64,000 bases of DNA from Paramacrobiotus metropolitanus. Taxonomy: Eukaryota; Tardigrada; Eutardigrada; Parachela; Macrobiotidae. A model generated the notes under the pieces. That model made no database searches, had not been told where the DNA came from, and saw only the letters and a program-made list of their open reading frames with translations. Within the stretch, counting starts at the first letter, position 1. Each line of letters opens with the position of its first letter. The stretch is from NCBI RefSeq assembly GCF_019649055.1, contig NW_026570268.1, positions 124,001 through 188,000 of the forward strand, given 5' to 3'. A program made the position numbers and the translations under genes. Shown here one piece after another: positions 1 through 64,000 of this stretch.

Positions 1-122
1 CTGAGGTCGCCACTACGATATGTACTACCTATACACAGGTTGCTATGCTGAGTCGAACTGAAGTGCTGGGGGTTCTCTGACCCGCGTCCCCCAAGTCGCC
101 ACCACAATATATATTTTATATG
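1..122 (-). repeat. Left outer repeat unit of a foldback-like structure
   Basis: This GC-richer stretch contains the reverse complement of the ~110-bp units at 3541-4062: the phrase around GCTGAGTCGAACTGAAGTGCT here matches AGTACTTTAGTTCGACTCAGC near 3755-3777. Inverted copies at both ends of an AT-rich interior look like the arms of a foldback (TIR with tandem repeats) transposon that begins left of the window. No transposase is visible. The true left border cannot be seen. Confidence 0.6.
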
Positions 123-540
123 CATACTAGTTGATGTGATTTATCAAACCACTGCTGGAGGAAGTAGAAACCGAGAATATTTCTAAATATTCGTAAATGT
201 TTCTAATCTTTTTCACTAATATTTCTTATTATATTTCCACATATTCCTAAATATATTTCTTAATATTTTAGAAATTTTTCGATATATATATGCCTGACTA
301 TATTTCAAGACATATTTTCATAGTACAAAAGTATATCTGTAAATATGTCTTAACACATTTCTGAATTTATTTTTGATTATTATAATATTAAACTTCTGGT
401 ATTTCTGCACAAATTTCTACAATTTCTAAATATTTCTTAATACTTCTAAATATAATATTTCTAAATATTTTTATTATTCCAAAATATTTCTACATATTTT
501 TTTCAATATTTCTCTTTAATTCTATGAATATTTTTGTGTT
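123..540. repeat. AT-rich low-complexity tract with degenerate TTTCTAAATAT repeats
   Basis: Short degenerate repeats around TTTCTAAATATTTC fill this stretch. Their reverse complements (AAATATCTAGAAATATTT and similar) lie at about 3430-3540, next to the right-hand repeat units, so they probably form the inner part of the same inverted arms. No coding potential. Confidence 0.5.
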
Positions 541-840
541 ATATATTTTAACTTGTCAGAGCAGAAGGCTCTGCTGTCCTCTGGACGGCCGCCCCATCCG
601 CCACCTACCTGGTTGTCTCAAGCTCAAGCACAAATATCTTAATCTCAGCCAACAACGGCGATGGCACAGTGGCTGTACTACGTGGATCACAATCGGTAGC
701 CAGCGGTTAGATTCCGCTCCGTCGCCATTTTTCAGAATTTCCTCAACCGGAAATTCTTTCGGACTTCATCTGGCCGCCCTCCCTTCGCTGGGATACCCAC
801 GGACAGCCGTATTTATGGCAGCCCCTGAGAAACATTTTTC
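541..840 (+). mobile_element. tRNA-derived SINE
   Basis: A GC-richer island in AT-rich DNA. Positions 657-726 form a tRNA-like head: the 5' arm GGCGATG pairs with CGTCGCC; an A box TGGCACAGTGG lies at 662-672 and a B box GGTTAGATTCC at 705-715; a T-arm AGCGG/CCGCT encloses a 7-nt loop TTAGATT. The anticodon arm is poor and there is no CCA, so this is a SINE head rather than a working tRNA gene. The body probably runs to about 830 where AT-rich sequence resumes; there is no clear poly(A) tail or target duplication. The exact left border is uncertain; the head itself may start at about 651. Confidence 0.6.
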
Positions 841-3162
841 TAAATTTATTTTTAGAATGTAAATATATTTCTAGATATTTCAGGAAACATTAATTGGTAT
901 TTTTCGATAGGTTCTGATATATATAATTATTTCTTGATACAATGTTTCATAAATATACTAATTATGTTATTAATTTTTAAATATTTCTACTTCTTACTTG
1001 CTCTACCATTTTGTATTACTTAAAACGAAAACGTTAAAATCCTGATTACAGTGTTGAGAATATTTGAAAAATCAAATACCGTTAACATAAAAACTCTTTA
1101 ATAAAACCAGGTTTTCAAAAACCGCCATTCCACTTTAAAATACCTAATTTTCAAAGTATTAAAATACATGGCATGTCGAATTTTATCTAACCAGAACCTC
1201 TACGTTTCTATCCCTGCTGATTCTGTTCTAAACAAATTACTTTATGTAATGCTGCTGTAGAGATAAATTCGAACACCACTTTCAGAATAAATTTCTTAAT
1301 GGTTACTGCAAGCTTTGGATCATAAATTTATAAATTCATGCATTCATATTCCTTCATCTGCGGATGACACGTTGTAACATAACTACACATGACACAATGT
1401 TTCGTAATGTGCCCGTTTGTTTCAAAACTCCTAGTAGAAGGTCTCATACGCCCTTAGGACAAGCGGGCTGCGGTTCTAAATTTAAAATGTATAAGAAAAC
1501 GAATGCGTTAAGCATTTACACGTAAGCGCCGAAGCTGCAAAATCAGCCTCGCAGATTGGGCTTTTAGTTGCAGATCTAAATTTTATTATGAACCATCTTG
1601 TTACAATCGTACATGTAAATGCGCATAAGAATGTCAACCGTTTTCATACCAAACAACTGATCTAGCAATTTTTTTCCTAAACACATTACAGACATCGAAA
1701 AAAATTATTCTTAAGCTTGGAAAGATTACCAAAAATTTGGTTCCGTCACTTCCGCGTGAAATCTTACCGACCAGTTGTTGCGCACAAAAAAAAACGCGTT
1801 CACGCTCGTGTACGGACAACCACTAAATTTGCACGGTTTTTTAAAATTATTTCAAAGCACTATGGAGGAATGATTGACATCTAATTGTATAAGTACACGG
1901 CACCATCAAAGTTTTGTTGTCGGAGTTCTGCATACATCGTACGTTCTTCCCAGTATCGCGCGTTCCCAATTGATTTTGACTATACTGTTTTTTCTAAAGA
2001 TGCAAAATTATGCAAGAATAATATGATTATAATTTCTGTTTCAAAAATTAACTGATTACTTTATGTAATGCTACTGTAGAGATGCGTACTGCATACTGCT
2101 TTTAAAATAACTGCTGCTGCTTTTAATGCATACTGCTTTTCAAATAACTGCTTTAAATTAAAAAGGAAAATTTAGGAATCCGTTCGAAAGTCCGAATTCA
2201 AATTTAAATTGAACGGGCAAAATACAACTTTTTTAAAAGAAAATGTTAGTTAAAATGATTTTGATTTTAGCAGTAATTGCAAAGTTAAGAGAAACAATTT
2301 AATTTCCTTTTAAAAATCATCAATTACTTTGATATTTCGGATTTTTAAATAAAAAATAATTCAACAGCCAGAAAATCTTTAGGATTTTCATTTACTTTTA
2401 TTCGAGCGAGTTTCATCTCACTTTTTATTCATCACTTAACACAGTGAATTAAGTTCTATTGCGAATCGCTTTTCATCATTTGTTAGCTTATCCTGTGCAG
2501 ATGGATGCACATGCAATATATAGGAAAACAAATTCATTGGAACTGATATATCGGTGTCTTCGCGCAAAATTTTTGAAACACAAGTTAACGCCTCAAATAA
2601 TGTTTGTTCTGAGTTTTGGCTATTGTACCCGACCAGTGCTGAAGTGCATTTCGGGTTTCTACTTAGATTTATTTTTAGATAATGAGCCTTCTTAAGGATT
2701 TAAAGATGGTGGTACGTATTGGTAAACCGAGATTATGCATATTATTTACTTCAAAGCTAGGCTCTTTGAGATAATAAAATTCACACATCTAAAGTATTTT
2801 GGCATCTAGATATATTGAACTAATCAGATGTCTTCGCTTTTAACTGTTTTGATATTTGTATATGCACCGACCTTGATATTCTGGTGTTCGAAGATTCAGT
2901 TATCTATGTAGCTGGTAACTAATTCTGCTGTTTAGGTTTCTTAGCAGTTCAAACAATTTTAAAAAAAATAAAAAGTGAAGCTTTTACAGCATAAAAATTC
3001 TTGCATGTTCAATTATTAAGGTGTGAAGCATTATTGGGCTTAACAACTGAAGTTTGATACATGGTGGTTATGCGTAAACGTCTATTAACCATGTATTGCT
3101 CAGTCTTTAGGTAGAATCTTTCGTATAAATGATGGTACAATACCCGGCTTATATACAGAACA
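841..3162. other. AT-rich DNA without recognisable genes
   Basis: Roughly 2.3 kb of AT-rich sequence. The longest open frames are under 80 codons, have no recognisable motif and sit in low-complexity sequence. The phrase ATTACTTTATGTAATGCTGCTGTAGAGAT near 1237 recurs in nearly the same form near 2050, so part of it is a diverged local duplication. I see no promoter, RNA gene or conserved protein. It is probably the interior of the foldback-like structure or old transposon debris. Confidence 0.4.
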
Positions 3163-3369
3163 GTATATAAGGGGCAAAAGTAAGCATCTTCCACCGTTCC
3201 CCTGTACTGCTGCCGTCACCCGCCTGGAGTATGACGTTACGGCAGTACATATGGTTAAGTCTGGCGCGATACATAAGCGCCATGCTTAGCCACAACGTCA
3301 AACCCCAGTCGGGTGACGGCAGCAGTACAGGGGAACGGTGGAGAATGCCTGGTTTTGCCCCCTATATAG
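3163..3369. mobile_element. MITE-like element with ~60-bp terminal inverted repeats
   Basis: The left arm starts near TATATAAGGGGCAAAAGTAA and continues through CCACCGTTCCCCTGTACTGC; the right arm at about 3310-3369 is its reverse complement with few mismatches, including an unbroken 30-bp core. The centre (3220-3305) has no ORF. The outer ends are TATATA on both sides, which could be a TA-type target site. Most likely a non-autonomous DNA transposon. A looser version of the same arms occurs inside the element at 14674-15283. Confidence 0.7.
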
Positions 3370-3540
3370 AGACTGAGAACGCATAGATGTGAACTTGTAG
3401 ACACGATGTGAACTAGCCCAGCGGATCTAATTTTTAGAAATATCTAGAAATATTTAAAAGTTGTAGAGATACGTACAGAAATATCAGAAAACATAATTTT
3501 GGAATAATCAACAATTTATTCAGAAATCTGTTAAAACATA
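3370..3540. other. AT-rich spacer, inverted partner of the left AT-rich tract
   Basis: Contains GAAATATCTAGAAATATTT-type sequence complementary in style to 123-540. No gene. It joins the small inverted-repeat element to the right-hand repeat units. Confidence 0.4.
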
Positions 3541-4062
3541 ATTGCAGATTCGAGGGACGCGGTTCCGAGGTCCCGCAGCACCTCAGCTCGACTTAGCATA
3601 GCAAACAGTGAATATATGTTACATATGGTAGTGGCAACCTCTGGGACCCGGGTTCGGTGGTCCCCGAGGACTTTAATTCCACTCAGCACATCACACTGTG
3701 CATATATGGTACATGTCGTGATGGCGATCCCGGGACCCAATTCGAGGTCCCCGAGTACTTTAGTTCGACTCAGCATGTCAAAGTGTATAGGAATCACCAT
3801 GAAAATCAGTGGCGACTCAAGGTCACGTGGCGACCTAAAGGTCACTAGAACTTCCGTTTCATCGAACCCTCAACATGTCTTGAATTAGAAACGCAGGCTC
3901 GCTTCGTTCGCCCGCTCAATGAGAAAACCTCGGTGGCGACCTCGGTGACCCAAGTTCGAGGTCACCGAGAACTTCAGTGCGACTCAGCCCTTCAAACTGG
4001 TTATATAATGAGAAAATCTCGGTGACGACCTCGGAGACCTGGGTTCGAAGTCCCTAAGTTCT
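3541..4062 (+). repeat. Tandem ~110-bp repeat units, right arm
   Basis: Four to five diverged units share a core of the form TTCGAGGTCCCCGAG, ACTTTAGTTCGACTCAGC and ATATATGGTACATG. The reverse complement of this unit lies at 1-122. Open frames running through here on both strands are by-products of the repeat and have no recognisable domain. Confidence 0.65.
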
Positions 4063-4077
4063 TCATTTGAACTTCGA

Positions 4078-4200
4078 AAAAATTCCTCCCTCTTTTTGAC
4101 CATATCAAAATTCCTCCCTCCCTCGCTTCAAAAATTCCTCCCTCTTTTTGACCACGCAGAAATTCCTCCCTCTCAAAATTCCTCCCTCTTTCTGACCCTG
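4078..4200 (+). repeat. Short tandem repeat AAATTCCTCCCTC
   Basis: Five copies of an AAATTCCTCCCTC core, spaced by 12-20 bases (several with TTTTTGACCA between), form a small pyrimidine-rich tandem block directly before the satellite array. It may be the boundary sequence between the foldback arm and the satellite. Confidence 0.7.
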
Positions 4201-7200
4201 GCCACAAAACGCGGGGAATCGGTTGCCGCAAATGTCAGACAGAAAAAACGCCATCTAGACGGTTTCCGGCTCACTGACAGGTAAAAAGTATTCTCCAAAC
4301 CCGCCAATTTTATCTCTATGAAGCACAAATTTCAAAATTAAGAAAAAAACGTTTTCCTATCTAACGGAAGGCGGGGAATCGGCTGCCGCAAAAATCAGAC
4401 AGAAGAAACGCCACCTAGACGGTTTTCGGCTCACCGACAGGTAAAAAGTATTCTCCAAACCCGCCAATTTTATCTCTATGAAGCACAAATTTCAAAATTA
4501 AGAAAAAAACGTTTTCCTATCTAACGGAACGCGCGGAATCGGTTGCCGCAAAAATCAGACAGAAAAAACGCCATTTAGACGGTTTTCGGCTCACTGACAG
4601 GTAAAAAATATTCTCCAAACCCGCCAATTTTATCTCTATGAAGCACAAATTTAAAAATTAAGAAAAAAACGTTTTCCTATGTAACAAAACGCGGGGAATC
4701 GGTTGCCGCAAAAATCAGACAGAAAAAACGCCATTTAGACGGTTTTCGGCTCACTGACAGGTAAAAAATACTCTCCAAACCCGCCAATTTTATCTCTATG
4801 AAGCACAAATTTCAAAATTAAGAAAAAAACGTTTTCCTATCTAACGGACGGCGGGGAATCGGTTGCCGCAAAAATCAGACAGAAGAAACGCCATCTAGAC
4901 GGTTTTCGGCTCACTGACAGGTAAAAAGTATTCTCCAAACACGCCAATTTTATCTCTATGAAGCAAAAATTTCAAAATTAAGAAAAAAACGTTTTCCTAT
5001 GTAACAAAACGCGGGAATCGGTTGCCGCAAAAGTCAGACAGAAAAAACGCCATCTAGACGGTTTCCGGCTCACTGACAGGTAAAAGTATTCTCCAAACCC
5101 GCCAATTTTATCTCTATGAAGCACAAATTTAAAAATTAAGAAAAAAACGTTTTCCTATCTAACGGAACGCGCGGAATCGGTTGCCGCAAAAATCAGACAG
5201 AAAAAACGCCATTTAGACGGTTTTCGGCTCACTGACAGGTAAAAAATATTCTCCAAACCCTCCAATTTTATCTCTATGAAGCACAAATTTCAAAATTAAG
5301 AAAAAAACGTTTTCCTATCTAACGGACGGCGGGGAATCGGTTGCCGCAAAAATCAGACAGAAGAAACGCCATCTAGACGGTTTCCGGCTAACTGACAGGT
5401 AAAAAGTATTCTCCAAACCCGCCAATTTTATCTCTAAGAAGCACAGATTTCAAAATTGAGCAAAAAACAAAAAAAAATATGCGCCAAACCCGCCAATTTT
5501 ATCTCTATGAACCACAAATTTCAAAATTAATCAAAACACGTCTCCCAATATAACGGAGCGCGGGAAATCGGTTGCGGCAAAAATCGGACAGCAAAAACGC
5601 CATCTAAACTCTTTTCGGCTCACTGATAATTAAAAAATATGCGCCAAACCCGCCAATTTTATCTCTATGAAGCACAAATTTCAAAATTAAGGAGAAAACG
5701 TTTTCCTATGTAACAAAACGCGGGGAATCGGTTGCCGCAAAAATCAGACAGAAGAAACGCCATCTAGACGGTTTTCGGCTCACTGACAGGTAAAACGTAT
5801 TCTCCAAACCCGCCAATTTTATCTCTATGAAGCACAAATTTCAAAATTAAGAAAAAAACGTTCTCCTATGTAACAAAACGCGGGGAATCGGTTGCCGCAA
5901 AAGTCAGACAGAAAAAGCGCCATCTAGACGGTTTCCGGCTCACTGACAGGTAAAAAGTATTCTCCAAACCCGCCAATTTTATCTCTATGAAGCACAAATT
6001 TAAAAATTAAGAAAAAAACGTTTTCCTATCTAACGGAACGCGCGGAATCGGTTGCCGCAAAAATCAGACAGAAAAAACGCCATTTAGACGGTTTTCGGCT
6101 CACTGACAGGTAAAAAATACTCTCCAAACCCGCCAATTTTATCTCTATGAAGCACAAATTTCAAAATTAAGAAAAAAACGTTTTCCTATCTAACGGAACG
6201 CGAGGAATCGGTTGCCGCAAAAATCAGACAGAAGAAACGCCATCTAGACGGTTTCCGGCTCACTGACAGGTAAAAAGTATTCTCCAAACCCGCCAATTTT
6301 ATCTCTAAGAAGCACAGATTTCAAAATTTAGCAAAAAACGTTTTCCTATGTAACAAAACGCGGGGAATCGGTTGCCGCAAAAATCAGACAGAAGAAACGC
6401 CATCTAGACGGTTTTCGGCTCACTGACAGGTAAAAAGTATTCTCCAAACACGCCAATTTTATCTCTATGAAGCACAAATTTCAAAATTAAGAAAAAAACG
6501 TTTTCCTATGTAACAAAACGCGGGGAATCGGTTGCCGCAAAAGTCAGACAGAAAAAACGCCATCTAGACGGTTTCCGGCTCACTGACAGGTAAAAGTATT
6601 CTCCAAACCCGCCAATTTTATCTCTATGAAGCACAAATTTAAAAATTAAGAAAAAAACGTTTTCCTATCTAACGGAACGCGCGAAATCGGTCGCCGCAAA
6701 AATCAGACAGAAAAAACGCCATTTAGACGGTTTTCGGCTCACTGACAGGTAAAAAATATTCTCCAAACCCCCCAATTTTATCTCTATGAAGCACAAATTT
6801 CAAAATTAAGAAAAAAACGTTTTCCTATCTAACGGACGGCGGGGAATCGGTTGCCGCAAAAATCAGACAGAAGAAACGCCATCTAGACGGTTTCCGGCTA
6901 ACTGACAGGTAAAAAGTATTCTCCAAACCCGCCAATTTTATCTCTAAGAAGCACAGATTTCAAAATTGAGCAAAAAACAAAAAAAAATATGCGCCAAACC
7001 CGCCAATTTTATCTCTATGAACCACAAATTTCAAAATTAATCAAAACACGTCTCCCAATATAACGGAGCGCGGGAAATCGGTTGCGGCAAAAATCGGACA
7101 GCAAAAACGCCATCTAAACTGTTTTCGGCTCACTGATAATTAAAAAATATGCGCCAAACACGCCAATTTTATCTCTATGAAGCACAAATTTCAAAATTAA

Positions 7201-10200
7201 GGAGAAAACGTTTTCCTATGTAGCAAAACGCGGGAATCGGTTGCCGCAAAATCAGACAGAAGAAACGCCATCTAGACGGTTTCCGGCTCACTGACAGGTA
7301 CAAAGTATTCTCCAAACCCGCCAATTTATCTCTAAGAAGCACAAATTTCAAAATTAAGGAGAAAACGTTTTCCTATGTAGCAAAACGCGGGGAATCAGTT
7401 GCCGCAAAATCAGACAGAAGAAACGCCATCTAGACGGTTTTCGGCTCACTGACAGGTAAAAAGTATTCTCCAAACCCGCCAATTTTATCTCTATGAAGCA
7501 CAAATTTCAAAATTAAGAAAAAAACGTTCTCCTATGTAACAAAACGCGGGGAATCGGTTGCCGCAAAAGTCAGACAGAAGAAACGCCATCTAGACGGTTT
7601 TCGGCTCACTGACAGGTAAAAAGTATTCTCCAAACCCGCCAATTTTATCTCTAAGAAGCACAGATTTCAAAATTGAGCACAAAACAAAAAAAAATATGCG
7701 CCAAACCCGCCAATTTTATCTCTATGAACCACAAATTTCAAAATTAATCAAAACACGTCTCCCAATATAACGGAGCGCGGGAAATCGGTTGCGGCAAAAA
7801 TCGGACAGCAAAAACGCCATCTACACTGTTTTCGGCTCACTGATAATTAAAACATATGCGCCAAACCCGCCAATTTTATCTCTTTGAACCACAAATTTCA
7901 AAACTAAGCAGAAAACGTTTTCCTATATAACGGAGTGCGGCGAATCGGTTGCCGTAAAAATCAAACAGTAAAAGCGTCATCTAGACGGTTTTCGGCTCAC
8001 TGACAAGTAAAAATATTCGCCAAACCCGCCAATTTTATCTCTATGAACCACAAATTTCAAAATTAATCAAAAACGTCTTCCAATATCACAGAACGCGGGA
8101 AAACGGTTGCGGCAAAAATTGGACAGCAAAACGCCATCTAAACTGTTTTCGGCTCACTGATAATTAAAAAATATTCACCAAACCCGCCAATTTTATCTCT
8201 TTGAACCACAAATTTCAAAACTAAACAAAAAAATTTTCCTTTGTAACGGAATGCGGCGAGACGGTTGCCGTAAAAATCGGACAGTAAAAGTGCCATCTGT
8301 ACGGTTTTCGGCTCACTGACAAGTACAAAATATTCGCCAAACCCGCCAATTTTATCTCTATGAACTACAAATTTCAAAATTAAGCAAAAAACGTTTTCTT
8401 GTGTCACCGAGCGCGGGAAATCGGTTACCGCAAAAATCAGGCAGAGAAAACGCCATCTAGACTGTTTTCGGCTCACTGACAGGTACAAAGTATTTACCAA
8501 ACCCGCCAATTTTATCTCTAAGAAGCACAGATTTCAAAACTTAGCAATAAACGTTTTCCTATGTCACGGTACGCGGGAAATCGGTTGCCGCAAAGATCGG
8601 ACAGTAAAAACGCCATCTAGACTGTTTTCGGTTCACTGATAAGTAAAAAATATTCACCAAACCCGCCAATTTTAACTCTTTGAACCACAAATTTCAAAAC
8701 TAAGCAAAAAAAGTTTTCCTATGTAACGGAACTCGGTTAATCGGTTGCCGCAAACTTGAGACAGTAAAAACGCCATCTAGACTGTTTTCGGCTCACTGAT
8801 AAGTAAAAAATATTCACCAAACCCGCCAATTTTATCTCTTTGAACCACAAATTTCAAAATTAAGAAAAAAACGTTCTCCTATGTAACAAAACGCGGGGAA
8901 TCGGTTGCCGCAAAAGTCAGACAGAAGAAACGCCATCTAGACGGTTTTCGGCTCACTGACAGGTAAAAAGTATTCTCCAAACCCGCCAATTTTATCTCTA
9001 AGAAGCACAGATTTCAAAATTTAGCAAAAAACGTTTTCCTATGTAACAAAACGCGGGGAATCGGTTGCCGCAAAAATCAGACAGAAGAAACGCCATCTAG
9101 ACGGTTTTCGGCTCACTGACAGGTAAAAAGTATTCTCCAAACACGCCAATTTTATCTCTATGAAGCACAAATTTCAAAATTAAGAAAAAACGTTTTCCTA
9201 TGTAACAAAACGCGGGAATCGGTTGCCGCAAAAGTCAGACAGAAAAAACGCCATCTAGACGGTTTCCGGCTCACTGACAGGTAAAAAGTATTCTCCAAAC
9301 CCGCCAATTTTATCTCTATGAAGCACAAATTTAAAAATTAAGAAAAAACGTTTTCCTATCTAACGGAACGCGCGAAATCGGTTGCCGCAAAAATCAGACA
9401 GAAAAAACGCCATTTAGACGGTTTTCGGCTCACTGACAGGTAAAAATATTCTCCAAACCCCCAATTTTATCTCTATGAAGCACAAATTTCAAAATTAAGA
9501 AAAAACGTTTTCCTATCTAACGGACGGCGGGGAATCGGTTGCCGCAAAATCAGACAGAAGAAACGCCATCTAGACGGTTTCCGGCTAACTGACAGGTAAA
9601 AGTATTCTCCAAACCCGCCAATTTTATCTCTAAGAAGCACAGATTTCAAAATTGGGCAAAAACAAAAAAAATATGCGCCAAACCCGCCAATTTTATCTCT
9701 ATGAACCACAAATTTCAAAATTAATCAAAACACGTCTCCCAATATAACGGAGCGCGGGAAATCGGTTGCGGCAAAAATCGGACAGCAAAAACGCCATCTA
9801 AACTGTTTTCGGCTCACTGATAATTAAAAAATATGCGCCAAACACGCCAATTTTATCTCTATGAAGCACAAATTTCAAAATTAAGGAGAAAACGTTTTCC
9901 TATGTAGCAAAACGCGGGGAATCGGTTGCCGCAAAAATCAGACAGAAGAAACGCCATCTAGACGGTTTCCGGCTCACTGACAGGTACAAAGTATTCTCCA
10001 AACCCGCCAATTTATCTCTAAGAAGCACAAATTTCAAAATTAAGGAGAAAACGTTTTCCTATGTAGCAAAACGCGGGGAATCAGTTGCCGCAAAAATCAG
10101 ACAGAAGAAACGCCATCTAGACGGTTTTCGGCTCACTGACAGGTAAAAAGTATTCTCCAAACCCGCCAATTTTATCTCTATGAAGCACAAATTTCAAAAT

Positions 10201-13200
10201 TAAGAAAAAAACGTTCTCCTATGTAACAAAACGCGGGGAATCGGTTGCCGCAAAAGTCAGACAGAAGAAACGCCATCTAGACGGTTTTCGGCTCACTGAC
10301 AGGTAAAAAGTATTCTCCAAACCCGCCAATTTTATCTCTAAGAAGCACAGATTTCAAAATTGAGCACAAAACAAAAAAAAATATGCGCCAAACCCGCCAA
10401 TTTTATCTCTATGAACCACAAATTTCAAAATTAATCAAAACACGTCTCCCAATATAACGGAGCGCGGGAAATCGGTTGCGGCAAAAATCGGACAGCAAAA
10501 ACGCCATCTACACTGTTTTCGGCTCACTGATAATTAAAACATATGCGCCAAACCCGCCAATTTTATCTCTTTGAACCACAAATTTCAAAACTAAGCAGAA
10601 AACGTTTTCCTATATAACGGAGTGCGGCGAATCGGTTGCCGTAAAAATCAAACAGTAAAAGCGTCATCTAGACGGTTTTCGGCTCACTGACAAGTAAAAA
10701 ATATTCGCCAAACCCGCCAATTTTATCTCTATGAACCACAAATTTCAAAATTAATCAAAAAACGTCTTCCAATATCACAGAACGCGGGAAAACGGTTGCG
10801 GCAAAAATTGGACAGCAAAAACGCCATCTAAACTGTTTTCGGCTCACTGATAATTAAAAAATATTCACCAAACCCGCCAATTTTATCTCTTTGAACCACA
10901 AATTTCAAAACTAAACAAAAAAATTTTCCTTTGTAACGGAATGCGGCGAGACGGTTGCCGTAAAAATCGGACAGTAAAAGTGCCATCTGTACGGTTTTCG
11001 GCTCACTGACAAGTACAAAATATTCGCCAAACCCGCCAATTTTATCTCTATGAACTACAAATTTCAAAATTAAGCAAAAAACGTTTTCTTGTGTCACCGA
11101 GCGCGGGAAATCGGTTACCGCAAAAATCAGGCAGAGAAAACGCCATCTAGACTGTTTTCGGCTCACTGACAGGTACAAAGTATTTACCAAACCCGCCAAT
11201 TTTATCTCTAAGAAGCACAGATTTCAAAACTTAGCAATAAACGTTTTCCTATGTCACGGTACGCGGGAAATCGGTTGCCGCAAAGATCGGACAGTAAAAC
11301 GCCATCTAGACTGTTTTCGGTTCACTGATAAGTAAAAAATATTCACCAAACCCGCCAATTTTAACTCTTTGAACCACAAATTTCAAAACTAAGCAAAAAA
11401 AGTTTTCCTATGTAACGGAACTCGGTTAATCGGTTGCCGCAAACTTGAGACAGTAAAAACGCCATCTAGACTGTTTTCGGCTCACTGATAAGTAAAAAAT
11501 ATTCACCAAACCCGCCAATTTTATCTCTTTGAACCACAAATTTCAAAATTAAGAAAAAAACGTTCTCCTATGTAACAAAACGCGGGGAATCGGTTGCCGC
11601 AAAAGTCAGACAGAAGAAACGCCATCTAGACGGTTTTCGGCTCACTGACAGGTAAAAAGTATTCTCCAAACCCGCCAATTTTATCTCTAAGAAGCACAGA
11701 TTTCAAAATTGAGCACAAAACAAAAAAAAATATGCGCCAAACCCGCCAATTTTATCTCTATGAACCACAAATTTCAAAATTAATCAAAACACGTCTCCCA
11801 ATATAACGGAGCGCGGGAAATCGGTTGCGGCAAAAATCGGACAGCAAAAACGCCATCTACACTGTTTTCGGCTCACTGATAATTAAAACATATGCGCCAA
11901 ACCCGCCAATTTTATCTCTATGAAGCACAAATTTCAAAATTAAGGAAAAAACGTTTTCCTATGTAACAAAACGCGGGGAATCGGTTGCCGCAAAAATCAG
12001 ACAGAAAAAACGCCATTTAGACGGTTTTCGGCTCACTGACAGGTAAAAAATACTCTCCAAACCCGCCAATTTTATCTCTATGAAGCACAAATTTCAAAAT
12101 TAAGAAAAAAACGTTTTCCTATCTAACGGACGGCGGGGAATCGGTTGCCGCAAAAATCAGACAGAAGAAACGCCATCTAGACGGTTTCCGGCTCACTGAC
12201 AGGTACAAAGTATTCTCCAAACCCGCCAATTTATCTCTAAGAAGCACAGATTTCAAAATTGAGCAAAAACAAAAAAAAATATGCGCCAAACCCGCCAATT
12301 TTATCTCTATGAACCACAAATTTCAAAATTAATCAACACACGTCTCCCAATATAACGGAGCGCGGGAAATCGGTTGCAGCAAAAATCGGACAGCAAAAAC
12401 GCCATCTAAACTGGTTTCGGCTCACTGATAATTAAAAAATATGCGCCAAACCCGCCAATTTTATCTCTATGAACCACAAATTTCAAAATTGAGCAAAAAC
12501 CGCTTTCCTATGTCACGGAACGCGGGAAATCGGTTACTGCAAAAATCGGACAGCAAAAACGCCATCTAAACTGTTTTCCGATCACTGATAATTTAAAAAA
12601 AATTTACCAAAAATTCAATTTTATCTCTTTAAACCACAAATACCAAAAATAAGCAAAAAACGTTTGCCTATGTAACGGAACGCGGGAAATCGGTTGCCGC
12701 AAAAATAGGACAGTAAAAACGCCATCTAGACTGTTTTCGGCTCACTGATAAGTAAAAAATATTCACCAAACCCGCCAATTTTATCTCTTTGAACCACAAA
12801 TTTCAAAACTAAGCAGAAAACGTTTTCCTATATAACGGAGTGCGGCGAATCGGTTGCCGTAAAAATCAAACAGTAAAAGCGTCATCTAGACGGTTTTCGG
12901 CTCACTGACAAGTAAAAAATATTCGCCAAACCCGCCAATTTTATCTCTATGAACCACAAATTTCAAAATTAATCAAAAAACGTCTTCCAATATCACAGAA
13001 CGCGGGAAAACGGTTGCGGCAAAAATTGGACAGCAAAAACGCCATCTAAACTGTTTTCGGCTCACTGATAATTAAAAAATATTCACCAAACCCGCCAATT
13101 TTATCTCTTTGAACCACAAATTTCAAAACTAAACAAAAAAATTTTCCTTTGTAACGGAATGCGGCGAGACGGTTGCCGTAAAAATCGGACAGTAAAAGTG

Positions 13201-13949
13201 CCATCTGTACGGTTTTCGGCTCACTGACAAGTACAAAATATTCGCCAAACCCGCCAATTTTATCTCTATGAACTACAAATTTCAAAATTAAGCAAAAAAC
13301 GTTTTCTTGTGTCACCGAGCGCGGGAAATCGGTTACCGCAAAAATCAGGCAGAGAAAACGCCATCTAGACTGTTTTCGGCTCACTGACAGGTACAAAGTA
13401 TTTACCAAACCCGCCAATTTTATCTCTAAGAAGCACAGATTTCAAAACTTAGCAATAAACGTTTTCCTATGTCACGGTACGCGGGAAATCGGTTGCCGCA
13501 AAGATCGGACAGTAAAAACGCCATCTAGACTGTTTTCGGTTCACTGATAAGTAAAAAATATTCACCAAACCCGCCAATTTTAACTCTTTGAACCACAAAT
13601 TTCAAAACTAAGCAAAAAAAGTTTTCCTATGTAACGGAACTCGGTTAATCGGTTGCCGCAAACTTGAGACAGTAAAAACGCCGTCTAGACGGTTTTCGGC
13701 TCACTGAGAATTAAAAAATATTCACCAAACCCGCCAATTTTAACTCTTTGAACCACAAATTTCAAAACTAATTAAAAAAAGTTCTCCTATGTAACGGAAC
13801 GCAAGGAATCGGTTTCCGCAAAAATGAGACAAAAAAACGCCATCTAGACGGTTTTCGGTTCACTGACAAGTACAAAATATTCACCAAACCCGACAATTTT
13901 ACCTGTAAGAAGTACAAATTTCAAAATTACGAAAAAAACGTTTTCCTAT
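4201..13949 (+). repeat. 160-bp satellite array, about 60 monomers
   Basis: Tandem monomers of about 160 bp; for instance the phrase GCGGGGAATCGGTTGCCGC starts at 4211, 4371, 4531 and 4691. Each monomer contains CGCCATCTAGACGGTTTTCGG, CTCCAAACCCGCCAATTTTA and a poly-A-flanked AAAAACGTTTTCCTAT. Variant monomers carry small indels. Higher-order structure is visible: a block with three variant monomers recurs at about 8138, 10828 and 13046, and another at about 5020-5640 and 6520-7150. Minus-strand open frames of up to 123 codons recur identically because of this and are not genes. The last monomer (13815-13949) differs from the rest and resembles the inverted fragment beyond the LTR element. 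Confidence 0.95.
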
Positions 13950-14360
13950 TGTTGGGCCAGTCGCGATGGCAGCCTACGAGTATGGCAGCCAGCGACGGTC
14001 CCGCTTCCGGTGCATGGCTCAGGGTGCATACTATCGCACACACTCACGCCTGCACGCACTCGCATAGCCGACGCCGAATCCCTGGCCTCGACTCCGCCTT
14101 GCCACACCCACGGCTTTACGTCTCGGCCAATCAGCGTTCGCTATCGCTCGTGTTGGTTTTGCCCAGTGCCGCATTAGGCTTTCTATGTTGTGGCTCGATG
14201 TGCCATTCACTTTTCATTCATTAGCGTATCATTCACTGTACTGACATGATACTGGCCGCATCGAGCCTTCATGTGCTTTGTGTTTTGGCTCTTGCATTAT
14301 TGATTCCTCAATAAAGCCTTTGTTCTCACACTCGTGAGCCTTTGTTCGCCAGCTGTCACA
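13950..14360 (+). repeat. E1 5' LTR
   Basis: 411 bp, starting TGTTGGGCCAGTCGC and ending CCAGCTGTCACA. It matches the 3' LTR at 56226-56637 with about 22 substitutions or single-base indels. A polyadenylation signal AATAAA lies at 14310-14315, followed by a small hairpin CTCAC-ACTC-GTGAG near the end. The body is GC-rich with CpG-containing phrases; no clear TATA box. Left flank is the satellite ending ...GTTTTCCTAT. Confidence 0.95.
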
Positions 14361-16196
14361 TGATAGCATATCGTTGAGTTTTCCTTCGACGGAACTCTTG
14401 AGAAGACGGTGTAGAATTACAGCCGTAACGGCCGACGAGAAGAAAGGGAAGAATCGATATTCGGTTCCCATCCCCATCTGATCGCCGCCAGCCAGAACGC
14501 TCTGGTCCCTCTTCTCTCTCTTGCGGGCAGAAAGCCTCAGCGGACTCTCCTCTTGCGCGCGGACGGAACGATCTTTTGCTTCCGGCCAGCGGAACGACTT
14601 AGCCCGGGTAGATCGACGGACGGAACGTTCCTGCGGATCCTCGGACTTCAGCCTCGGACGGAACCCTCTCAGCTAGGGATGCCAAAAACTTGAGTTAATA
14701 ACTTGACTTGACTTTCGACTTGGTTTTTACAAAAAGTCGAACTTTTCAAATTACTTGGACATCCAAGTTAACTTTTTTGACTTGACTTGGAAGCTCAAGC
14801 CAAGTTATTAATTTGAAGTCGACTTCAAGTCGACTTGAAGTCGAATAAAAAGTAATACGAAAACTTGCGTATAGGGGAGTTATTAGGCGTCACACACCCG
14901 TTCCATGTACTGCTCCAGTCATTCGCCCGGAGCTTTGCCTCCTGGCTGCACATACAGTCATGTGCAGCCGTGTGGTCATAATCCACTTTGATGGCTGGAA
15001 CAGTACACCGAAAGTGTGTTGTACGACACCATTATCAAAACATTTTAAAGATATAACGCAGAAAATGTCGGTTTATTTTAAAATTCCTCAAATTTTTTTA
15101 AAAACTCGCAAGTCGACTTGAAGCAGAACTTGAGAACTTGGTTTGACAAACCAAGTCGACTTCGTTGACTTGGTTTGGAAGGATAAGTTCAAGTTAATAA
15201 CTTGGCTTTTCATCCAAGTTTTTTCGATTAACTCAAGTTATTAACTTGATAAGTCGACTTCGCCAAGTATTTAGGCAACCCTACTCTCAGCCCTCAACAA
15301 CCGGGGTCGCCTTTTCGTTAAGTCGCACCCGCAACTTTACCAACGCTTGCGGAAGGATTTCACCCCGAGAATCCGGCCGATCGACCCTGACGGACGGTAC
15401 CCAACCCGTACCCACCCGGTAAACAGGTCTCTAAGACCCTTGTAGAGCCTTAAGAACCCGATATAACCGGGCGATTTTCATTTTCCACCGACGAAAACTA
15501 GTTTTGTACGGCTGAAAACCTTTTTCACCCGGAGAAACGGGCTTAGAAACATCTGTTTTCGGGTAAATCAGGGTTAGCCAACCTTACTAGGTCGGACCTT
15601 CGAGCCTCGGTGAAGACCTTTAGAACCTCGGTTTCAACCTTCTCTAATTCGTGAAAAATTAAGAGAGTAACTTTCCCCCGGCTGAATATATTTTTGGTCC
15701 ATAAAAATTAATTTTTCTGAATTTTTCCTGATTTTTCCGGAATTTATTTATCGCGGAAATGAATTAATTCAAATTTAAAAATAATCTTGACGTCACATTG
15801 GCCGAAATCCTATAATAAGATCAGCCAATGAGAATCACGGGGAAATTCCCTGTGTTAAAGGCCCGTAGTGAGTCACTGTTTTTTCGAAATTTGCACACGG
15901 CGCGTAGAATCGTGACGTAGGCATTAATCCGCAAGACCGCTTAGTAGTGTGACGTCAGAGCGGTCAGTACTGTAGGATAGGACGTACGTAAGCTGTACCC
16001 TGTATTAACTTCAGTACTGAGTTGCAAGTAGTACAAGCACACACACCACATCATCCCCACCCCACCGGACCTTCGGACCTTAAAGGCAAAAGACCCTTCA
16101 CCTTGGACATCCCCAATTAGGGACAAGTCCGGACTTCATCGGCCGAAGGGATAACCCGAAGGCTAGTTCACGGCTCCAACAGGGCTGTATCTGGAC
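14361..16196 (+). other. E1 leader between 5' LTR and gag
   Basis: About 1.2 kb of leader once the nested element at 14674-15283 is removed. The sequence directly after the LTR is TGATAGCATATCG and does not begin with the usual TGG of a tRNA primer-binding site, so the priming tRNA is not evident. The leader is GC-rich at first and more AT-rich around 15650-15790. A CAATTA-loop hairpin with UCCC/GGGA stem lies at 16110-16123, and a CAACA-loop one (GCTCCAACAGGGCT) just upstream of the Gag start. Packaging and dimerisation signals would be expected here. Confidence 0.6.
14674..15283. mobile_element. Non-autonomous hAT-type element (MITE)
   Basis: Terminal inverted repeats TAGGGATGCC and GGCAACCCTA bound a 610-bp AT-rich segment. 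A perfect 8-bp target duplication CTCTCAGC flanks it (14666-14673 and 15284-15291), the hallmark length for hAT elements. The interior is a set of palindromic ACTTGAGTT/AAGTTATTAACTTG phrases, plus at 14887-15030 a looser pair of arms resembling those of the small element at 3163-3369. No transposase. It inserted into the E1 leader after E1 itself was in place. Confidence 0.9.
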
Positions 16197-16607
16197 ATGT
16201 CCGGGCGAGAGGACATCTACGCTCGGAAGTTCGACCAGGGTTATGCCCGACGTGACCAGGCTGGCGGGTAAACTTTCCGCCATGCCGGCCCGGGCAACCC
16301 GGAGCCCAAATCATCGGACTCCAATCGGTCGACAAAGTCCAACAAATCGGACAAGTCAACCAGCTCAGCCAAGGAGAAGCGAGATCAGCGGATCCTGGGA
16401 GCTGGTTTAACCCAATCGCCGGAGGATCGCTTCGAGGACGCCCACGATCGGACGTTCCTGGAGCCATCACAGGCTGAACCGGAGGTTCTACTTGGCCTAA
16501 TAGGCCAAGATATGATGAATCCGAAGCCTGCAGCTGGACATGGGCACCCGTGCCACCCCAACAGGGTGGCATGGGAGTCAGAATGGACTCGAGGCAGACC
16601 CGAATAA
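16197..16607 (+). pseudogene. E1 Gag, N-terminal segment
   Basis: The likely Gag start is the ATG at 16197 (MSGREDIYARKFDQGYARRD), about 25 nt after a CAACA hairpin. An in-frame TAA follows at about 16269, after which the same frame continues through a Ser/Lys-rich stretch and then an acidic one, to a TAA at 16605. No domain is recognised here; position and composition suit a Gag matrix-like N-terminus. Two perfect hairpins lie within it: CTTGGCC/GGCCAAG with loop TAATA (16491-16509) and TGCCACCC/GGGTGGCA with loop CAACA (16551-16571). Start choice is inferred, since this is the first ATG in the frame that continues into plausible protein. Confidence 0.55.
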
Positions 16608-16799
16608 GCCCTAACCAGACGGGAGGGAAGGTACCACCGGCTCGGGAGGTGACCCACAAGGCGGGTTCACCGGACAAAACCCCGGTATCCCCGGTTGGAA
16701 ACCCTAAGTCCCCGGGGAACTCCGGGCTAGTAAGACAACGTCACCGACCGATGACGTGTTCGACGAAACTGTGTTGCCCGATCAGGCGACCGGACGTCC

Positions 16800-17868
16800 G
16801 GACAGCTCGCAAGGGTTCTTCCGAACTCCGTTACCAAAGCAGTACGCTGGTTCCCACATTGGAGCCTCGGGCTACACCCCTCACCGATACCTAACTAAGA
16901 CCCCACCGGAGAAGATCTAAGATCCAGATGTTCTCCGGCAAGGGATCTACGAGTTGCAGAATCAACTCGTAGCCGCATCTAACATCGTGGAGTCGACCGA
17001 AAACGTTCTATCACAAACGGTCGCCAGCCATTAGCGTGAGCGCAAGAAGCTCACGGCTGACTTTGATAGCGCGAATATCGCTATCGATGACCTCGTCCAA
17101 CAAACCGAACGGCTTGAGTCCCAGTTACAAGCAACTGGAGCGCCCTGCCGATATGACCAAAACGAAGTCATCCGACTCCACGACAAGCTGGAGCAGTCTC
17201 GTGCCGAAGTGGTCGCCCTGCGCCAGGACTTGGATAAGCGGCTACTGACCCTCGGCGACTCGGAGGCTGGCTCGGCCTATTTGCAGAACATGCTGGGCCG
17301 GGTAGACGAATACCGGGACGAAAACGACCGGTTGAAACAGGGCATTATCTGCCGGGAAGGAGAAATCGACGAGCTCCAATCAGACCTCGAAGTTCTCCGT
17401 CAAGCCTACGAGAATCTCCGGCTGAATCAGAATGACCCGGAGGGTATAGCCGTGGACCTGCGGCTATGCCAAGCTCAACTCACCCACAAGATTTACGCCC
17501 TCAACGATCATCTCCGGAGCGAAGCCGCTCGGTTTGAACATGACCGACGAGAGAACCTCAAGGTCATTGAGGCTCAACGAGCCCGGATCGCCCAATTGGA
17601 GGCTGAAAGAACGGAGATGACGGAGTATCAGACCGAACTGTATGAGTATGGCTGTGAAGCGGCAGCCATTATCCGCGGATACCTCAAAGAACGGGGCGAA
17701 CTAAGCATCGAGGTGGCTCGCCCTTGTGGCGAGACGGCCTACCTTGAGCAGATGCTGGGAGAAAAACCTCCGTCATATCAGACCGCTTAGGAGCAGGAGA
17801 AGAAATGTCATCAAATCAATGACTACCTGCGCCGGGACAACCCCCTGCTTGACCCAATAGGTTAACCG
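16800..17868 (+). pseudogene. E1 Gag, long coiled-coil segment
   Basis: From about 16810 one frame runs through to 17868 with stops at about 16918, 17032 and 17788. Most of it (17035-17790) is heptad-rich helix, with many Leu/Ala/Gln/Glu/Arg positions, typical of a coiled coil of about 250 residues. A long coiled coil in front of the capsid is unusual for Ty3/gypsy Gag. Stretches such as NENDRLKQG-like and QLEAERTEM-like sequence show the pattern. It ends near a CAATA hairpin with a UUGACC/GGUUAA stem at about 17850-17866. Likely role: Gag multimerisation (inference). Confidence 0.55.
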
Positions 17869-17871
17869 GGG

Positions 17872-18676
17872 ATGTCCACCGACCAAACCTACATGGTCGG
17901 GATAGTTCAGGGCGAGCCGTTGACCGGGAATCCACCGAGAGGACCACTAATCCCATCGGCCCCGGAGCCAGAAAGGAACACATTGACGGCTACGTCCAAT
18001 GTACTGACCCAATCCACGGCAACAACAACCATGGCCTACGGAGGGACGTCCGCAAGTGTGACGTTCTCAACCACTACTAGGCCTGTGGCGTCGACCGCAC
18101 CCAGACCGAACCCGGACAATCGACAACAAAGTCAAGTCCGAGGCTCAAACCTTCGAGCCCCGGCTGCCGGGTCGGATAATTTTGGCAGTGGAACGGGACT
18201 CAGGCCACCGCTGAACTTCCCAACAGGAGGTCCGCAGCCTGACTCGGCGGTCTCGGGAGAAGACCGACAAAGATCGAACTCGCAGAACGCGTATCCGTAC
18301 CGAGCCCCGCCACGACCTGCCCAAGGAGGACAAAGAGACTGGGCCGACCCCCGGCTACCCGGCTAATCAGCCTCATCAGCCTCGGCAGGGCCCAATAGGT
18401 CCGGCGCCGCATGCTGACCAGTATCTGGTAGTGCCACCAGGGATGTGGTTCGACCAGAACGGAGTCCTCCAGAGAATCCCCGGCTATGGAGCGCAGAATC
18501 CTCCGCCGAACCAAGAGTACGGAGCGCAGAATCCTCCGCCCGGGCCAGGACAGTTACAACAACCGGCACCCCCGGGAAACCCGAACCCCCAACCTCAACC
18601 AAACGCACCCCAGCCAGCCCCGGCCGCGCAACCGTTTGTGGAATATATGCCGGCTCTGTATCCTCCGGCAGCATAA
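17872..18676 (+). pseudogene. E1 Gag, proline/glutamine-rich linker
   Basis: Two adjoining frames (17872-18366, then about 18381-18676) encode low-complexity Pro/Gln/Asn/Gly/Thr-rich sequence with YGAQNPPP repeats near 18487-18540. The second frame is the one that continues past a TAA at 18674-18676 into the capsid-like segment, so this is the linker between coiled coil and capsid, with one frameshift at about 18370. Hairpins with CAACA (about 18213) and CAATA (about 18385) loops are embedded. No enzymatic domain. Confidence 0.5.
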
Positions 18677-19540
18677 CAGGCACAACCGGCGATACAGGCC
18701 TATCAGCCCGCGCCACCCGAACAGGACATCGCGCAAGCCCGGCTGGAAGGCTACGAAGAAGGCCGAAACCGCTACGAAGAGCGAATGGCTCGGATAGCGG
18801 CTAAGAAGCTCCGGGGCGACTTGCCGAAATTTGACGGCGATCGGTCCAAAGTGGAGGGGTGGATCACGAAAATCCGGCGAAGCTATCGCCAGGAGGCGGA
18901 CGACATCGGAATGTCCAATACCGCCTTCATGAACGAAGTGGAGAGCGTCCTCACTGGGCAGGCCCTGGACTGGTACCAGAACCAGTCAGCCCTGGAACCC
19001 GAGGAGAACTGCTGGCCGGTAGAATACTGGCTCCAGCAATTCGCAGCTCGCTTCGCGGAGACAGATAAGCAGGTGACGGTGATAGCGGACATCACCGATC
19101 GGAAGTACAAGTTCGGGCAAGAGACCCCGGAGCAGTACTATGACGCTATCATTAGCCTCCAACAACGAGGTAACTTAAGCGATCAGCTGGCCGTCCACTA
19201 CCTGCGGGCAAATGTCCTGAAGCCGAACCTACGGGCAGCCTTGGACATCCGAATGCCGAAGACCACACAGGAGTTCCGAGATTATCTTCGGGACTTCACC
19301 CGGAGAAGGCCCGTGTACGAAGTCCAGAAGGGTGGTAATGTCAACAATTACATTACCGTCAGAACGGCGACCCCAATGCCCAGCGACTCAACAGGCTCCC
19401 GGATATATCCAGCCCAGTTCGCCAGATTACCAGAATGTGCAACCAGGGCTTCATCGACCCAGCCCTTCGGCGACACCCCCTACCCAAGCCCGAGCTCAAC
19501 TGGACCAGACTTGGGCGGCGATGGCGGCGTTGAACCTTAA
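18677..19540 (+). pseudogene. E1 Gag, capsid-like domain
   Basis: From residue ~30 of this segment the protein matches the retrotransposon Gag capsid pattern: a L.KFDGDRSKVEGWI-like start, then helix-rich sequence with ALDWYQNQ, WLQQFAARFAE and a major-homology-like DITDRKYKFGQETPEQYYDAI, ending near [17 protein letters not shown]. This is the ~200-residue capsid of Ty3/gypsy Gag, which assembles the particle. The frame is open from an internal ATG at 18785 to a stop at 19538, but the real protein changes frame between about 19330 and 19420 into the segment below, by mutation or programmed shift. Confidence 0.8.
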
Positions 19541-20360
19541 CGGATCCCCAACAGGGACCGTGATTCCGCCGCCCGCTTATGGAAATAGCAGCCAACCGAG
19601 TCAACCTCGGAGCCCCGGTTACGGCCAACCTCAGAGCCAAGGTTACTCCGGCTATGGCCAGCCCCAACAGGGCTACAGCCAGCCTCGGAGCCCCGGCTAT
19701 GGTCAGCCTCAACAAGGCTTCGGCCAACCCCAACAGGGTTACGGCCAGAACTCCGCCTACGGCCAACCTCAGAACCAGGGGTATGGCTCCGGAGACGGAT
19801 ATGGACGCGGTGGAGCCCCACAATATGGCGGCTCTGGCGGAGGACGTGGCGGCGGGAATCGCGGCCGCGGAAATTTCGGCAACCGCGGAGGCGGAGGTGG
19901 CCAAGCGCAGAACGCCCAACGGCAACCCCGCACACCACAGCAATTAGCTCGCCAATTAGCGACCTATGTCGATCGGATGGAAGCGAAGTTCTTCCAGTGT
20001 ACACAGGACGGAACGTTCTTGTGTCCCCACTGCATGTGGGGCAACCACAACCAAGCGAGTTGTGGATATGCCGGACTCCGGGAACAGGACAACCCTAACC
20101 GGAGATGGTACCTGGATTGGAGATACCGGTACGAGAATGGATGGCAACTGGGTTCGGCGAATCCGAACTACGCGAACATAGTACCAGCACCGCGACCCCG
20201 TCAGCAGAATGGAGGGAACCGGCAGTCTGCCCAAGAAGGCGGAGGAAACCGTCAGAACGGCGGACGTCCTCCGTTGGCGACACCGCCACCAGGCCAACGG
20301 CCGCAGTTGCCGCCTTCCCCTAGGCTCTCAATAGGAGCCAGGGTGGGTATTCACCGGTAG
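19332..20360 (+). pseudogene. E1 Gag, Gly/Gln-rich tail with CCHC zinc knuckle
   Basis: About 340 codons. The first 80 are Ser/Pro-rich, then a GYGQPQ-type repeat tract (19600-19790), an RG-rich tract (19800-19890), and a zinc knuckle [14 protein letters not shown] that fits C-x2-C-x4-H-x4-C exactly. The nucleocapsid function, binding genomic RNA, follows from the knuckle. The YGQPQ/RGG composition resembles phase-separating RNA-binding proteins, which is rare for Gag. The PQQG codons themselves produce CAACA-loop hairpins at about 19664, 19704 and 19724. Overlaps the capsid frame by about 200 nt in a different frame. Confidence 0.75.
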
Positions 20361-21325
20361 CTGGCGGGCCGGCCCCGGGAACGTCCCAGGGAAACGCCTA
20401 AGGTCGATGAGTACCGGTGACTCATTCGACCTCCGTCATCCAACGAAACCACCGGATAAGGATAACCCCACTACCCGGAATAACCCTTTGGACACAACTC
20501 GGAACCTTGACTCGGAATTAGCCTCCGCAACGGTCAGCAAAGCTGCCAGAACCATGGCGGCGGGGACGGTAGCCCAATTAGACACCGGACTTCCCCGGTT
20601 CGGAAACTCGGAGAACCGACCCGAACCTGACCGACACCGACAGCACCGACAATGCGGCTCCCGGACCAGAAAGGTACCCGGGGGGATCGGCCAAGGAACT
20701 TTGGCCCGATCGGCAGAAGCAAGAAATGCTCCACCCGGCCCCAGAAGAGAAGCCGGAGGGGTCGGCCGAGGAATTCGGAACCGACCGGCCGGGACTAGGT
20801 CACCGAGCCGCCTGGAGGGTTCAGTATCCAATTAGGTACTACGAACCCCTGGCCTAGCGGACAACCGGGACTCCGGCCCGTAACCTCACAGGATGCCAGA
20901 ACGACATCCGAACCGTCACCGGTAGGCCAACCGGGAAGACGGCCCGTCGAAGGAACGGAAGATCCCACCGTACGAGAAAAGACTCCGGAGGGATGGGAAT
21001 TAGTCCCATTGGAAGCACAGGCACCCGCCTACTCTTGGCCGGAGGAAGCGGACCTCTTCCAACGCCAGCCAGCGAGAACTATAACTGGCTCGCGCACGTT
21101 CTTCAACATGCAGTACAACCTGTCAACACTGCGAGAGGGAGAACCAACCATGGAAGAACGGATAAACAGCCGAATAGCCCCGGTAGAATCCGCCGAATCA
21201 CTAATGGATGGCGTCGCAAACCGTCCAGAAGTGGGAAACTCGGTTAACCAAGAGGTTTCACCAGGCCGATCATCCAAGGCTGAAGGACTATCCGACGCAA
21301 CCGAGCCTCGGATTTATCTGGATCA
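20361..21325 (+). pseudogene. E1 gag-pol linker, badly decayed
   Basis: GC-rich coding-like sequence with stops in all frames. Open pieces at 20407-20835 and 21009-21353 are Pro/Arg/Asp-rich without domains. By position it is the spacer between nucleocapsid and protease. CAATA/CAATTA hairpins occur at about 20325-20341 (GGCTCT/GGAGCC) and 20825-20840. I cannot assign function. Confidence 0.35.
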
Positions 21326-22508
21326 TTGGTCGTCTACCCACAAGGCGGAGTAGACCCAGTAAGACCAATCCAGCAACCCTTGCAACCGCCGCGCGTAGAC
21401 ACCAATAGTGTCCCCGGCGAATCAACCCTAATTTCGGTGGAAGTCACCATACGGGAAGTGACCTTCCAACCGCATTCGTCCACCCGACGACCGAAGGTAG
21501 CCCGGGCATGGACCCATGAAGTCCAGATTGGACCCACCACCACCATGGCTGTGTTGGATACAAGTCGCCTTCATCGTCACCTATTGCTGCACCGTACCGG
21601 TAGCGCTGCAGGGATACACCAGCCCCCACACCTTCCATGTTCAACCGAACAACTCGGACGTTCCAGTCCTACTTGGATGCGACTATCTGCATTCCAAGTT
21701 CGTTCTCACCCGGGCTCCGACCCCCAATGAGGGTCAGCAGAGCCCATCTTCGGGTGTAGTGCAGCCTATCCCGATACCAGAGGCATCGGGCACGGCAACG
21801 AACACGGCTACGAACACGGCTCGGATTACTCGGATGGTTAACCCGATTATCCCCGGACCCTCGATTTGCCCTGAATGCTCGGCCACCGAACGAAGCCTCG
21901 TCACGGAGCTGCAAGTCCATAGCGCCATCGAACAGCACATGGCCAAAGTACGGACAACCCGACTGGAACCAATTAAAGGGATATTAAAGTCTATCCCGAT
22001 ACCAGAGGCATCGGCCTCTGGTATACTCAGACAAAGATACCGAACATGGTTTACCGGCATTCGACACCTCCTTGAGGCCAGAACGGTCGAAATAATGAAC
22101 GAACTGAGACGGGTCGGCGCGAGAACCGACGACCAGATCCGCCAAGCCAGGGAGGAATGCCAGACGGTAATCAACCTAACTGAAGCCTTAGAAGAAGAGA
22201 TCATCGAATGGGAAGAGGAACGAATTGTACTCCACGCACAATTTGCGGAACATCAGCTTCCCATCCCGCCGATACTTAAAATCCAAGCCCACGAACTGGG
22301 CCGGCGACTCTTCTGGCACTTCAGAGATCCGTATCACCTTGGTACAATGGACACTCCTTCATTTTGGAGTAAGTTCGGTGAAAATACCCGGATAATTCGA
22401 GTTGTGCCAGACCCAGAGCCTCCGAATGAACCTTGTAACTGGCACCAGGCCAAGAAAGTGAAGGCTTTGCGGGGACGTACACCCACAAGAAGGGGGTCGT
22501 CTAACTAA
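21326..22508 (+). pseudogene. E1 retropepsin-like protease and following helical domain
   Basis: A frame from 21326 carries VQIGPTTTMAVLDTSR, a retropepsin active-site motif with DTS in place of DTG. The matching C-terminal motif VLLGCDYLHSKFV lies in another frame at about 21655-21695, so there is a frameshift (and perhaps a deletion, since the gap is short for a protease) between 21565 and 21610. Downstream the second frame stays open to 22508: a Pro/Thr-rich stretch, a CPEC pair near 21878, and a helical, charged segment of about 130 residues (22060-22290) of unknown function. The protease would process Gag-Pol. Confidence 0.6.
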
Positions 22509-23069
22509 TACCCGGGCACATGTCTTGGACCAAGAGTATATGCCCGATCTGCCGCGAGAATAACGGACTGATCGTCCAAGCCATCAGAACTCTGGAACGA
22601 ACAAGTCTTGGCGCATGGAAGGCCACCTTCACCCGGACCTCCCGAACCGGAAAGGTGGGTAGGACCGGCTCAGGAAACCCCAAATAGGGTTACTGACGGC
22701 TTACTAGGGCCTCATGGGGACTTAGCCGACGAAGAAGCCGAAATCGACTTTGAAACCCCGGACTCGGATGTCTCGGATGTCCAGAGTACAAGCGACTCAC
22801 CGGATACCGACTCCGACAATGAACCCTCGGACCCCTCGGATGAGGAATCGTCCGATGAGGATGACGACGATGACGATAACGACATTTTCTTCGATCCGTC
22901 AGTCTGATGGACAGGAATCGACACACCCCCGGACGGACCCCCAGAACGTGGGCCGCCCGGCGATGAACCCTCAAACGGTGCCCAGAAACCTCGGAACGAA
23001 GGCTCAGGCCATCAACGGGCCGAGTTAACCGCAATTACGGTTTCTCGCCCGGCTGACAGCCAGATAGTC
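22509..23069 (+). pseudogene. E1 pol spacer: CxxC module and acidic tract
   Basis: Just after the previous stop, a frame beginning near 22520 gives SICPICRENNGLIVQAIRTLE, a CxxC module that resembles the CPEC one upstream and the CQMCRANN one at 48315. A strongly acidic Asp/Ser/Glu tract follows in another frame (22700-22907), including a DEDDDDDDND-like run. An AACCC/GGGTT hairpin with an A-rich loop lies at about 22677-22692. The stretch is not continuous in one frame. Function unknown. Confidence 0.4.
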
Positions 23070-24079
23070 TTGGCTACGTCAAATGATACCGGTTTAGACC
23101 CGGACACTGACCCCTCCGAAGACGAAACATCGGAAGGAGGTTCGACGAAAGAAGGATCCGACACGGAACGACGGATACCACTCACCGACGACGAACAGAT
23201 TGCCCAACAGGCAACATTCGTCGGAGGTAAACCCGTTGTTTCCGGCCAAACGCCGGCACCCGAGGCTCAAGCCTCGGTGAAAACGGCTAAGTCCGAAAAG
23301 ACCGTATATAACCCATGGAAAAGGGTTAAGAAGCCGAAGCCAATAGCGACGGCGAATGAATCTAACCCAACGGTCAACCGTCTTCACGTATATACGGAGG
23401 GTAAGGACGACGACCGGCAACCGGTATTCGTCGAGAACAAGTCCACACTACCTCCGTACTCAACCTGCGCAATACTCGTACGAACCCTCAAGAGTATGAA
23501 CCCTAAACGGAGCATCCGGTACGCATCATTCCGGAAAAAACACTCCGTAATTCGTCCAATAGAAGATGACATCGAGATTCGACCAACCTGCGATACGGCT
23601 TGGAGCAGGGTCCAGAATGCGACTGAATATAGCCAGACACTTCGCAGAGGCGCCCAGATCGGTTACATGCACTACTCGGACACCTACGAGTATGAATTCG
23701 ACAACGAAGGCATCGAATGGGAGATTCCCATGGAGTTGCCCGGGTCGAGAAGCATGGAGACCGACCATACAACTTACCGAAGGCGACACAATACGACGCC
23801 ACTACGGTCCGAACTCAACAGAAGGTTGAGTTACCACCCCGGGCAGTCGTGGAAGTCACGGTAACCATTGACCTAGAGGTGGACACCACTAAGCATAAGT
23901 ACCTCATGTACCTCGGCTCGGAGGAAGCCTTAGCGGAGGGTATCGAGATGAAGTTAGCGGATCGTCCAACCCCACACGACGGGAAGAAATTCACCATCCT
24001 GGTGGCGAACCACAACAACAAGGAGGTCATCATCCGGAAAGGAACCCTATGGGCCGGATCGAACCGTACGAACATATGA
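23070..24079 (+). pseudogene. E1 pol region between protease and RT
   Basis: Two overlapping frames (23070-23864 and from about 23790 to 24079). The first begins acidic, then has a Lys-rich patch and a structured segment with HVYTEGKDDDRQPVFVENK and an IEIRPTCDTAW-type beta-rich portion. The second ends in the pattern ILVANHNNKEVIIRKGTLWAG, the beta segment commonly found between protease and RT in Ty3/gypsy Pol. A frameshift at about 23800 separates them. No catalytic role of its own is suggested. Confidence 0.5.
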
Positions 24080-24361
24080 CGGACGACCGGCGGGCCCGGG
24101 TCGGACTTGCCCAATTAGGTGAGCAAGACCCGGAGACCCTGGAAGAGCAGAAGAAGGCCATCAAATCCATGAAGCTCGGAGAGAACTTAACCGACGAGCA
24201 GCGACAAGTCCTACGGGACATTCCATGGGAGTATCGACTGGTCTTCCCGACCTCAAAGCGACCCTACGGTGACGTCAAGGGAGTCACTCACGTCATCGAC
24301 GTCCAAGGTGCGAAGCCCATCAAGATGAACCCGACCAGAACGAGTTGGAAGGGCCGCGAAT
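24080..24361 (+). pseudogene. E1 reverse transcriptase, N-terminal part
   Basis: The frame 24049-24366 contains LTDEQRQVLRDIPWEYRLVF followed by VTHVIDVQGAKPIKMNP, the typical N-terminal RT approach of Ty3/gypsy Pol (EQ...L...Y..VF, then H.ID..GA.PI). It is cut at codon level by the transposon at 24362; the rest of RT resumes at 26908. The catalytic palm lies in the downstream part. Confidence 0.8.
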
Positions 24362-26899
24362 CATAGAATGTCCAAGTTAGGGCATTAAGTGGTTCCATAG
24401 GAATGAACCAATAGACCAGGAGAGGAGTGGTTCAACAGGTTCTGAACCACTTCAGGAACCACCATGGAACCACCACGGAACCACAAGTGAACAAAGTGCG
24501 CACTCTCATGCCGAACGCTGTCTTACTAACTACCTCTGTACCCCGTGAACCAACGGAACCAATGGAACCACATGGAACCACAATGGAACCACGAGTGAAC
24601 CAAGCGCGCTCTCGCATGCCGACACGCTGTCACACTACCTTTGTACCCCGTGAACCAATTACCAATGGAACCACATGGAACTACAATGGAACCACGAGTG
24701 AAGCAAGCGCGCTCTCGCATGCCGACACGCTGTCACACTACCTCTGTGGTCCGTGAACCAGTGGAACCAATGGAACCACAGGGAACCACAATGGAACCAC
24801 GAGTGAAGCAAGCGCGCTCTCGCATGCCGACACGCTGTCACACTACCTCTGTGGTCCGTGAACCAGTGGAACCAATGGAACCACAGGGAACCACAATGGA
24901 AACACGAGTGAACCAAGCGCGCTCTCGCACGCCGACACGCTGTCACACTACCTCTGTACCCCGTGAACCAATGGAACCAATGGAACCACGATGAACCAGA
25001 ATGGAACCACGAGTGACCCAAGCGCGCTCTCGCATGCCGACACGTTGTCACTCTAACTCCGTGCCGCATGAACCAATAGAAACACGGCAACCGATTACTT
25101 CTGCCATTTCCGTGTCGGCCAAAGTTTTGCGGCAGGCAATCATTTCGGCCGGTCATAAACGCTTCGGCCGAGACTCACTTCGGACAGCACTCAATTCGGC
25201 CTAAAGTCGTTTTGGCAAGTGGACGTTTCGGCCATCTCTGATTTGTAAGTTTTTCTTATGTTCCGTTTGTACACACGTTTTGGTACATTTTTTATGTAAC
25301 TGTGTGTTCTTAATTTCCTGTTCCCTTATATTTTTTTTACTGTATTTTAAAGTCTTATTCTTTGAATTCTTACGTTTTCATAAGTGTGCTTATGTTTTCA
25401 TATACAGATAGTTGCTTATTTTTGTGCTTTATTTTTCTTAGGTTTCTTAAATCTTCTTTAATTTTCCCATGTTTCTCATTGTTTTTATAATTTAAAACTA
25501 CTAGTATTTGTAGCTTGCCTTTAATCGGTAGCACGTCAGGTTGCCGACCTGCGTTTTGCTGCCCGACAATTTGCTAACCGATATGTTGCTGGTTGACACA
25601 ATTGCTGACCGACAGATTGCTGACTGACAATTCTTTTTTCTGCAAACATGCTGTCCGACATTGTGCTAAGACTCTTTCGTTGATCGACAGCTCACTTGTC
25701 GGTCAACAAAATATCGGCAATCGACAAATCGCTGACCGACACATTCCATAGGACACAATCTTGCTGATTGACAGTTTGCTTATCAGTTGAAAATAACGAA
25801 CTTTGCAAATCTCGCTTCAAACAGAGAAGGAAGTCAACCCAGTGCAACCAGTTTTCTTAATTTTTTGGTTCCCAATGTTTCTTAGGTTCCTTAGGTTCCT
25901 TAGATTTCTAAAGTTTTTTGGATTTCATAGGTTTTTTTTGCTTTCTTGGCTTGTTTAGGTTTCTTGGGTTCCTTAGGTTCCTTTGGTTTCTTAGGTTTCT
26001 TGGGTTTCTAGGTTTCTTAGATTTCTAGGTTTCTTAGGTTTTTTCGGCTTTTTTTTATTATCTTAGGTTTTTAGCTATTTTGGTCTGCGTAGCATTCTCT
26101 CGCATTTTTCTGCTGATTCCGCTGCTTTTGTCTGCAATTCTGCAGCCGTTGACGAAAGACACGGAAACCAAAAAACAGTACGGCAAAACAATAGCGAACG
26201 TTCCAATTTTTTTTAAAACTAAGTAACCGAATCCGGCGAATAACTGCACCGACAAACGAGAAAAAATTCGTAGTCGGCAACGATCGCAGTTAAAAGTAGA
26301 CATAAGCCACAATGTGAATCAGTTTGAAATTTTTCGCAAATTTGCAAACCTCCATAACCGAAATTTGAAATTCTTGCCTGCGGTTCAATATTCTAAACCA
26401 TCCGAATGATAAGAACGATCGCCGTACATTTTCAAAAGCAGTACTTCTTTTTTGTGAGTCAATAGTTCATGGGTTACAGAGCTAGTGTGGAAGCTTGTTG
26501 CAAATGAGGTCGCCTTTGGTTCACTTAGGGTGCCATCGTGGTTCCATTTTGGTTCCATGTAGTTCCATTGGTTCACGGGTTACAGAGGTAGTGTGACAGC
26601 GTGTCGGCATGCGAGAGCGCGCTTGGTTTACTCGTGGTTCCATTGTGGTTCCATGTGGTTCCATTGGTTCACGGAGTACAGAGGTAGTGTGACAGCGTGT
26701 CGGCATGCGAGAGCGCGCTTGGTTTACTCGCGGTTCCATTGTGGTTCCATGTGGTTCCATTGGTAATTGGTTCACGGGGTACAAAGGTCGTGTGACAACG
26801 TGTCGACATGCGAGAGCGCGCTTGGTTCACTCGTGGTTCCACTGTGGTTCCATGTGGTTCAGAACCAATGCACTAATGTCCTAACTTGGACATTCTCTC
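24362..26899. mobile_element. Foldback-type DNA transposon inside E1 RT
   Basis: 2538 bp flanked by a perfect 8-bp duplication CCGCGAAT (24354-24361 and 26900-26907). The ends are inverted: AGAATGTCCAAGTTAGG at the left and its reverse complement at the right. Next to each end lie tandem repeats of about 87-95 bp rich in GGAACCAATGGAACCAC and GCGCGCTCTCGCATGCCGAC: about seven units at 24430-25080 and three to four inverted units at 26520-26870. The interior (25090-26510) has short degenerate repeats (TTCGGCC, CTGACCGACA, TTAGGTTTCTT) and no transposase. Eight-base duplication suggests hAT or a P-like group. Confidence 0.9.
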
Positions 26900-26907
26900 C
26901 CGCGAAT

Positions 26908-27583
26908 TCATCTCCAAGCACGTGCAGGAGATGTTGGACCTGAGCGTAATCGAACCTTCCGACGCAGCATGGAGCTTCCCCGTGGTTTTGGCAGCCAAAA
27001 AAAACCCGGACGGCTCCGTCGGAACCCGGTTCTGCATCAACTACATTAAGCTGAATGCAGTAACCAAGAAGAACAACTACCCTGTTCCCAACCCGGACGA
27101 ATTACTGGACCAGTGCGCCGGGATGGAGTTCTACGGCAAGGTGGACTGCCAGTCCGGTTTTTGGCAAATCCCAATGGATGAAGCCTCAAAGGACATGACA
27201 ACCTTCGTAACCACGGAGGGCATGTACCGCTTCAACCGGATGCCGTTCGCAGTCTGCAACGGACCCGCAACCTTTCAAATGCACGTCGATAAAATCATGG
27301 GAAAAGCCCGCAAGAAAGGTGTTTTTGCCTACATTGACGACATCATTTTCTTCGGACAGACCTATGACGAATTCAAGGAAGCCTTCCGAGCAACCCTGGA
27401 CTGCCTACTAGAGGCCGGGGTCACCATCAAACCCTCGAAATGTGAGGTTGGAACGGATAAATTACCGTTCCTTGGACATGTCCTCAACAAGGCCGGGGTT
27501 CAGACCGATGACGAGAAAGTAGCGGCCATTGCTCAGCACCAACCCCCGAGAACAGAACGCCAATTGCGGTCGTTCCTCGGTTG
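26908..27583 (+). pseudogene. E1 reverse transcriptase, catalytic domain
   Basis: Open from 26886 to 27725. Motifs in order: a degenerate FCINYIKLN (usual CVDYRKLN), KVDCQSGFWQIPM with the first catalytic Asp, MPFAVCNGPATFQ, YIDDIIFF with the catalytic YxDD pair, and LPFLGHVLNKAGV. The polymerase core is therefore nearly complete. The frame is lost at about 27580 in the connection to RNase H, where a single-base deletion best explains the shift (the protein continues as NYYRKFIRNYAQ in the next frame). RT copies the element RNA to DNA in the particle. Confidence 0.9.
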
Positions 27584-28471
27584 GCCAACTATTACCGGAA
27601 ATTCATCCGTAATTATGCCCAGAGGACATCAAAGATGTATGAACTCCTTCGGAAAACGTATTCCATCCGGACAGACTGGACGGATGACCATACAGCGGAG
27701 TTCAACGGCATTAAACAAGCCTTAACTACAGCCCCGGTACGCGCAAAGTTCGACCCGTCCAAGAAGACGGTAATCGAGAGCGATGCCAGTGGAGCCGGAC
27801 TTGGCGCGGTGTTGTCACAAGAAGACCACCCGGTAGCTTTCGCCAGCCGAGAACTCCACGGAGCTGAAAGGAACTACGGAGTCATCGAATGGGAATGCCT
27901 AGCCGTAGTCTGGGCCGTGCAGAAGTTTAAACACTTTATCGACCATGGACCCTTCACCGTCCGAACGGACCACCGAGCCCTGGAGAACTTGATGCGCTGT
28001 GAGTCCAATAGACCCGGCATCAACCCCCGGTTAACACGGAAGGTTCAGAAGAAACGGGGCCGAAGAAACCCGGACCAGACCTTGGAACCCGGAGGCTTAA
28101 CGGATGAGGCCCGAGTTAGGTCTCTTCGAGCGGTCGGATGGAAGCAGACCAGCAGAATGCGTCGCCTAGTCCCGAAGAACATCCCGCTCCCCGGATGCGG
28201 AGTCATAACCGACTGGAATGAACTTGCAACCGCAGACGTACGCATAATTAACGTCATCGTACCAGACGATCCGGGCTCACAAGGCGAGTCGAGAGTCGGC
28301 ACTGCAAGGGTACGAGTGATTGGAACAGCCGGACCGGAGGCTTCGGGTTCACAAGGCGAACCCGAGGAAGAAGAAGAAAAACCGATGGAGTCCAATAAGG
28401 AGTTACGCAGACTGCAACTCCGGGACCCTCACCTCCGGAAACTAATCGACGAAATGGAAAATCAGGATTAG
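27584..28471 (+). pseudogene. E1 RNase H domain and connection to integrase
   Basis: The frame 27581-28471 starts with YYRKFI, the usual RT thumb/connection, then RNase H motifs: VIESDASGAGLGAVLSQ (first catalytic Asp), ERNYGVIEWECLAVVWA (Glu) and FTVRTDHRALENL (Asp). After about residue 145 the sequence becomes Arg-rich and less conserved, then Glu-rich (EEEEEKPMESN), leading to the integrase. Stop at 28471. RNase H removes the RNA strand during reverse transcription. Confidence 0.85.
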
Positions 28472-28507
28472 CTGGACCATAAGTCCCGGCTACTGGAACA
28501 TTACCAG

Positions 28508-29650
28508 ATGAGCGGAGGTGTACTTTACCGGCTGACCACCCATAACACCAAGCTGGAACGGCGGTTTGTGGTCCCGCTCTTCATGCGAAAGGGCATCATT
28601 CGGGCACTTCACGACGGAAAAACCGGCAACAACTTCTGCCGCGTGAAGACTCTGGAGGCACCGAAGCTCCGGTACTATTGGGATCGGATGCTAGCCGACG
28701 TTCACGACTATGTGGACAACTGCCCCCGGTGCACCCTGGTGAACAAGCCCCGGACCAAACCACCCGGTAAACTCCAGAAGATGGAAGTTGTTGAGCCTTG
28801 GTACCGCATATATGCGGACTTCAAAGGACCCCTAACTCGGACAGAGTCGAAGGGATACCAGTATATCGCTGTCATCACCGATCAGTTCACCAAGTTCACC
28901 GTGGCCCGAGCAACCAAGACAAACTCTGCAAAAGAGTTTGAGAAGTTCTTCGTGGAAGATGTCGTCCTAAAGTACGGCATGCCGACCCACCTTCACACGG
29001 ACCAGGGATCCCACTTTACGGCTTAGACCTTTGCCAAGGTGGCTAAGATCTTTGGAATCCAGCATACGTTCGGAACAGCCTACCACCCAGAAGGGCAAGG
29101 ACAGGTTGAACGTTCCATGCAGACGATATGGGACGGAATCAGGAAGTACTGCGACGCCAAGGATGGTCATCGATGGCATCGAGCCTTACAATACGTGGTA
29201 TGCGGGATCAACCGTGCGAAACACGCGACCACCCAGTTCTCACCCTACTACATGCTGTATGGACGTGAGATGACCATACCCCAGGACGTCATCACCGGCA
29301 CAAACGCACCGGAGCAGTACACCGATAAGGAGCAGTACATCCGAAGGATCAAAGAACGGCTCCAGAGGGCACACGACATCGCGAAAACGAACATTGACGA
29401 AGCGTTCGAGAAGAGTGCCGAACTCTATAACAAGAAGAAGTCGGTACCGGACTTCAAGAAAAGAGATTTAGTCCTGGTGGAGTATCCCAATAAGGATCCC
29501 ACCAGGAAGGAACGATACGATGGAGTATGGACGGTACTTAACCATCGCGGACCCAATAACCTTTGGCTCCGGAACGTCAAAACCGGAAAGGAAGACGTCG
29601 TCGCGGTGGATCGCTGCAAGCACCACCCCATAACAAACGCCGCCGGATAA
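28508..29650 (+). pseudogene. E1 integrase
   Basis: Reads in one frame interrupted by TAG at 29024-29026. The N-terminal zinc finger region has His (RALHDGKTG) and CPRC, but the second His position reads Asn in NNFCRVKTLEA, so the HHCC site is damaged. The DDE core is present: YADFKGPL, then LHTDQGSHFTA directly before the stop, then HPEGQGQVERS. The C-terminal part has a GPY/F-like stretch (YDGVWTVLNHRGPNNLWL) and no chromodomain. The stop and the lost His make it inactive. It would insert the cDNA into the genome. Confidence 0.92.
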
Positions 29651-30466
29651 CCCGGTCATACGGTCAAAAGCGACTGGCGGAAGCCCGGATAACAACATTG
29701 CAACGGTGCAAGACCCCCATGAGGATCGGCCCGCTCGCAATACCCGGGCTCGAAAGGCTAACTTAGCCGAAGAAAAGCCTGAAGAAGTGACAAAAGACCC
29801 TCGGCAACCGGACCTAACGTCGGTGCAGGACCCCAATAAGGGTCGGCCCGGCAGACCAAGCCCGGCCGCCGAGCCCGAACCGGAGAAACCGAAGGTTAAA
29901 CGAGGCCGACCGAGGAAGAAACCTCCGTCAGACTTCGAAACACCAGCCCTGCAGGAACCGCAGAAGCAGGCCATCATAGAAGTTGAAATGCGGCTACACC
30001 GGGGCAACCGGCTACACCGGGGCAACCGGTGGACTTAGCCAAATCAGCCGAGGCTATCCCGGATAAACCGAAGGAAACCACCAAGAAGCCTAAGGCTACT
30101 TTAAAGAAGCCGAAGGAACCTAAGCAACCGAAGGAAAAGCCGGCTAAGGAGAAGAAACCGGTCAAGAAGCGGGAGAAGAAGCAACCCGACACACCGGTCC
30201 CGGCTGCATCAACTGAAGTCCAGGCTGAACCATCAGCCACATCAACTAGCAACCCGGCTGAGCCCCCGGCTCCGAAGCGAAGGTACGGGACGGCGAAGAA
30301 GCCTAAGCTTACGGCCCAAGAGGTACTTGAAAAAGCTCAAGTAGCCGAAGATGAAGCCCACAAGGATACCCTCGAGAGAATCACCGAAGGAAGGGCTGAG
30401 CCAAAGCCGAAATCAACGAAGAAGGCTAAAAAAGCAAAAACCACCACACCACAACCATCAAATTAG
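29651..30466 (+). pseudogene. E1 Lys/Pro-rich tail after integrase
   Basis: Frames at 29706-30038 and 30029-30466 overlap and encode basic, disordered sequence: an AT-hook-like KRGRPRKKP near 29905 and a Lys/Pro repeat tract (KKPKATLKKPKEPK) at about 30080-30170. A GACCC/GGGTC hairpin with loop CAATAA lies at 29829-29844 and an 18-base direct duplication at 29992-30029. It may be the C-terminal end of Pol, perhaps for chromatin binding; this is inference from the AT-hook-like motif. Confidence 0.5.
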
Positions 30467-30649
30467 GGCCCATAGATAATTTAGAATTAGTTAGGGCTTA
30501 GCTAGGAATTAGTTAGGTTAAGAATGGACCTTTGGTGTCGGAATGGAACCTGTTCAGTTGTGCATGGAATCTTCAGCTGAATTCAACCCCAAGGAAATAC
30601 GGCTCGCTAACAATCATTTATTTCCTTATCTCAAAAGCTTCCCATAACG
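30467..30649 (+). other. Intergenic stretch with possible internal promoter
   Basis: An AU-richer interval of about 180 bp containing the local repeats TTAGAATTAGTTAGGGCTTAG and GAATTAGTTAGGTTAAG. It separates pol from the next ATG at 30650. No TATA box or splice acceptor is decisive. How the post-pol ORFs are expressed (splicing, internal promoter) is unknown. Confidence 0.35.
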
Positions 30650-32410
30650 ATGTCCGACCGACGACGAGACCCTCCATCGAGTGGAAGCAAGAGCAGCAGA
30701 CGTGACAACCGACGATCACAACCCTACCCGCTTGATCGGTCGAGCTCCCGCGCCGACACACGTTCGGCTACCCAGACGCCTACACCACAGGTAATAAACC
30801 CGCATGCGAACATAGCGGCAGATTCTGTGGCAGGTTTAACGGTCGGGTCACGGACGGTAACTCAGCCCCGGACAATTCCCCTGCAGACCTTGCCACCGGG
30901 CACTATGCTCGACGAAACCGGACTTTTAGTGAATGTGAGCGCGGCCTCCGGTCAGAATGCACCGGCAGTACCGATCGGCCCAATAGGCCAGATCCGCCCA
31001 ACACTTCTACCGGGACCTTTCATCCCCGGACCGGTCATGCCGCAACCGGTACCCTTCATCCCGATAACGGTGACGGGTATCCAGCAGGTCCCAACAGGGC
31101 CGCTGATGACTCAAGCCGGGATGAACCTTCAGCCGAACCAAATGTTCGCTATGTTCACCCAATGGTGCAATCAGATGGACATGAACCAGCCACAAGGCGG
31201 CTTGTTCGGCCCAATGGGACACTTTCCGGTAACCGGACAGATGCAACCCTCGGCAGCCCCGCCACAGCCGACTTTACCGGCAGGACCACGTCAGGATGGC
31301 ACAAATATGCCTCCGGTGGTCTCGGCGCGACGGCTCAGCCAGACCGGCAACGGACACCATCACCGTTCACCCGGTACTATGAAGATGGAACGAAAGCCTT
31401 CTCGGTCCAAATCCTGAAACGACCGAAGCCTACCACTCCAACGACGGAAGCAGCCCAGAGCCAGAGCTCAACCCAGAGCCGGACCCTCGGCAGCCGAAAA
31501 TACGGTTGAACCGATTTTCGCTGCATCTTCGGTCGGAACCAGACGTCAGATCCGACCCTCGGAAGAGCTCCAATTAGGGCTCATGGAGGCCGAGAGCGAG
31601 TGAATTATTGTCCAGCGCAAGATTGAAGCTCTCAAATTGAGCGATCCTAACTTTGCGCAGGAGCTGACCCGGCTGAACAAGGAGATGCAGGACCTGGAGC
31701 AACATATCCGGGATACACGAGCCATACTTCAGGCCCGGCAGTCAACCTCTTTAACCCCGGCTTCCGAAAGAGGGCCAGTTGTAGCAACCGCAATTACGGG
31801 GGCTGCAGCCGGATCAACTAACCCTCTGAGCTTGCCAACGGCAATGGCACCAGCGGCACCCGGATTGAAGCCCCCAATTAGGGGCGAGGTGTCCGGGATA
31901 GCCGGCCAAGGAAGTAGTCGGAACCCGCCAGGACCTTCGGCACCGGCAGACACGGCGGGAGACCGAAGGATCGACCCAACTCAGTTTCAGCTCCGCGCCA
32001 CATTACGCGAAGCGGATCATTTGGCGGCATACTTATGCCAAGAACAACGAGCAACGTCTCAAGATGAACCACGGTACTTGGACCAGGAATTGCTCATCAA
32101 CACCCTGGTTCACGACCTGTACATCCTGCGGAGGTCAGTCGACGTTACCAACCCGACGGCTGACCAGCTTCAGCAGTTCCGCGCCGTTTTCCGGAACATC
32201 CGGACGCTTATTGACAAGCACCCAAGGGCTCAGTCACCGGAGATTCCCCGACCGGGATCCCCGCGCCCCGGACATTACACGCGGCCAGAATACCTAGCGG
32301 AGGTACGGCGCATCTTTGACCAAGGGATAGAACACCACACAAGGTTGGTGCAACAATACCGCTCCACCCCACAAGACGGGATGGAGAGCCAGACGAGCTC
32401 CGCGGCTTAA
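30650..32410 (+). pseudogene. E1 post-pol gene, first part: disordered N-terminus then helices
   Basis: An ATG at 30650 opens a frame that, across TGA at 31415 and TGA at 31601, continues to 32410. The first 255 residues are Ser/Arg- then Pro/Gln/Gly-rich with no domain. From about 31620 the protein becomes helical (LNKEMQDLEQHIRDTRAI; LQQFRAVFRNIRTLIDKH; EVRRIFDQGIEHHTRLVQQY). I recognise no family; it is not an envelope (no signal peptide or membrane segment). Hairpins with CAATA, CAACA and CAATTA loops lie at about 30975, 31090, 31565-31582 and 31870-31885. Function unknown; similar helical repeats continue downstream. Confidence 0.5.
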
Positions 32411-33064
32411 TAGAACATGTCCGAGGGATCCTCCGTAAGGTCAGCGACTTGGCCCGAGAGGGAATCCCAGTAGAACCCCATCACCGATGGCAGCTAGAAG
32501 GAGCAGTAGCGGAACTTCAACAACAAGTTGCCGCGTATAACTTAACCCAAGAAGCCGGACCTCACGGACAGGCAGCCGGCCCCGTAACCCGTTTGACCTA
32601 CGACCAAGCCCGGGATAGGGTCAAGTTGTAGGAACGGATTAATCGCTCAACAACCTTGGGCGAAGGGATTATAGAAATGCTTATCGGACGCCGTGACCAG
32701 GCCCGTAACCTTGGCGGTCACCAAGCCACATTACCCGTTACGGAGCAGATCGCCGAAGTTAACCGGGAAATGGCCGATATAGCAGACCTAATGGAGGAAA
32801 GGATCCCAACAGGATCCCAGGAGATGCACCAGCTCGAAAGGCTCCTCAACCGGATGGAAGAAAGAGCCGGCAGATACGGCATAGCCAGCCCAGCCCGGAT
32901 CCTCGACCTACAAAATCGGCCCGAAGAAGCCGATATAAGGCTTCGGAGATGGCGACAGATCCGAGGGATCCTGGAACGGAGCCATAAGCTCAAGACAGCG
33001 CTTGAATGGAAAGCGAGAGGCCTACCCAAAGAGGGTGTAGAGCAGACCTTGGAACAGTCGAGAG
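32411..33064 (+). pseudogene. E1 post-pol gene, helical repeat part 1
   Basis: After a frameshift near 32380 another frame continues to 33064 with one TAG at about 32629. It contains two copies of a helix-turn-helix-type repeat whose turn reads DLAREGIPVEP (about 32446) and DLMEERIPTGS (about 32790), each followed by a QLE..L..L helix. A third copy (RLTEAGMPTAP) lies beyond the insertion at 33372. Repeat length is about 105-115 residues. This looks like a rod of antiparallel helices. A perfect GGATCC/GGATCC hairpin with loop CAACA lies at 32801-32817. Confidence 0.5.
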
Positions 33065-33340
33065 TATATAATGATAAATGAACGTTTCTCCTACATTATA
33101 TAGAACGGAGAATACTGCTGAATCCCATTGACGATCTTTACTGTACACGCTCATGACAGATACTGAATCGCTCAAACACAACTTCAGCCGAACGCTAAGA
33201 AATCAGCATAGAAAACAGACGTCTTTAGATACGATTAACTACGTGAAGATAGTTCACAACAATTGCATAAACACTTGTTTACCAGTGAACGCAACTGTAT
33301 ACATACGTGACTGCACGTCACATAACATTAATACTCTGAA
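33065..33340. mobile_element. Small AT-rich insertion in E1 post-pol gene
   Basis: About 275 bp of AT-rich sequence breaks an otherwise GC-rich coding stretch. Its ends are weakly inverted: AGTATATAATG at the left and CATTAATACT at the right. No convincing target duplication (GAACA occurs near both borders but not flush). Probably a MITE; the borders are approximate. Confidence 0.45.
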
Positions 33341-34094
33341 CAACATCACTTCCCACCTGAGGGACGTGGCAAGACTGACCGAAGCCGGTATGCCGACGGC
33401 ACCAAGGGACATCCAACTCTTGGATACCCTGTTGGGACACCTGCAGAGGCATATCGCCGGACATAGCGAACCTAACACGGAAGAATCCTCGGCGTACAGC
33501 CCTGGGCGCAGTCGAAGCGGCAGCCATGAGGGAGAACCAATAGTGATCCCCCGCTTAAGCCCATCACCGGAGGCATCCATACAACTTATTGCCACCCCAC
33601 TACTGGCAGAACTGATGGAAGAACCTTCCTCGCCGATCCCTTCCCCGGACATTGAGATGCTCGGTGATCCGCCGACGATGGACTGAACCACCGAAGAACT
33701 TAACCGGGAGTTGGCCGAAACCCAACAGACGGCGGACCTTCTTACCCGGTGGATTAATACACTTCAACCAGACGAAGAAATCACCCGGAGAATTATCACG
33801 GAACAACGTGATATAGTTCAGGGACACGCGGACAGAATGTGGCGGAAGATTGAGGCTCGGAGCCACAAGGAGGCCCAACCCCAGCCCACCGGACCAGAAC
33901 GAGTCAATCTGCCTGGACCGTCCCAACCAACCCAGCCGGAACAAGCCAAGAACAGCTCTCCGGATCGAGAAATCCAGGCTATCCGGGATGAATTAGCCTT
34001 GAACGAAGGCCAACTTGCCAACCCCTTGGACCTGATTCCAGCCCAGAAGAGGCTGAGGGAAAAGATTTACGAAGGCAGCACTCGGGGACGTTGA
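33341..34094 (+). pseudogene. E1 post-pol gene, helical repeat part 2
   Basis: The coding signal resumes at about 33345 with HLRDVARLTEAGMPTAPRD and the third helical repeat. It then has a Ser/Pro-rich stretch and ends at TGA 33684; the same frame type continues at 33690-34094 with helical LLTRWINTL and IVQGHADRMWRKIEAR, a Pro-rich linker and another helix. Function unknown. The general plan (helical unit, Pro-rich linker, helical unit) continues through to 36.8 kb. Confidence 0.45.
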
Positions 34095-34580
34095 CGACCT
34101 GAAGTCCGACCTGGAAGTAGCGTTGGCCAAGAGGAGGCATGAGGAAGAGAGCCGCAATACGGTTCCACCTCAAGCCCCGGCTAACCAGCCGAGCCAAGGC
34201 CCGGCCAACCAGCCAATCGAACCCTTGACTAATCAGCCGACCCAACCTCCGGAAAACCAGCCAACTCAGCCGGTAGCGACCCAACAGGTTGCACCGACTG
34301 AACGAGAATCGCCTCGGTCGAGGGTTCGGAGGATGGAAGCTATACCTGACCCGGGAGTCCTTCCACCCGGCACTCAACCCTACATCGTTGAGGCAATGAC
34401 CCGGGCGAATAACATCCTGACTGAGATCGGACTCGCCGAGGCTTTTGCGACCGCCATAGCGAAGAATTTTTCCGACTGGACGGAGACATCACCGGAGTAG
34501 ACAGCTATACCCTATCCGTCCGGATACTTCTACACCCAGATGCCCCGAAGGATCAGCTGAGTACAGCACAACTCCAATCG
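34095..34580 (+). pseudogene. E1 post-pol gene, NQP repeat linker
   Basis: Frame 34123-34500 has tandem NQPxQxPxNQPTQP-type repeats (34180-34290) followed by a helical ending around NNILTEIGLAEAFATAIAKN. The repeats are low complexity and the rest has no recognised domain. Stop TAG at 34498. Confidence 0.4.
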
Positions 34581-35353
34581 TCTGTGCTTTGGCTGTCAGC
34601 CTTCATCCGAGACTACGAAGAAGAACGGCAAAGGAAAGTGCAACGGGAAGCAGAACGCGCCCCTAAGGTTCAGTCCCGGATCCGGCAGATTGAACCCCCA
34701 GTGCAGGGTACATCAACCCGGGTACCAACCCTTAAGCCACCGGCCACAGCCCCCCCCCGACGTTGGCAGACTGGCCGTTATCGATACCCGGAATGGAGGA
34801 CACCATCCGACGAGCACTTCAAAGAGCCGAGGATGCCAGCCACGAGATGCACGAACTATTGCACTCCATAAACGCATGGGATCCTCGGGCTGCGAGGTTG
34901 GACGTCGATGTTAATACCTTGGACGAGGGCCGGAGAACCATTGCGAAGCTCTTCAGTCCGACCACGATCAGAACCCCAGAGACAGAGGATGCCTTAACAC
35001 AGGCTCTTCAGGACATCAAACGGGTCACGGAAGAACACTACCGGAACAAAAGGCGTCGAGCTGCGGAACGAACTGCCCAACAGGCTGGGACGTCCGCAGC
35101 CCCGGCTAAAACGTCGGAGCCTACCGGACCTGTCACCTCAACTGTTGAACCCATGGACGTGCCACCCTTGGAGGGTGAGGAAGAGAATCTTGAGCCTTCG
35201 ACCATCAAACGCGAGGCTTATGCACGGACAAGGGACTTAACCCCGGAGAAACCGAGTATCAGCAAGACACCTCGGCCTACAACATTGCCGATACACCCAA
35301 CAGGCGGTTCGGCCCGGCCAAAACGAACGGAACAGGTGTTAGTCATCCGGTGA
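34581..35353 (+). pseudogene. E1 post-pol gene, segment with poly-C frameshift
   Basis: Two frames, 34584-34871 and 34763-35353, meet at a run of nine C at 34749-34757, which is the likely frameshift site (indel in a homopolymer). After the run the protein is helical (DTIRRALQRAEDASHEMHELLHS) with a basic tail (RNKRRRAAERT), then disordered with Pro/Glu/Thr. Unknown function. Confidence 0.45.
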
Positions 35354-35599
35354 CCATCAACCCAGCCAGATGACCCGGAGAGAACCCCGGATGGAAGGGC
35401 CATCCATCAACCAGGTGGCCCTGATTCACCCAGATTAAAGGATAGGGAAGAAGAGAGCGGCCCAAGAAGGCGCCTCTTGGGAACACCCCCTCCACCTGTC
35501 CGAACCCTCGAACAACTTCGAGAGTTCATGATGTGAGACAGCTTCGGATCCGACACCGGCACCCTCGGAAAATAGCCACAAGGCGGCTCATCAGCCCAG
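35354..35599 (+). other. E1 post-pol sequence too decayed to read
   Basis: GC-rich, coding-like composition with stops in all three sense frames. By position it links two post-pol coding segments. No motif seen. Confidence 0.3.
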
Positions 35600-36197
35600 G
35601 GTAGCACGCAGAAAGGTTAAGCTAGTGTTGGAACCTACAGAACGGGAGGCCTTGGCCTACCACAACCAACTGGTAGAGCAGATTAAGCAGGCCGAATTCT
35701 ACCGTGTTCTTTAGGAAGGCGAGCTCACGGGTGGACAACTTTACGGGCCAATGTCTTCGAGGGACCAGATACGGATCACTCAGAGGATAGCCGACCGGGC
35801 AGCTGACCGAGATACCCTCTTACGCAGGCTCTTAGCGCTTAGGAGCGGCATGCAGGCACTTCGCCAACAGAGGTTACCGAGCGTAGTGCTGGAGTATGCA
35901 CAGCTGCTACGGAATCCAAGGATCAACCCGGCCGTATACATACGCGAGCCACCCTTGGAGCCCGGCCAGCCCAAATCGGATTTCATTGAGGAAACCATGT
36001 CCGACCACTCGGGTGATGAGGACCCTGAGCATGTCCACACCGAACCGGAGAGTGACATGGATGAAGAGAAACAGTGGCAGTTAGCCCTGTTAGCGGATGC
36101 TCGGACAACATCCCGGCTGTCATCAGAAGCCATGTCGGCAACACCGACTGGTAGACGGAGCAGATTCCCGGTAAAACAGGTGTCTCCAACTAGATAG
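35600..36197 (+). pseudogene. E1 post-pol gene, helical then acidic segment
   Basis: One frame from about 35600 to a TAG at 36195, with a stop at about 35713. It encodes helices (REALAYHNQLVEQIKQAEFY; DTLLRRLLALRSGMQALRQ), then an acidic stretch (SDHSGDEDPEHVHTEPESD), then a basic end. Unknown function; similar in style to the neighbouring segments. Confidence 0.45.
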
Positions 36198-36781
36198 AGC
36201 CCTGTCTCAGCCCAACCGGATGCCGAGCATGACCCCTATTCAACCTCCGCCACCGAGGTTTTCCCCAAGACGGAACCCTCGGGAGGCTTCACCGAAACGA
36301 ATGGACACTTTGTCCCCGGCAAAACCGGAGCCTACGGCAAAGGAGCCCGGCAGCGTGGCCTCGGTACTGGACATAGCAGCCGAAGTCACGGTCGAAAGCC
36401 AGGTACAACCAGTTGTGCAGCCAAAAATTAGGGCCCCTGGTTTGTAACAAAGGGTATCGGCAGTACCATAACGACCCGGCTATGGACCCCATTAAGGATC
36501 TTACAATCACCGAACGGGATGATTGTATCAACCGAGCTGCCAGCGCCGAGCGCATTTACTTCAACGCTCTCAAAGATCGCCGAGGCAACCTGCCCGATAA
36601 CGATTCCAATGACACCATCCGAGAATACCATAATTTGACCGAACGGATGAAGGAAATAGTACAGCAGATGGGTGATGACTATCGGAAGAAGCGAGCCTCT
36701 GGAGAAATTCCGGCGCCTCACCCCATCGCACCTTCACCAGTCACCGGAGAAGAAGCCCCTGTTACGCCGGTATACGCATAG
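36198..36781 (+). pseudogene. E1 post-pol gene, last helical segment before insertion
   Basis: Two overlapping frames (36220-36447 and 36413-36781). The second is clearly protein-like: ITERDDCINRAASAERIY, EYHNLTERMKEIVQQMGDD and an ending in GEIPAPHPIAPSP that resembles the GIP turn of the repeats at 32.4-33.4 kb. It is cut off near 36781 by AT-rich inserted DNA. No known family. Confidence 0.45.
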
Positions 36782-37145
36782 CGGTCATTTGAAAGGCGAC
36801 TGTTTATGAGCTTTATTGCTAAACTTGTGTTTGTGCATGATGCGTTTTATTACAGCTTGTTTAACCGCGTGTGTGTGCATGGATGAGCACGTTATGGCTT
36901 TGGCCATAACGCTTGACATTCTAAGAGATTGTTCTCATGTTTATTTCCTCATGAAAGTTACCGAACTTTCTAGAATCGTTGCAACACGGTTGCACTAAGA
37001 TATAAGGTTTTGCTTTGCTGTGAATGATATCGATCATTCCAGTGATCGGTCTACCATTTCCTGTTGCTTTCCATCTCATTGTTATTCTTGCTTGTTGTGT
37101 GATTAAAGTTATAGTTAAGAACTATCACTTTCACTTTCCGTCAGC
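36782..37145. other. AT-rich DNA bordering the foldback element
   Basis: Composition changes sharply from E1 coding DNA to AT-rich sequence at about 36790. It includes the palindrome GTTATGGCTTTGGCCATAAC at 36891-36910. No gene. It may belong to the foldback insertion at 37146-40985 or be a separate small insertion; I could not find flush target duplications. Confidence 0.4.
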
Positions 37146-38059
37146 ACAGTGTACGAGTGTAGCCGGCAGGAAGGTTGACGGGTTGATGGTTGACGCTCAA
37201 TGAAGGTCATCAACCTTTCTCTAAAGGTCATCAACCTTTCTGATCAACCTTTTTTAAAGGTCATCAACCTTTCTGATCAACCTTTTTTTAAGGTCATCAA
37301 CCTTTCTCATAAGGTTTCCAACCATTTTGCCGAAGGTTATCCTCATAACCGTCCATCATATTTATTTTTCGGCTTGCTGTTAACTTGCTTACCATTAACA
37401 TTTTCTTTTTTAACATTTCTTTCTCGGTATCCATGCATTAAAAAATGGCGCCGTGCTGTGCATTTGGAGACACTGCGGCTATATGAAATCACCTTGCGTT
37501 ATAACGATAATATGCGCTCAGAGTAGCCAAAATCATACTGCAGAGATTGTCTTTTGCTAATTAATCAGCTAAACGTACTGGAAGATGCACCGAATTAACT
37601 GGTGCCGAAACGCGCAGATGTCTTTATTTTGATTGCCCTGTTTGGGCTTTAACAGCAACAATTTTCCCAACATGTGTGCTTTAGAACTACCTAGCATTAT
37701 AAGCACTACCGCATTTTACAAAGAAGGTAGTCTCAGATGTGGACGTCTTTGCACTGGTAGTCTTAGTGAAGGTTGTTATGGTAGTCCACCTTTCTGTCGA
37801 AAGTCTTAAACCTTTATATAAAGATCGTCAAACTTTCTGGAAAGATCATCAACCAATCTGTAAAGGTCATCAACCTTTCTCGAAAGGTCATCAACCTTTC
37901 TGCATCAACCTTTCTGTAAAGGTCATTAACCTTTCTGTAAAGGTCATCAACCTTTCTGTAAAGGTCATCAACCTTTCTGTAAAAGTCATCAACCTTTCTG
38001 TAAAGGTCGTCAACATTATTTTGTAAAGGCCGTTCCTTAACTTTGCAAGAACCCAATTT

Positions 38060-39600
38060 ATAGGCCTCACAAATAAATGTTTTGCGGTCGGAGGAGTCAG
38101 TCGACAACGATAAAAATAAATAGAGCTTTAGAAGAAAGGTCGACTGTAATTTCTTCCTTAAAAACCATTTAGATATTACTAGCACTTATTATAGCTTATC
38201 TTGATTACAGTTCCATTTAATAATATTTGCACGCGTAACCGATAGAAAGGTGGATGGATGTTCAATGAAACCATATCCAATAATCTACCGAGCCAACCCG
38301 TCGGTGTCGATTGATCTAACAATGACACCATTGAGTGCATTCAGGCCCATTGTGAGAGTCAATGTCACTGATTCGGAAAAAAAGTGGATGCAGCTGTGGA
38401 TATGTTATTTTATCACTCTGTCTGCCTGACATCCAACTTTTTTCATTCTCCCATTGAATTTTTCATTTGAGAAAATTTAATTTAACTTAATGTTACCGCT
38501 TACGGACTCCACTGGGGCCGCTGGAGCCCCGGCTGCTGGGAGGCTGGTGCTCTCGGTGATCGGCTGTGTGCGGTGACCGTGGGTCATCGAAAAGCCGGCC
38601 GACCGGGGTAGGCGGAAGAGAGCGACCAGTGCCCTGCGCAACCGAAGGCCCCTTTATTGAGCAAGTGCGAAATAACAGCAGAAGAAGAGAGTAGGGTGTG
38701 GCGGGTGGTAAAAGAACAGAGATCACTCGAGCGCACACGACTCGAAGGAGCAGAGACAAACAGCAATGTTGAAACGCAAAACCAGTGCGAGCGCACGAAC
38801 AGTGCCAAGCGCAAACAGCATGCCCGTGCAAGACGGCGGCCGCTTTGATCTAAGCGCCACGGCGACGTAACTACCAACAGACTCACGTAACTTGCTACCC
38901 GTGGGGAAAGGAGAAAGAGCGGGGCGCATGTCCTCCAGCTAACATTAACATCAATTAACTCGTTAATTGTCATCTTATACGTTGACGAGATGGGTGCCGC
39001 CAACCAACTATGCAGGTGGCTGTCCGCTGTCGCCACAGACTCGTGCGTGGAACTCCAGTTTCTTCTCTCTTTCACATCTCGGTCAAACCTCCCATTATAG
39101 TTCCAAAAGGTAGAAATACAGTACTCAGAAGTTTTCTGGTACCCAACAAGCTGCTGTTAGAGCGTATAATGTACGAGTAAATTAGAACACAAGAATGCAC
39201 GAAAGCTTCTTTAAGTGCTGCGCAGAGAATCTATATGAAGTCTGTCAAAACAAAATTACTCTCGTAGTCTCATTGGGCGTTTTTTGCCTCAAACAGCAAT
39301 TTACGTATTCAGTACCAAAAAACTTCTAAATGTTTTCTGTGCTTTTTTCAGTGTTGATTGTGAGGTTTTACCAAGATGTATGCAAGAGAAAAAGACTAGA
39401 GGTAAACGCACGAGCCACGAGTCTATGGAGGGAGCCAGCTGATGAACAATGTCACCTGAAGAAAGAGATAATTTTTATTATTTCAAACCAACACAATAAA
39501 CCGTGTTAAAAAGCTATTAGAAAAAGCTTTTCAGCCTTCTCCACGGTACCCATGACAGAAACCGTGTTGCCGCGCTGTATCTCTAAAGACACAGCGTTAA
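38060..39600. other. Unique centre of the foldback element
   Basis: No convincing gene. Minus- and plus-strand open frames around 38490-39075 overlap each other, have no recognisable domain and are GC-rich compared with the surroundings. This may be a captured fragment or another old element. Both the 38170-38480 and 39080-39600 parts are AT-rich with nothing recognisable. Confidence 0.35.
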
Positions 39601-40142
39601 TTATTTTGTATCGCTATCGACTGGTACCTCCGACCGCAAATGACTTTTTTGTGGGGCTTTGTATAATGCGTTCTTGCAAAACTAAGGAAGGACCTTTACA
39701 AAAAAGGTAGACGGCCTTTACGGAAAGATTGATGACCTTTACAGAAAGGTTGATGACCTTTAGAGAAAGGTTGATGACCTTTACAGAAAGGTTGATGACC
39801 TTTACAGAAAGGTTGATGACCTTTACAAAAAGGTTGATGACTTTTTGAGAAAGGTTGATGATTTTCATAGGAAAGTTTATAACTTTCGACAGAAAGCTGG
39901 ACTACCATAACAACCCTCACTAAGAATACTAGTGCAATGACGTCCACATCCGACCATGGTGAGTCCATCCTCTTTGCAAAACGCGGTATTGCGTATAATG
40001 CTGTAATCTTTAAGCACACAGGTTCGGGAAATTGTTGCTGATACAGTGCACAAGTAGCCCGAACAGGGCAATCAAAATAAAAGCATCTGTGCATTCCGGC
40101 CTCAGTTAGCCTCAGCCTCAGTTAGTTTCTAGTGAGTGTAGC

Positions 40143-40544
40143 CAGACCCGTAGCTAGGTCCGAAGGATGAAGGGTGCGCATATCGGCTGCGCCCGTTTTG
40201 AAGTTCGGTCTGCGCTAACTGAGCCCGTAGATTTCTGAGTCTACGCCAGCTGCGCCCCTTTTATCCCTTTGCTACAGACCCGGCCCCCGTTTCACAGTCG
40301 ACAGCATGTCAAAGTCTACCATGGCACTGTGTGCCAAATTTCCAAAAAGGTTAAACAAATTAAACACGGCACTGCACATGCGCCACGGGCTCACTGCTAT
40401 TGGCGCCCGTTGCGGTTTTATAAAGTCCCTTGAATTTTGCGCCCGCGTGCTCGTGCGCCAGTTTCGGTCGGCGAATAAAAAGCCGAAGTTATCCGCGGAG
40501 GGCGATGCGTGCGCCCGTACGCATACCTCCTCGCTACGGCCCTG
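40143..40544. mobile_element. hAT-type MITE nested in the right foldback arm
   Basis: Starts CAGACCCGTAGC and ends GCTACGGCCCTG, inverted ends of hAT type. The 8-bp flanks AGTGTAGC (40135-40142) and AGAGTAAC (40545-40552) match at six of eight positions, an eroded target duplication. The interior repeats GTGCGCAT/ATGCGTGC inside the arms; no ORF of note. Confidence 0.7.
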
Positions 40545-40985
40545 AGAGTAACTGAGCAGTTAAGAAAAGACAGTCTCTGCAGTATGGTTTCGGCTACCCT
40601 GAGCGCATTTATTATTACGCAAAGTGATTTCAGATAGCCGACAATTCCTCCAAATGCACACCATGGCGCCATTTTTGAGTGCATGGATACCGAGAAAGAA
40701 ATAGCAAGAAAGAATGTGTTAAGGTTAAGCAACTTTAGACAGAAAAACAGCTAGCAGAAAGATATGATGGACAGCTAGGAGAATAGCCTTCGGCGAAATG
40801 GTTGAAAACCTTCTGCAGAAAGGTTGATGACCTTAAGAAAAGGTTGATCAGAAAGGTTGATGACCTTTAAAAAAGGTTGATCAGAAAGGTTGATGACCTT
40901 TAGAGAAAGGTTGATGACCTTCATTGAGCGTCAACCATCAACCCGTCAACCTTCCTGCCGGCTACATACGAGTATATTGCGCAGT

Positions 40986-41703
40986 CATATACGGCACTGG
41001 CCCCTATTACCCCTAAACCCACAAGAACCCATAAGGTGTCCGTGGTATCGTCAAAAAGGATGGTCCAGCCGACCCGAGAACCTTCAGTCCAGGTCTGTGA
41101 AGAATCCACACCGGGACTTAGCGGTGTGGTCATTTACTCGGCTAATTCGGCCACGGTACCGAAGAAACGAGAGGTGAAGAAATCAGCCTCGAAGAAAGAG
41201 TCACCGAACCGCTTACCCAAGAAAGCTCGCCGAGGAAACGACACCGATGTCTCCGACGCAGAAGGACGCCGGGACAGGACTCGGAGAAGGGTCAAACCCA
41301 GATGTCATCCTCGGACAGCAAGTCAGACACTGAATCAGGCCGGCAGGAACCCGACAAGAACCGGGCGCCTAAGCCGAAACTGAAGCCTGGTCAGAGTGTC
41401 GATGCGTGGGTCGATGAGATTCGTCGATGGGCCGATGGGAAGCCTCCAACAGAGGCACCCAAGGCTAAACCAAAGCCCTCGGACGAAAGCACCCCGCTCC
41501 TTCGGATGATGATCGACAACTCTAACCGAAGGGAAGCTGGAAAGGCAGAACCGAAGGGTGAACCAGAACCCCGGGAGGTGGAGATGAGATCACCATCACC
41601 AGAAATCCCACCGAGGGTTCTAGATGAGTCTGACCGGATGGATGCGGCGCCCACCGAACATCTATTATACTCCATCGCTCATGGGACACCATGGGAGAGC
41701 TGA
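40986..41703 (+). pseudogene. E1 ORF resumes: basic and Ser/Pro-rich protein
   Basis: GC-rich E1 sequence returns. Frame 41036-41383 encodes a Lys/Arg/Ser-rich segment (KKREVKKSASKKESPNRLPK) and frame 41302-41703 continues after a shift with LKPGQSVDAWVDEIRRWADG and more Pro/Glu-rich sequence to a TGA. No recognised domain. The basic part may bind nucleic acid (inference from charge only). Confidence 0.4.
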
Positions 41704-42527
41704 TCTTCCCTAAACCACCGAATAAGCTCCGTCAGGAAGAGTCTATACCTGAAAGGATTGTCAGAGCCATCGGATACTACCGCAACCCACGAGGCTCAAC
41801 CCGACTTCAGATCGCTCGGTTCCTCAGCGTAATGTACACCTACCTACAGGGACAAGCCTAAGGGCGAAGCCGAGATTGAAGCGATCCAGACGGAGATCGC
41901 CCCGATCCTGCATCAGATGGTCAGGGATAGAGAGCTGCAGATTAACAACGCGCAGCGGGGACAGTACTTACGGTACACAGTTCCCGACTTCATCCCCCTG
42001 GCAAAACGGAGGGAATTGAAGCCTCAGATCTCCTACGTCCATAATAAGAACAGGGACCGTGCCGGAGATGAACCTCAAGCCAGGCCGGCCGGATCACGAC
42101 CGGCCCAGGCGAAAGTCTGGCTCGAACTTGCCAAATCCACAGCAGCCTCCGCGGGTAGCCGTTTCCCCCATGAACGACCCAGAGCACCCGGGGATTCGAA
42201 GGTTTATGAAGTGATGGAACCCTCGGCCCGGGAGTCTGCCAACAAAGCATCCAAGCATGCGGTACGAGATAGAAGGGGCAAATTCATCAAGGACACACAG
42301 TCAGCCCCCCGGCATCGCAACCCACCTCCCCGATGGACTTGTCAGCTTCGCAGGCTGGAACCTCAAAAAGGAACCGGTCTACGACTAAGAAGCGGAAAGG
42401 CAAGGGCCGGACATTGGAACACACACTCCTTAGAAGAAGAGGAAGACATTTCCTCGGAGGATGATCACGCCGAGTCGGAACAAGACTCCGACCGCACCGA
42501 TAAATCGGACTGCGAGGATTGTAATTA
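41704..42527 (+). pseudogene. E1 ORF upstream of the LINE insertion
   Basis: Sense-strand coding signal from about 41704, frameshifted at about 41860, then open from 41917 across the border of the LINE. It contains helical LHQMVRDRELQINNAQRGQY, a basic stretch and an acidic end (EEEDISSEDDHAESEQDSD) then a DCEDCN. The reading frame on the right of the LINE (from 46969) matches this one if one copy of the 6-bp duplication is ignored, so both sides belong to one gene. Confidence 0.5.
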
Positions 42528-42559
42528 TTGTAATGTAATGAAGTTTATTGTCCTTGCAA

Positions 42560-43730
42560 CGAAGCGACTGCCCCCTCCAAGCTTCAGACAGCGGAGAACA
42601 AACCAGAATGTCAAAATAACATCGAAATGCGATACCACGAAAACATAAAAGCCAGCGGAAACAAGTATAAACCAGAAAAAAAACATCAACACATACAAAA
42701 ACAAACATCAGCACATGAAAAGCACTTAAAACTGCATGTTGTCGGTACGGTTGCGATAAGTTGCGATTATTGTGGAAAAAGGGCGGGGAGGCGATCGCGC
42801 TGGGGTCGATGCATAAAACCAAAACCCACACATATTAGTAAAATTACCATTTTTAAAAAAAATTTCCAAAACAAAACTGTGGGAAAAAGGCAAGCACCGA
42901 CGCTTACGCACGTAATCGCCTTTTTGGTAACGTCTGCAACTAACTCGCAACCGAAATTACTTGATAGGCATAACACACATATAACAAGACAAAAGTTTTA
43001 AAGAGCATTAAAATAACAACGGTAATTACCGGGTGGCTGAACAAAATGGCCGTCTGATTTATCAAGGTGTGCTCGGTCAGTCTGATGTCTGATTGGCAGC
43101 ATGTTGATTTCATTCGAAAGAGCAATCTTTACCACATAAAAAAGTTAAGTTAAACTGGCCTTATATAAAGGTCAAACTTAACAGTAAATTATTTTGGGAA
43201 ATTGAGCGGAGTTTGTTAAGTTAAGTCTGTGGTAAGTTAAGTTAAGTTAAGTTAAGTTAAGTTAAGTTAAGTTAAGTTAAGTTAAGTTAAGTTAATTGTC
43301 CCGGAAACAAAATTTTTAATTTTTTTATTTGTAAATTAAAAATTGCTGTTAATCAGCTAAGTAGATGGCAGTATTTTGCATTACAGTTTTTGGTAGAACA
43401 GTTGTTCTCTGTTTTTTTGCCGTTAAGAGTTGTTGCTTTCCGGTGACTGCGTTCGGCCAGGAGACGAGTGAATTTAGGCCACGCAAATGAAATTCTCGTG
43501 AAACGGGCAAGTAGAGAGTTTGAAAATCAGTTTCTTTCTAACAGAAGAAGTAGTGATCTGCACCCAACCAGTTTCTACTAGGGCAAGGCCTTAAGAAGGT
43601 CAAATAGCTCGTGCGGGAAAGAAATGGCGCAAGATTCTGGGTGTTGCGAGCTGGGACACGATAAGTTTTTACACACTTTCCTTTCGTCCCATCGCTAGGG
43701 AGCATGTCTTAAGTTTTTTTAATAAACTTA
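42560..43730 (-). other. LINE 3' untranslated region with TTAAC microsatellite
   Basis: AT-rich non-coding DNA between the end of ORF2 and the 3' tail. At about 43225-43292 it contains a run of TTAAG units on the plus strand (TTAAC-type on the LINE sense strand), roughly a dozen copies. The run may be a transcribed microsatellite or the tail of a nested copy. Open frames here on either strand are not conserved. Confidence 0.6.
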
Positions 43731-43737
43731 GTTGTTT

Positions 43738-44395
43738 TTAATAGTCAGTAAAATTCTCTGTCCAATGAGTGTAAACACGATACGTTGCGACGAATCGTTT
43801 GCGAGAAACAAGCTTAAAACGGAGACGGCCATTTTCTTCAGCCACCCGGTACACTACACTTTTTTTGAAAACTTTAACCGATGGTAGATCCTTCAAGCTC
43901 ACTGTCTGCAGAGCTTCAGTGAACGCGTTCAAAGTAACGTAGGCAACGGGTTGTAAGGGAAGATCGTTCCAGACGGACACAAGGCGGTTCAGATACGATT
44001 CATGGGCGGTGGTCATTGTTCTACCACAAATTGTTGTCGGAGCCGGTTTGATTGGACATGGATGCTTCATCAGACGTTCTGATATCCTGTTGTTACCTGC
44101 AACAGACTCAAGCACCGCAGCAGAAAACTTTAGCGGCAATACAATCAGGTCACCCATTGGAACCACCCGAAAAACCAATTTGTACATGAACATAAGCGTT
44201 TTTTTAAGCGTCGTGTGGCTGGTCATCCCATTCGAGCTCTTTCAAACGCTCTGCGTAATTCAACACGTTATTGCCGAGGCGCAAGGTTTTAGTGAACCTT
44301 CTCTGACAATGTTAAATGATTTTTGCCGACTTCTTTAGCAATGGATGCGTGGTGGAACAGCAATAATCAATAACTGAAAGGACTAAAGACTCGAA
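43738..44395 (-). pseudogene. LINE ORF2, C-terminal region after RT
   Basis: Sense reading enters at about 44395 with VLSVIDYCCSTTHPLLKK and RRFTKTLRLGN, the usual thumb sequence after the RT palm, then has stops at about 44312 and 44224. The last frame (44226-43738, 162 codons) includes ESYLNRLVSVWNDLPLQP, the R..R...WN.LP motif common at the C-terminus of CR1/Jockey-like ORF2. The RT palm upstream is deleted, so this is a remnant. It cannot act in reverse transcription. Confidence 0.75.
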
Positions 44396-45221
44396 AAGTC
44401 GTATTCGAGCACCGTAGTCACTATATCGGAAAACAACGTACCATCACCCACTGTTAGTGGTGGAATGCCGATCCGGTCGCTGGTCGATTTCAAGTAACGC
44501 CAAAATTTCGAGGGGTTATTTCTATAAGCCGTAGATATTTCTGAAAGCTTATATGAGTTATATCTCCCAAATTTTCTTACAAGCGCGCTACACTTTTTTG
44601 ACAGCAGTTTCCACTTTAAATTATTTTCAGCAAATCCATTTTGCCGATACAGTCGAAAAGCACGATTACGAGAATTTACAATTTTTTTTACATTTCTTGG
44701 ATATCTTACTGAAAATTTACGTACTTTTACATCGCCGTAATCAAAAAATATCTTCGCTGTTTCAACAAAAATGTTTTCAAACATTTCAGCTCGCTGATTA
44801 ACATCAAGATTACAAAACAGATTTATCCATTCTATGGCGTTCAAAGAACGAAGAAACAGATCAACCTTGTTTTTATCGATCTTCCGTCGCTTGACAATAC
44901 GAAATTTTTTACAATATTTTTTTACTTTTAAAGAAAATTCAAAACCAATGTGATCGTTACTTAAACATGGCGGGCTGATCGGAACAGCTGGTAGAAACAA
45001 GGAGTTAGCACTTAATAGATACATATCAAGACAATTTTCATTTCTAGTGGGAAAGGCGATAATCTGGGTCATCCCGAATTCTTCAACAGCGTTTAGCAAT
45101 ATGCGGCTAGCTGGTCTTCGTGCAGTCTTGTTGGACTAGTTAATATCAGGCCGATTGAAGTCACCCATTATAACGCACTTCGATAACAAGTTAGGGGAGC
45201 AATTAGAACGCAAATGTTCAA
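44396..45221 (-). pseudogene. LINE ORF2, endonuclease C-terminal half and linker
   Basis: Frame 45099-44383 (239 codons) carries a SNDHIGFEFS motif, the catalytic SDH of AP endonucleases, then a basic linker of about 160 residues ending in NPSKFWRYLKS, which normally precedes RT. Between 45222 and 45100 the GDFN motif (VIMGDFNRPDIN) lies in the same frame, broken by TAG at about 45137. At 44395 the sequence jumps straight to the post-RT thumb, marking the internal deletion. Confidence 0.8.
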
Positions 45222-45692
45222 TTAAAGAAGGCACAGCTTGCATGCTTTTATCAGGAGGTGCATTGAATGCAATAAAAATTCGGTCAAAGACAGGGACTGC
45301 ACACAAAGCATTTCGAGGGAAGGAGTTTCTAGTTCAGACTTGTGAATCGCACGTAGTGAGTTACGTATAACAATAGCCACACCCCCATGACCGTCAGCTC
45401 TAGGCTTTCGAAAGACACTGAAATTATCCAGGTCAGCCAAATCAGAATCTGTCATAAACGACCTGTCGTGTGTCTCAGTAAGAACGGTCACATCACTTTC
45501 TGAGCAAAACAATTTCACTTCATCGCTTTTATTGTTGACACTGTTCACATTGCAGCATCGCACACGGATATTTTCAACGAAACCTGAATGTGAAGATTTA
45601 CGATCTGATACACCAGCATGATTACGAGCACTTTTATCAAATACATTTACTCTAGCCATATACGTATTTCTTTCGGCAGGCATATTATTCAA
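45222..45692 (-). pseudogene. LINE ORF2, endonuclease N-terminal half
   Basis: ORF2 starts at an ATG at about 45683, overlapping the ORF1 stop in TAATATG. It includes RVRCCNVNSVNNKSDEV (Asn motif), VTVLTETHDRS (catalytic Glu) and GHGGVAIVIRNSL, the first half of the AP endonuclease fold. A frameshift near 45290 shifts it to the frame of the preceding entry. Endonuclease nicks target DNA to prime reverse transcription. Confidence 0.8.
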
Positions 45693-46929
45693 AACTTCGT
45701 TGATGTAAGCCGGTTTTTTTGAAATTTTTGGTTGTGAAAATACCGCGAGTTTTTAAAAACGGTGCAATACGTGCAATCATATGCAGAATGGTAGTTTGCC
45801 TCCGAGTACTCACCACTATCACTGCAGAGCGGACACAAAACTTAAAATCATCATTTTCTGTGCAGTCTGTAGACAAACGTGGTTTGGCAAAATACGCACA
45901 ACGAGGTGACTTTTCGCACTTTTTCGAGGTGTGACCATAAGCACAACAGGTGGCACATTGTGGTACGTAAATATGGTCTTCTACTGGGCAACGGGACCAC
46001 TGAATCATTAGATACCGTTGGTCAGTCAGGATATTCCGAAAAGCCTGGCTGACCTCCAAGACAATAGCGCAGGTGGTAACTTCGTCACGCTGGCTCGTTA
46101 GCCGGGTAACAATTTTGACTGCTGAATTGGGTGGGAAAAAGCTTTTGCCGTTTAATTCCTTCAGAAAGTCATCATTTGACAGTGTTTTTGGGACTCGGCA
46201 AACAATAACTCTAGACATTCTTGGTTTCGTAGGAACTACATCATAACCTAGCGCATCGGCATGGTTTTGCAAGATGGACTTACCATTTTCGGCACTATCA
46301 GCATTCTTAAAGTGCAGTAAGACGCGTTTACCACTGATTGGGCGGATGTCGGTCACGTTGAGGTCTGATGCGCCGGCAGGGATAGCTGTGTTGAGTGCAT
46401 CGGTTAGTTGGGTCAGTTCATAAGGAGTTGTGCGAGATTGATGCGGGGGAAGAGAAACTTTGACCTTTGGTTGGAGGATAACTGCGGGCAGGGTTTCTTT
46501 TGCGATTGTCGCATAGGTTTTGCGTTGCGGAGCAGCTGAAACAGAATCAGGATGCTGCAACAAGGCAGTTGACATGCATTCTTGGTTGCCGGAATTGGGA
46601 ATAATATCTGTGTGGTGGTAGTCGTTGGACAGGGTGATGTTACCACCAGTTTTGCGAATGAGCTGGATCACCCGCTCTTTTTCGGAGTCGAGCTCGGTTT
46701 CCGTCTTCAGGGCGTTTACATACAGTCGGATATGATGATCCTTAAGTAAGAAAGGGATTTGCTTCAGAGCATCTTTGTTCCTGACGAGAATCGGGCGAAG
46801 CGCACTTTTGGCAGGCAGTGTAGCATATAATTCATCAACAATGGCAGACAGTTTATTGATTAATTCGACAAACTGCAGATCAGACAAATCCTCCTCAACA
46901 AAATTATCATCATCTTCTGTATCAGGCAT
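45685..46929 (-). CDS. LINE ORF1 protein
   Basis: 414 codons, open from ATG 46929 to TAA 45685, beginning 39 nt from the LINE 5' end. The N-terminus is acidic and helical, the middle has an esterase-free, RRM-like basic region (ISGKRVLLHFKNADSAENGK; VIVCRVPKTLSNDDFLKEL), and near the C-terminus there is a zinc-knuckle-type CATCCAYGHTSKKC plus a second Cys-rich part. It would bind LINE RNA and chaperone it. It is the only nearly intact protein of this LINE. C-terminal integrity is uncertain as it overlaps ORF2 directly. Confidence 0.75.
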   Translation of the reverse strand: MPDTEDDDNFVEEDLSDLQFVELINKLSAIVDELYATLPAKSALRPILVRNKDALKQIPFLLKDHHIRLYVNALKTETELDSEKERVIQLIRKTGGNITLSNDYHHTDIIPNSGNQECMSTALLQHPDSVSAAPQRKTYATIAKETLPAVILQPKVKVSLPPHQSRTTPYELTQLTDALNTAIPAGASDLNVTDIRPISGKRVLLHFKNADSAENGKSILQNHADALGYDVVPTKPRMSRVIVCRVPKTLSNDDFLKELNGKSFFPPNSAVKIVTRLTSQRDEVTTCAIVLEVSQAFRNILTDQRYLMIQWSRCPVEDHIYVPQCATCCAYGHTSKKCEKSPRCAYFAKPRLSTDCTENDDFKFCVRSAVIVVSTRRQTTILHMIARIAPFLKTRGIFTTKNFKKTGLHQRSFE

Positions 46930-46968
46930 ATTGAACGAGAAAGTAACGACAGAATATAGAGATCACCT

Positions 46969-48049
46969 TAATTACCATGGAGGGAAGCCGCCAACAGCGG
47001 CACCCCAGGACCCTAACCCGGAGGAACCAGATAAACCAGAGGATCCTCCGGCGGAAAACCATGATGACCCGATGGATGGAGAAGATGCTGGGCAGGACGC
47101 CCCTTCACACCAGCAGGACTCGGGTCCATCCAACCAGCAAGGTCTTTGGGAACGGACACCCAGCCCACCGAAGGATCAACTGTTCATGGTGTGGCATGAG
47201 GATACAGCGCAAGTGTTACCGCGGGAGATCCCATCGAAGCCCATAATACGGCTTCCACCACGGCCAAAGCAGACGGCGATGATGCGAGCGGCTAAACCAA
47301 AGTTCAAGCCTCGGATCTCCGACACCGATGAAGGCTGGGTGCACGTACATGCTGCACTCAAGGCGCTGTCTTGGTCCGGCCCGCTGTACGCAACCCCGGA
47401 CCTGGCCTACCAGCTGCTGAAGCATTGGCGCGTCGATAAGAACGGGAGCTGGTTCGATCTCAGCAACGACAGGGTCAAGGAATACTGTCGGTTGGCATAC
47501 GAGACAGGAGCCATCCTTCGAGTCTACACCCATACCGGGAGGCCATACTATGTCTTCTCGAGGGAGGAGCAAGACCCAGCACCTGGGACTTACCTCGGAT
47601 GGCGCGATGCAGTTATCGCTTGCTTGCGGACGGATCGACACCCGGACGGACTAACTCGCCGGGAGATCCTGAGCCACCTAATCGGGCGGTTCGAATTCAT
47701 CCTGATGTCCGCCAGACCCCAACTGGAAGATGATCGGTATCGACCGATTCGACGGAAGGAGAGCAACCTGTACCACCTCACGGACGAACTGGAATATGTC
47801 CTGGTGCAGGCCTGCCGGCAGAAAGCCCTCGGAATGAGTGAAGCTTACAAGACGCCTACGCAGCGCTTCTCCGTTTTCCACCTACCTGCAGACTTCGGCC
47901 AACATCTGCCTAAGACCCGGTCGAGCTCGGAGAGCCCAAGTAAGGCTCTTACCCTGGCTGCCCGGGCAGAGGAGTCCAAGAAACGGTTAGCACGGGCGAA
48001 ATCCATCAACCCGGCCGACTTGCCGGCGGAAGCCCGGAAAGCGACCTGA
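46969..48049 (+). pseudogene. E1 ORF with conserved-looking folded domain
   Basis: The frame open to 48049 becomes E1-like from 46969 (the upstream part is antisense LINE). After an acidic Pro-rich start it has a folded region at about 47325-47890: DEGWVHVHAALKALSW, LAYQLLKHWRVDKNGSWFDL, VKEYCRLAYETGAILRVYTH, GRPYYVFSREEQDP, DGLTRREILSHLIGRFEFIL and YHLTDELEYVLVQACRQ. Helix-helix-strand pattern, possibly two winged-helix units; I do not recognise the family. The upstream part of the gene is at 41704-42527. Confidence 0.55.
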
Positions 48050-48302
48050 AAGTGAAGTCACCCGAGGCTCCTTGCCCAATAGGCGAGAGTTGACAGCCTC
48101 TACAACGGGAACGTTTTCTAGCCCAATAGGCTGGAAGGATACAACCTTGGAACGGAAGAGAACCGACCGTACCCGACCGTTGTACTTGTCTAACCGTAGA
48201 ACGTAGAACCCAATAGGTTTTCGTAAAACCCAAAAGGTTTAAAAATAACTTAATAAAATTTAAGTTTGACCGCAGCCTCAGCCCCAGCCTCGGACGGAAG
48301 CC
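48050..48302 (+). other. Short interval with CAATA and CAAAA hairpins
   Basis: About 250 bp between two ORFs. It has four hairpins in a row: TTGCC/GGCGA (about 48073), TAGCC/GGCTG (about 48120), AGAACC/GGTTTT (about 48206), with CAATA loops, and AAACC/GGTTT with a CAAAA loop (about 48222). Ends in an AT-rich tract before the next gene. It may be a regulatory interval. Confidence 0.6.
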
Positions 48303-50560
48303 TATAACCCGGAATGCCAGATGTGCCGAGCCAACAACGACTCACCGCGGACCCGCCTACCGTGCGCGGACTGCTTGCTACGGAACCTGGATAAACAGGC
48401 CTAGGATGGAAGGGCTCAACGACGAGACCAGGCTGTGACCCTATATCTCCAAGTCGTAACTGGAAACCTGAGCGCGTACAACCACCTGGTTAGTACCAGC
48501 CGGCTCTGGGACCAGCTGCACTCACAAGAGATGCTGCACCTGTGGGACATGCAACGCCACCGCCGCGTCCGACAGGTGCCGGGTTGGCTAAACACCCCAT
48601 CGGTCCCAGAGAACCCCAGACTCGTCCAGGCCCGCGAAGCACGCCGAGAAAGTGAGCGTGAAGAAGAGCGAAGGGAACTCGCAGCGGTTGACCGGCAACT
48701 TGCCCGCAGACAGCGAGAGCATGAGGAGCGGACGAACCGGGAGAACATCCCACCCCCGGCGGCTTCGACCGGCAGGCTCGCAGCGGAACCCAAAAGGTTC
48801 CCGGATGAGCCCACCGCACCGTTCAGCGGACTAGCGAATGTACGGAACGTGGACGGAACCATGAATATATCGGCAGTGGCTGACGCATTTGCCATGAATC
48901 CTAACCCCCTTCAAGGAGCCACCGTAGCACTTCTCGGACCAGACGGCCGGCAATATATGGCCCAGATTATTCACCCTCCGCAACCGCAAGCCTCTGCGGC
49001 AATACCGCAAGCTCAACCGGAACAGCAGCCGGTAGCCCTGCAAGTGAGTGGCTTACCTCAACCTCCGGCTCAACCGGTAGTTCGCTCGGCTGATCAGCCA
49101 GGGACGGTGGCAGTGACCCCAACAGGGTCCACCCCGTCCAACCAAAGAAGTCAGAGCGTAGCGGACTTGGCTCCCGGCGACTTACGTCACCGGTTGGAAA
49201 GCGACTTGCGTCGGAAGTTGGAGAGTCAGAACAGGGCTTCCACCGACCGAGCCCCGGCTGATCGAGCTTCGAAGGTTCGAACCCGACCCTCCCCCGGCAA
49301 ACGATCCGGATCGGAAGATAACGGAGGGCTAGTGGTGGACTCTAACCCCAAATCCCGCAGGAACTTCACACAACCCGTGACTCAACACCCTGCACCGGCT
49401 CCGAGACCAGATCCACAAGTGATGGCCCCGGACGAATTACCGGTGCCCCAGTACCCGATACTTGACGTGCAGGTGCCAGGCCAGCATGACCCTCGGTACG
49501 ACCATGCACGCCGACAGGGCATTGCGGTGGAAACCCCACACCCGACGGAACAGACGGATTACGTTATGGCCACCATGCGGTACCGGGAGGATCGTCGGAC
49601 TCAAGTCTGGAACATGATGAATGGGTTACGGCAGTTCCTCAACAACTCTGGTTACCAGCAGATGTTTGAACACCGTCAATGGTCAAAAGACTTCCAGATG
49701 GTTGACCGCTTGGCGTACGGCACTGGCTTCCCGCACTTTCGGAATAACGGCTTGCCCAGCGCTACAGACCCGGCCATCCTGGCCATCTCATTAGATCAAC
49801 CCGATTGGTCTCAGCTGAGTCAACTTCCGATATACCCGGATGGACGTGAGATCACGGATCACACGGAATGGGTTGCGCAGTTTGTACTGCCGGAGGCACA
49901 AGCAGCCATGGTAGTCACCGCAGCCAGAGCATCCCGGGATATCCCCGAGTACCTTGGAGCCGCAGAACCGCAGGCTCAAGGAGACGCCCCGATGGCCTTC
50001 CTGACGGCTCAGCGACTGATTTTCGCGGCCCGGCTTGGCCACCATCAAGCCACTACACCTTGTACTGCGCGTACCGGAATAACAACATTCCACCCCGGCT
50101 GCGAACCACTGTGGCCCGGCTCAGCACACCAATGCGAGACGCAGTAGTCGGATTGTGGCTTCGGGACTTCTTTATGACAGCGGAACGCTGGAAGAAGGAG
50201 TACCAGTACTACCCGGACGTGAAACTGGATAACGACGAAGCTTCGACCCTCTCCGAATGGTGCCGATGTAATCGCCACTTGCCACTGGGGTTCACATCAC
50301 CACCGATGCCCGAAGGCAAGTCATACTACCGGTATGACATGTGGCCCGGCTCATCATCATCCAGCCGAAATCGCCGGCGTTGAGAAGCGCGTCGTGTGAA
50401 GGGCGGAAAACCGGATCAGGAGGCTTCGGATGCCCAGTCTACCTGTACCCAGGAGGCCACGTCCTCGAACCAACCGAATCAACGTGGCCCGGACAAGGAT
50501 GACGACTCGGAAGGATCCCACTTCGGTGGTGGAGCCCCGGTCGTCGGCGACTTAGAATGA
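48303..50560 (+). pseudogene. E1 last gene, conserved with E2 (zinc ribbon, coiled coil, helical domain)
   Basis: The frame begins near 48303 with a zinc-ribbon pattern CQMC-x12-CADC, then TAG at about 48402, then stays open to 50147 (570 codons from 48435). Order: zinc ribbon, Arg/Glu-rich coiled coil (48600-48740), Pro/Gln linker, PGKRSGSEDNGGLVVD, then a helical domain with DPRYDHARRQGIAVETPHPT and QVWNMMNGLRQFL. A frameshift near 50045 moves the rest into another frame (YTLYCAYRNNNIPPRLRTTVA) with a TGA at 50381, ending at 50558. The E2 gene at 62368-64000 aligns throughout. Function unknown; no membrane segment. Confidence 0.8.
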
Positions 50561-50683
50561 AGAAGACCGGTAGCCGGACCCTAATAGGGTTAGGCTTACC
50601 GTTAAAACCGGTCAAATGGATATGGCGACGTCCCCAATAGGGACGTTGACAAATTTTACCCGGACAAAACTGGAAAGAATCGT

Positions 50684-53600
50684 CGCAGATCGCGTTTAAC
50701 CATGACTCGCTACCATGTCGGACCCTCAATAAGGGAAACGACGGTAGAACTCTCCGCAGACCGCGTTAACCACATCTGCTACCTGCACGGACCCTCAATA
50801 AAGGATACGTCGGGTCAGCCCATCCCTGTACTGAGTCCAAACGGACCCCATGGAAGGGATTCCCCGGAATGACCCGGCAATTACGTGTTACCTGTCAGAA
50901 TTTCAGTGGCTGCACCGTACCGACACGTCTTCCGCGGTTTCCCCCGAATAGAATCCGTCAGAAGGCTCGGATCCTCCGGCATTAACCCTTTGGCACAGAT
51001 CGTGTCCTTAACCACGTTCGGCTACCAGAAATCCTGCAGCCACAGATTGTGTGCCTCACCACATCTGCTATGTGCATCACGGATCGTGTCTTCAACCATG
51101 ATCTGCTACCATCACCACAGATCGCAGTACGTAACCGATCGGCTACTGCCATTGGCCCGGAATGGAGCCTTAAGCCCAAGCCCGCAGACCGCGGCATCTA
51201 ACCACTTCTGCTACCGAAGAAAGTCACAGAGTCAGCCACAAGCACGGCTGTCCGTGGAGATCTCAGCGAGGAAACTGCAGATCGCAGCCTTTAACCACGA
51301 TCTTGCTACTAACTGGACCCTCAATAAGGGATACAGTAGTAGCCTCCCGCAGATCGCGAGTAACCACAATGTTGCTACCTTAACCACCCCGCAGACCGCA
51401 GTTCCCGACCCTGCCCAAGCTAGCCGGGTCAGAACCATGATCACACTATGGAAGGAACAGACCGTTCAATATCTACCCGGACCCTCGAAGGCTCCGGAGT
51501 AGAAGCCTAATAGGCCTCCACCTGTGGATGAAATTCTAAGTTCCGTCTCTTAGATGCGGGGAGCAACATCACCTACATCTGGGGAACGGAAATACCAGAG
51601 AAACCCCCGAAGAGCGGGCTGCGGCATTTCAGGAAGACATATTACCTTAAATGCCTCGGTTCAAGAAACAGAGTCCAAAGAAGTGGACCTGACCGGACTT
51701 GAACCCGCGAAACGTCGGAAAGCTATCTCGAGAACGCAATAGGTTCCGAGAAAGCGCTTAGAAGGCCTTGGAAACACGGATGTGGACCGTGGAATGGAAT
51801 CCACATCGGTGTTTCCCGGAGCGAGATGACGACAACTCGTGCTCCCACCACCAAGAGGCACCTCGAGAGGCAAATACCTTTCTTGAGAACCCAATAGGTC
51901 CGAGACAGGTGCCCAATAGGCCGCCAGAAGACTGACGGACCCTCATCCCCCATGGACGATCCGGGCAGAACTGAGACCTCGTCGTCTGTGAGGGATAACC
52001 CGAGCAAACCCTCGGCCTCGCTGGATCGGACTCGGCAAGCATGTTGCTTAGACGGCTCAGCGTGACCACTGAGTGAAAAATGGCCTACCGTAGCTTTGGA
52101 AGAGAAGCCTCCTAAACCACGGTGGTCCAGACGACCCTTCGTACGGAAGGCGGTTTATCGGCGCACTACATGGTGAACCCCTGTGCTGCGCTGATAACCC
52201 ACTACGGCAGAAGAGCCCGAGACCTTCGGATGGATCCCTCGGATGAACCCGATAAGTACGAGTTCAACTCAACTGAACCGTACCGGAGGTTCCCTCTGGT
52301 TTCCCCTGGATAAACCGGACAGAATGTTCCGGTCACCGGCGACAATGACAGGAGGTTAACCGAGCCAATAAGCGAGGGTACGCAACGTCACTGACGGAAC
52401 CTAGATATGTGACGGTTTGGTTGGCTTCAGCCGAATCAACTACTCCGCCACCGTCGACCGCTTCTGCAGAACCTGTGGAGGATAAACCATAGAAATGTTA
52501 CGGACCGTGATACCAACCACGGAACCGTCATTGACTCAGGGAGTTGTCCCCAATAGGGACACCCCAACGTCGAACCCCCGGACCGGAGGAGTCGAATGAC
52601 CGCAGATCGCGACGTCAACCACGAATCCGCTACGTCAACGGGACGAATCGCACGAAAAGCGGCTGGCTGGCGGCGAACTGCGCAAACGCAACTCGTCTTT
52701 GGTCAGCCACTCCTGTAGAAGGATCCCGGTTGACCAGTCCCGTAACTTTGACCACAGAGCCCAGTAGGCTCTCATCAATTACCGGAATGCGGATTACGGG
52801 AGCTTGGGAAGCAACTTCTCCTTAACCCCGGACCCGCAGGTTTTACCCTTGGATCCTACCAGCCCGGACCTTGTCAGCTTAGGAAGCAATAACCCTTATA
52901 CTGATGAAGTCCAGGTGACGGCCTAATCATCGGACCCTTCGTACGAAAGGTGGTTGACCCGGGGCTCCCAGCATAACTTGCTGGGTCCCCCTGTTCGAAC
53001 CACTCCGGCAGAAGGACCCCGGTGGAACACTAGTCCTATAACTTGGACTTCGGAGCCCAACAGGCTCCCAGCCCTTCAAATCCAACCTGGAATTCTGCGG
53101 CCTAGGAAGCCATGACTGCTATACCGATGAAGCCTAGGTGAGAAACCGGCTTCACAGCGATTCGTCGCACGAATAGCGGCTGGACAAGCACAACTGCGCG
53201 CAACACAGTTGTCCTTGCTCAGCCCCTCCGGCAGAGGGACCCTGGTCGAGTGGCGGTTCCATAACTTGGACCGTTAGAGCCCAATAGGCTCTACCCGCCG
53301 ATCAGATGTCGACTGCGTTGGCCAGGAAGCAGAATCTCCTGATCACTCGATGATGTCTCGATCTACAGGACTCAATCCCCGGACTCTAAACCAAAGAGGA
53401 TTCCGCTAACATGGTGTAGAAGACGTCACTGCCGCCTTCTCCGCCGTGTTTGCTAATGCACCCATGGATAACCCGGGAGTTGGAGCATTAGCTGGCTGAT
53501 AAAATCCAGCGATGGGCCCAATAGGCCCCGTCGAACGACGTTGACTCCACCCGGGATCCCTCGTACGAAAAGCGACGAACCATTGTGGAGGAGGGTAACC

Positions 53601-53694
53601 CGCTCCGCTCCAATGGCTCGTCCGTCCGGCAGAAGGACTCCGGACTTGGGAATACGACCATCGCGCAGATCGCGCCAACCACGATCTCTACCTC
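50684..53694 (+). repeat. Family B: GCAGAYCG ... TAACCAC ... ATCTGCTACC hairpins
   Basis: About eleven copies of a 28-35-nt motif: 50684-50714, 50756-50783, 50994-51026, 51040-51073, 51079-51110, 51116-51148, 51183-51213, 51279-51310, 51351-51381, 52603-52635 and 53667-53694, plus a partial at 51402. The left arm GCAGATCG pairs with CGATCTGC or variants; the loop side keeps TAACCAC and the 3' side ends CTACC. In copies where the left arm is GCAGA the right ends TCTGC, and where it is AGATCG the right is CGATCT, so pairing is kept while bases differ. Confidence 0.75.
52136..53643 (+). repeat. Family C: five ~88-nt covarying RNA elements
   Basis: Copies at 52136-52216, 52642-52729, 52936-53023, 53161-53244 and 53559-53643. 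Shared 5' edge TTCGTACGAAAG and 3' edge CTCCGGCAGAAGGACCC. Between them is a long hairpin whose arms differ completely in sequence but still pair: GGTT/AACC with GCGCA/TGCGC; GGCTG/CAGCC with TGCG/CGCA; GTGGTT/AACCAC with CCCAGCA/TGCTGGG; GGCTG/CAGCC with ACAACTG/CAGTTGT; GACGA/TCGTC with CCATT/AATGG. This is strong covariation within one molecule. Each copy is followed within 30-60 nt by a Family A hairpin. Confidence 0.85.
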
Positions 53695-53833
53695 GACGCT
53701 GCTTGCAGAGGCCCAATAGGCCCCTAGCATAGCTTAGCAGCCCGCGGTAAAACCCGATTTCTACCTACACGGTACCAGTAAAGGCCCAATAGGCCTCCAG
53801 CCCGGAGAAACATCCGTCGGAACGGATGGATCG

Positions 53834-54356
53834 GGACATTAGGGCACATCGGTACCATTGCTTCGATCCAGAGGATCGGACTCATGGTACTGATGACCGG
53901 CGTGACCATTCACCCGCGAACCGGACCATGGTGAACTCACGGAACGTGCTAGGACATTAGGGAACACTCGCATCCTTGCCCGACCTCGAAGAAGATCGAG
54001 TAATGATACGCGTGTCCGGCATGACTACATGCCCGACGGAAGCCATGGAAAGATTCCAATAACTACGGCAAGTAGGCCCAATAGGCCTTTGTCGTGCCAA
54101 TGAATTACCCCCAAGTCCCCCGGAATGGATCGGACGTAGAGCGGCGCGCCAGCGGTTCGCTGTAGAGAACCCACAACGTACTACGGCTTGCGGGCCACTT
54201 CGACGAGAAATCCCGGAGCAAGAAACGGAAAGAGCCCAATAGGCTCTATCTTACCCTCCGAAAGGATGTACCAGGACATCAAGGTACGCGGGCGAATGCG
54301 TGTTAGCGAGACCAGTTAATGTGCATTCCTCCGCGTCCGACATGACTGCACGCCCG
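53834..54356 (+). repeat. Family D: three GGACATTAGGG elements
   Basis: Copies at 53834-53916, 53951-54036 and 54272-54356. Shared 5' edge GGACATYARGG and 3' edge CCGRCRTGACY with GCCCG. Between them lie stems that differ by copy: GGTACCAT/ATGGTAC-type in the first, CTCGA/TCGAG in the second, ACGCGG/CCGCGT with GAATGC/GCATTC in the third. Same logic as Family C: fixed ends, covarying middle. Confidence 0.7.
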
Positions 54357-54887
54357 GAAGGAGGCTACGGATACCAGCTGAACCTGCTGGATTACCCGGA
54401 TAGGATCCAGAATGGACCTCCCGTGGAGAATCCCACGGTGCGAACCGGCCAGAATGGACGTGTTCCCCGATGACCAAGACAGGATGCTTCGATACCGGCA
54501 TCCCGGGTGTTCCTGCCTAAGTAGAAGCACGGGATCAGCCGAAGGACGGACCAGAATGGACCCCGTCTTTACAACTTTAGAGCGACTACCTCGCGGCTAA
54601 AACCCAATTAGGTCTAACATAGCCGCAGGAAAGCCTCTTTTTGCATGCTTTTTGCTAGCCGCCCGGTGAAGATCCCCGGCATTACCGACCACAGGGGTCG
54701 GACTCCCACCAGAGCATGCTGGGCCAGTTTCAGTTGGTTCCCAATAGGAACCCCCGGACTTCCATGGCCCAGAGGCTCATCACCAAACTCGCAGGGCTCG
54801 GACCTGGCCCAGAAGCTCACCCTTCACCGGATTAACAGGGCTAGGATCTCGTCCAGAAGCCTAACACCCGGCAACAACCCTACCCTC

Positions 54888-55400
54888 AGCGCCCAATAGG
54901 TGCTAGAGGGCTACTTAGAGGTTTTTGCCCGGATGGATCCTCCATCAGACCGACAACCATGGCTTGCTTTGGACTTAGAATCAGCATCCGAGGCTGCCAA
55001 CGGACTTAAACTTTTTAACCGGGGCTATCCTCGGGTTTGACCCCTTGGACCCCGGATTGGACGTCAGAGTCCGGCATTAACCCTTATAATGTTGCCCAAT
55101 AGGCGACAGCGGACAATTACGGGGTTTTTGCCCGGATAGAACCTTCAACATGCCCAGTAATCACGACTCTACCACAGCGGCCGAAGATTCCATCGGACTC
55201 TACCTCAGTAACCGAGGCTGCGATTGGACTTTAACTTTCTGACCGAGGCTAATCCTCATATACCGAGGTTACCCCGGATCAGACCCTTCAAAGCCTGACA
55301 TTAACCGGTCCAGGTTGCCCAATAGGCAACGGGACGCGGAATTACGGTATTTGTCCGGACGAAACCCTGGGAAACCGGTACTTCACCGGAAGATTCCCCT
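54888..55400 (+). repeat. Family E: tandem ~200-225-bp units each led by a CAATA hairpin
   Basis: Two full units start at 54888 and 55090, and a third, partial one at 55314. Each begins with a Family A hairpin, then (A)ATTACGGGGTTTTTGCCCGGA, a middle with GGACTTAAACTTT/GGACTTTAACTTT and AACCGGGGCTATCCTCGG/GACCGAGGCTAATCCTC, and a close of CATTAACC before the next hairpin. The units differ by many substitutions, so they are old. Confidence 0.7.
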
Positions 55401-55542
55401 GTAAGAAGACCCAATAGGTCTCATTCCTAACTCAGAGAGGAGGCCTTCTGGCTTTCGCGGATCGCGACGGTGCCTCTCCATTCAGCCGACCCTATGAACC
55501 CCGGCAATGGAGGTTCCATTCAACTTTAACCGGAGGATCCCA

Positions 55543-55653
55543 GGTCGGAAAGTGAGTTTCATGCCCGTTTCTCACCTGACTCGTGGAAATTCATGTCTAA
55601 CCCGAAGTCATTCGGTCGGAAGTAAGTTTCGCGCCCGTTTCTTACCCGACCTT
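55543..55653 (+). repeat. Family F: paired GGTCGGAA hairpins, also present in E2
   Basis: Two copies, 55543-55580 and 55614-55653. Form: GGTCGGAA, then GTGAG or GTAAG, TTTC-GC/AT-GCCCGTTT, then CTCAC or CTTAC and (C)GACC. The G-to-A change on one arm is matched by C-to-T on the other. A homologous hairpin (GTCGGAAGTAAG ... CTTATCCGACC, followed by GGTGAAT as in E1) occurs on the E2 sense strand at 59663-59698, so this structure predates the split of the two elements. Confidence 0.8.
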
Positions 55654-55840
55654 CGGTGAATCAGAACTGAATCAGAATCACCGGTGAACCTTCGGTGAAT
55701 CAGAATCAGACCATCGGGTATCCCGAGAACCGATGCCTTGGACCAGGATGACCGGACATCCAGTGGACTGGAGCCCCCGTCTGCGGATCAGCTCTAGTCG
55801 GAATGAGCAATCGGACTAAAGTCCCGGACGAAAGACTTTG

Positions 55841-56225
55841 AGTTTACCTTTTTTTACTCGGAATGATGTTCTTATTTCTAGATCTGTAACAGATCTCTTT
55901 TATTAACCTGCTCACCAGGAATTGTGCTGTTTTTTACTTTAACGAGAGAGACAGAGAATTCATTAACACTATTTTTTTACTTTACTTTTCGCCGTTACGG
56001 ACCATCATCAACAGAAGCCTACACCGGTCCAACTACAACACCGACCGACCTTCGGATTTCTGCCGTGAGTTGTTCTGCCACCACGGGTCCGGAGGAGAGC
56101 GCCGTGCCGGAGAGACCCACACCGGACACCCCCGAGGCGATGCCACCGACCCCAATAGGGTCGTGTGCGGAGCGGGCACTGGGACGGTAGGAGGCCGGTC
56201 CTTCGCGGACTCCCGCCCAGAAAAA
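55841..56225 (+). promoter_or_regulatory. E1 conserved 3' end before the LTR, with atypical PPT
   Basis: Begins with a T-rich tract, then TTCTAGATCTGTAACAGATC (a palindromic AGATCTGT-AACAGATCT core), TGCTCACCAGGAATTGTG, and later CAACAGAAGCC and CACCGGTCCAAC. E2 has recognisable versions of each in the same order. Directly before the 3' LTR is CCCGCCCAGAAAAA; E2 has GATTCCCGCCCAGAGGCA in the same place. This is where the polypurine tract that primes plus-strand DNA should be, but it is only partly purine. A CGACCC/GGGTCG hairpin with loop CAATA is at 56147-56163. Confidence 0.7.
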
Positions 56226-56637
56226 TGTTGGGCCAGTCGCTATGGCAGCCTACGAGTATAGCAACCAGCGACAGTCCCGCTTCCGGTGCTTGGCTCAGTG
56301 GTGCATACTATCGCACGCACTCACGCCTGCACGCACTCGCATAGCCGACGCCGAATCACTGGCCTCGACTCCGCCTTGCCACACCTACGGCTTTACGTCT
56401 CGGCCAATCAGCGTTCGCTATTGCTCGTGTTGGATCTGCCCAGTTGCGCATTAGGCTTTTCTATGTTGTGGCGCGATGTGCCATTCACTTTCATTCATTA
56501 GCGTATCATTCACTGTACTGATATGATACTGGCCGCATCGAGCCTTCATGTGCTTTGTGTTTTGGTTCTTGCATGATTGAATCCCCAATAAAGCCTTTGT
56601 TCTCACACTCGTGAGCCTTTGTTCGCCAGCTGTCACA
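56226..56637 (+). repeat. E1 3' LTR
   Basis: 412 bp, TG...CA, about 5% different from the 5' LTR. AATAAA at 56587-56592, followed by the CTCAC-ACTC-GTGAG hairpin. The right flank CCGTTACATAGGTAAACG is satellite in inverted orientation compared with the left flank, and no duplicated target bases are present. Confidence 0.95.
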
Positions 56638-57092
56638 CCGTTACATAGGTAAACGTTTTTTTTTGTAATTTTGAAATTTGTACTTCTTACAGATAAAATT
56701 GGCGGTTTTGGTGAATATTTTTTACCTGTCAGTGAGCCAAAAATCGTCTAGATTGCGTTTTTTCTGTGTGATTTGGTGAAAATCAACACAATGTCTCCAA
56801 GTACGGGCTAATACTTTAATAAGTATTACCGTTTTACGACTAGTACAAGATAACAACTAAATGAGAAGTACAACATCCAAAGACACAGCAACAGGAAATA
56901 ACGCACAGTTGCTAAGTCATCGTTTGTATCGTGACTTTCACGATATGCCAATAATCTCGTGATATGCAAATATACCACATACTTCTTACAGATAAAATTG
57001 GCGGTTTTGGTGAATATTTTTTACCTGTCAGTGAGCCAAAAATCGTCTAGATTGCGTTTTTTCTGTGTGATTTGGTGAAAATCAACACAATG
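56638..57092 (-). repeat. Inverted satellite fragments after E1
   Basis: 56638-56790 is the 160-bp satellite in reverse orientation, matching best the last monomer left of E1 (shared TCTGTAAGAAGTACAAATTTC in that strand). A second fragment of about 110 bp, 56978-57090, repeats part of the first almost exactly, ending in the same ATCAACACAATG. The 56790-56977 spacer is AT-rich and unrecognised. Together with the array at the left this makes an inverted arrangement around E1. Confidence 0.85.
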
Positions 57093-57754
57093 CCGCGGCG
57101 TGCTGCAGCTGCGTAACAGCTGATACCGCAAAGCATGGCATCGCTCGCAGGCTGGGCCACACCTCCAAAAGTGCATAGCGAATGCGCTGATTGGTCAGCG
57201 TAGACAAAGTATACGCTGACGTCTCCAGCGGAGCGGCACGAGTGGCGTGGCCACCTGCGTGCGGGCGACAGAGCAAGCCACGCGAGGTGTCTACCGCCTC
57301 GAGTGAGCGGTCTCTGACACCAGCGTATCCAGACAGTAGGCCCGATAAATCCTAGCTAAACTTCTCGAGAAAGATATCGCGAAAGCAGAATGCGTCACCG
57401 ATGGATGACACACAGCAAAAAATACAAATGGGTGGGACCAGTAATAAGCAGCGGACCACCAGATAAAACGCAAGCGCTGACTGCTAAATGAATCGTGCTG
57501 CGTACACACAAACGAATCGTACAATACAGCAGGTCCGCAGGAGCATTTTAAATTTTAATCATGCTTAAGGTATCATTAATTAATGCAACAATTTACAACT
57601 TAACTGAAAAATGTATTCCATTTACTCCAACGTAATTTAGCTAACTAGGAAAGTGCACTCGCTTTTGGCGGGCACTGCATGACCGAAGCGTATCAGGATT
57701 ATATAGTTCGCATTAGGTCGTTGGCGGTATAAGTCCATTATACGATGTTTAATT
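57093..57754. other. Unassigned DNA right of the satellite
   Basis: 57093-57310 is GC-rich with CpGs; the remainder AT-rich. Short open frames on the minus strand (57082-57276, 57291-57524) have no recognised domain. No RNA gene or repeat seen. Possibly part of another LTR or host intergenic DNA. Confidence 0.3.
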
Positions 57755-58010
57755 ATCGATTTAGAACTATTTGCAGTAAGTACTTTATCTTCTGCAGCGC
57801 TGCCGCAAATTAGTAAAGTGACTGTAAAATTTGATGCAGCTCTGCAGGATAAAGTACTGTAAATAGTTCCAAATACGATATTTCGAAGTCCGGCATTTCC
57901 GGGCGGTTTTATCGGTTATAGCACTTTGCTGTACTCTGTAACGTCCACTTTACTAAGGTGGACGTTTAAAAGTACATAGAAAATCTCTAACCGGTAAAAC
58001 CGCCCGGACA
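57755..58010. mobile_element. Two adjacent palindromic elements (MITE-like)
   Basis: First inverted repeat 57755-57880: AACTATTTGCAGTAAGTACTTTATC against its complement GATAAAGTACTGTAAATAGTT. Second 57899-58007: CCGGGCGGTTTTATCGGTTA against TAACCGGTAAAACCGCCCGG, with an inner AACGTCCAC/GTGGACGTT hairpin. No ORF. Either two small DNA elements or one nested in the other; no target duplication was evident. Confidence 0.65.
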
Positions 58011-58625
58011 GATGAACATTTGGTTGTTCCTAAACTGCGTAAATTTGCTCTGCCAAGTTCTTTAGGTATGACAGTTCAATGTTATTCATGCCGGACTCAC
58101 ATTTTGAATCTCAGACAGTTAATGTGTTCCTTACTGCCAAACACATCTGTCAAGTTTTCGGTAACAATGATTCTCATTTCGCACCAATAATTTTAATCAA
58201 AAGTAGTTTTCCTCAAATAAGATTAATTTTCGATGAACTTTTTTTTTCGTCGTGGTGATGCTTTGTTAACGCTTGGGCAGTTTAGGTATTCAACGGAAAG
58301 CTAATACATTAATATAAAAACCACGATTTCCGTTTCGTGTTTCATCATTCTTGCCAAAGGTTGCCTGTTTGACGATGGGCAGGTACAGGAGACGGTCTGG
58401 AAAGAGATTTTGAAGGTCATCTCGAACAGTCACAGTGGCAAATTTTGAAAATCCCTTCTAAGGGCAGCACCCTTGGACCACAGTACGAAGAAAGTTCTTT
58501 TGACCCAGCGGATGGCTGTGCCATTGTAAGGCAGCCGTTTCAAAATTCTATCTTAATTTCGCCAAATACAATACATCGACCATCGTTTGAATTTTTTCGC
58601 ACCAGACCAGGTAGTGCTTTATCAT
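58011..58625. other. AT-rich DNA left of E2
   Basis: No gene, repeat or RNA recognised. It is the flank beyond the E2 3' LTR, so its last bases would hold the E2 target duplication, which cannot be checked because the other E2 end lies outside the window. Confidence 0.35.
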
Positions 58626-59063
58626 TGTAACAGACAAGCACGAGGAGATCACGAGTGAGCTTTATTGTACAAATAAAGGGGGAACAATGCTGCGTAATAG
58701 CAGGAAAGCAAGAACAAAGCACTGATCGCTAAATCTAGCAAGTGGATGCTAACAAGGTTCTTGAGCGTCTGATGGCGTGAAAGAAGCAACTGGCGGCAAC
58801 CACGTGCTGTGTGCCATCAGCTGTGTGATGATGCGCAGACTGGACTCAATCCAACGCGAGCGTATGAACGCTGAGTCATACTGCGAGAGAGGAACGAGAG
58901 AGCAAGTGTGGCTCAGTGTGTGCGCTGCGTATGTCCGCTTCAGCGGATGAGTGCAGTGCAGCAGCACACGTACGTACAGCGAGAGAGGCGATAACGGCAA
59001 GCAATGGTGCAAGTACGTCCTGTGTGGACCGTACGCACCAGGCGCAGTCGTGGGCCTCTGACA
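58626..59063 (-). repeat. E2 3' LTR
   Basis: 438 bp. On the minus strand it begins TGTCAGAGGCCCACG at 59063 and ends TCTGTTACA at 58626. AATAAA lies at 58666-58661, about 35 nt before the end, as in E1. The start was placed by aligning the preceding GATTCCCGCCCAGAGGCA with the equivalent E1 sequence. Only one LTR is in the window, so borders rest on this alignment. Confidence 0.75.
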
Positions 59064-59520
59064 TGCCTCTGGGCGGGAATCCGAGCTCCTGCAAAGGATG
59101 CTCCGACTCAGTACCGCGCCAGTACCGCACAACTCTCCGGTCGGACCCATGTGGGGTCGCCGGTACGTGTCCTCTAGCAGTGGTAGTCCGGTGTCTGGTT
59201 GACCGTCCCATCTTCACTTCCGAACCCATGAGTGGAAACCACTCACGGCCGAGAAATCCGGAAGCCGCTCGGGCGTTTCGTTGGACCGGTGATGCTTCTG
59301 TTGGCTGGCTTCTTGCGTCTGTTGGCAGCGGAGAACAATGTAAAAAGAAAAAAGAAAAATGTAATGAAAGTTTATGCAGCGCGAAAGAAAATATGAAATA
59401 AAGTTTAATCACAATTCCAGTGAGCAAAGGAGTTACAAAACAGATCTGTCAAAGAGATCGAACTAGAAAAATACAATTCCGTTTGTTAGGAAAAAATGCT
59501 AAAAAAAGAATGCAAAAATC
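59064..59520 (-). promoter_or_regulatory. E2 conserved 3' end before the LTR
   Basis: Reading on the minus strand from 59520: T-rich tract, TTCTAG, ACAGATCTGTTTTGTAAC, TGCTCACTGGAATTGTG, CCAACAGAAGC, CACCGGTCCAAC, a GACCC/GGGTC hairpin with loop CACAT at about 59157-59143, then the CCCGCCCAGA motif at the LTR. All have counterparts in E1 at 55841-56225. Open frames seen on both strands here overlap each other and are not supported. Confidence 0.7.
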
Positions 59521-62367
59521 TGTCCGGGGGTCCTATTCCGACTAGGATGACATCCACGGGGCAGTTGAGTCTCCACGGGGTCTCCTGTCCACTTTCATCC
59601 GGTAAGTTAGGTCCGGGGCATCAGTTCCCGGGTTACCCGTCGTAACCGGTTACATTCACCGAGGTCGGATAAGCACGGTTAAACACTTACTTCCGACTCG
59701 TATCCATCCGTTCGGGATAGAGAGGCACTGTTGCAGATGCAAATGCCGAGGCATCCTCTCTGAATGGGGAATAGGACTGAGGTCGGTTTGACCAAGGTCG
59801 GCCTACCGATAAGTCGATCGGCGGCTAGGAGAAATTCGGCTATGTTCCGAATTCTTAAAATTCAGGTCGGAAAAAGCTGTATGTAAGTCATGCGGCCTTT
59901 GTGGTCGTCATGTACAGCAGTCCCGCTCAAATGTGGTCGGTTACAACCGTTCAATCTGCTACCACGAGCCTGATTTAGAGTAATCCGAGTCGAACTGGCT
60001 CGAAGGTCCGATCGGAAATCATGGGTTTGTTCGATGGAAGCGTCCAGTCGACTTCCATCCGGTATATTCCGTTGTTAACCGACCTTCTGTCGAGGTCGGT
60101 CATCCTATCCGTCGGTGGTCGACTAGGGTTAACCTGCAATAACATGCCCAAGTGGGGCTAAACAAGTGCCTTCAGGTCGAATTCATCCATCGCAAACAGT
60201 GATCAATCTTCTTCGGTCATGTTGACTGAATTTTTCGACTTCCGACTTGTAGTCGGTTGTGGTCGACTTCGGGAGGTCGGATGAACTGTGTGCTCATCCG
60301 TCCGAAGGCTAAGTTTTTCCGTTAGGAGGTCGGCTCTCGACTTCCAAATGCCTTCGCCGACTTGTTGTCGTATCCTTCCGACTTCTGTTCGGTCACTTCC
60401 GAACTTCATTTGAGGTCGGCTATCTATGTCGAAGTTCCGAGGTCGGCTGATTTCCGACTTCTTCGAGTCGGATGAACTGTGTGTTCATCCGTCGAAAAGG
60501 CAAAGTTCTTCGGCTGGGAGGTCGATTTCCTACTTCTGATGGATTTTCCGACCTGTTGTCGTATACTTCCGACCTCCATCTGGTGACTTCCGACTTCCGT
60601 CCGAGGTCGGTTATGCCTTCTGCTTGATGGTCGACATGAACTCTGGGTCGGATCGGAGCTACTGTTGGGTTGTTTATCCGAATGACTTGCCTCTGGGCCG
60701 CCGAGTCCTGCGAGGTAGGAATTTCCTTGGCATCTGTTGGCCGAGTGACTGGCGCTTCGTCATGCAATTGTGCTCGCTTACAACACTAAGGGTTTCTGTG
60801 GCCCCGGTTGCCGGGCCGAGCTCTTTGATTTGAAACTTCATGCACATGCAAATCCCTGAGGTCGTCAGATCCGATTCTTCCATTTTATTTTATCGCGAAC
60901 CTGAGACGCCTAGCCGCTTCTGTTGGGGGTAGACAACTCACGTCCCCAGAGAATTTTTCCTTTGCCGGTGACGCTGGCCAATTGGCCGGTACTGTTGCGG
61001 GCAAGTGGTCAACGTCATCGGGGGTTCGTTAAAGGGGTGCCGGCCGAGTATTCTAACTCGGTCTGCCTAGGATGTTCCATTGAAGACATGGGGAAGCAGG
61101 TCGCGGCGGAGTCGTTGGTACGCCGGTAGCCAAATCACCGTCGCTGTTCCTCTTCAGGGAATGGCAGCACGTTCGAGACGCGCGTAGTCGTGGTCACCGG
61201 TGAATCGGCTGGTTTACCCGATATCGTCCGGGGGAGACTGCGGTTGGACTCCGGGTACAGGTTCCTAGTTGAGTCCCTGTAGATCTGGGTTCAACCGGAG
61301 AATCCGGTTAAGCTGCCACATGACTACTGCTAGCTTCCGTCCGTTCTTCACTGGTCGACTGCTGTTGGCCGTTATGGTCGACCTGTGTGGTCGTCCCTAA
61401 TGTCGACTTCCCGTTGGTCGGCTACCGTGTGTCTAGTCGACCTGTGTGGTCGGCTATGGTAGGAAGTTTTTGGTTCAGCGGTCTGCGCCGTTGCAGTAGC
61501 GACTTCAGCTTTGCCGAAACCGATCTTTGTGATCGGCTGGCGCAACCGCCCTTTGCGGTCGGCTTTTGCAGCGATATCCGTTATGTCTCCAAGTTTTGGG
61601 CAGAGTACAAAGTCGACCTTTGTGGTCGGCTCAAGTACATCTAGTCGAATCCGAGTTTTCCTGCGCTGTTGGCGACTCGGCCGAGGGATATCCGCTTTTA
61701 CACTGGTGAAGGCTGCTCGGCTACCCGGTTCCGAAGTTGGCCACGGGTGCTCGGCAAACATGACGATGAACACGCAGCGACGTATTCCACGCCATGTTAG
61801 CGTAATCCTCTCGGTCTGTGCTCCGGAGTCGGTTGACCGGAGTAATCCTCGTAGCTGATCCATGTTAATGGTGCGGTCCGTACCATGTAACTTGTAGTAA
61901 GGGTCAGCTCCATGTAACGCGGATTGGGGCTTCTGTTGGCTCCAATGGTAGCAGAACGTAACTCGCGATATGCTATTGTTAGCAAATGTGGTTCACGATC
62001 TGTTCATGCCATGCTGGGGAACTGAGGTCGATTTGCTCAGTTCTATCCAGGGGATTCTTCGGAAGACTTACCGGAACGGTGGAAAAAGCCGGCTTGTCAG
62101 GTCTAACCACTCATGTCCGGGTCAAACCGAAGAATCCGGCCAACTTGTGTAGTCGGCACTCTGGCAAAGTCGTCGTTGACGTCCGCCGTATACATGATTA
62201 ATCGGTTTCTGTAAAAAAAAACTAAAGAAAAGTGTCCATTCCGAAGTCGTTTCTCGACAGTGCTGTTTCTCAGCTGGACTGATTCTCAGTCGGCTATGCC
62301 GTTTCCCGGCGCCAAGTCCCCTTAGATGTTCCGACGGAGGATCGAGTTCCAATGTGGGAACTCGATC
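59521..62367 (-). ncRNA. E2 3' structured-RNA array
   Basis: About 2.8 kb without a credible gene. On the sense (minus) strand it holds perfect stems with loops ACACA or ACAAA: CGACC/GGTCG at 61379-61393 and 61438-61452 (ACACA) and 61614-61628 (ACAAA), CCGATC/GATCGG at 61520-61536 (ACAAA), CGGATGAAC/GTTCATCCG at 60469-60491 (ACACA). CGAC/GTCG stems with AACAA or AACAG loops lie at 60358-60370 and near 60545. Two ~190-bp tandem units cover 60270-60420 and 60462-60615. The Family F hairpin is at 59663-59698. Architecture parallels E1 with a different loop. Confidence 0.75.
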
Positions 62368-64000
62368 TTAACTAAGTGGGACTTCGACGGGTTTATCGCC
62401 GCCGAAATAGTTTTCCTCATCGTCATTGTCCGGGCCAGGTCGATTATGTGGCCGCCTGGCCGGATCCTTGGGTTTACAAGTCGCCGGGCCACTCCGTTGG
62501 GACATCTCGTCGGTCTCATCGGTTTCTTGGCCAGGGCGATCCGCTCTGCCCTTCTTCGATTCCTTGGCCGCTTGTTTTCGGAGCCTCAGCGCGTACGGTT
62601 GTGCGCCGGGTGCTATGTCGTCCGACATCCAAGGTTCGTAGGGCGATGAGTTAAATCCGCTGGGCAAAGTTTTCTTTCGTCGGTACCAGCTAATAAATCT
62701 GGTCGCGTCATCGCTAGGGTCTACGTGATCCTCACGAAAGGCATACTTTGTCGCATACCGTTCGTGGGTATACAGCAAGTCGCGCATCCAGATGGCGAGG
62801 ATGACACTCCTCATCGGTGTGCCAAGTTGGGCGACGAGGGTTTCCAAAGCCGCTGGTATCATTTCGTTCTGGTACAGTCCGTACAGGGTGTAATGGCAAA
62901 AGTAATTGCCGAGCCGAGCTGCGAAAATGAATCGCAGGAATGCCGTGACTCCGTCCTGGGTGAGGTCGATCTCCCCTTCTGGAAGATGCTGGGTTAAGTC
63001 CAGTGCTGCCCGAGCCGCGGTAATTACAAAGGCTGGATGTGCGTGCGTTATGACGAACTGGGCAATACTCTCCAACTCGTCATGGGGGTATTCCCGAGCT
63101 CCTAGTTGGCTCCCGCGCGTTCCGTCCGGGCTATACAGCGGTACGTTCAGTAAGACTGGATCAGTCATCGACGGTAACGCATTCGATCTGGTGTACGGAT
63201 GTTCAACATTCTGTGCTGTGTGCGCAGACATGTTGAAGTCCGGTTGCCACTGATGTTGTTCCAGCAGCATTTGATATCCGGATCGGACGAGAAATTGACG
63301 AAGGTTTTCTACCATCCGCCATACTTGTGGCCGATTCCGTTCTTCATAATTCATGACATTCGTAATGTGATTCGTTCGTTCAGTCGGATGTGGCATGACG
63401 ACCTCGATTCCTTGTTGTCGAGTACGGTCGTAACGAGGATCTTCTCGGATCGGCACTTCTACTTGTGGTAGTTGCGCCCTCTGGTAGGCTACTTCAACGT
63501 CAATTTGTTCCGGTTGAGCTGCCAGTTCAGCTGGGACTTCGGCCGCCGGTTCTGCCTGGTGGGCCTCCGGCTGCTGTTCAGGTGGAATGAAGTTACGCTT
63601 CGACTTATTTGTTAAGTCGACCGTAAGTCCAATTCCTGTTTCGCCCGATCCAGTCCGTTTTCCTGGTGGAGGTCTGGTCGGCTCTTTTCCGACTTGTCGA
63701 ATGACTGCACGTTGCTCTTCGATTCTGTCTCGAAGATCAACAGGACCAATCCTATGTCGGAGGTCGTGTCCCGCTAAGTTTTTGCTCGGTCGGCGCTGCT
63801 GCTGTTGAGTTGCCGGTTGAGTCCGAGTTCCATGGGTTCCATGTTGGGGAATCTGCTGGGAAACAGTTGGACGAGCCTGTGTGACTACTGGCGTTGCCCT
63901 TTGTGGGATTGCCATCAACTGTTCCTGAGTCGCCGGGGTAAAGGTAACCGGCTGTTGGGTTCCGTCCGGCATGTTCATCATCATCGTCACCGATGCACTC
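62368..64000 (-). CDS. E2 last gene, conserved with E1 (partial, intact frame)
   Basis: Open from the right window edge to a stop at 62368, at least 540 codons. Order: Gln/Pro-rich start, RIGPVDLRDRIEEQ, PGKRTGSGETGIGLTVDLTN, Pro/Glu/Ala linker with DPRYDRTRQQGIEVVMPHPT, then the helical core (QVWRMVENLRQFLVRSGYQ; PSMTDPVLLNVPLY; AQFVITHAHPAFVITAARAA; LRFIFAARLGNYFCHYTLYG; TPMRSVILAIWMRDLLYTHE) and a tail ending ENYFGGDKPVEVPLS. Each block has its counterpart in the E1 gene. No membrane segment, nuclease or protease motif recognised. An RNA-binding or structural role is speculative. Confidence 0.85.
   Translation of the reverse strand, partial: SASVTMMMNMPDGTQQPVTFTPATQEQLMAIPQRATPVVTQARPTVSQQIPQHGTHGTRTQPATQQQQRRPSKNLAGHDLRHRIGPVDLRDRIEEQRAVIRQVGKEPTRPPPGKRTGSGETGIGLTVDLTNKSKRNFIPPEQQPEAHQAEPAAEVPAELAAQPEQIDVEVAYQRAQLPQVEVPIREDPRYDRTRQQGIEVVMPHPTERTNHITNVMNYEERNRPQVWRMVENLRQFLVRSGYQMLLEQHQWQPDFNMSAHTAQNVEHPYTRSNALPSMTDPVLLNVPLYSPDGTRGSQLGAREYPHDELESIAQFVITHAHPAFVITAARAALDLTQHLPEGEIDLTQDGVTAFLRFIFAARLGNYFCHYTLYGLYQNEMIPAALETLVAQLGTPMRSVILAIWMRDLLYTHERYATKYAFREDHVDPSDDATRFISWYRRKKTLPSGFNSSPYEPWMSDDIAPGAQPYALRLRKQAAKESKKGRADRPGQETDETDEMSQRSGPATCKPKDPARRPHNRPGPDNDDEENYFGGDKPVEVPLS

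Follow-up and report, generated by a model that had tools for sequence, protein, structure and literature searches.

A copy of a giant retrotransposon, E1, carries many short hairpins that share the loop CAATA or CAACA (CAAYA) on stems of differing sequence, and the question raised by this locus is whether selection maintains these hairpins and, if so, what reads them. The window (the whole stretch of DNA analyzed) is 64,000 nt of the forward strand of Paramacrobiotus metropolitanus (GCF_019649055.1, NW_026570268.1, 124,001-188,000), in which E1 and its parts lie as follows.

13950..56637, + strand, E1, copy of a giant Ty3/Gypsy-like LTR retrotransposon interrupted by nested transposons (LTR pair, RT/RNaseH, homology to the ORF-bearing copy C68)
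13950..14360, + strand, 5' LTR (TGTTGG...GTCACA), 94.7% to the 3' LTR
16478..20357, + strand, remains of ORF1 (Gag) in several broken open frames, homologous to the 1597-aa ORF1 of C68
26877..27722, + strand, reverse transcriptase piece (PF00078, E 1.6e-24)
27512..28468, + strand, RNase H piece (PF17919, 1.4e-31; PF17917, 1.1e-29)
48405..50144, + strand, ORF4 piece, 580 aa, without Pfam match, homologous to the 813-aa ORF4 of C68
50380..56225 (start approximate), + strand, 3' non-coding region, densest in hairpins
56226..56637, + strand, 3' LTR (LTR pair)

The features expected of a Ty3/Gypsy LTR retrotransposon were found: both LTRs have TG...CA ends, ORF1 ends in the CCHC knuckle of a Gag, and C68 has the order PR-RT-RNaseH-IN in three successive frames (PF13975 and PF00078; PF17917 and PF17921; PF00665). 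Pfam gave no match in ORF1 or ORF4 of C68 and no env match in its ORF1, pol pieces or ORF4. No target site duplication was found at the window copy, where the two flanks differ; the two sides are one satellite in opposite orientations, so the insertion site seems rearranged.

In the transposon-free segments of E1 (31.8 kb), CAAYA loops on perfect stems of at least 4 bp occur 31 times on the sense strand and never on the antisense strand, compared with a mean of 0.38 and a maximum of 3 in 100 dinucleotide shuffles; the sense-only excess over shuffled sequence that the initial annotation had predicted is borne out without reservation. The whole window gives the same counts (31 and 0), and longer stems sharpen the contrast with shuffles (at least 5 bp, 24 sense, 0 antisense, shuffle mean 0.07; at least 6 bp, 10 sense, 0 antisense, shuffle mean 0.00). 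The 31 perfect hairpins are listed below and include all five examples that had been named at the outset (54736, 55314, 53275, 16551 and 32801), each at its place and with a perfect stem.

16551..16571, + strand, TGCCACCC-CAACA
19545..19557, + strand, TCCC-CAACA
19660..19674, + strand, AGCCC-CAACA
19705..19719, + strand, AGCCT-CAACA
19726..19740, + strand, AACCC-CAACA
21398..21412, + strand, GACAC-CAATA, start of pol
23200..23214, + strand, TTGCC-CAACA
30977..30989, + strand, GGCC-CAATA
32801..32817, + strand, GGATCC-CAACA
36134..36148, + strand, GTCGG-CAACA, possibly a chance hairpin, as its closing pair is not C-G
41442..41456, + strand, GCCTC-CAACA, between inserted transposons, putative E1 member
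46987..47001, + strand, GCCGC-CAACA
48120..48132, + strand, AGCC-CAATA
48207..48219, + strand, AACC-CAATA
48995..49009, + strand, TGCGG-CAATA, closing pair not C-G
49115..49129, + strand, GACCC-CAACA
50628..50646, + strand, ACGTCCC-CAATA
50723..50735, + strand, CCCT-CAATA
51318..51330, + strand, CCCT-CAATA
52545..52561, + strand, TGTCCC-CAATA
53052..53068, + strand, GGAGCC-CAACA, paired changes in copies
53275..53293, + strand, TAGAGCC-CAATA
53514..53528, + strand, GGGCC-CAATA, GGGCC/GGCCC to GAGCC/GGCTC in copies
53710..53722, + strand, GGCC-CAATA, GAGACC/GGTCTC in copies
53782..53796, + strand, AGGCC-CAATA
54074..54088, + strand, AGGCC-CAATA
54231..54247, + strand, AGAGCC-CAATA
54736..54752, + strand, GGTTCC-CAATA, exact at 9 genome places
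55314..55330, + strand, GTTGCC-CAATA
55407..55421, + strand, AGACC-CAATA, AAGACC/GGTCTT to AAGGCC/GGCCTT in copies
56147..56163, + strand, CGACCC-CAATA

Without a preset loop, CAATA (13) and CAACA (11) were the most frequent 5-nt loops on stems of at least 5 bp in 16001-56200; the runners-up, CATCA and TGATG (8 each), disappeared once the inserted transposons were excluded. When the core CC-CAAYA-GG was searched without requiring outer pairing, 35 sense sites and 1 antisense site were found, and pairs 3, 4, 5 and 6 were Watson-Crick at 31, 27, 28 and 21 of the 35, compared with 69, 59 and 81 (pairs 3, 4 and 5) of 261 other CC-N5-GG sites. Stem sequences vary widely from site to site, as had been claimed, but this free variation is confined to the outer 3-4 pairs, the innermost CC/GG belonging with the loop to the fixed core. 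Genome-wide, RGNCCCAATAGGNCY gave 196 matches and its reversed control 7.

With a covariance model derived from a different copy, the window has 43 matches at E<1, 42 of them in E1 on its + strand plus one at 3732; the best minus-strand match in the window had E 2.5. The first estimate of about 50 hairpins is thus roughly right once G-U pairs and minor defects are tolerated. The inserted transposons, within their approximate bounds, are free of both the 31 perfect hairpins and the 43 matches, in agreement with the initial annotation. Rfam families gave 0 matches in the window at curated score. Weaker and variant members of the array are as follows.

16110..16123, + strand, leader hairpin with the loop CAATTA, for which the three aligned E1b copies have CAATA
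16171..16187, + strand, weaker member, perfect GGCTC-CAATA-GAGCC in C68 (covariance match, copies)
16492..16508, + strand, TAATA-loop member (TAATA at 16498), CAATA in 6/6 other aligned copies
17849..17865, + strand, member with G-U pair (covariance match)
18215..18231, + strand, weaker member (covariance match)
18387..18403, + strand, member with G-U pair (covariance match, copies)
20323..20339, + strand, weaker member, stem changing from GGCTCC/GGAGCC in one copy to GGCCCC/GGGGCC in another (covariance match, copies)
34276..34292, + strand, member with G-U pair (covariance match)
48071..48087, + strand, member with G-U pair (covariance match)
48785..48801, + strand, member, homologous C68 site GGAACC-CAAAA (covariance match)
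51886..51902, + strand, weaker member (covariance match)
52756..52772, + strand, weaker member (covariance match)
54888..54904, + strand, member with G-U pair (covariance match)
55091..55107, + strand, member with G-U pair (covariance match)

The TAATA loop, which had been counted as a rare variant of the array, is present at 16498 but looks like decay of the window copy, because all six other aligned copies have CAATA there. The mean in-context pairing probability is 0.95 for 30 C68 hairpins and 0.42 for 97 control hairpins. Further, mismatches at pairs 3-5 are G-U 73 times and A-C 26 times among 210 distinct but related sites, an excess that points to the sense RNA.

Comparison of orthologous sites between E1 copies bears on selection. 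In four 3' comparisons, 16-37% of flank positions changed, compared with 6-15% in stems and 3-5% in loops, and loop positions 1, 2, 3 and 5 changed in 0-6% of comparisons. Between E1a and the window copy, 16 of 17 double stem changes keep pairing (3.1 expected), and paired changes in gag include AACCC/GGGTT to AGCCC/GGGCT. In the 5' comparison within E1a, flanks, stems and loops change at nearly equal rates (0.053, 0.046 and 0.062). The stems had been expected not to lose pairing at the neutral rate, and double changes support kept stems in six of seven comparisons between copies (in one of the six by a single change) but not in the seventh, the 3' comparison of E1b with C68, where 0 double changes pair and 6 break pairing. 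Such conservation at the RNA level between relatives is a mark of dispersed packaging signals, with this one comparison of seven against it. We conclude from the aligned copies that selection maintains the loop and the pairing of the E1 array more than the stem sequence.

The hairpins are unevenly distributed. In C68 the density per kb is highest in the 3' non-coding region (3.79, 4.5 kb covered) and in gag (2.09), lower in ORF4 (0.82), and falls to 0.20 in the first pol stretch and to 0.00 in the second, which includes integrase; the initial annotation had placed hairpins in pol as well, which is nearly free of them. Stem-loops with a common loop motif are thus numerous across coding and non-coding RNA, as in dispersed packaging signals. 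Retroviral packaging signals usually lie in the 5' leader; the leader of E1 contains one hairpin, and most of the array is found in gag and, above all, in the 3' non-coding region, which speaks against a packaging reading. Within gag, the pyrimidine at loop position 4 tracks the reading frame: sites whose frame would make CAATAG a stop codon have CAACA in 5/5 cases (30/30 copy-sites), and at phase 1 sites CAATA is present in at least one copy at 8/8.

The main new result, which lies outside the coordinates of the initial annotation, is that related families have different loops. A third family, E3, is represented in the window by part of one copy, with an ORF4-like frame at 62371-63999 (likeness judged by eye) followed by a 3' region and seven sense hairpins.

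57300..64000 (low bound approximate), - strand, E3, related element represented by its 3' part (6.7 kb of sequence), family loop ACAMA
59017..59029, - strand, hairpin, loop ACACA, 4 bp
60469..60491, - strand, hairpin CGGATGAAC-ACACA, 9 bp
61379..61393, - strand, hairpin CGACC-ACACA
61438..61452, - strand, hairpin CGACC-ACACA
61520..61536, - strand, hairpin CCGATC-ACAAA
61614..61628, - strand, hairpin CGACC-ACAAA
63600..63620, - strand, hairpin, loop ACAAA, 8 bp

In the sister family E2 (one copy), 32 hairpins have the loop [AC]AC[AG]NAA (MACRNAA) on the sense strand and none on the antisense strand. Several of those in its ORF1 repeat CCGAC/GTCGG where the encoded peptide is repetitive, and should probably not count as independent. 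Counted on the sense strand with stems of at least 4 bp, the loops are distributed over the families almost diagonally, with 0 in every antisense cell.

CAAYA: E1 C68 30, E1 window 30, E2 1, E3 0
MACRNAA: E1 C68 0, E1 window 1, E2 32, E3 0
ACAMA: E1 C68 0, E1 window 0, E2 1, E3 7

An E2 model has one good match in E1 (L043:9473, 19.2 bits), so loop exclusivity is not absolute. The three arrays look as if each family tags its own RNA privately.

We favor, with moderate confidence, the reading that the E1 array gives the genomic RNA family-specific sites for a protein that the element itself encodes, most likely the Gag nucleocapsid, and that these sites would serve to package the element's own RNA. 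The sense RNA would bear short CC-CAAYA-GG hairpins extended by 3-4 freely changing pairs, and the related families, to judge from a single E2 copy and a partial E3 copy, would bear equivalent arrays with other loops. The family specificity suggests that an element-encoded protein reads the loop; the nucleocapsid part of Gag, whose domain is present, would be the likeliest to bind it. Gag on many dispersed sites might then select its own very long genomic RNA among sister-family RNAs and help to condense and package it. The Gag of E1 combines an RGG stretch with a single CCHC knuckle, C[PG]HC[ML]WGNHNQASC, which is near-identical in four E1a and three E1b sequences (one with an internal stop), all with the same loop, and the E2 knuckle (CHFCKFGNHPQARC, one sequence) differs from it, in what is a single between-family contrast. 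That a loop-reading RNA-binding protein selects the hairpins, as first proposed, is consistent with their restriction to the sense strand, compensatory changes, near-invariant loop, G-U excess and frame-following pyrimidine, but one copy comparison disagrees.

It is an unlikely but credible alternative that another element protein, e.g. ORF4, reads the array, which would then help to export the very long RNA from the nucleus, stabilize it or get it translated, and not to package it. E1 and the sister family both have an ORF4 (37% identity over 621 aa), rich in arginine (11.3%) and, in E1, with a Cys-rich stretch, and export and stability elements are often located in 3' non-coding regions, where hairpin density peaks; ORF4 has no Pfam domain, however, whereas Gag has a recognizable RNA-binding end. 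We give only a small chance to a host RNA-binding protein that the elements exploit or that restrains them. Host loop readers usually target a fixed loop on a variable stem, as in E1, but a single host reader would favor one loop, and three related families in one genome have three, with almost no cross-occurrence; these differences shift the odds away from a host reader and toward one that the element encodes. A decoy or shield role, countering RNA silencing, editing or recombination by the host and leaving the loop incidental, would suit a dense, scattered array with predicted stable folds, yet this very unlikely role leaves unexplained why the loop positions are held while flanks diverge and why loops differ by family. 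It is scarcely plausible that a mutational process built the array without selection: fold-back repair can make perfect palindromes, and some 3' units are locally duplicated (CCCT-CAATA sites, AGAGACC units), but stems differ widely between sites, loops depend on family, and loop and pairing stay in place as flanks diverge, with loop position 4 following the reading frame. Chance or base composition in A-rich, GC-rich sequence, suggested by the strong A-over-T skew of the sense strand, is ruled out by 31 hairpins against 0.38 in dinucleotide shuffles and 0 antisense.

The loops could form a self-recognition code in a clade of giant LTR retrotransposons, in which each family scatters dozens of near-identical loops along its genomic RNA and its own Gag recognizes no other, so that families coexist in one germ line without cross-packaging and loop and knuckle change together at family splits; we hold this tentatively, as a slightly less than even possibility. 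Three loops in three related families predict a diagonal protein-by-loop binding matrix, and the arrays would supply natural sets of RNA hairpins with matching readers. The array also demonstrates that RNA-level selection can be dense in giant retroelements, both within genes and outside them. According to the available part of one report (PMC11381356), even for yeast Ty3 it is poorly established how LTR retrotransposons select their own RNA; an array readable from sequence would carry the idea of dispersed packaging signals from RNA viruses into retrotransposons on unusually clean evidence.

Our literature search found no retroelement array of fixed-loop, variable-stem hairpins. Burro, a planarian giant Gypsy-like retrotransposon, is, like E1, an animal element of this type above 20 kb; the available part of its report describes a 4,873-aa ORF1 with BIR, ankyrin, BCL2-like and Env-like parts and mentions no loop array (PMC6431247). 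Unlike Burro, E1 has a 1597-aa ORF1, pol in a separate frame and no BIR/ankyrin-type domains. Packaging of Ty3 RNA, in the available text of PMC4974528, requires a nucleocapsid domain with a single CCHC knuckle, and E1 Gag likewise has a single knuckle, together with its RGG stretch. The accessible text of PMC11381356 describes Ty3 packaging sequences as imprecisely defined, with both UTRs and POL required, and names no repeated-loop array such as that present in E1. A close likeness is to the dispersed packaging signals of ssRNA viruses and HBV, i.e. the MS2 xxYA, parechovirus GxU/GxUxUxxU and HBV RGAG loops, which in the available parts of the reports are, like the E1 stem-loops, spread genome-wide with a common loop motif and differing stems, those of parechovirus being conserved between strains (PMC6281560, PMC5431903, PMC7612645). 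The parechovirus motif, as far as the text at hand describes it, is short and degenerate, was found by SELEX and makes capsid contacts seen in structure (PMC5431903). The E1 loop, known here from sequence alone, differs from the viral signals in being near-invariant and obvious from sequence, in belonging to an LTR retrotransposon and in having counterparts in related families, three families with three loops.

The initial annotation described hairpins with an invariant CAAYA loop dispersed through E1, a Ty3/Gypsy-like LTR retrotransposon (13950-56637, forward strand; LTRs of 411 and 412 bp, 94.7% identical) in the 170-Mb genome of an animal. In E1 freed of its inserted transposons, which were excluded by approximate bounds, the sense strand carried 31 perfect CAAYA hairpins with a stem of at least 4 bp and the antisense strand 0, compared with a mean of 0.38 in dinucleotide shuffles, confirming the sense-strand restriction and the excess over shuffles that had been proposed. 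When all loops were enumerated without prior choice, CAATA and CAACA were the top 5-nt loops; stems of at least 4 bp numbered zero for CAAGA (52 occurrences), CATTA (28), CACTA (20), CAATG (24), CGATA (28), AAATA (14), and GAATA (24), and the near-neighbour loops CAAAA and TAATA had three (29 occurrences) and two (13), respectively. Chance or base composition is thus ruled out by the loop enumeration, the shuffles, and the antisense counts. The core CC-CAAYA-GG alone was found 35 times in sense and once in antisense in the window, and outside the core of these 35 sites Watson-Crick pairing was seen at pair 3 in 31, pair 4 in 27, pair 5 in 28, and pair 6 in 21, dropping further out to 8 at pair 7 and 12 at pair 8. 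A covariance model, a check that the initial annotation had put forward, was built from 25 sites of C68 (another E1 copy with long open frames) and, when searched against the window, gave 42 E1 matches at E <1, every one sense, and one further match outside E1, at 3732. At 23 distinct C68 sites, which were chosen for pairing, 92.8% of cells pair, a share that falls to 65.0% after shuffling and does not exceed 56.5% in slid controls. Some E1 hairpins are local duplicates, and an Rfam search returned no match. Genome-wide, RGNCCCAATAGGNCY had 196 matches compared with 7 for the reversed control. In fetched sequence, its two free N positions combined as G-C, A-T, or C-G at 106 and as G-U at 4 of 110 places, which come from overlapping loci and are not independent. 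Further, 64 E1 sources held at least one CC-CAAYA-GG seed, and in 63 of them every seed lay on a single strand, the exception being the window (35 and 1).

RT and RNase H pieces are present in the E1 of the window, a copy broken up by other transposons. The RT piece matched at least 33 places elsewhere at 85-93% and at least 6 at 77-78%, both lower bounds from 40 places scored among 304 candidates; a search of IMG/VR with an RT piece gave no relatives. In C68 (~23 kb, estimated via homologous positions, with one or both LTRs outside the fetched sequence), long frames are open as they stand for ORF1 (Gag, 1597 aa), integrase (545 aa), and ORF4 (813 aa), the pol frame, read as two pieces, holds PR, RT, RNase H, and the integrase zinc domain, and a long 3' non-coding region follows ORF4. 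The C-terminal end of Gag has an RGG stretch and a single CCHC knuckle. ORF4, the post-pol frame (3081-5519 of L043, an E1 locus; window 48405-50144), is long, Arg-rich, and 37% identical in the sister family E2, has CxxC pairs close to its start in E1, and found no match in Pfam. Between pol and ORF4, 17.5 kb of the window (30790-48270), partly inserted transposons, is without counterpart in C68. The inserted elements at 24455-26860 and 37158-40966 have repeated and inverted ends of 100-530 bp, and no CAAYA hairpins were found inside them. On its left, E1 adjoins a 160-bp satellite array (4208-13949), an inverted piece of which (56638-56774) lies on its right; because of this inverted piece, and because no matching target duplication was found around the window's E1, the insertion site seems rearranged. 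No tRNA genes were found. A host anion-exchanger gene adjoins E2 and places the host among animals (the best 120 of 6123 matches are 39-57% identical, with no close relative among them). COX1 gave no match in the host. The 88 HSP70-family matches of the host genome, many of them covering one exon each, may reflect an expansion.

We compared the hairpins between E1 copies in 3' alignments of 20 sequences (sites present in fewer than four were left out of the output) and 5' alignments of 7, with the window in each. At most sites the flanks drift but the loop and the pairing are retained; a given site is missing from some copies, which have lost it or never had it. Leaving out copy-sites with <45% flank identity or >2 gaps, the change rates in four 3' comparisons were 0.16-0.37 for flanks, 0.06-0.15 for stems, and 0.03-0.05 for loops, in which mainly position 4 changed. 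In the 5' alignments, the rates for flank, stem, and loop were 0.226, 0.167, and 0.079 between C68 and the copy group E1b, and 0.207, 0.117, and 0.027 between the copy group E1a and one E1b copy; E1a compared with C68 displayed no contrast (0.053, 0.046, and 0.062). Double stem changes that still pair, with G-U accepted as a pair, made up 16 of 17 (E1a and window), 10 of 15 (E1b and window), and 12 of 13 (E1a and C68) in the 3' comparisons, and 1 of 1 (E1a and C68), 10 of 11 (E1b and C68), and 11 of 11 (E1a and E1b) in the 5' comparisons, counts that include changes shared by descent between related copies, so that the events are not independent. The contrary set is 3' E1b compared with C68, where 0 of 6 still pair. 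The proposal that stems keep pairing between copies therefore held in six of seven comparisons, one of which rests on 1/1, and failed in the seventh.

The mismatches point to the strand that folds. Among 210 distinct sites, with identical 21-mers counted once, G-U outnumbered A-C in mismatched cells by 73 to 26 at pairs 3-5 and by 88 to 50 at pairs 3-6. We reason that neutral transitions alone would give the two about equally, and an excess of G-U over A-C is what folding of the sense RNA would be expected to produce. With 50-nt flanks, the mean ViennaRNA pairing probability was 0.95 for 30 C68 hairpins compared with 0.42 for 97 control hairpins. Judging from these sequence comparisons, we conclude that the E1 hairpins are selected as sense RNA.

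The hairpins had been described as lying in gag, pol, the post-pol genes, and the 3' non-coding region. In C68 this stood for gag (2.09 per kb) and the 3' non-coding region (3.79 per kb), but pol is nearly empty (0.20 and 0.00 per kb in its pieces). Around RT, 28 of 30 loci, most of ~3.9 kb, were without a CAAYA hairpin of at least 5 bp and two had one; two weak 3-bp pol sites recur in many of the 25 RT loci searched with the model. The hairpins thus sit as if where coding constraint allows. A protein motif is ruled out, as the loops do not share one codon phase and the residues they encode differ. In phase 0 of ORF1, CAATAG reads CAA-TAG, a stop. Phase-0 hairpin sites have CAACA at 5 of 5 sites (30 of 30 copy-sites), and phase-1 sites have CAATA in at least one copy at 8 of 8 (31 T, 8 C), with stems <3 bp tallied apart and loops gapped in C68 or without a following G uncounted (loop pyrimidine against phase, Fisher p 0.0008, with sites as units). 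Coding by itself forbids T in phase 0, where hairpin-free CAACAG is also found (17 copy-sites); what is informative is that the hairpin persists there with the alternative pyrimidine, and that T predominates where unconstrained.

The RT of E2 is 77-78% identical to that of E1 at the DNA level. The E2 copy C42 (L039-L040) has zero CC-CAAYA-GG seeds and one 4-bp CAAYA hairpin, and carries at G000:C42:671001-691000 an array with the 7-nt loop [AC]AC[AG]NAA (stem of at least 4 bp: 32 sense, 0 antisense, 0.20 in shuffles; one copy, with some ORF1 hairpins locally duplicated). C-MACRNAA-G seeds in E2 number 45 sense and 0 antisense, with pairing at pair 2 in 36, pair 3 in 39, pair 4 in 33, and pair 5 in 28. 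Position 5 of the loop is any base, and altering any single fixed position leaves 0-3 hairpins; at 21 distinct sites, chosen for pairing, every pair varies on both sides. E3, a third related element of which part of one copy lies in the window (57.3-64 kb, minus strand), has the loop ACAMA (7 sense, 0 antisense, 0.12 in shuffles). In context, the pairing probability is 0.87 for E2 hairpins and 0.93 for E3 hairpins.

Sense hairpins with a stem of at least 4 bp, by loop and family. Antisense counts are 0 in all cells. Inserted transposons were excluded by approximate bounds, and 37159-46700 was also excluded, giving 30 rather than 31 CAAYA hairpins in the window.
CAAYA: E1 in C68, 30; E1 in the window, 30; E2, 1; E3, 0
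MACRNAA: E1 in C68, 0; E1 in the window, 1; E2, 32; E3, 0
ACAMA: E1 in C68, 0; E1 in the window, 0; E2, 1; E3, 7

E2 (one copy) and E3 (one partial copy) thus carry arrays with loops of their own. A motif general to the elements of this host is ruled out, since the E2 copy is without a CC-CAAYA-GG seed and E2 and E3 carry other loops. The E2 and E3 loops are similar (CACA-GAA and ACAMA), and weak matches to the E2 model fall on E3 hairpins and on other parts of the window. As exceptions to strict exclusivity, the E1 3' sites L043:9473-9489 (a good match, 19.2 bits) and window 54685-54701 (15.6 bits) match the E2 model.

Because families within one host differ in their loop, each element probably encodes its own loop reader. 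A host protein reading the loops, or a role of ORF4 in export or stability of the RNA, is less likely. We favour the hairpins being family-specific recognition sites, with Gag as the first candidate reader, because it has a recognisable RNA-binding module at its end and its knuckle is near-identical in E1a and E1b, which have the same loop, and different in E2. A putative Gag reader would recognise the loop of its own family; many sites over a genome of >20 kb would raise avidity for self RNA and would help condense it.

A literature search, judged mostly by titles and abstract openings and with subscription papers thinly covered, recognised no retroelement that carries an array of this kind. 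Planarians have giant Gypsy-like elements, according to passages of PMC6431247, and the packaging sequences of Ty3 are without precise definition in the passages available from PMC11381356. Parts of PMC6281560, PMC5431903, and PMC7612645 describe dispersed packaging signals for RNA viruses and for hepatitis B virus; avidity and condensation by many sites, which we infer here for E1, have been proposed for RNA viruses in sections of the first two (PMC6281560, PMC5431903).
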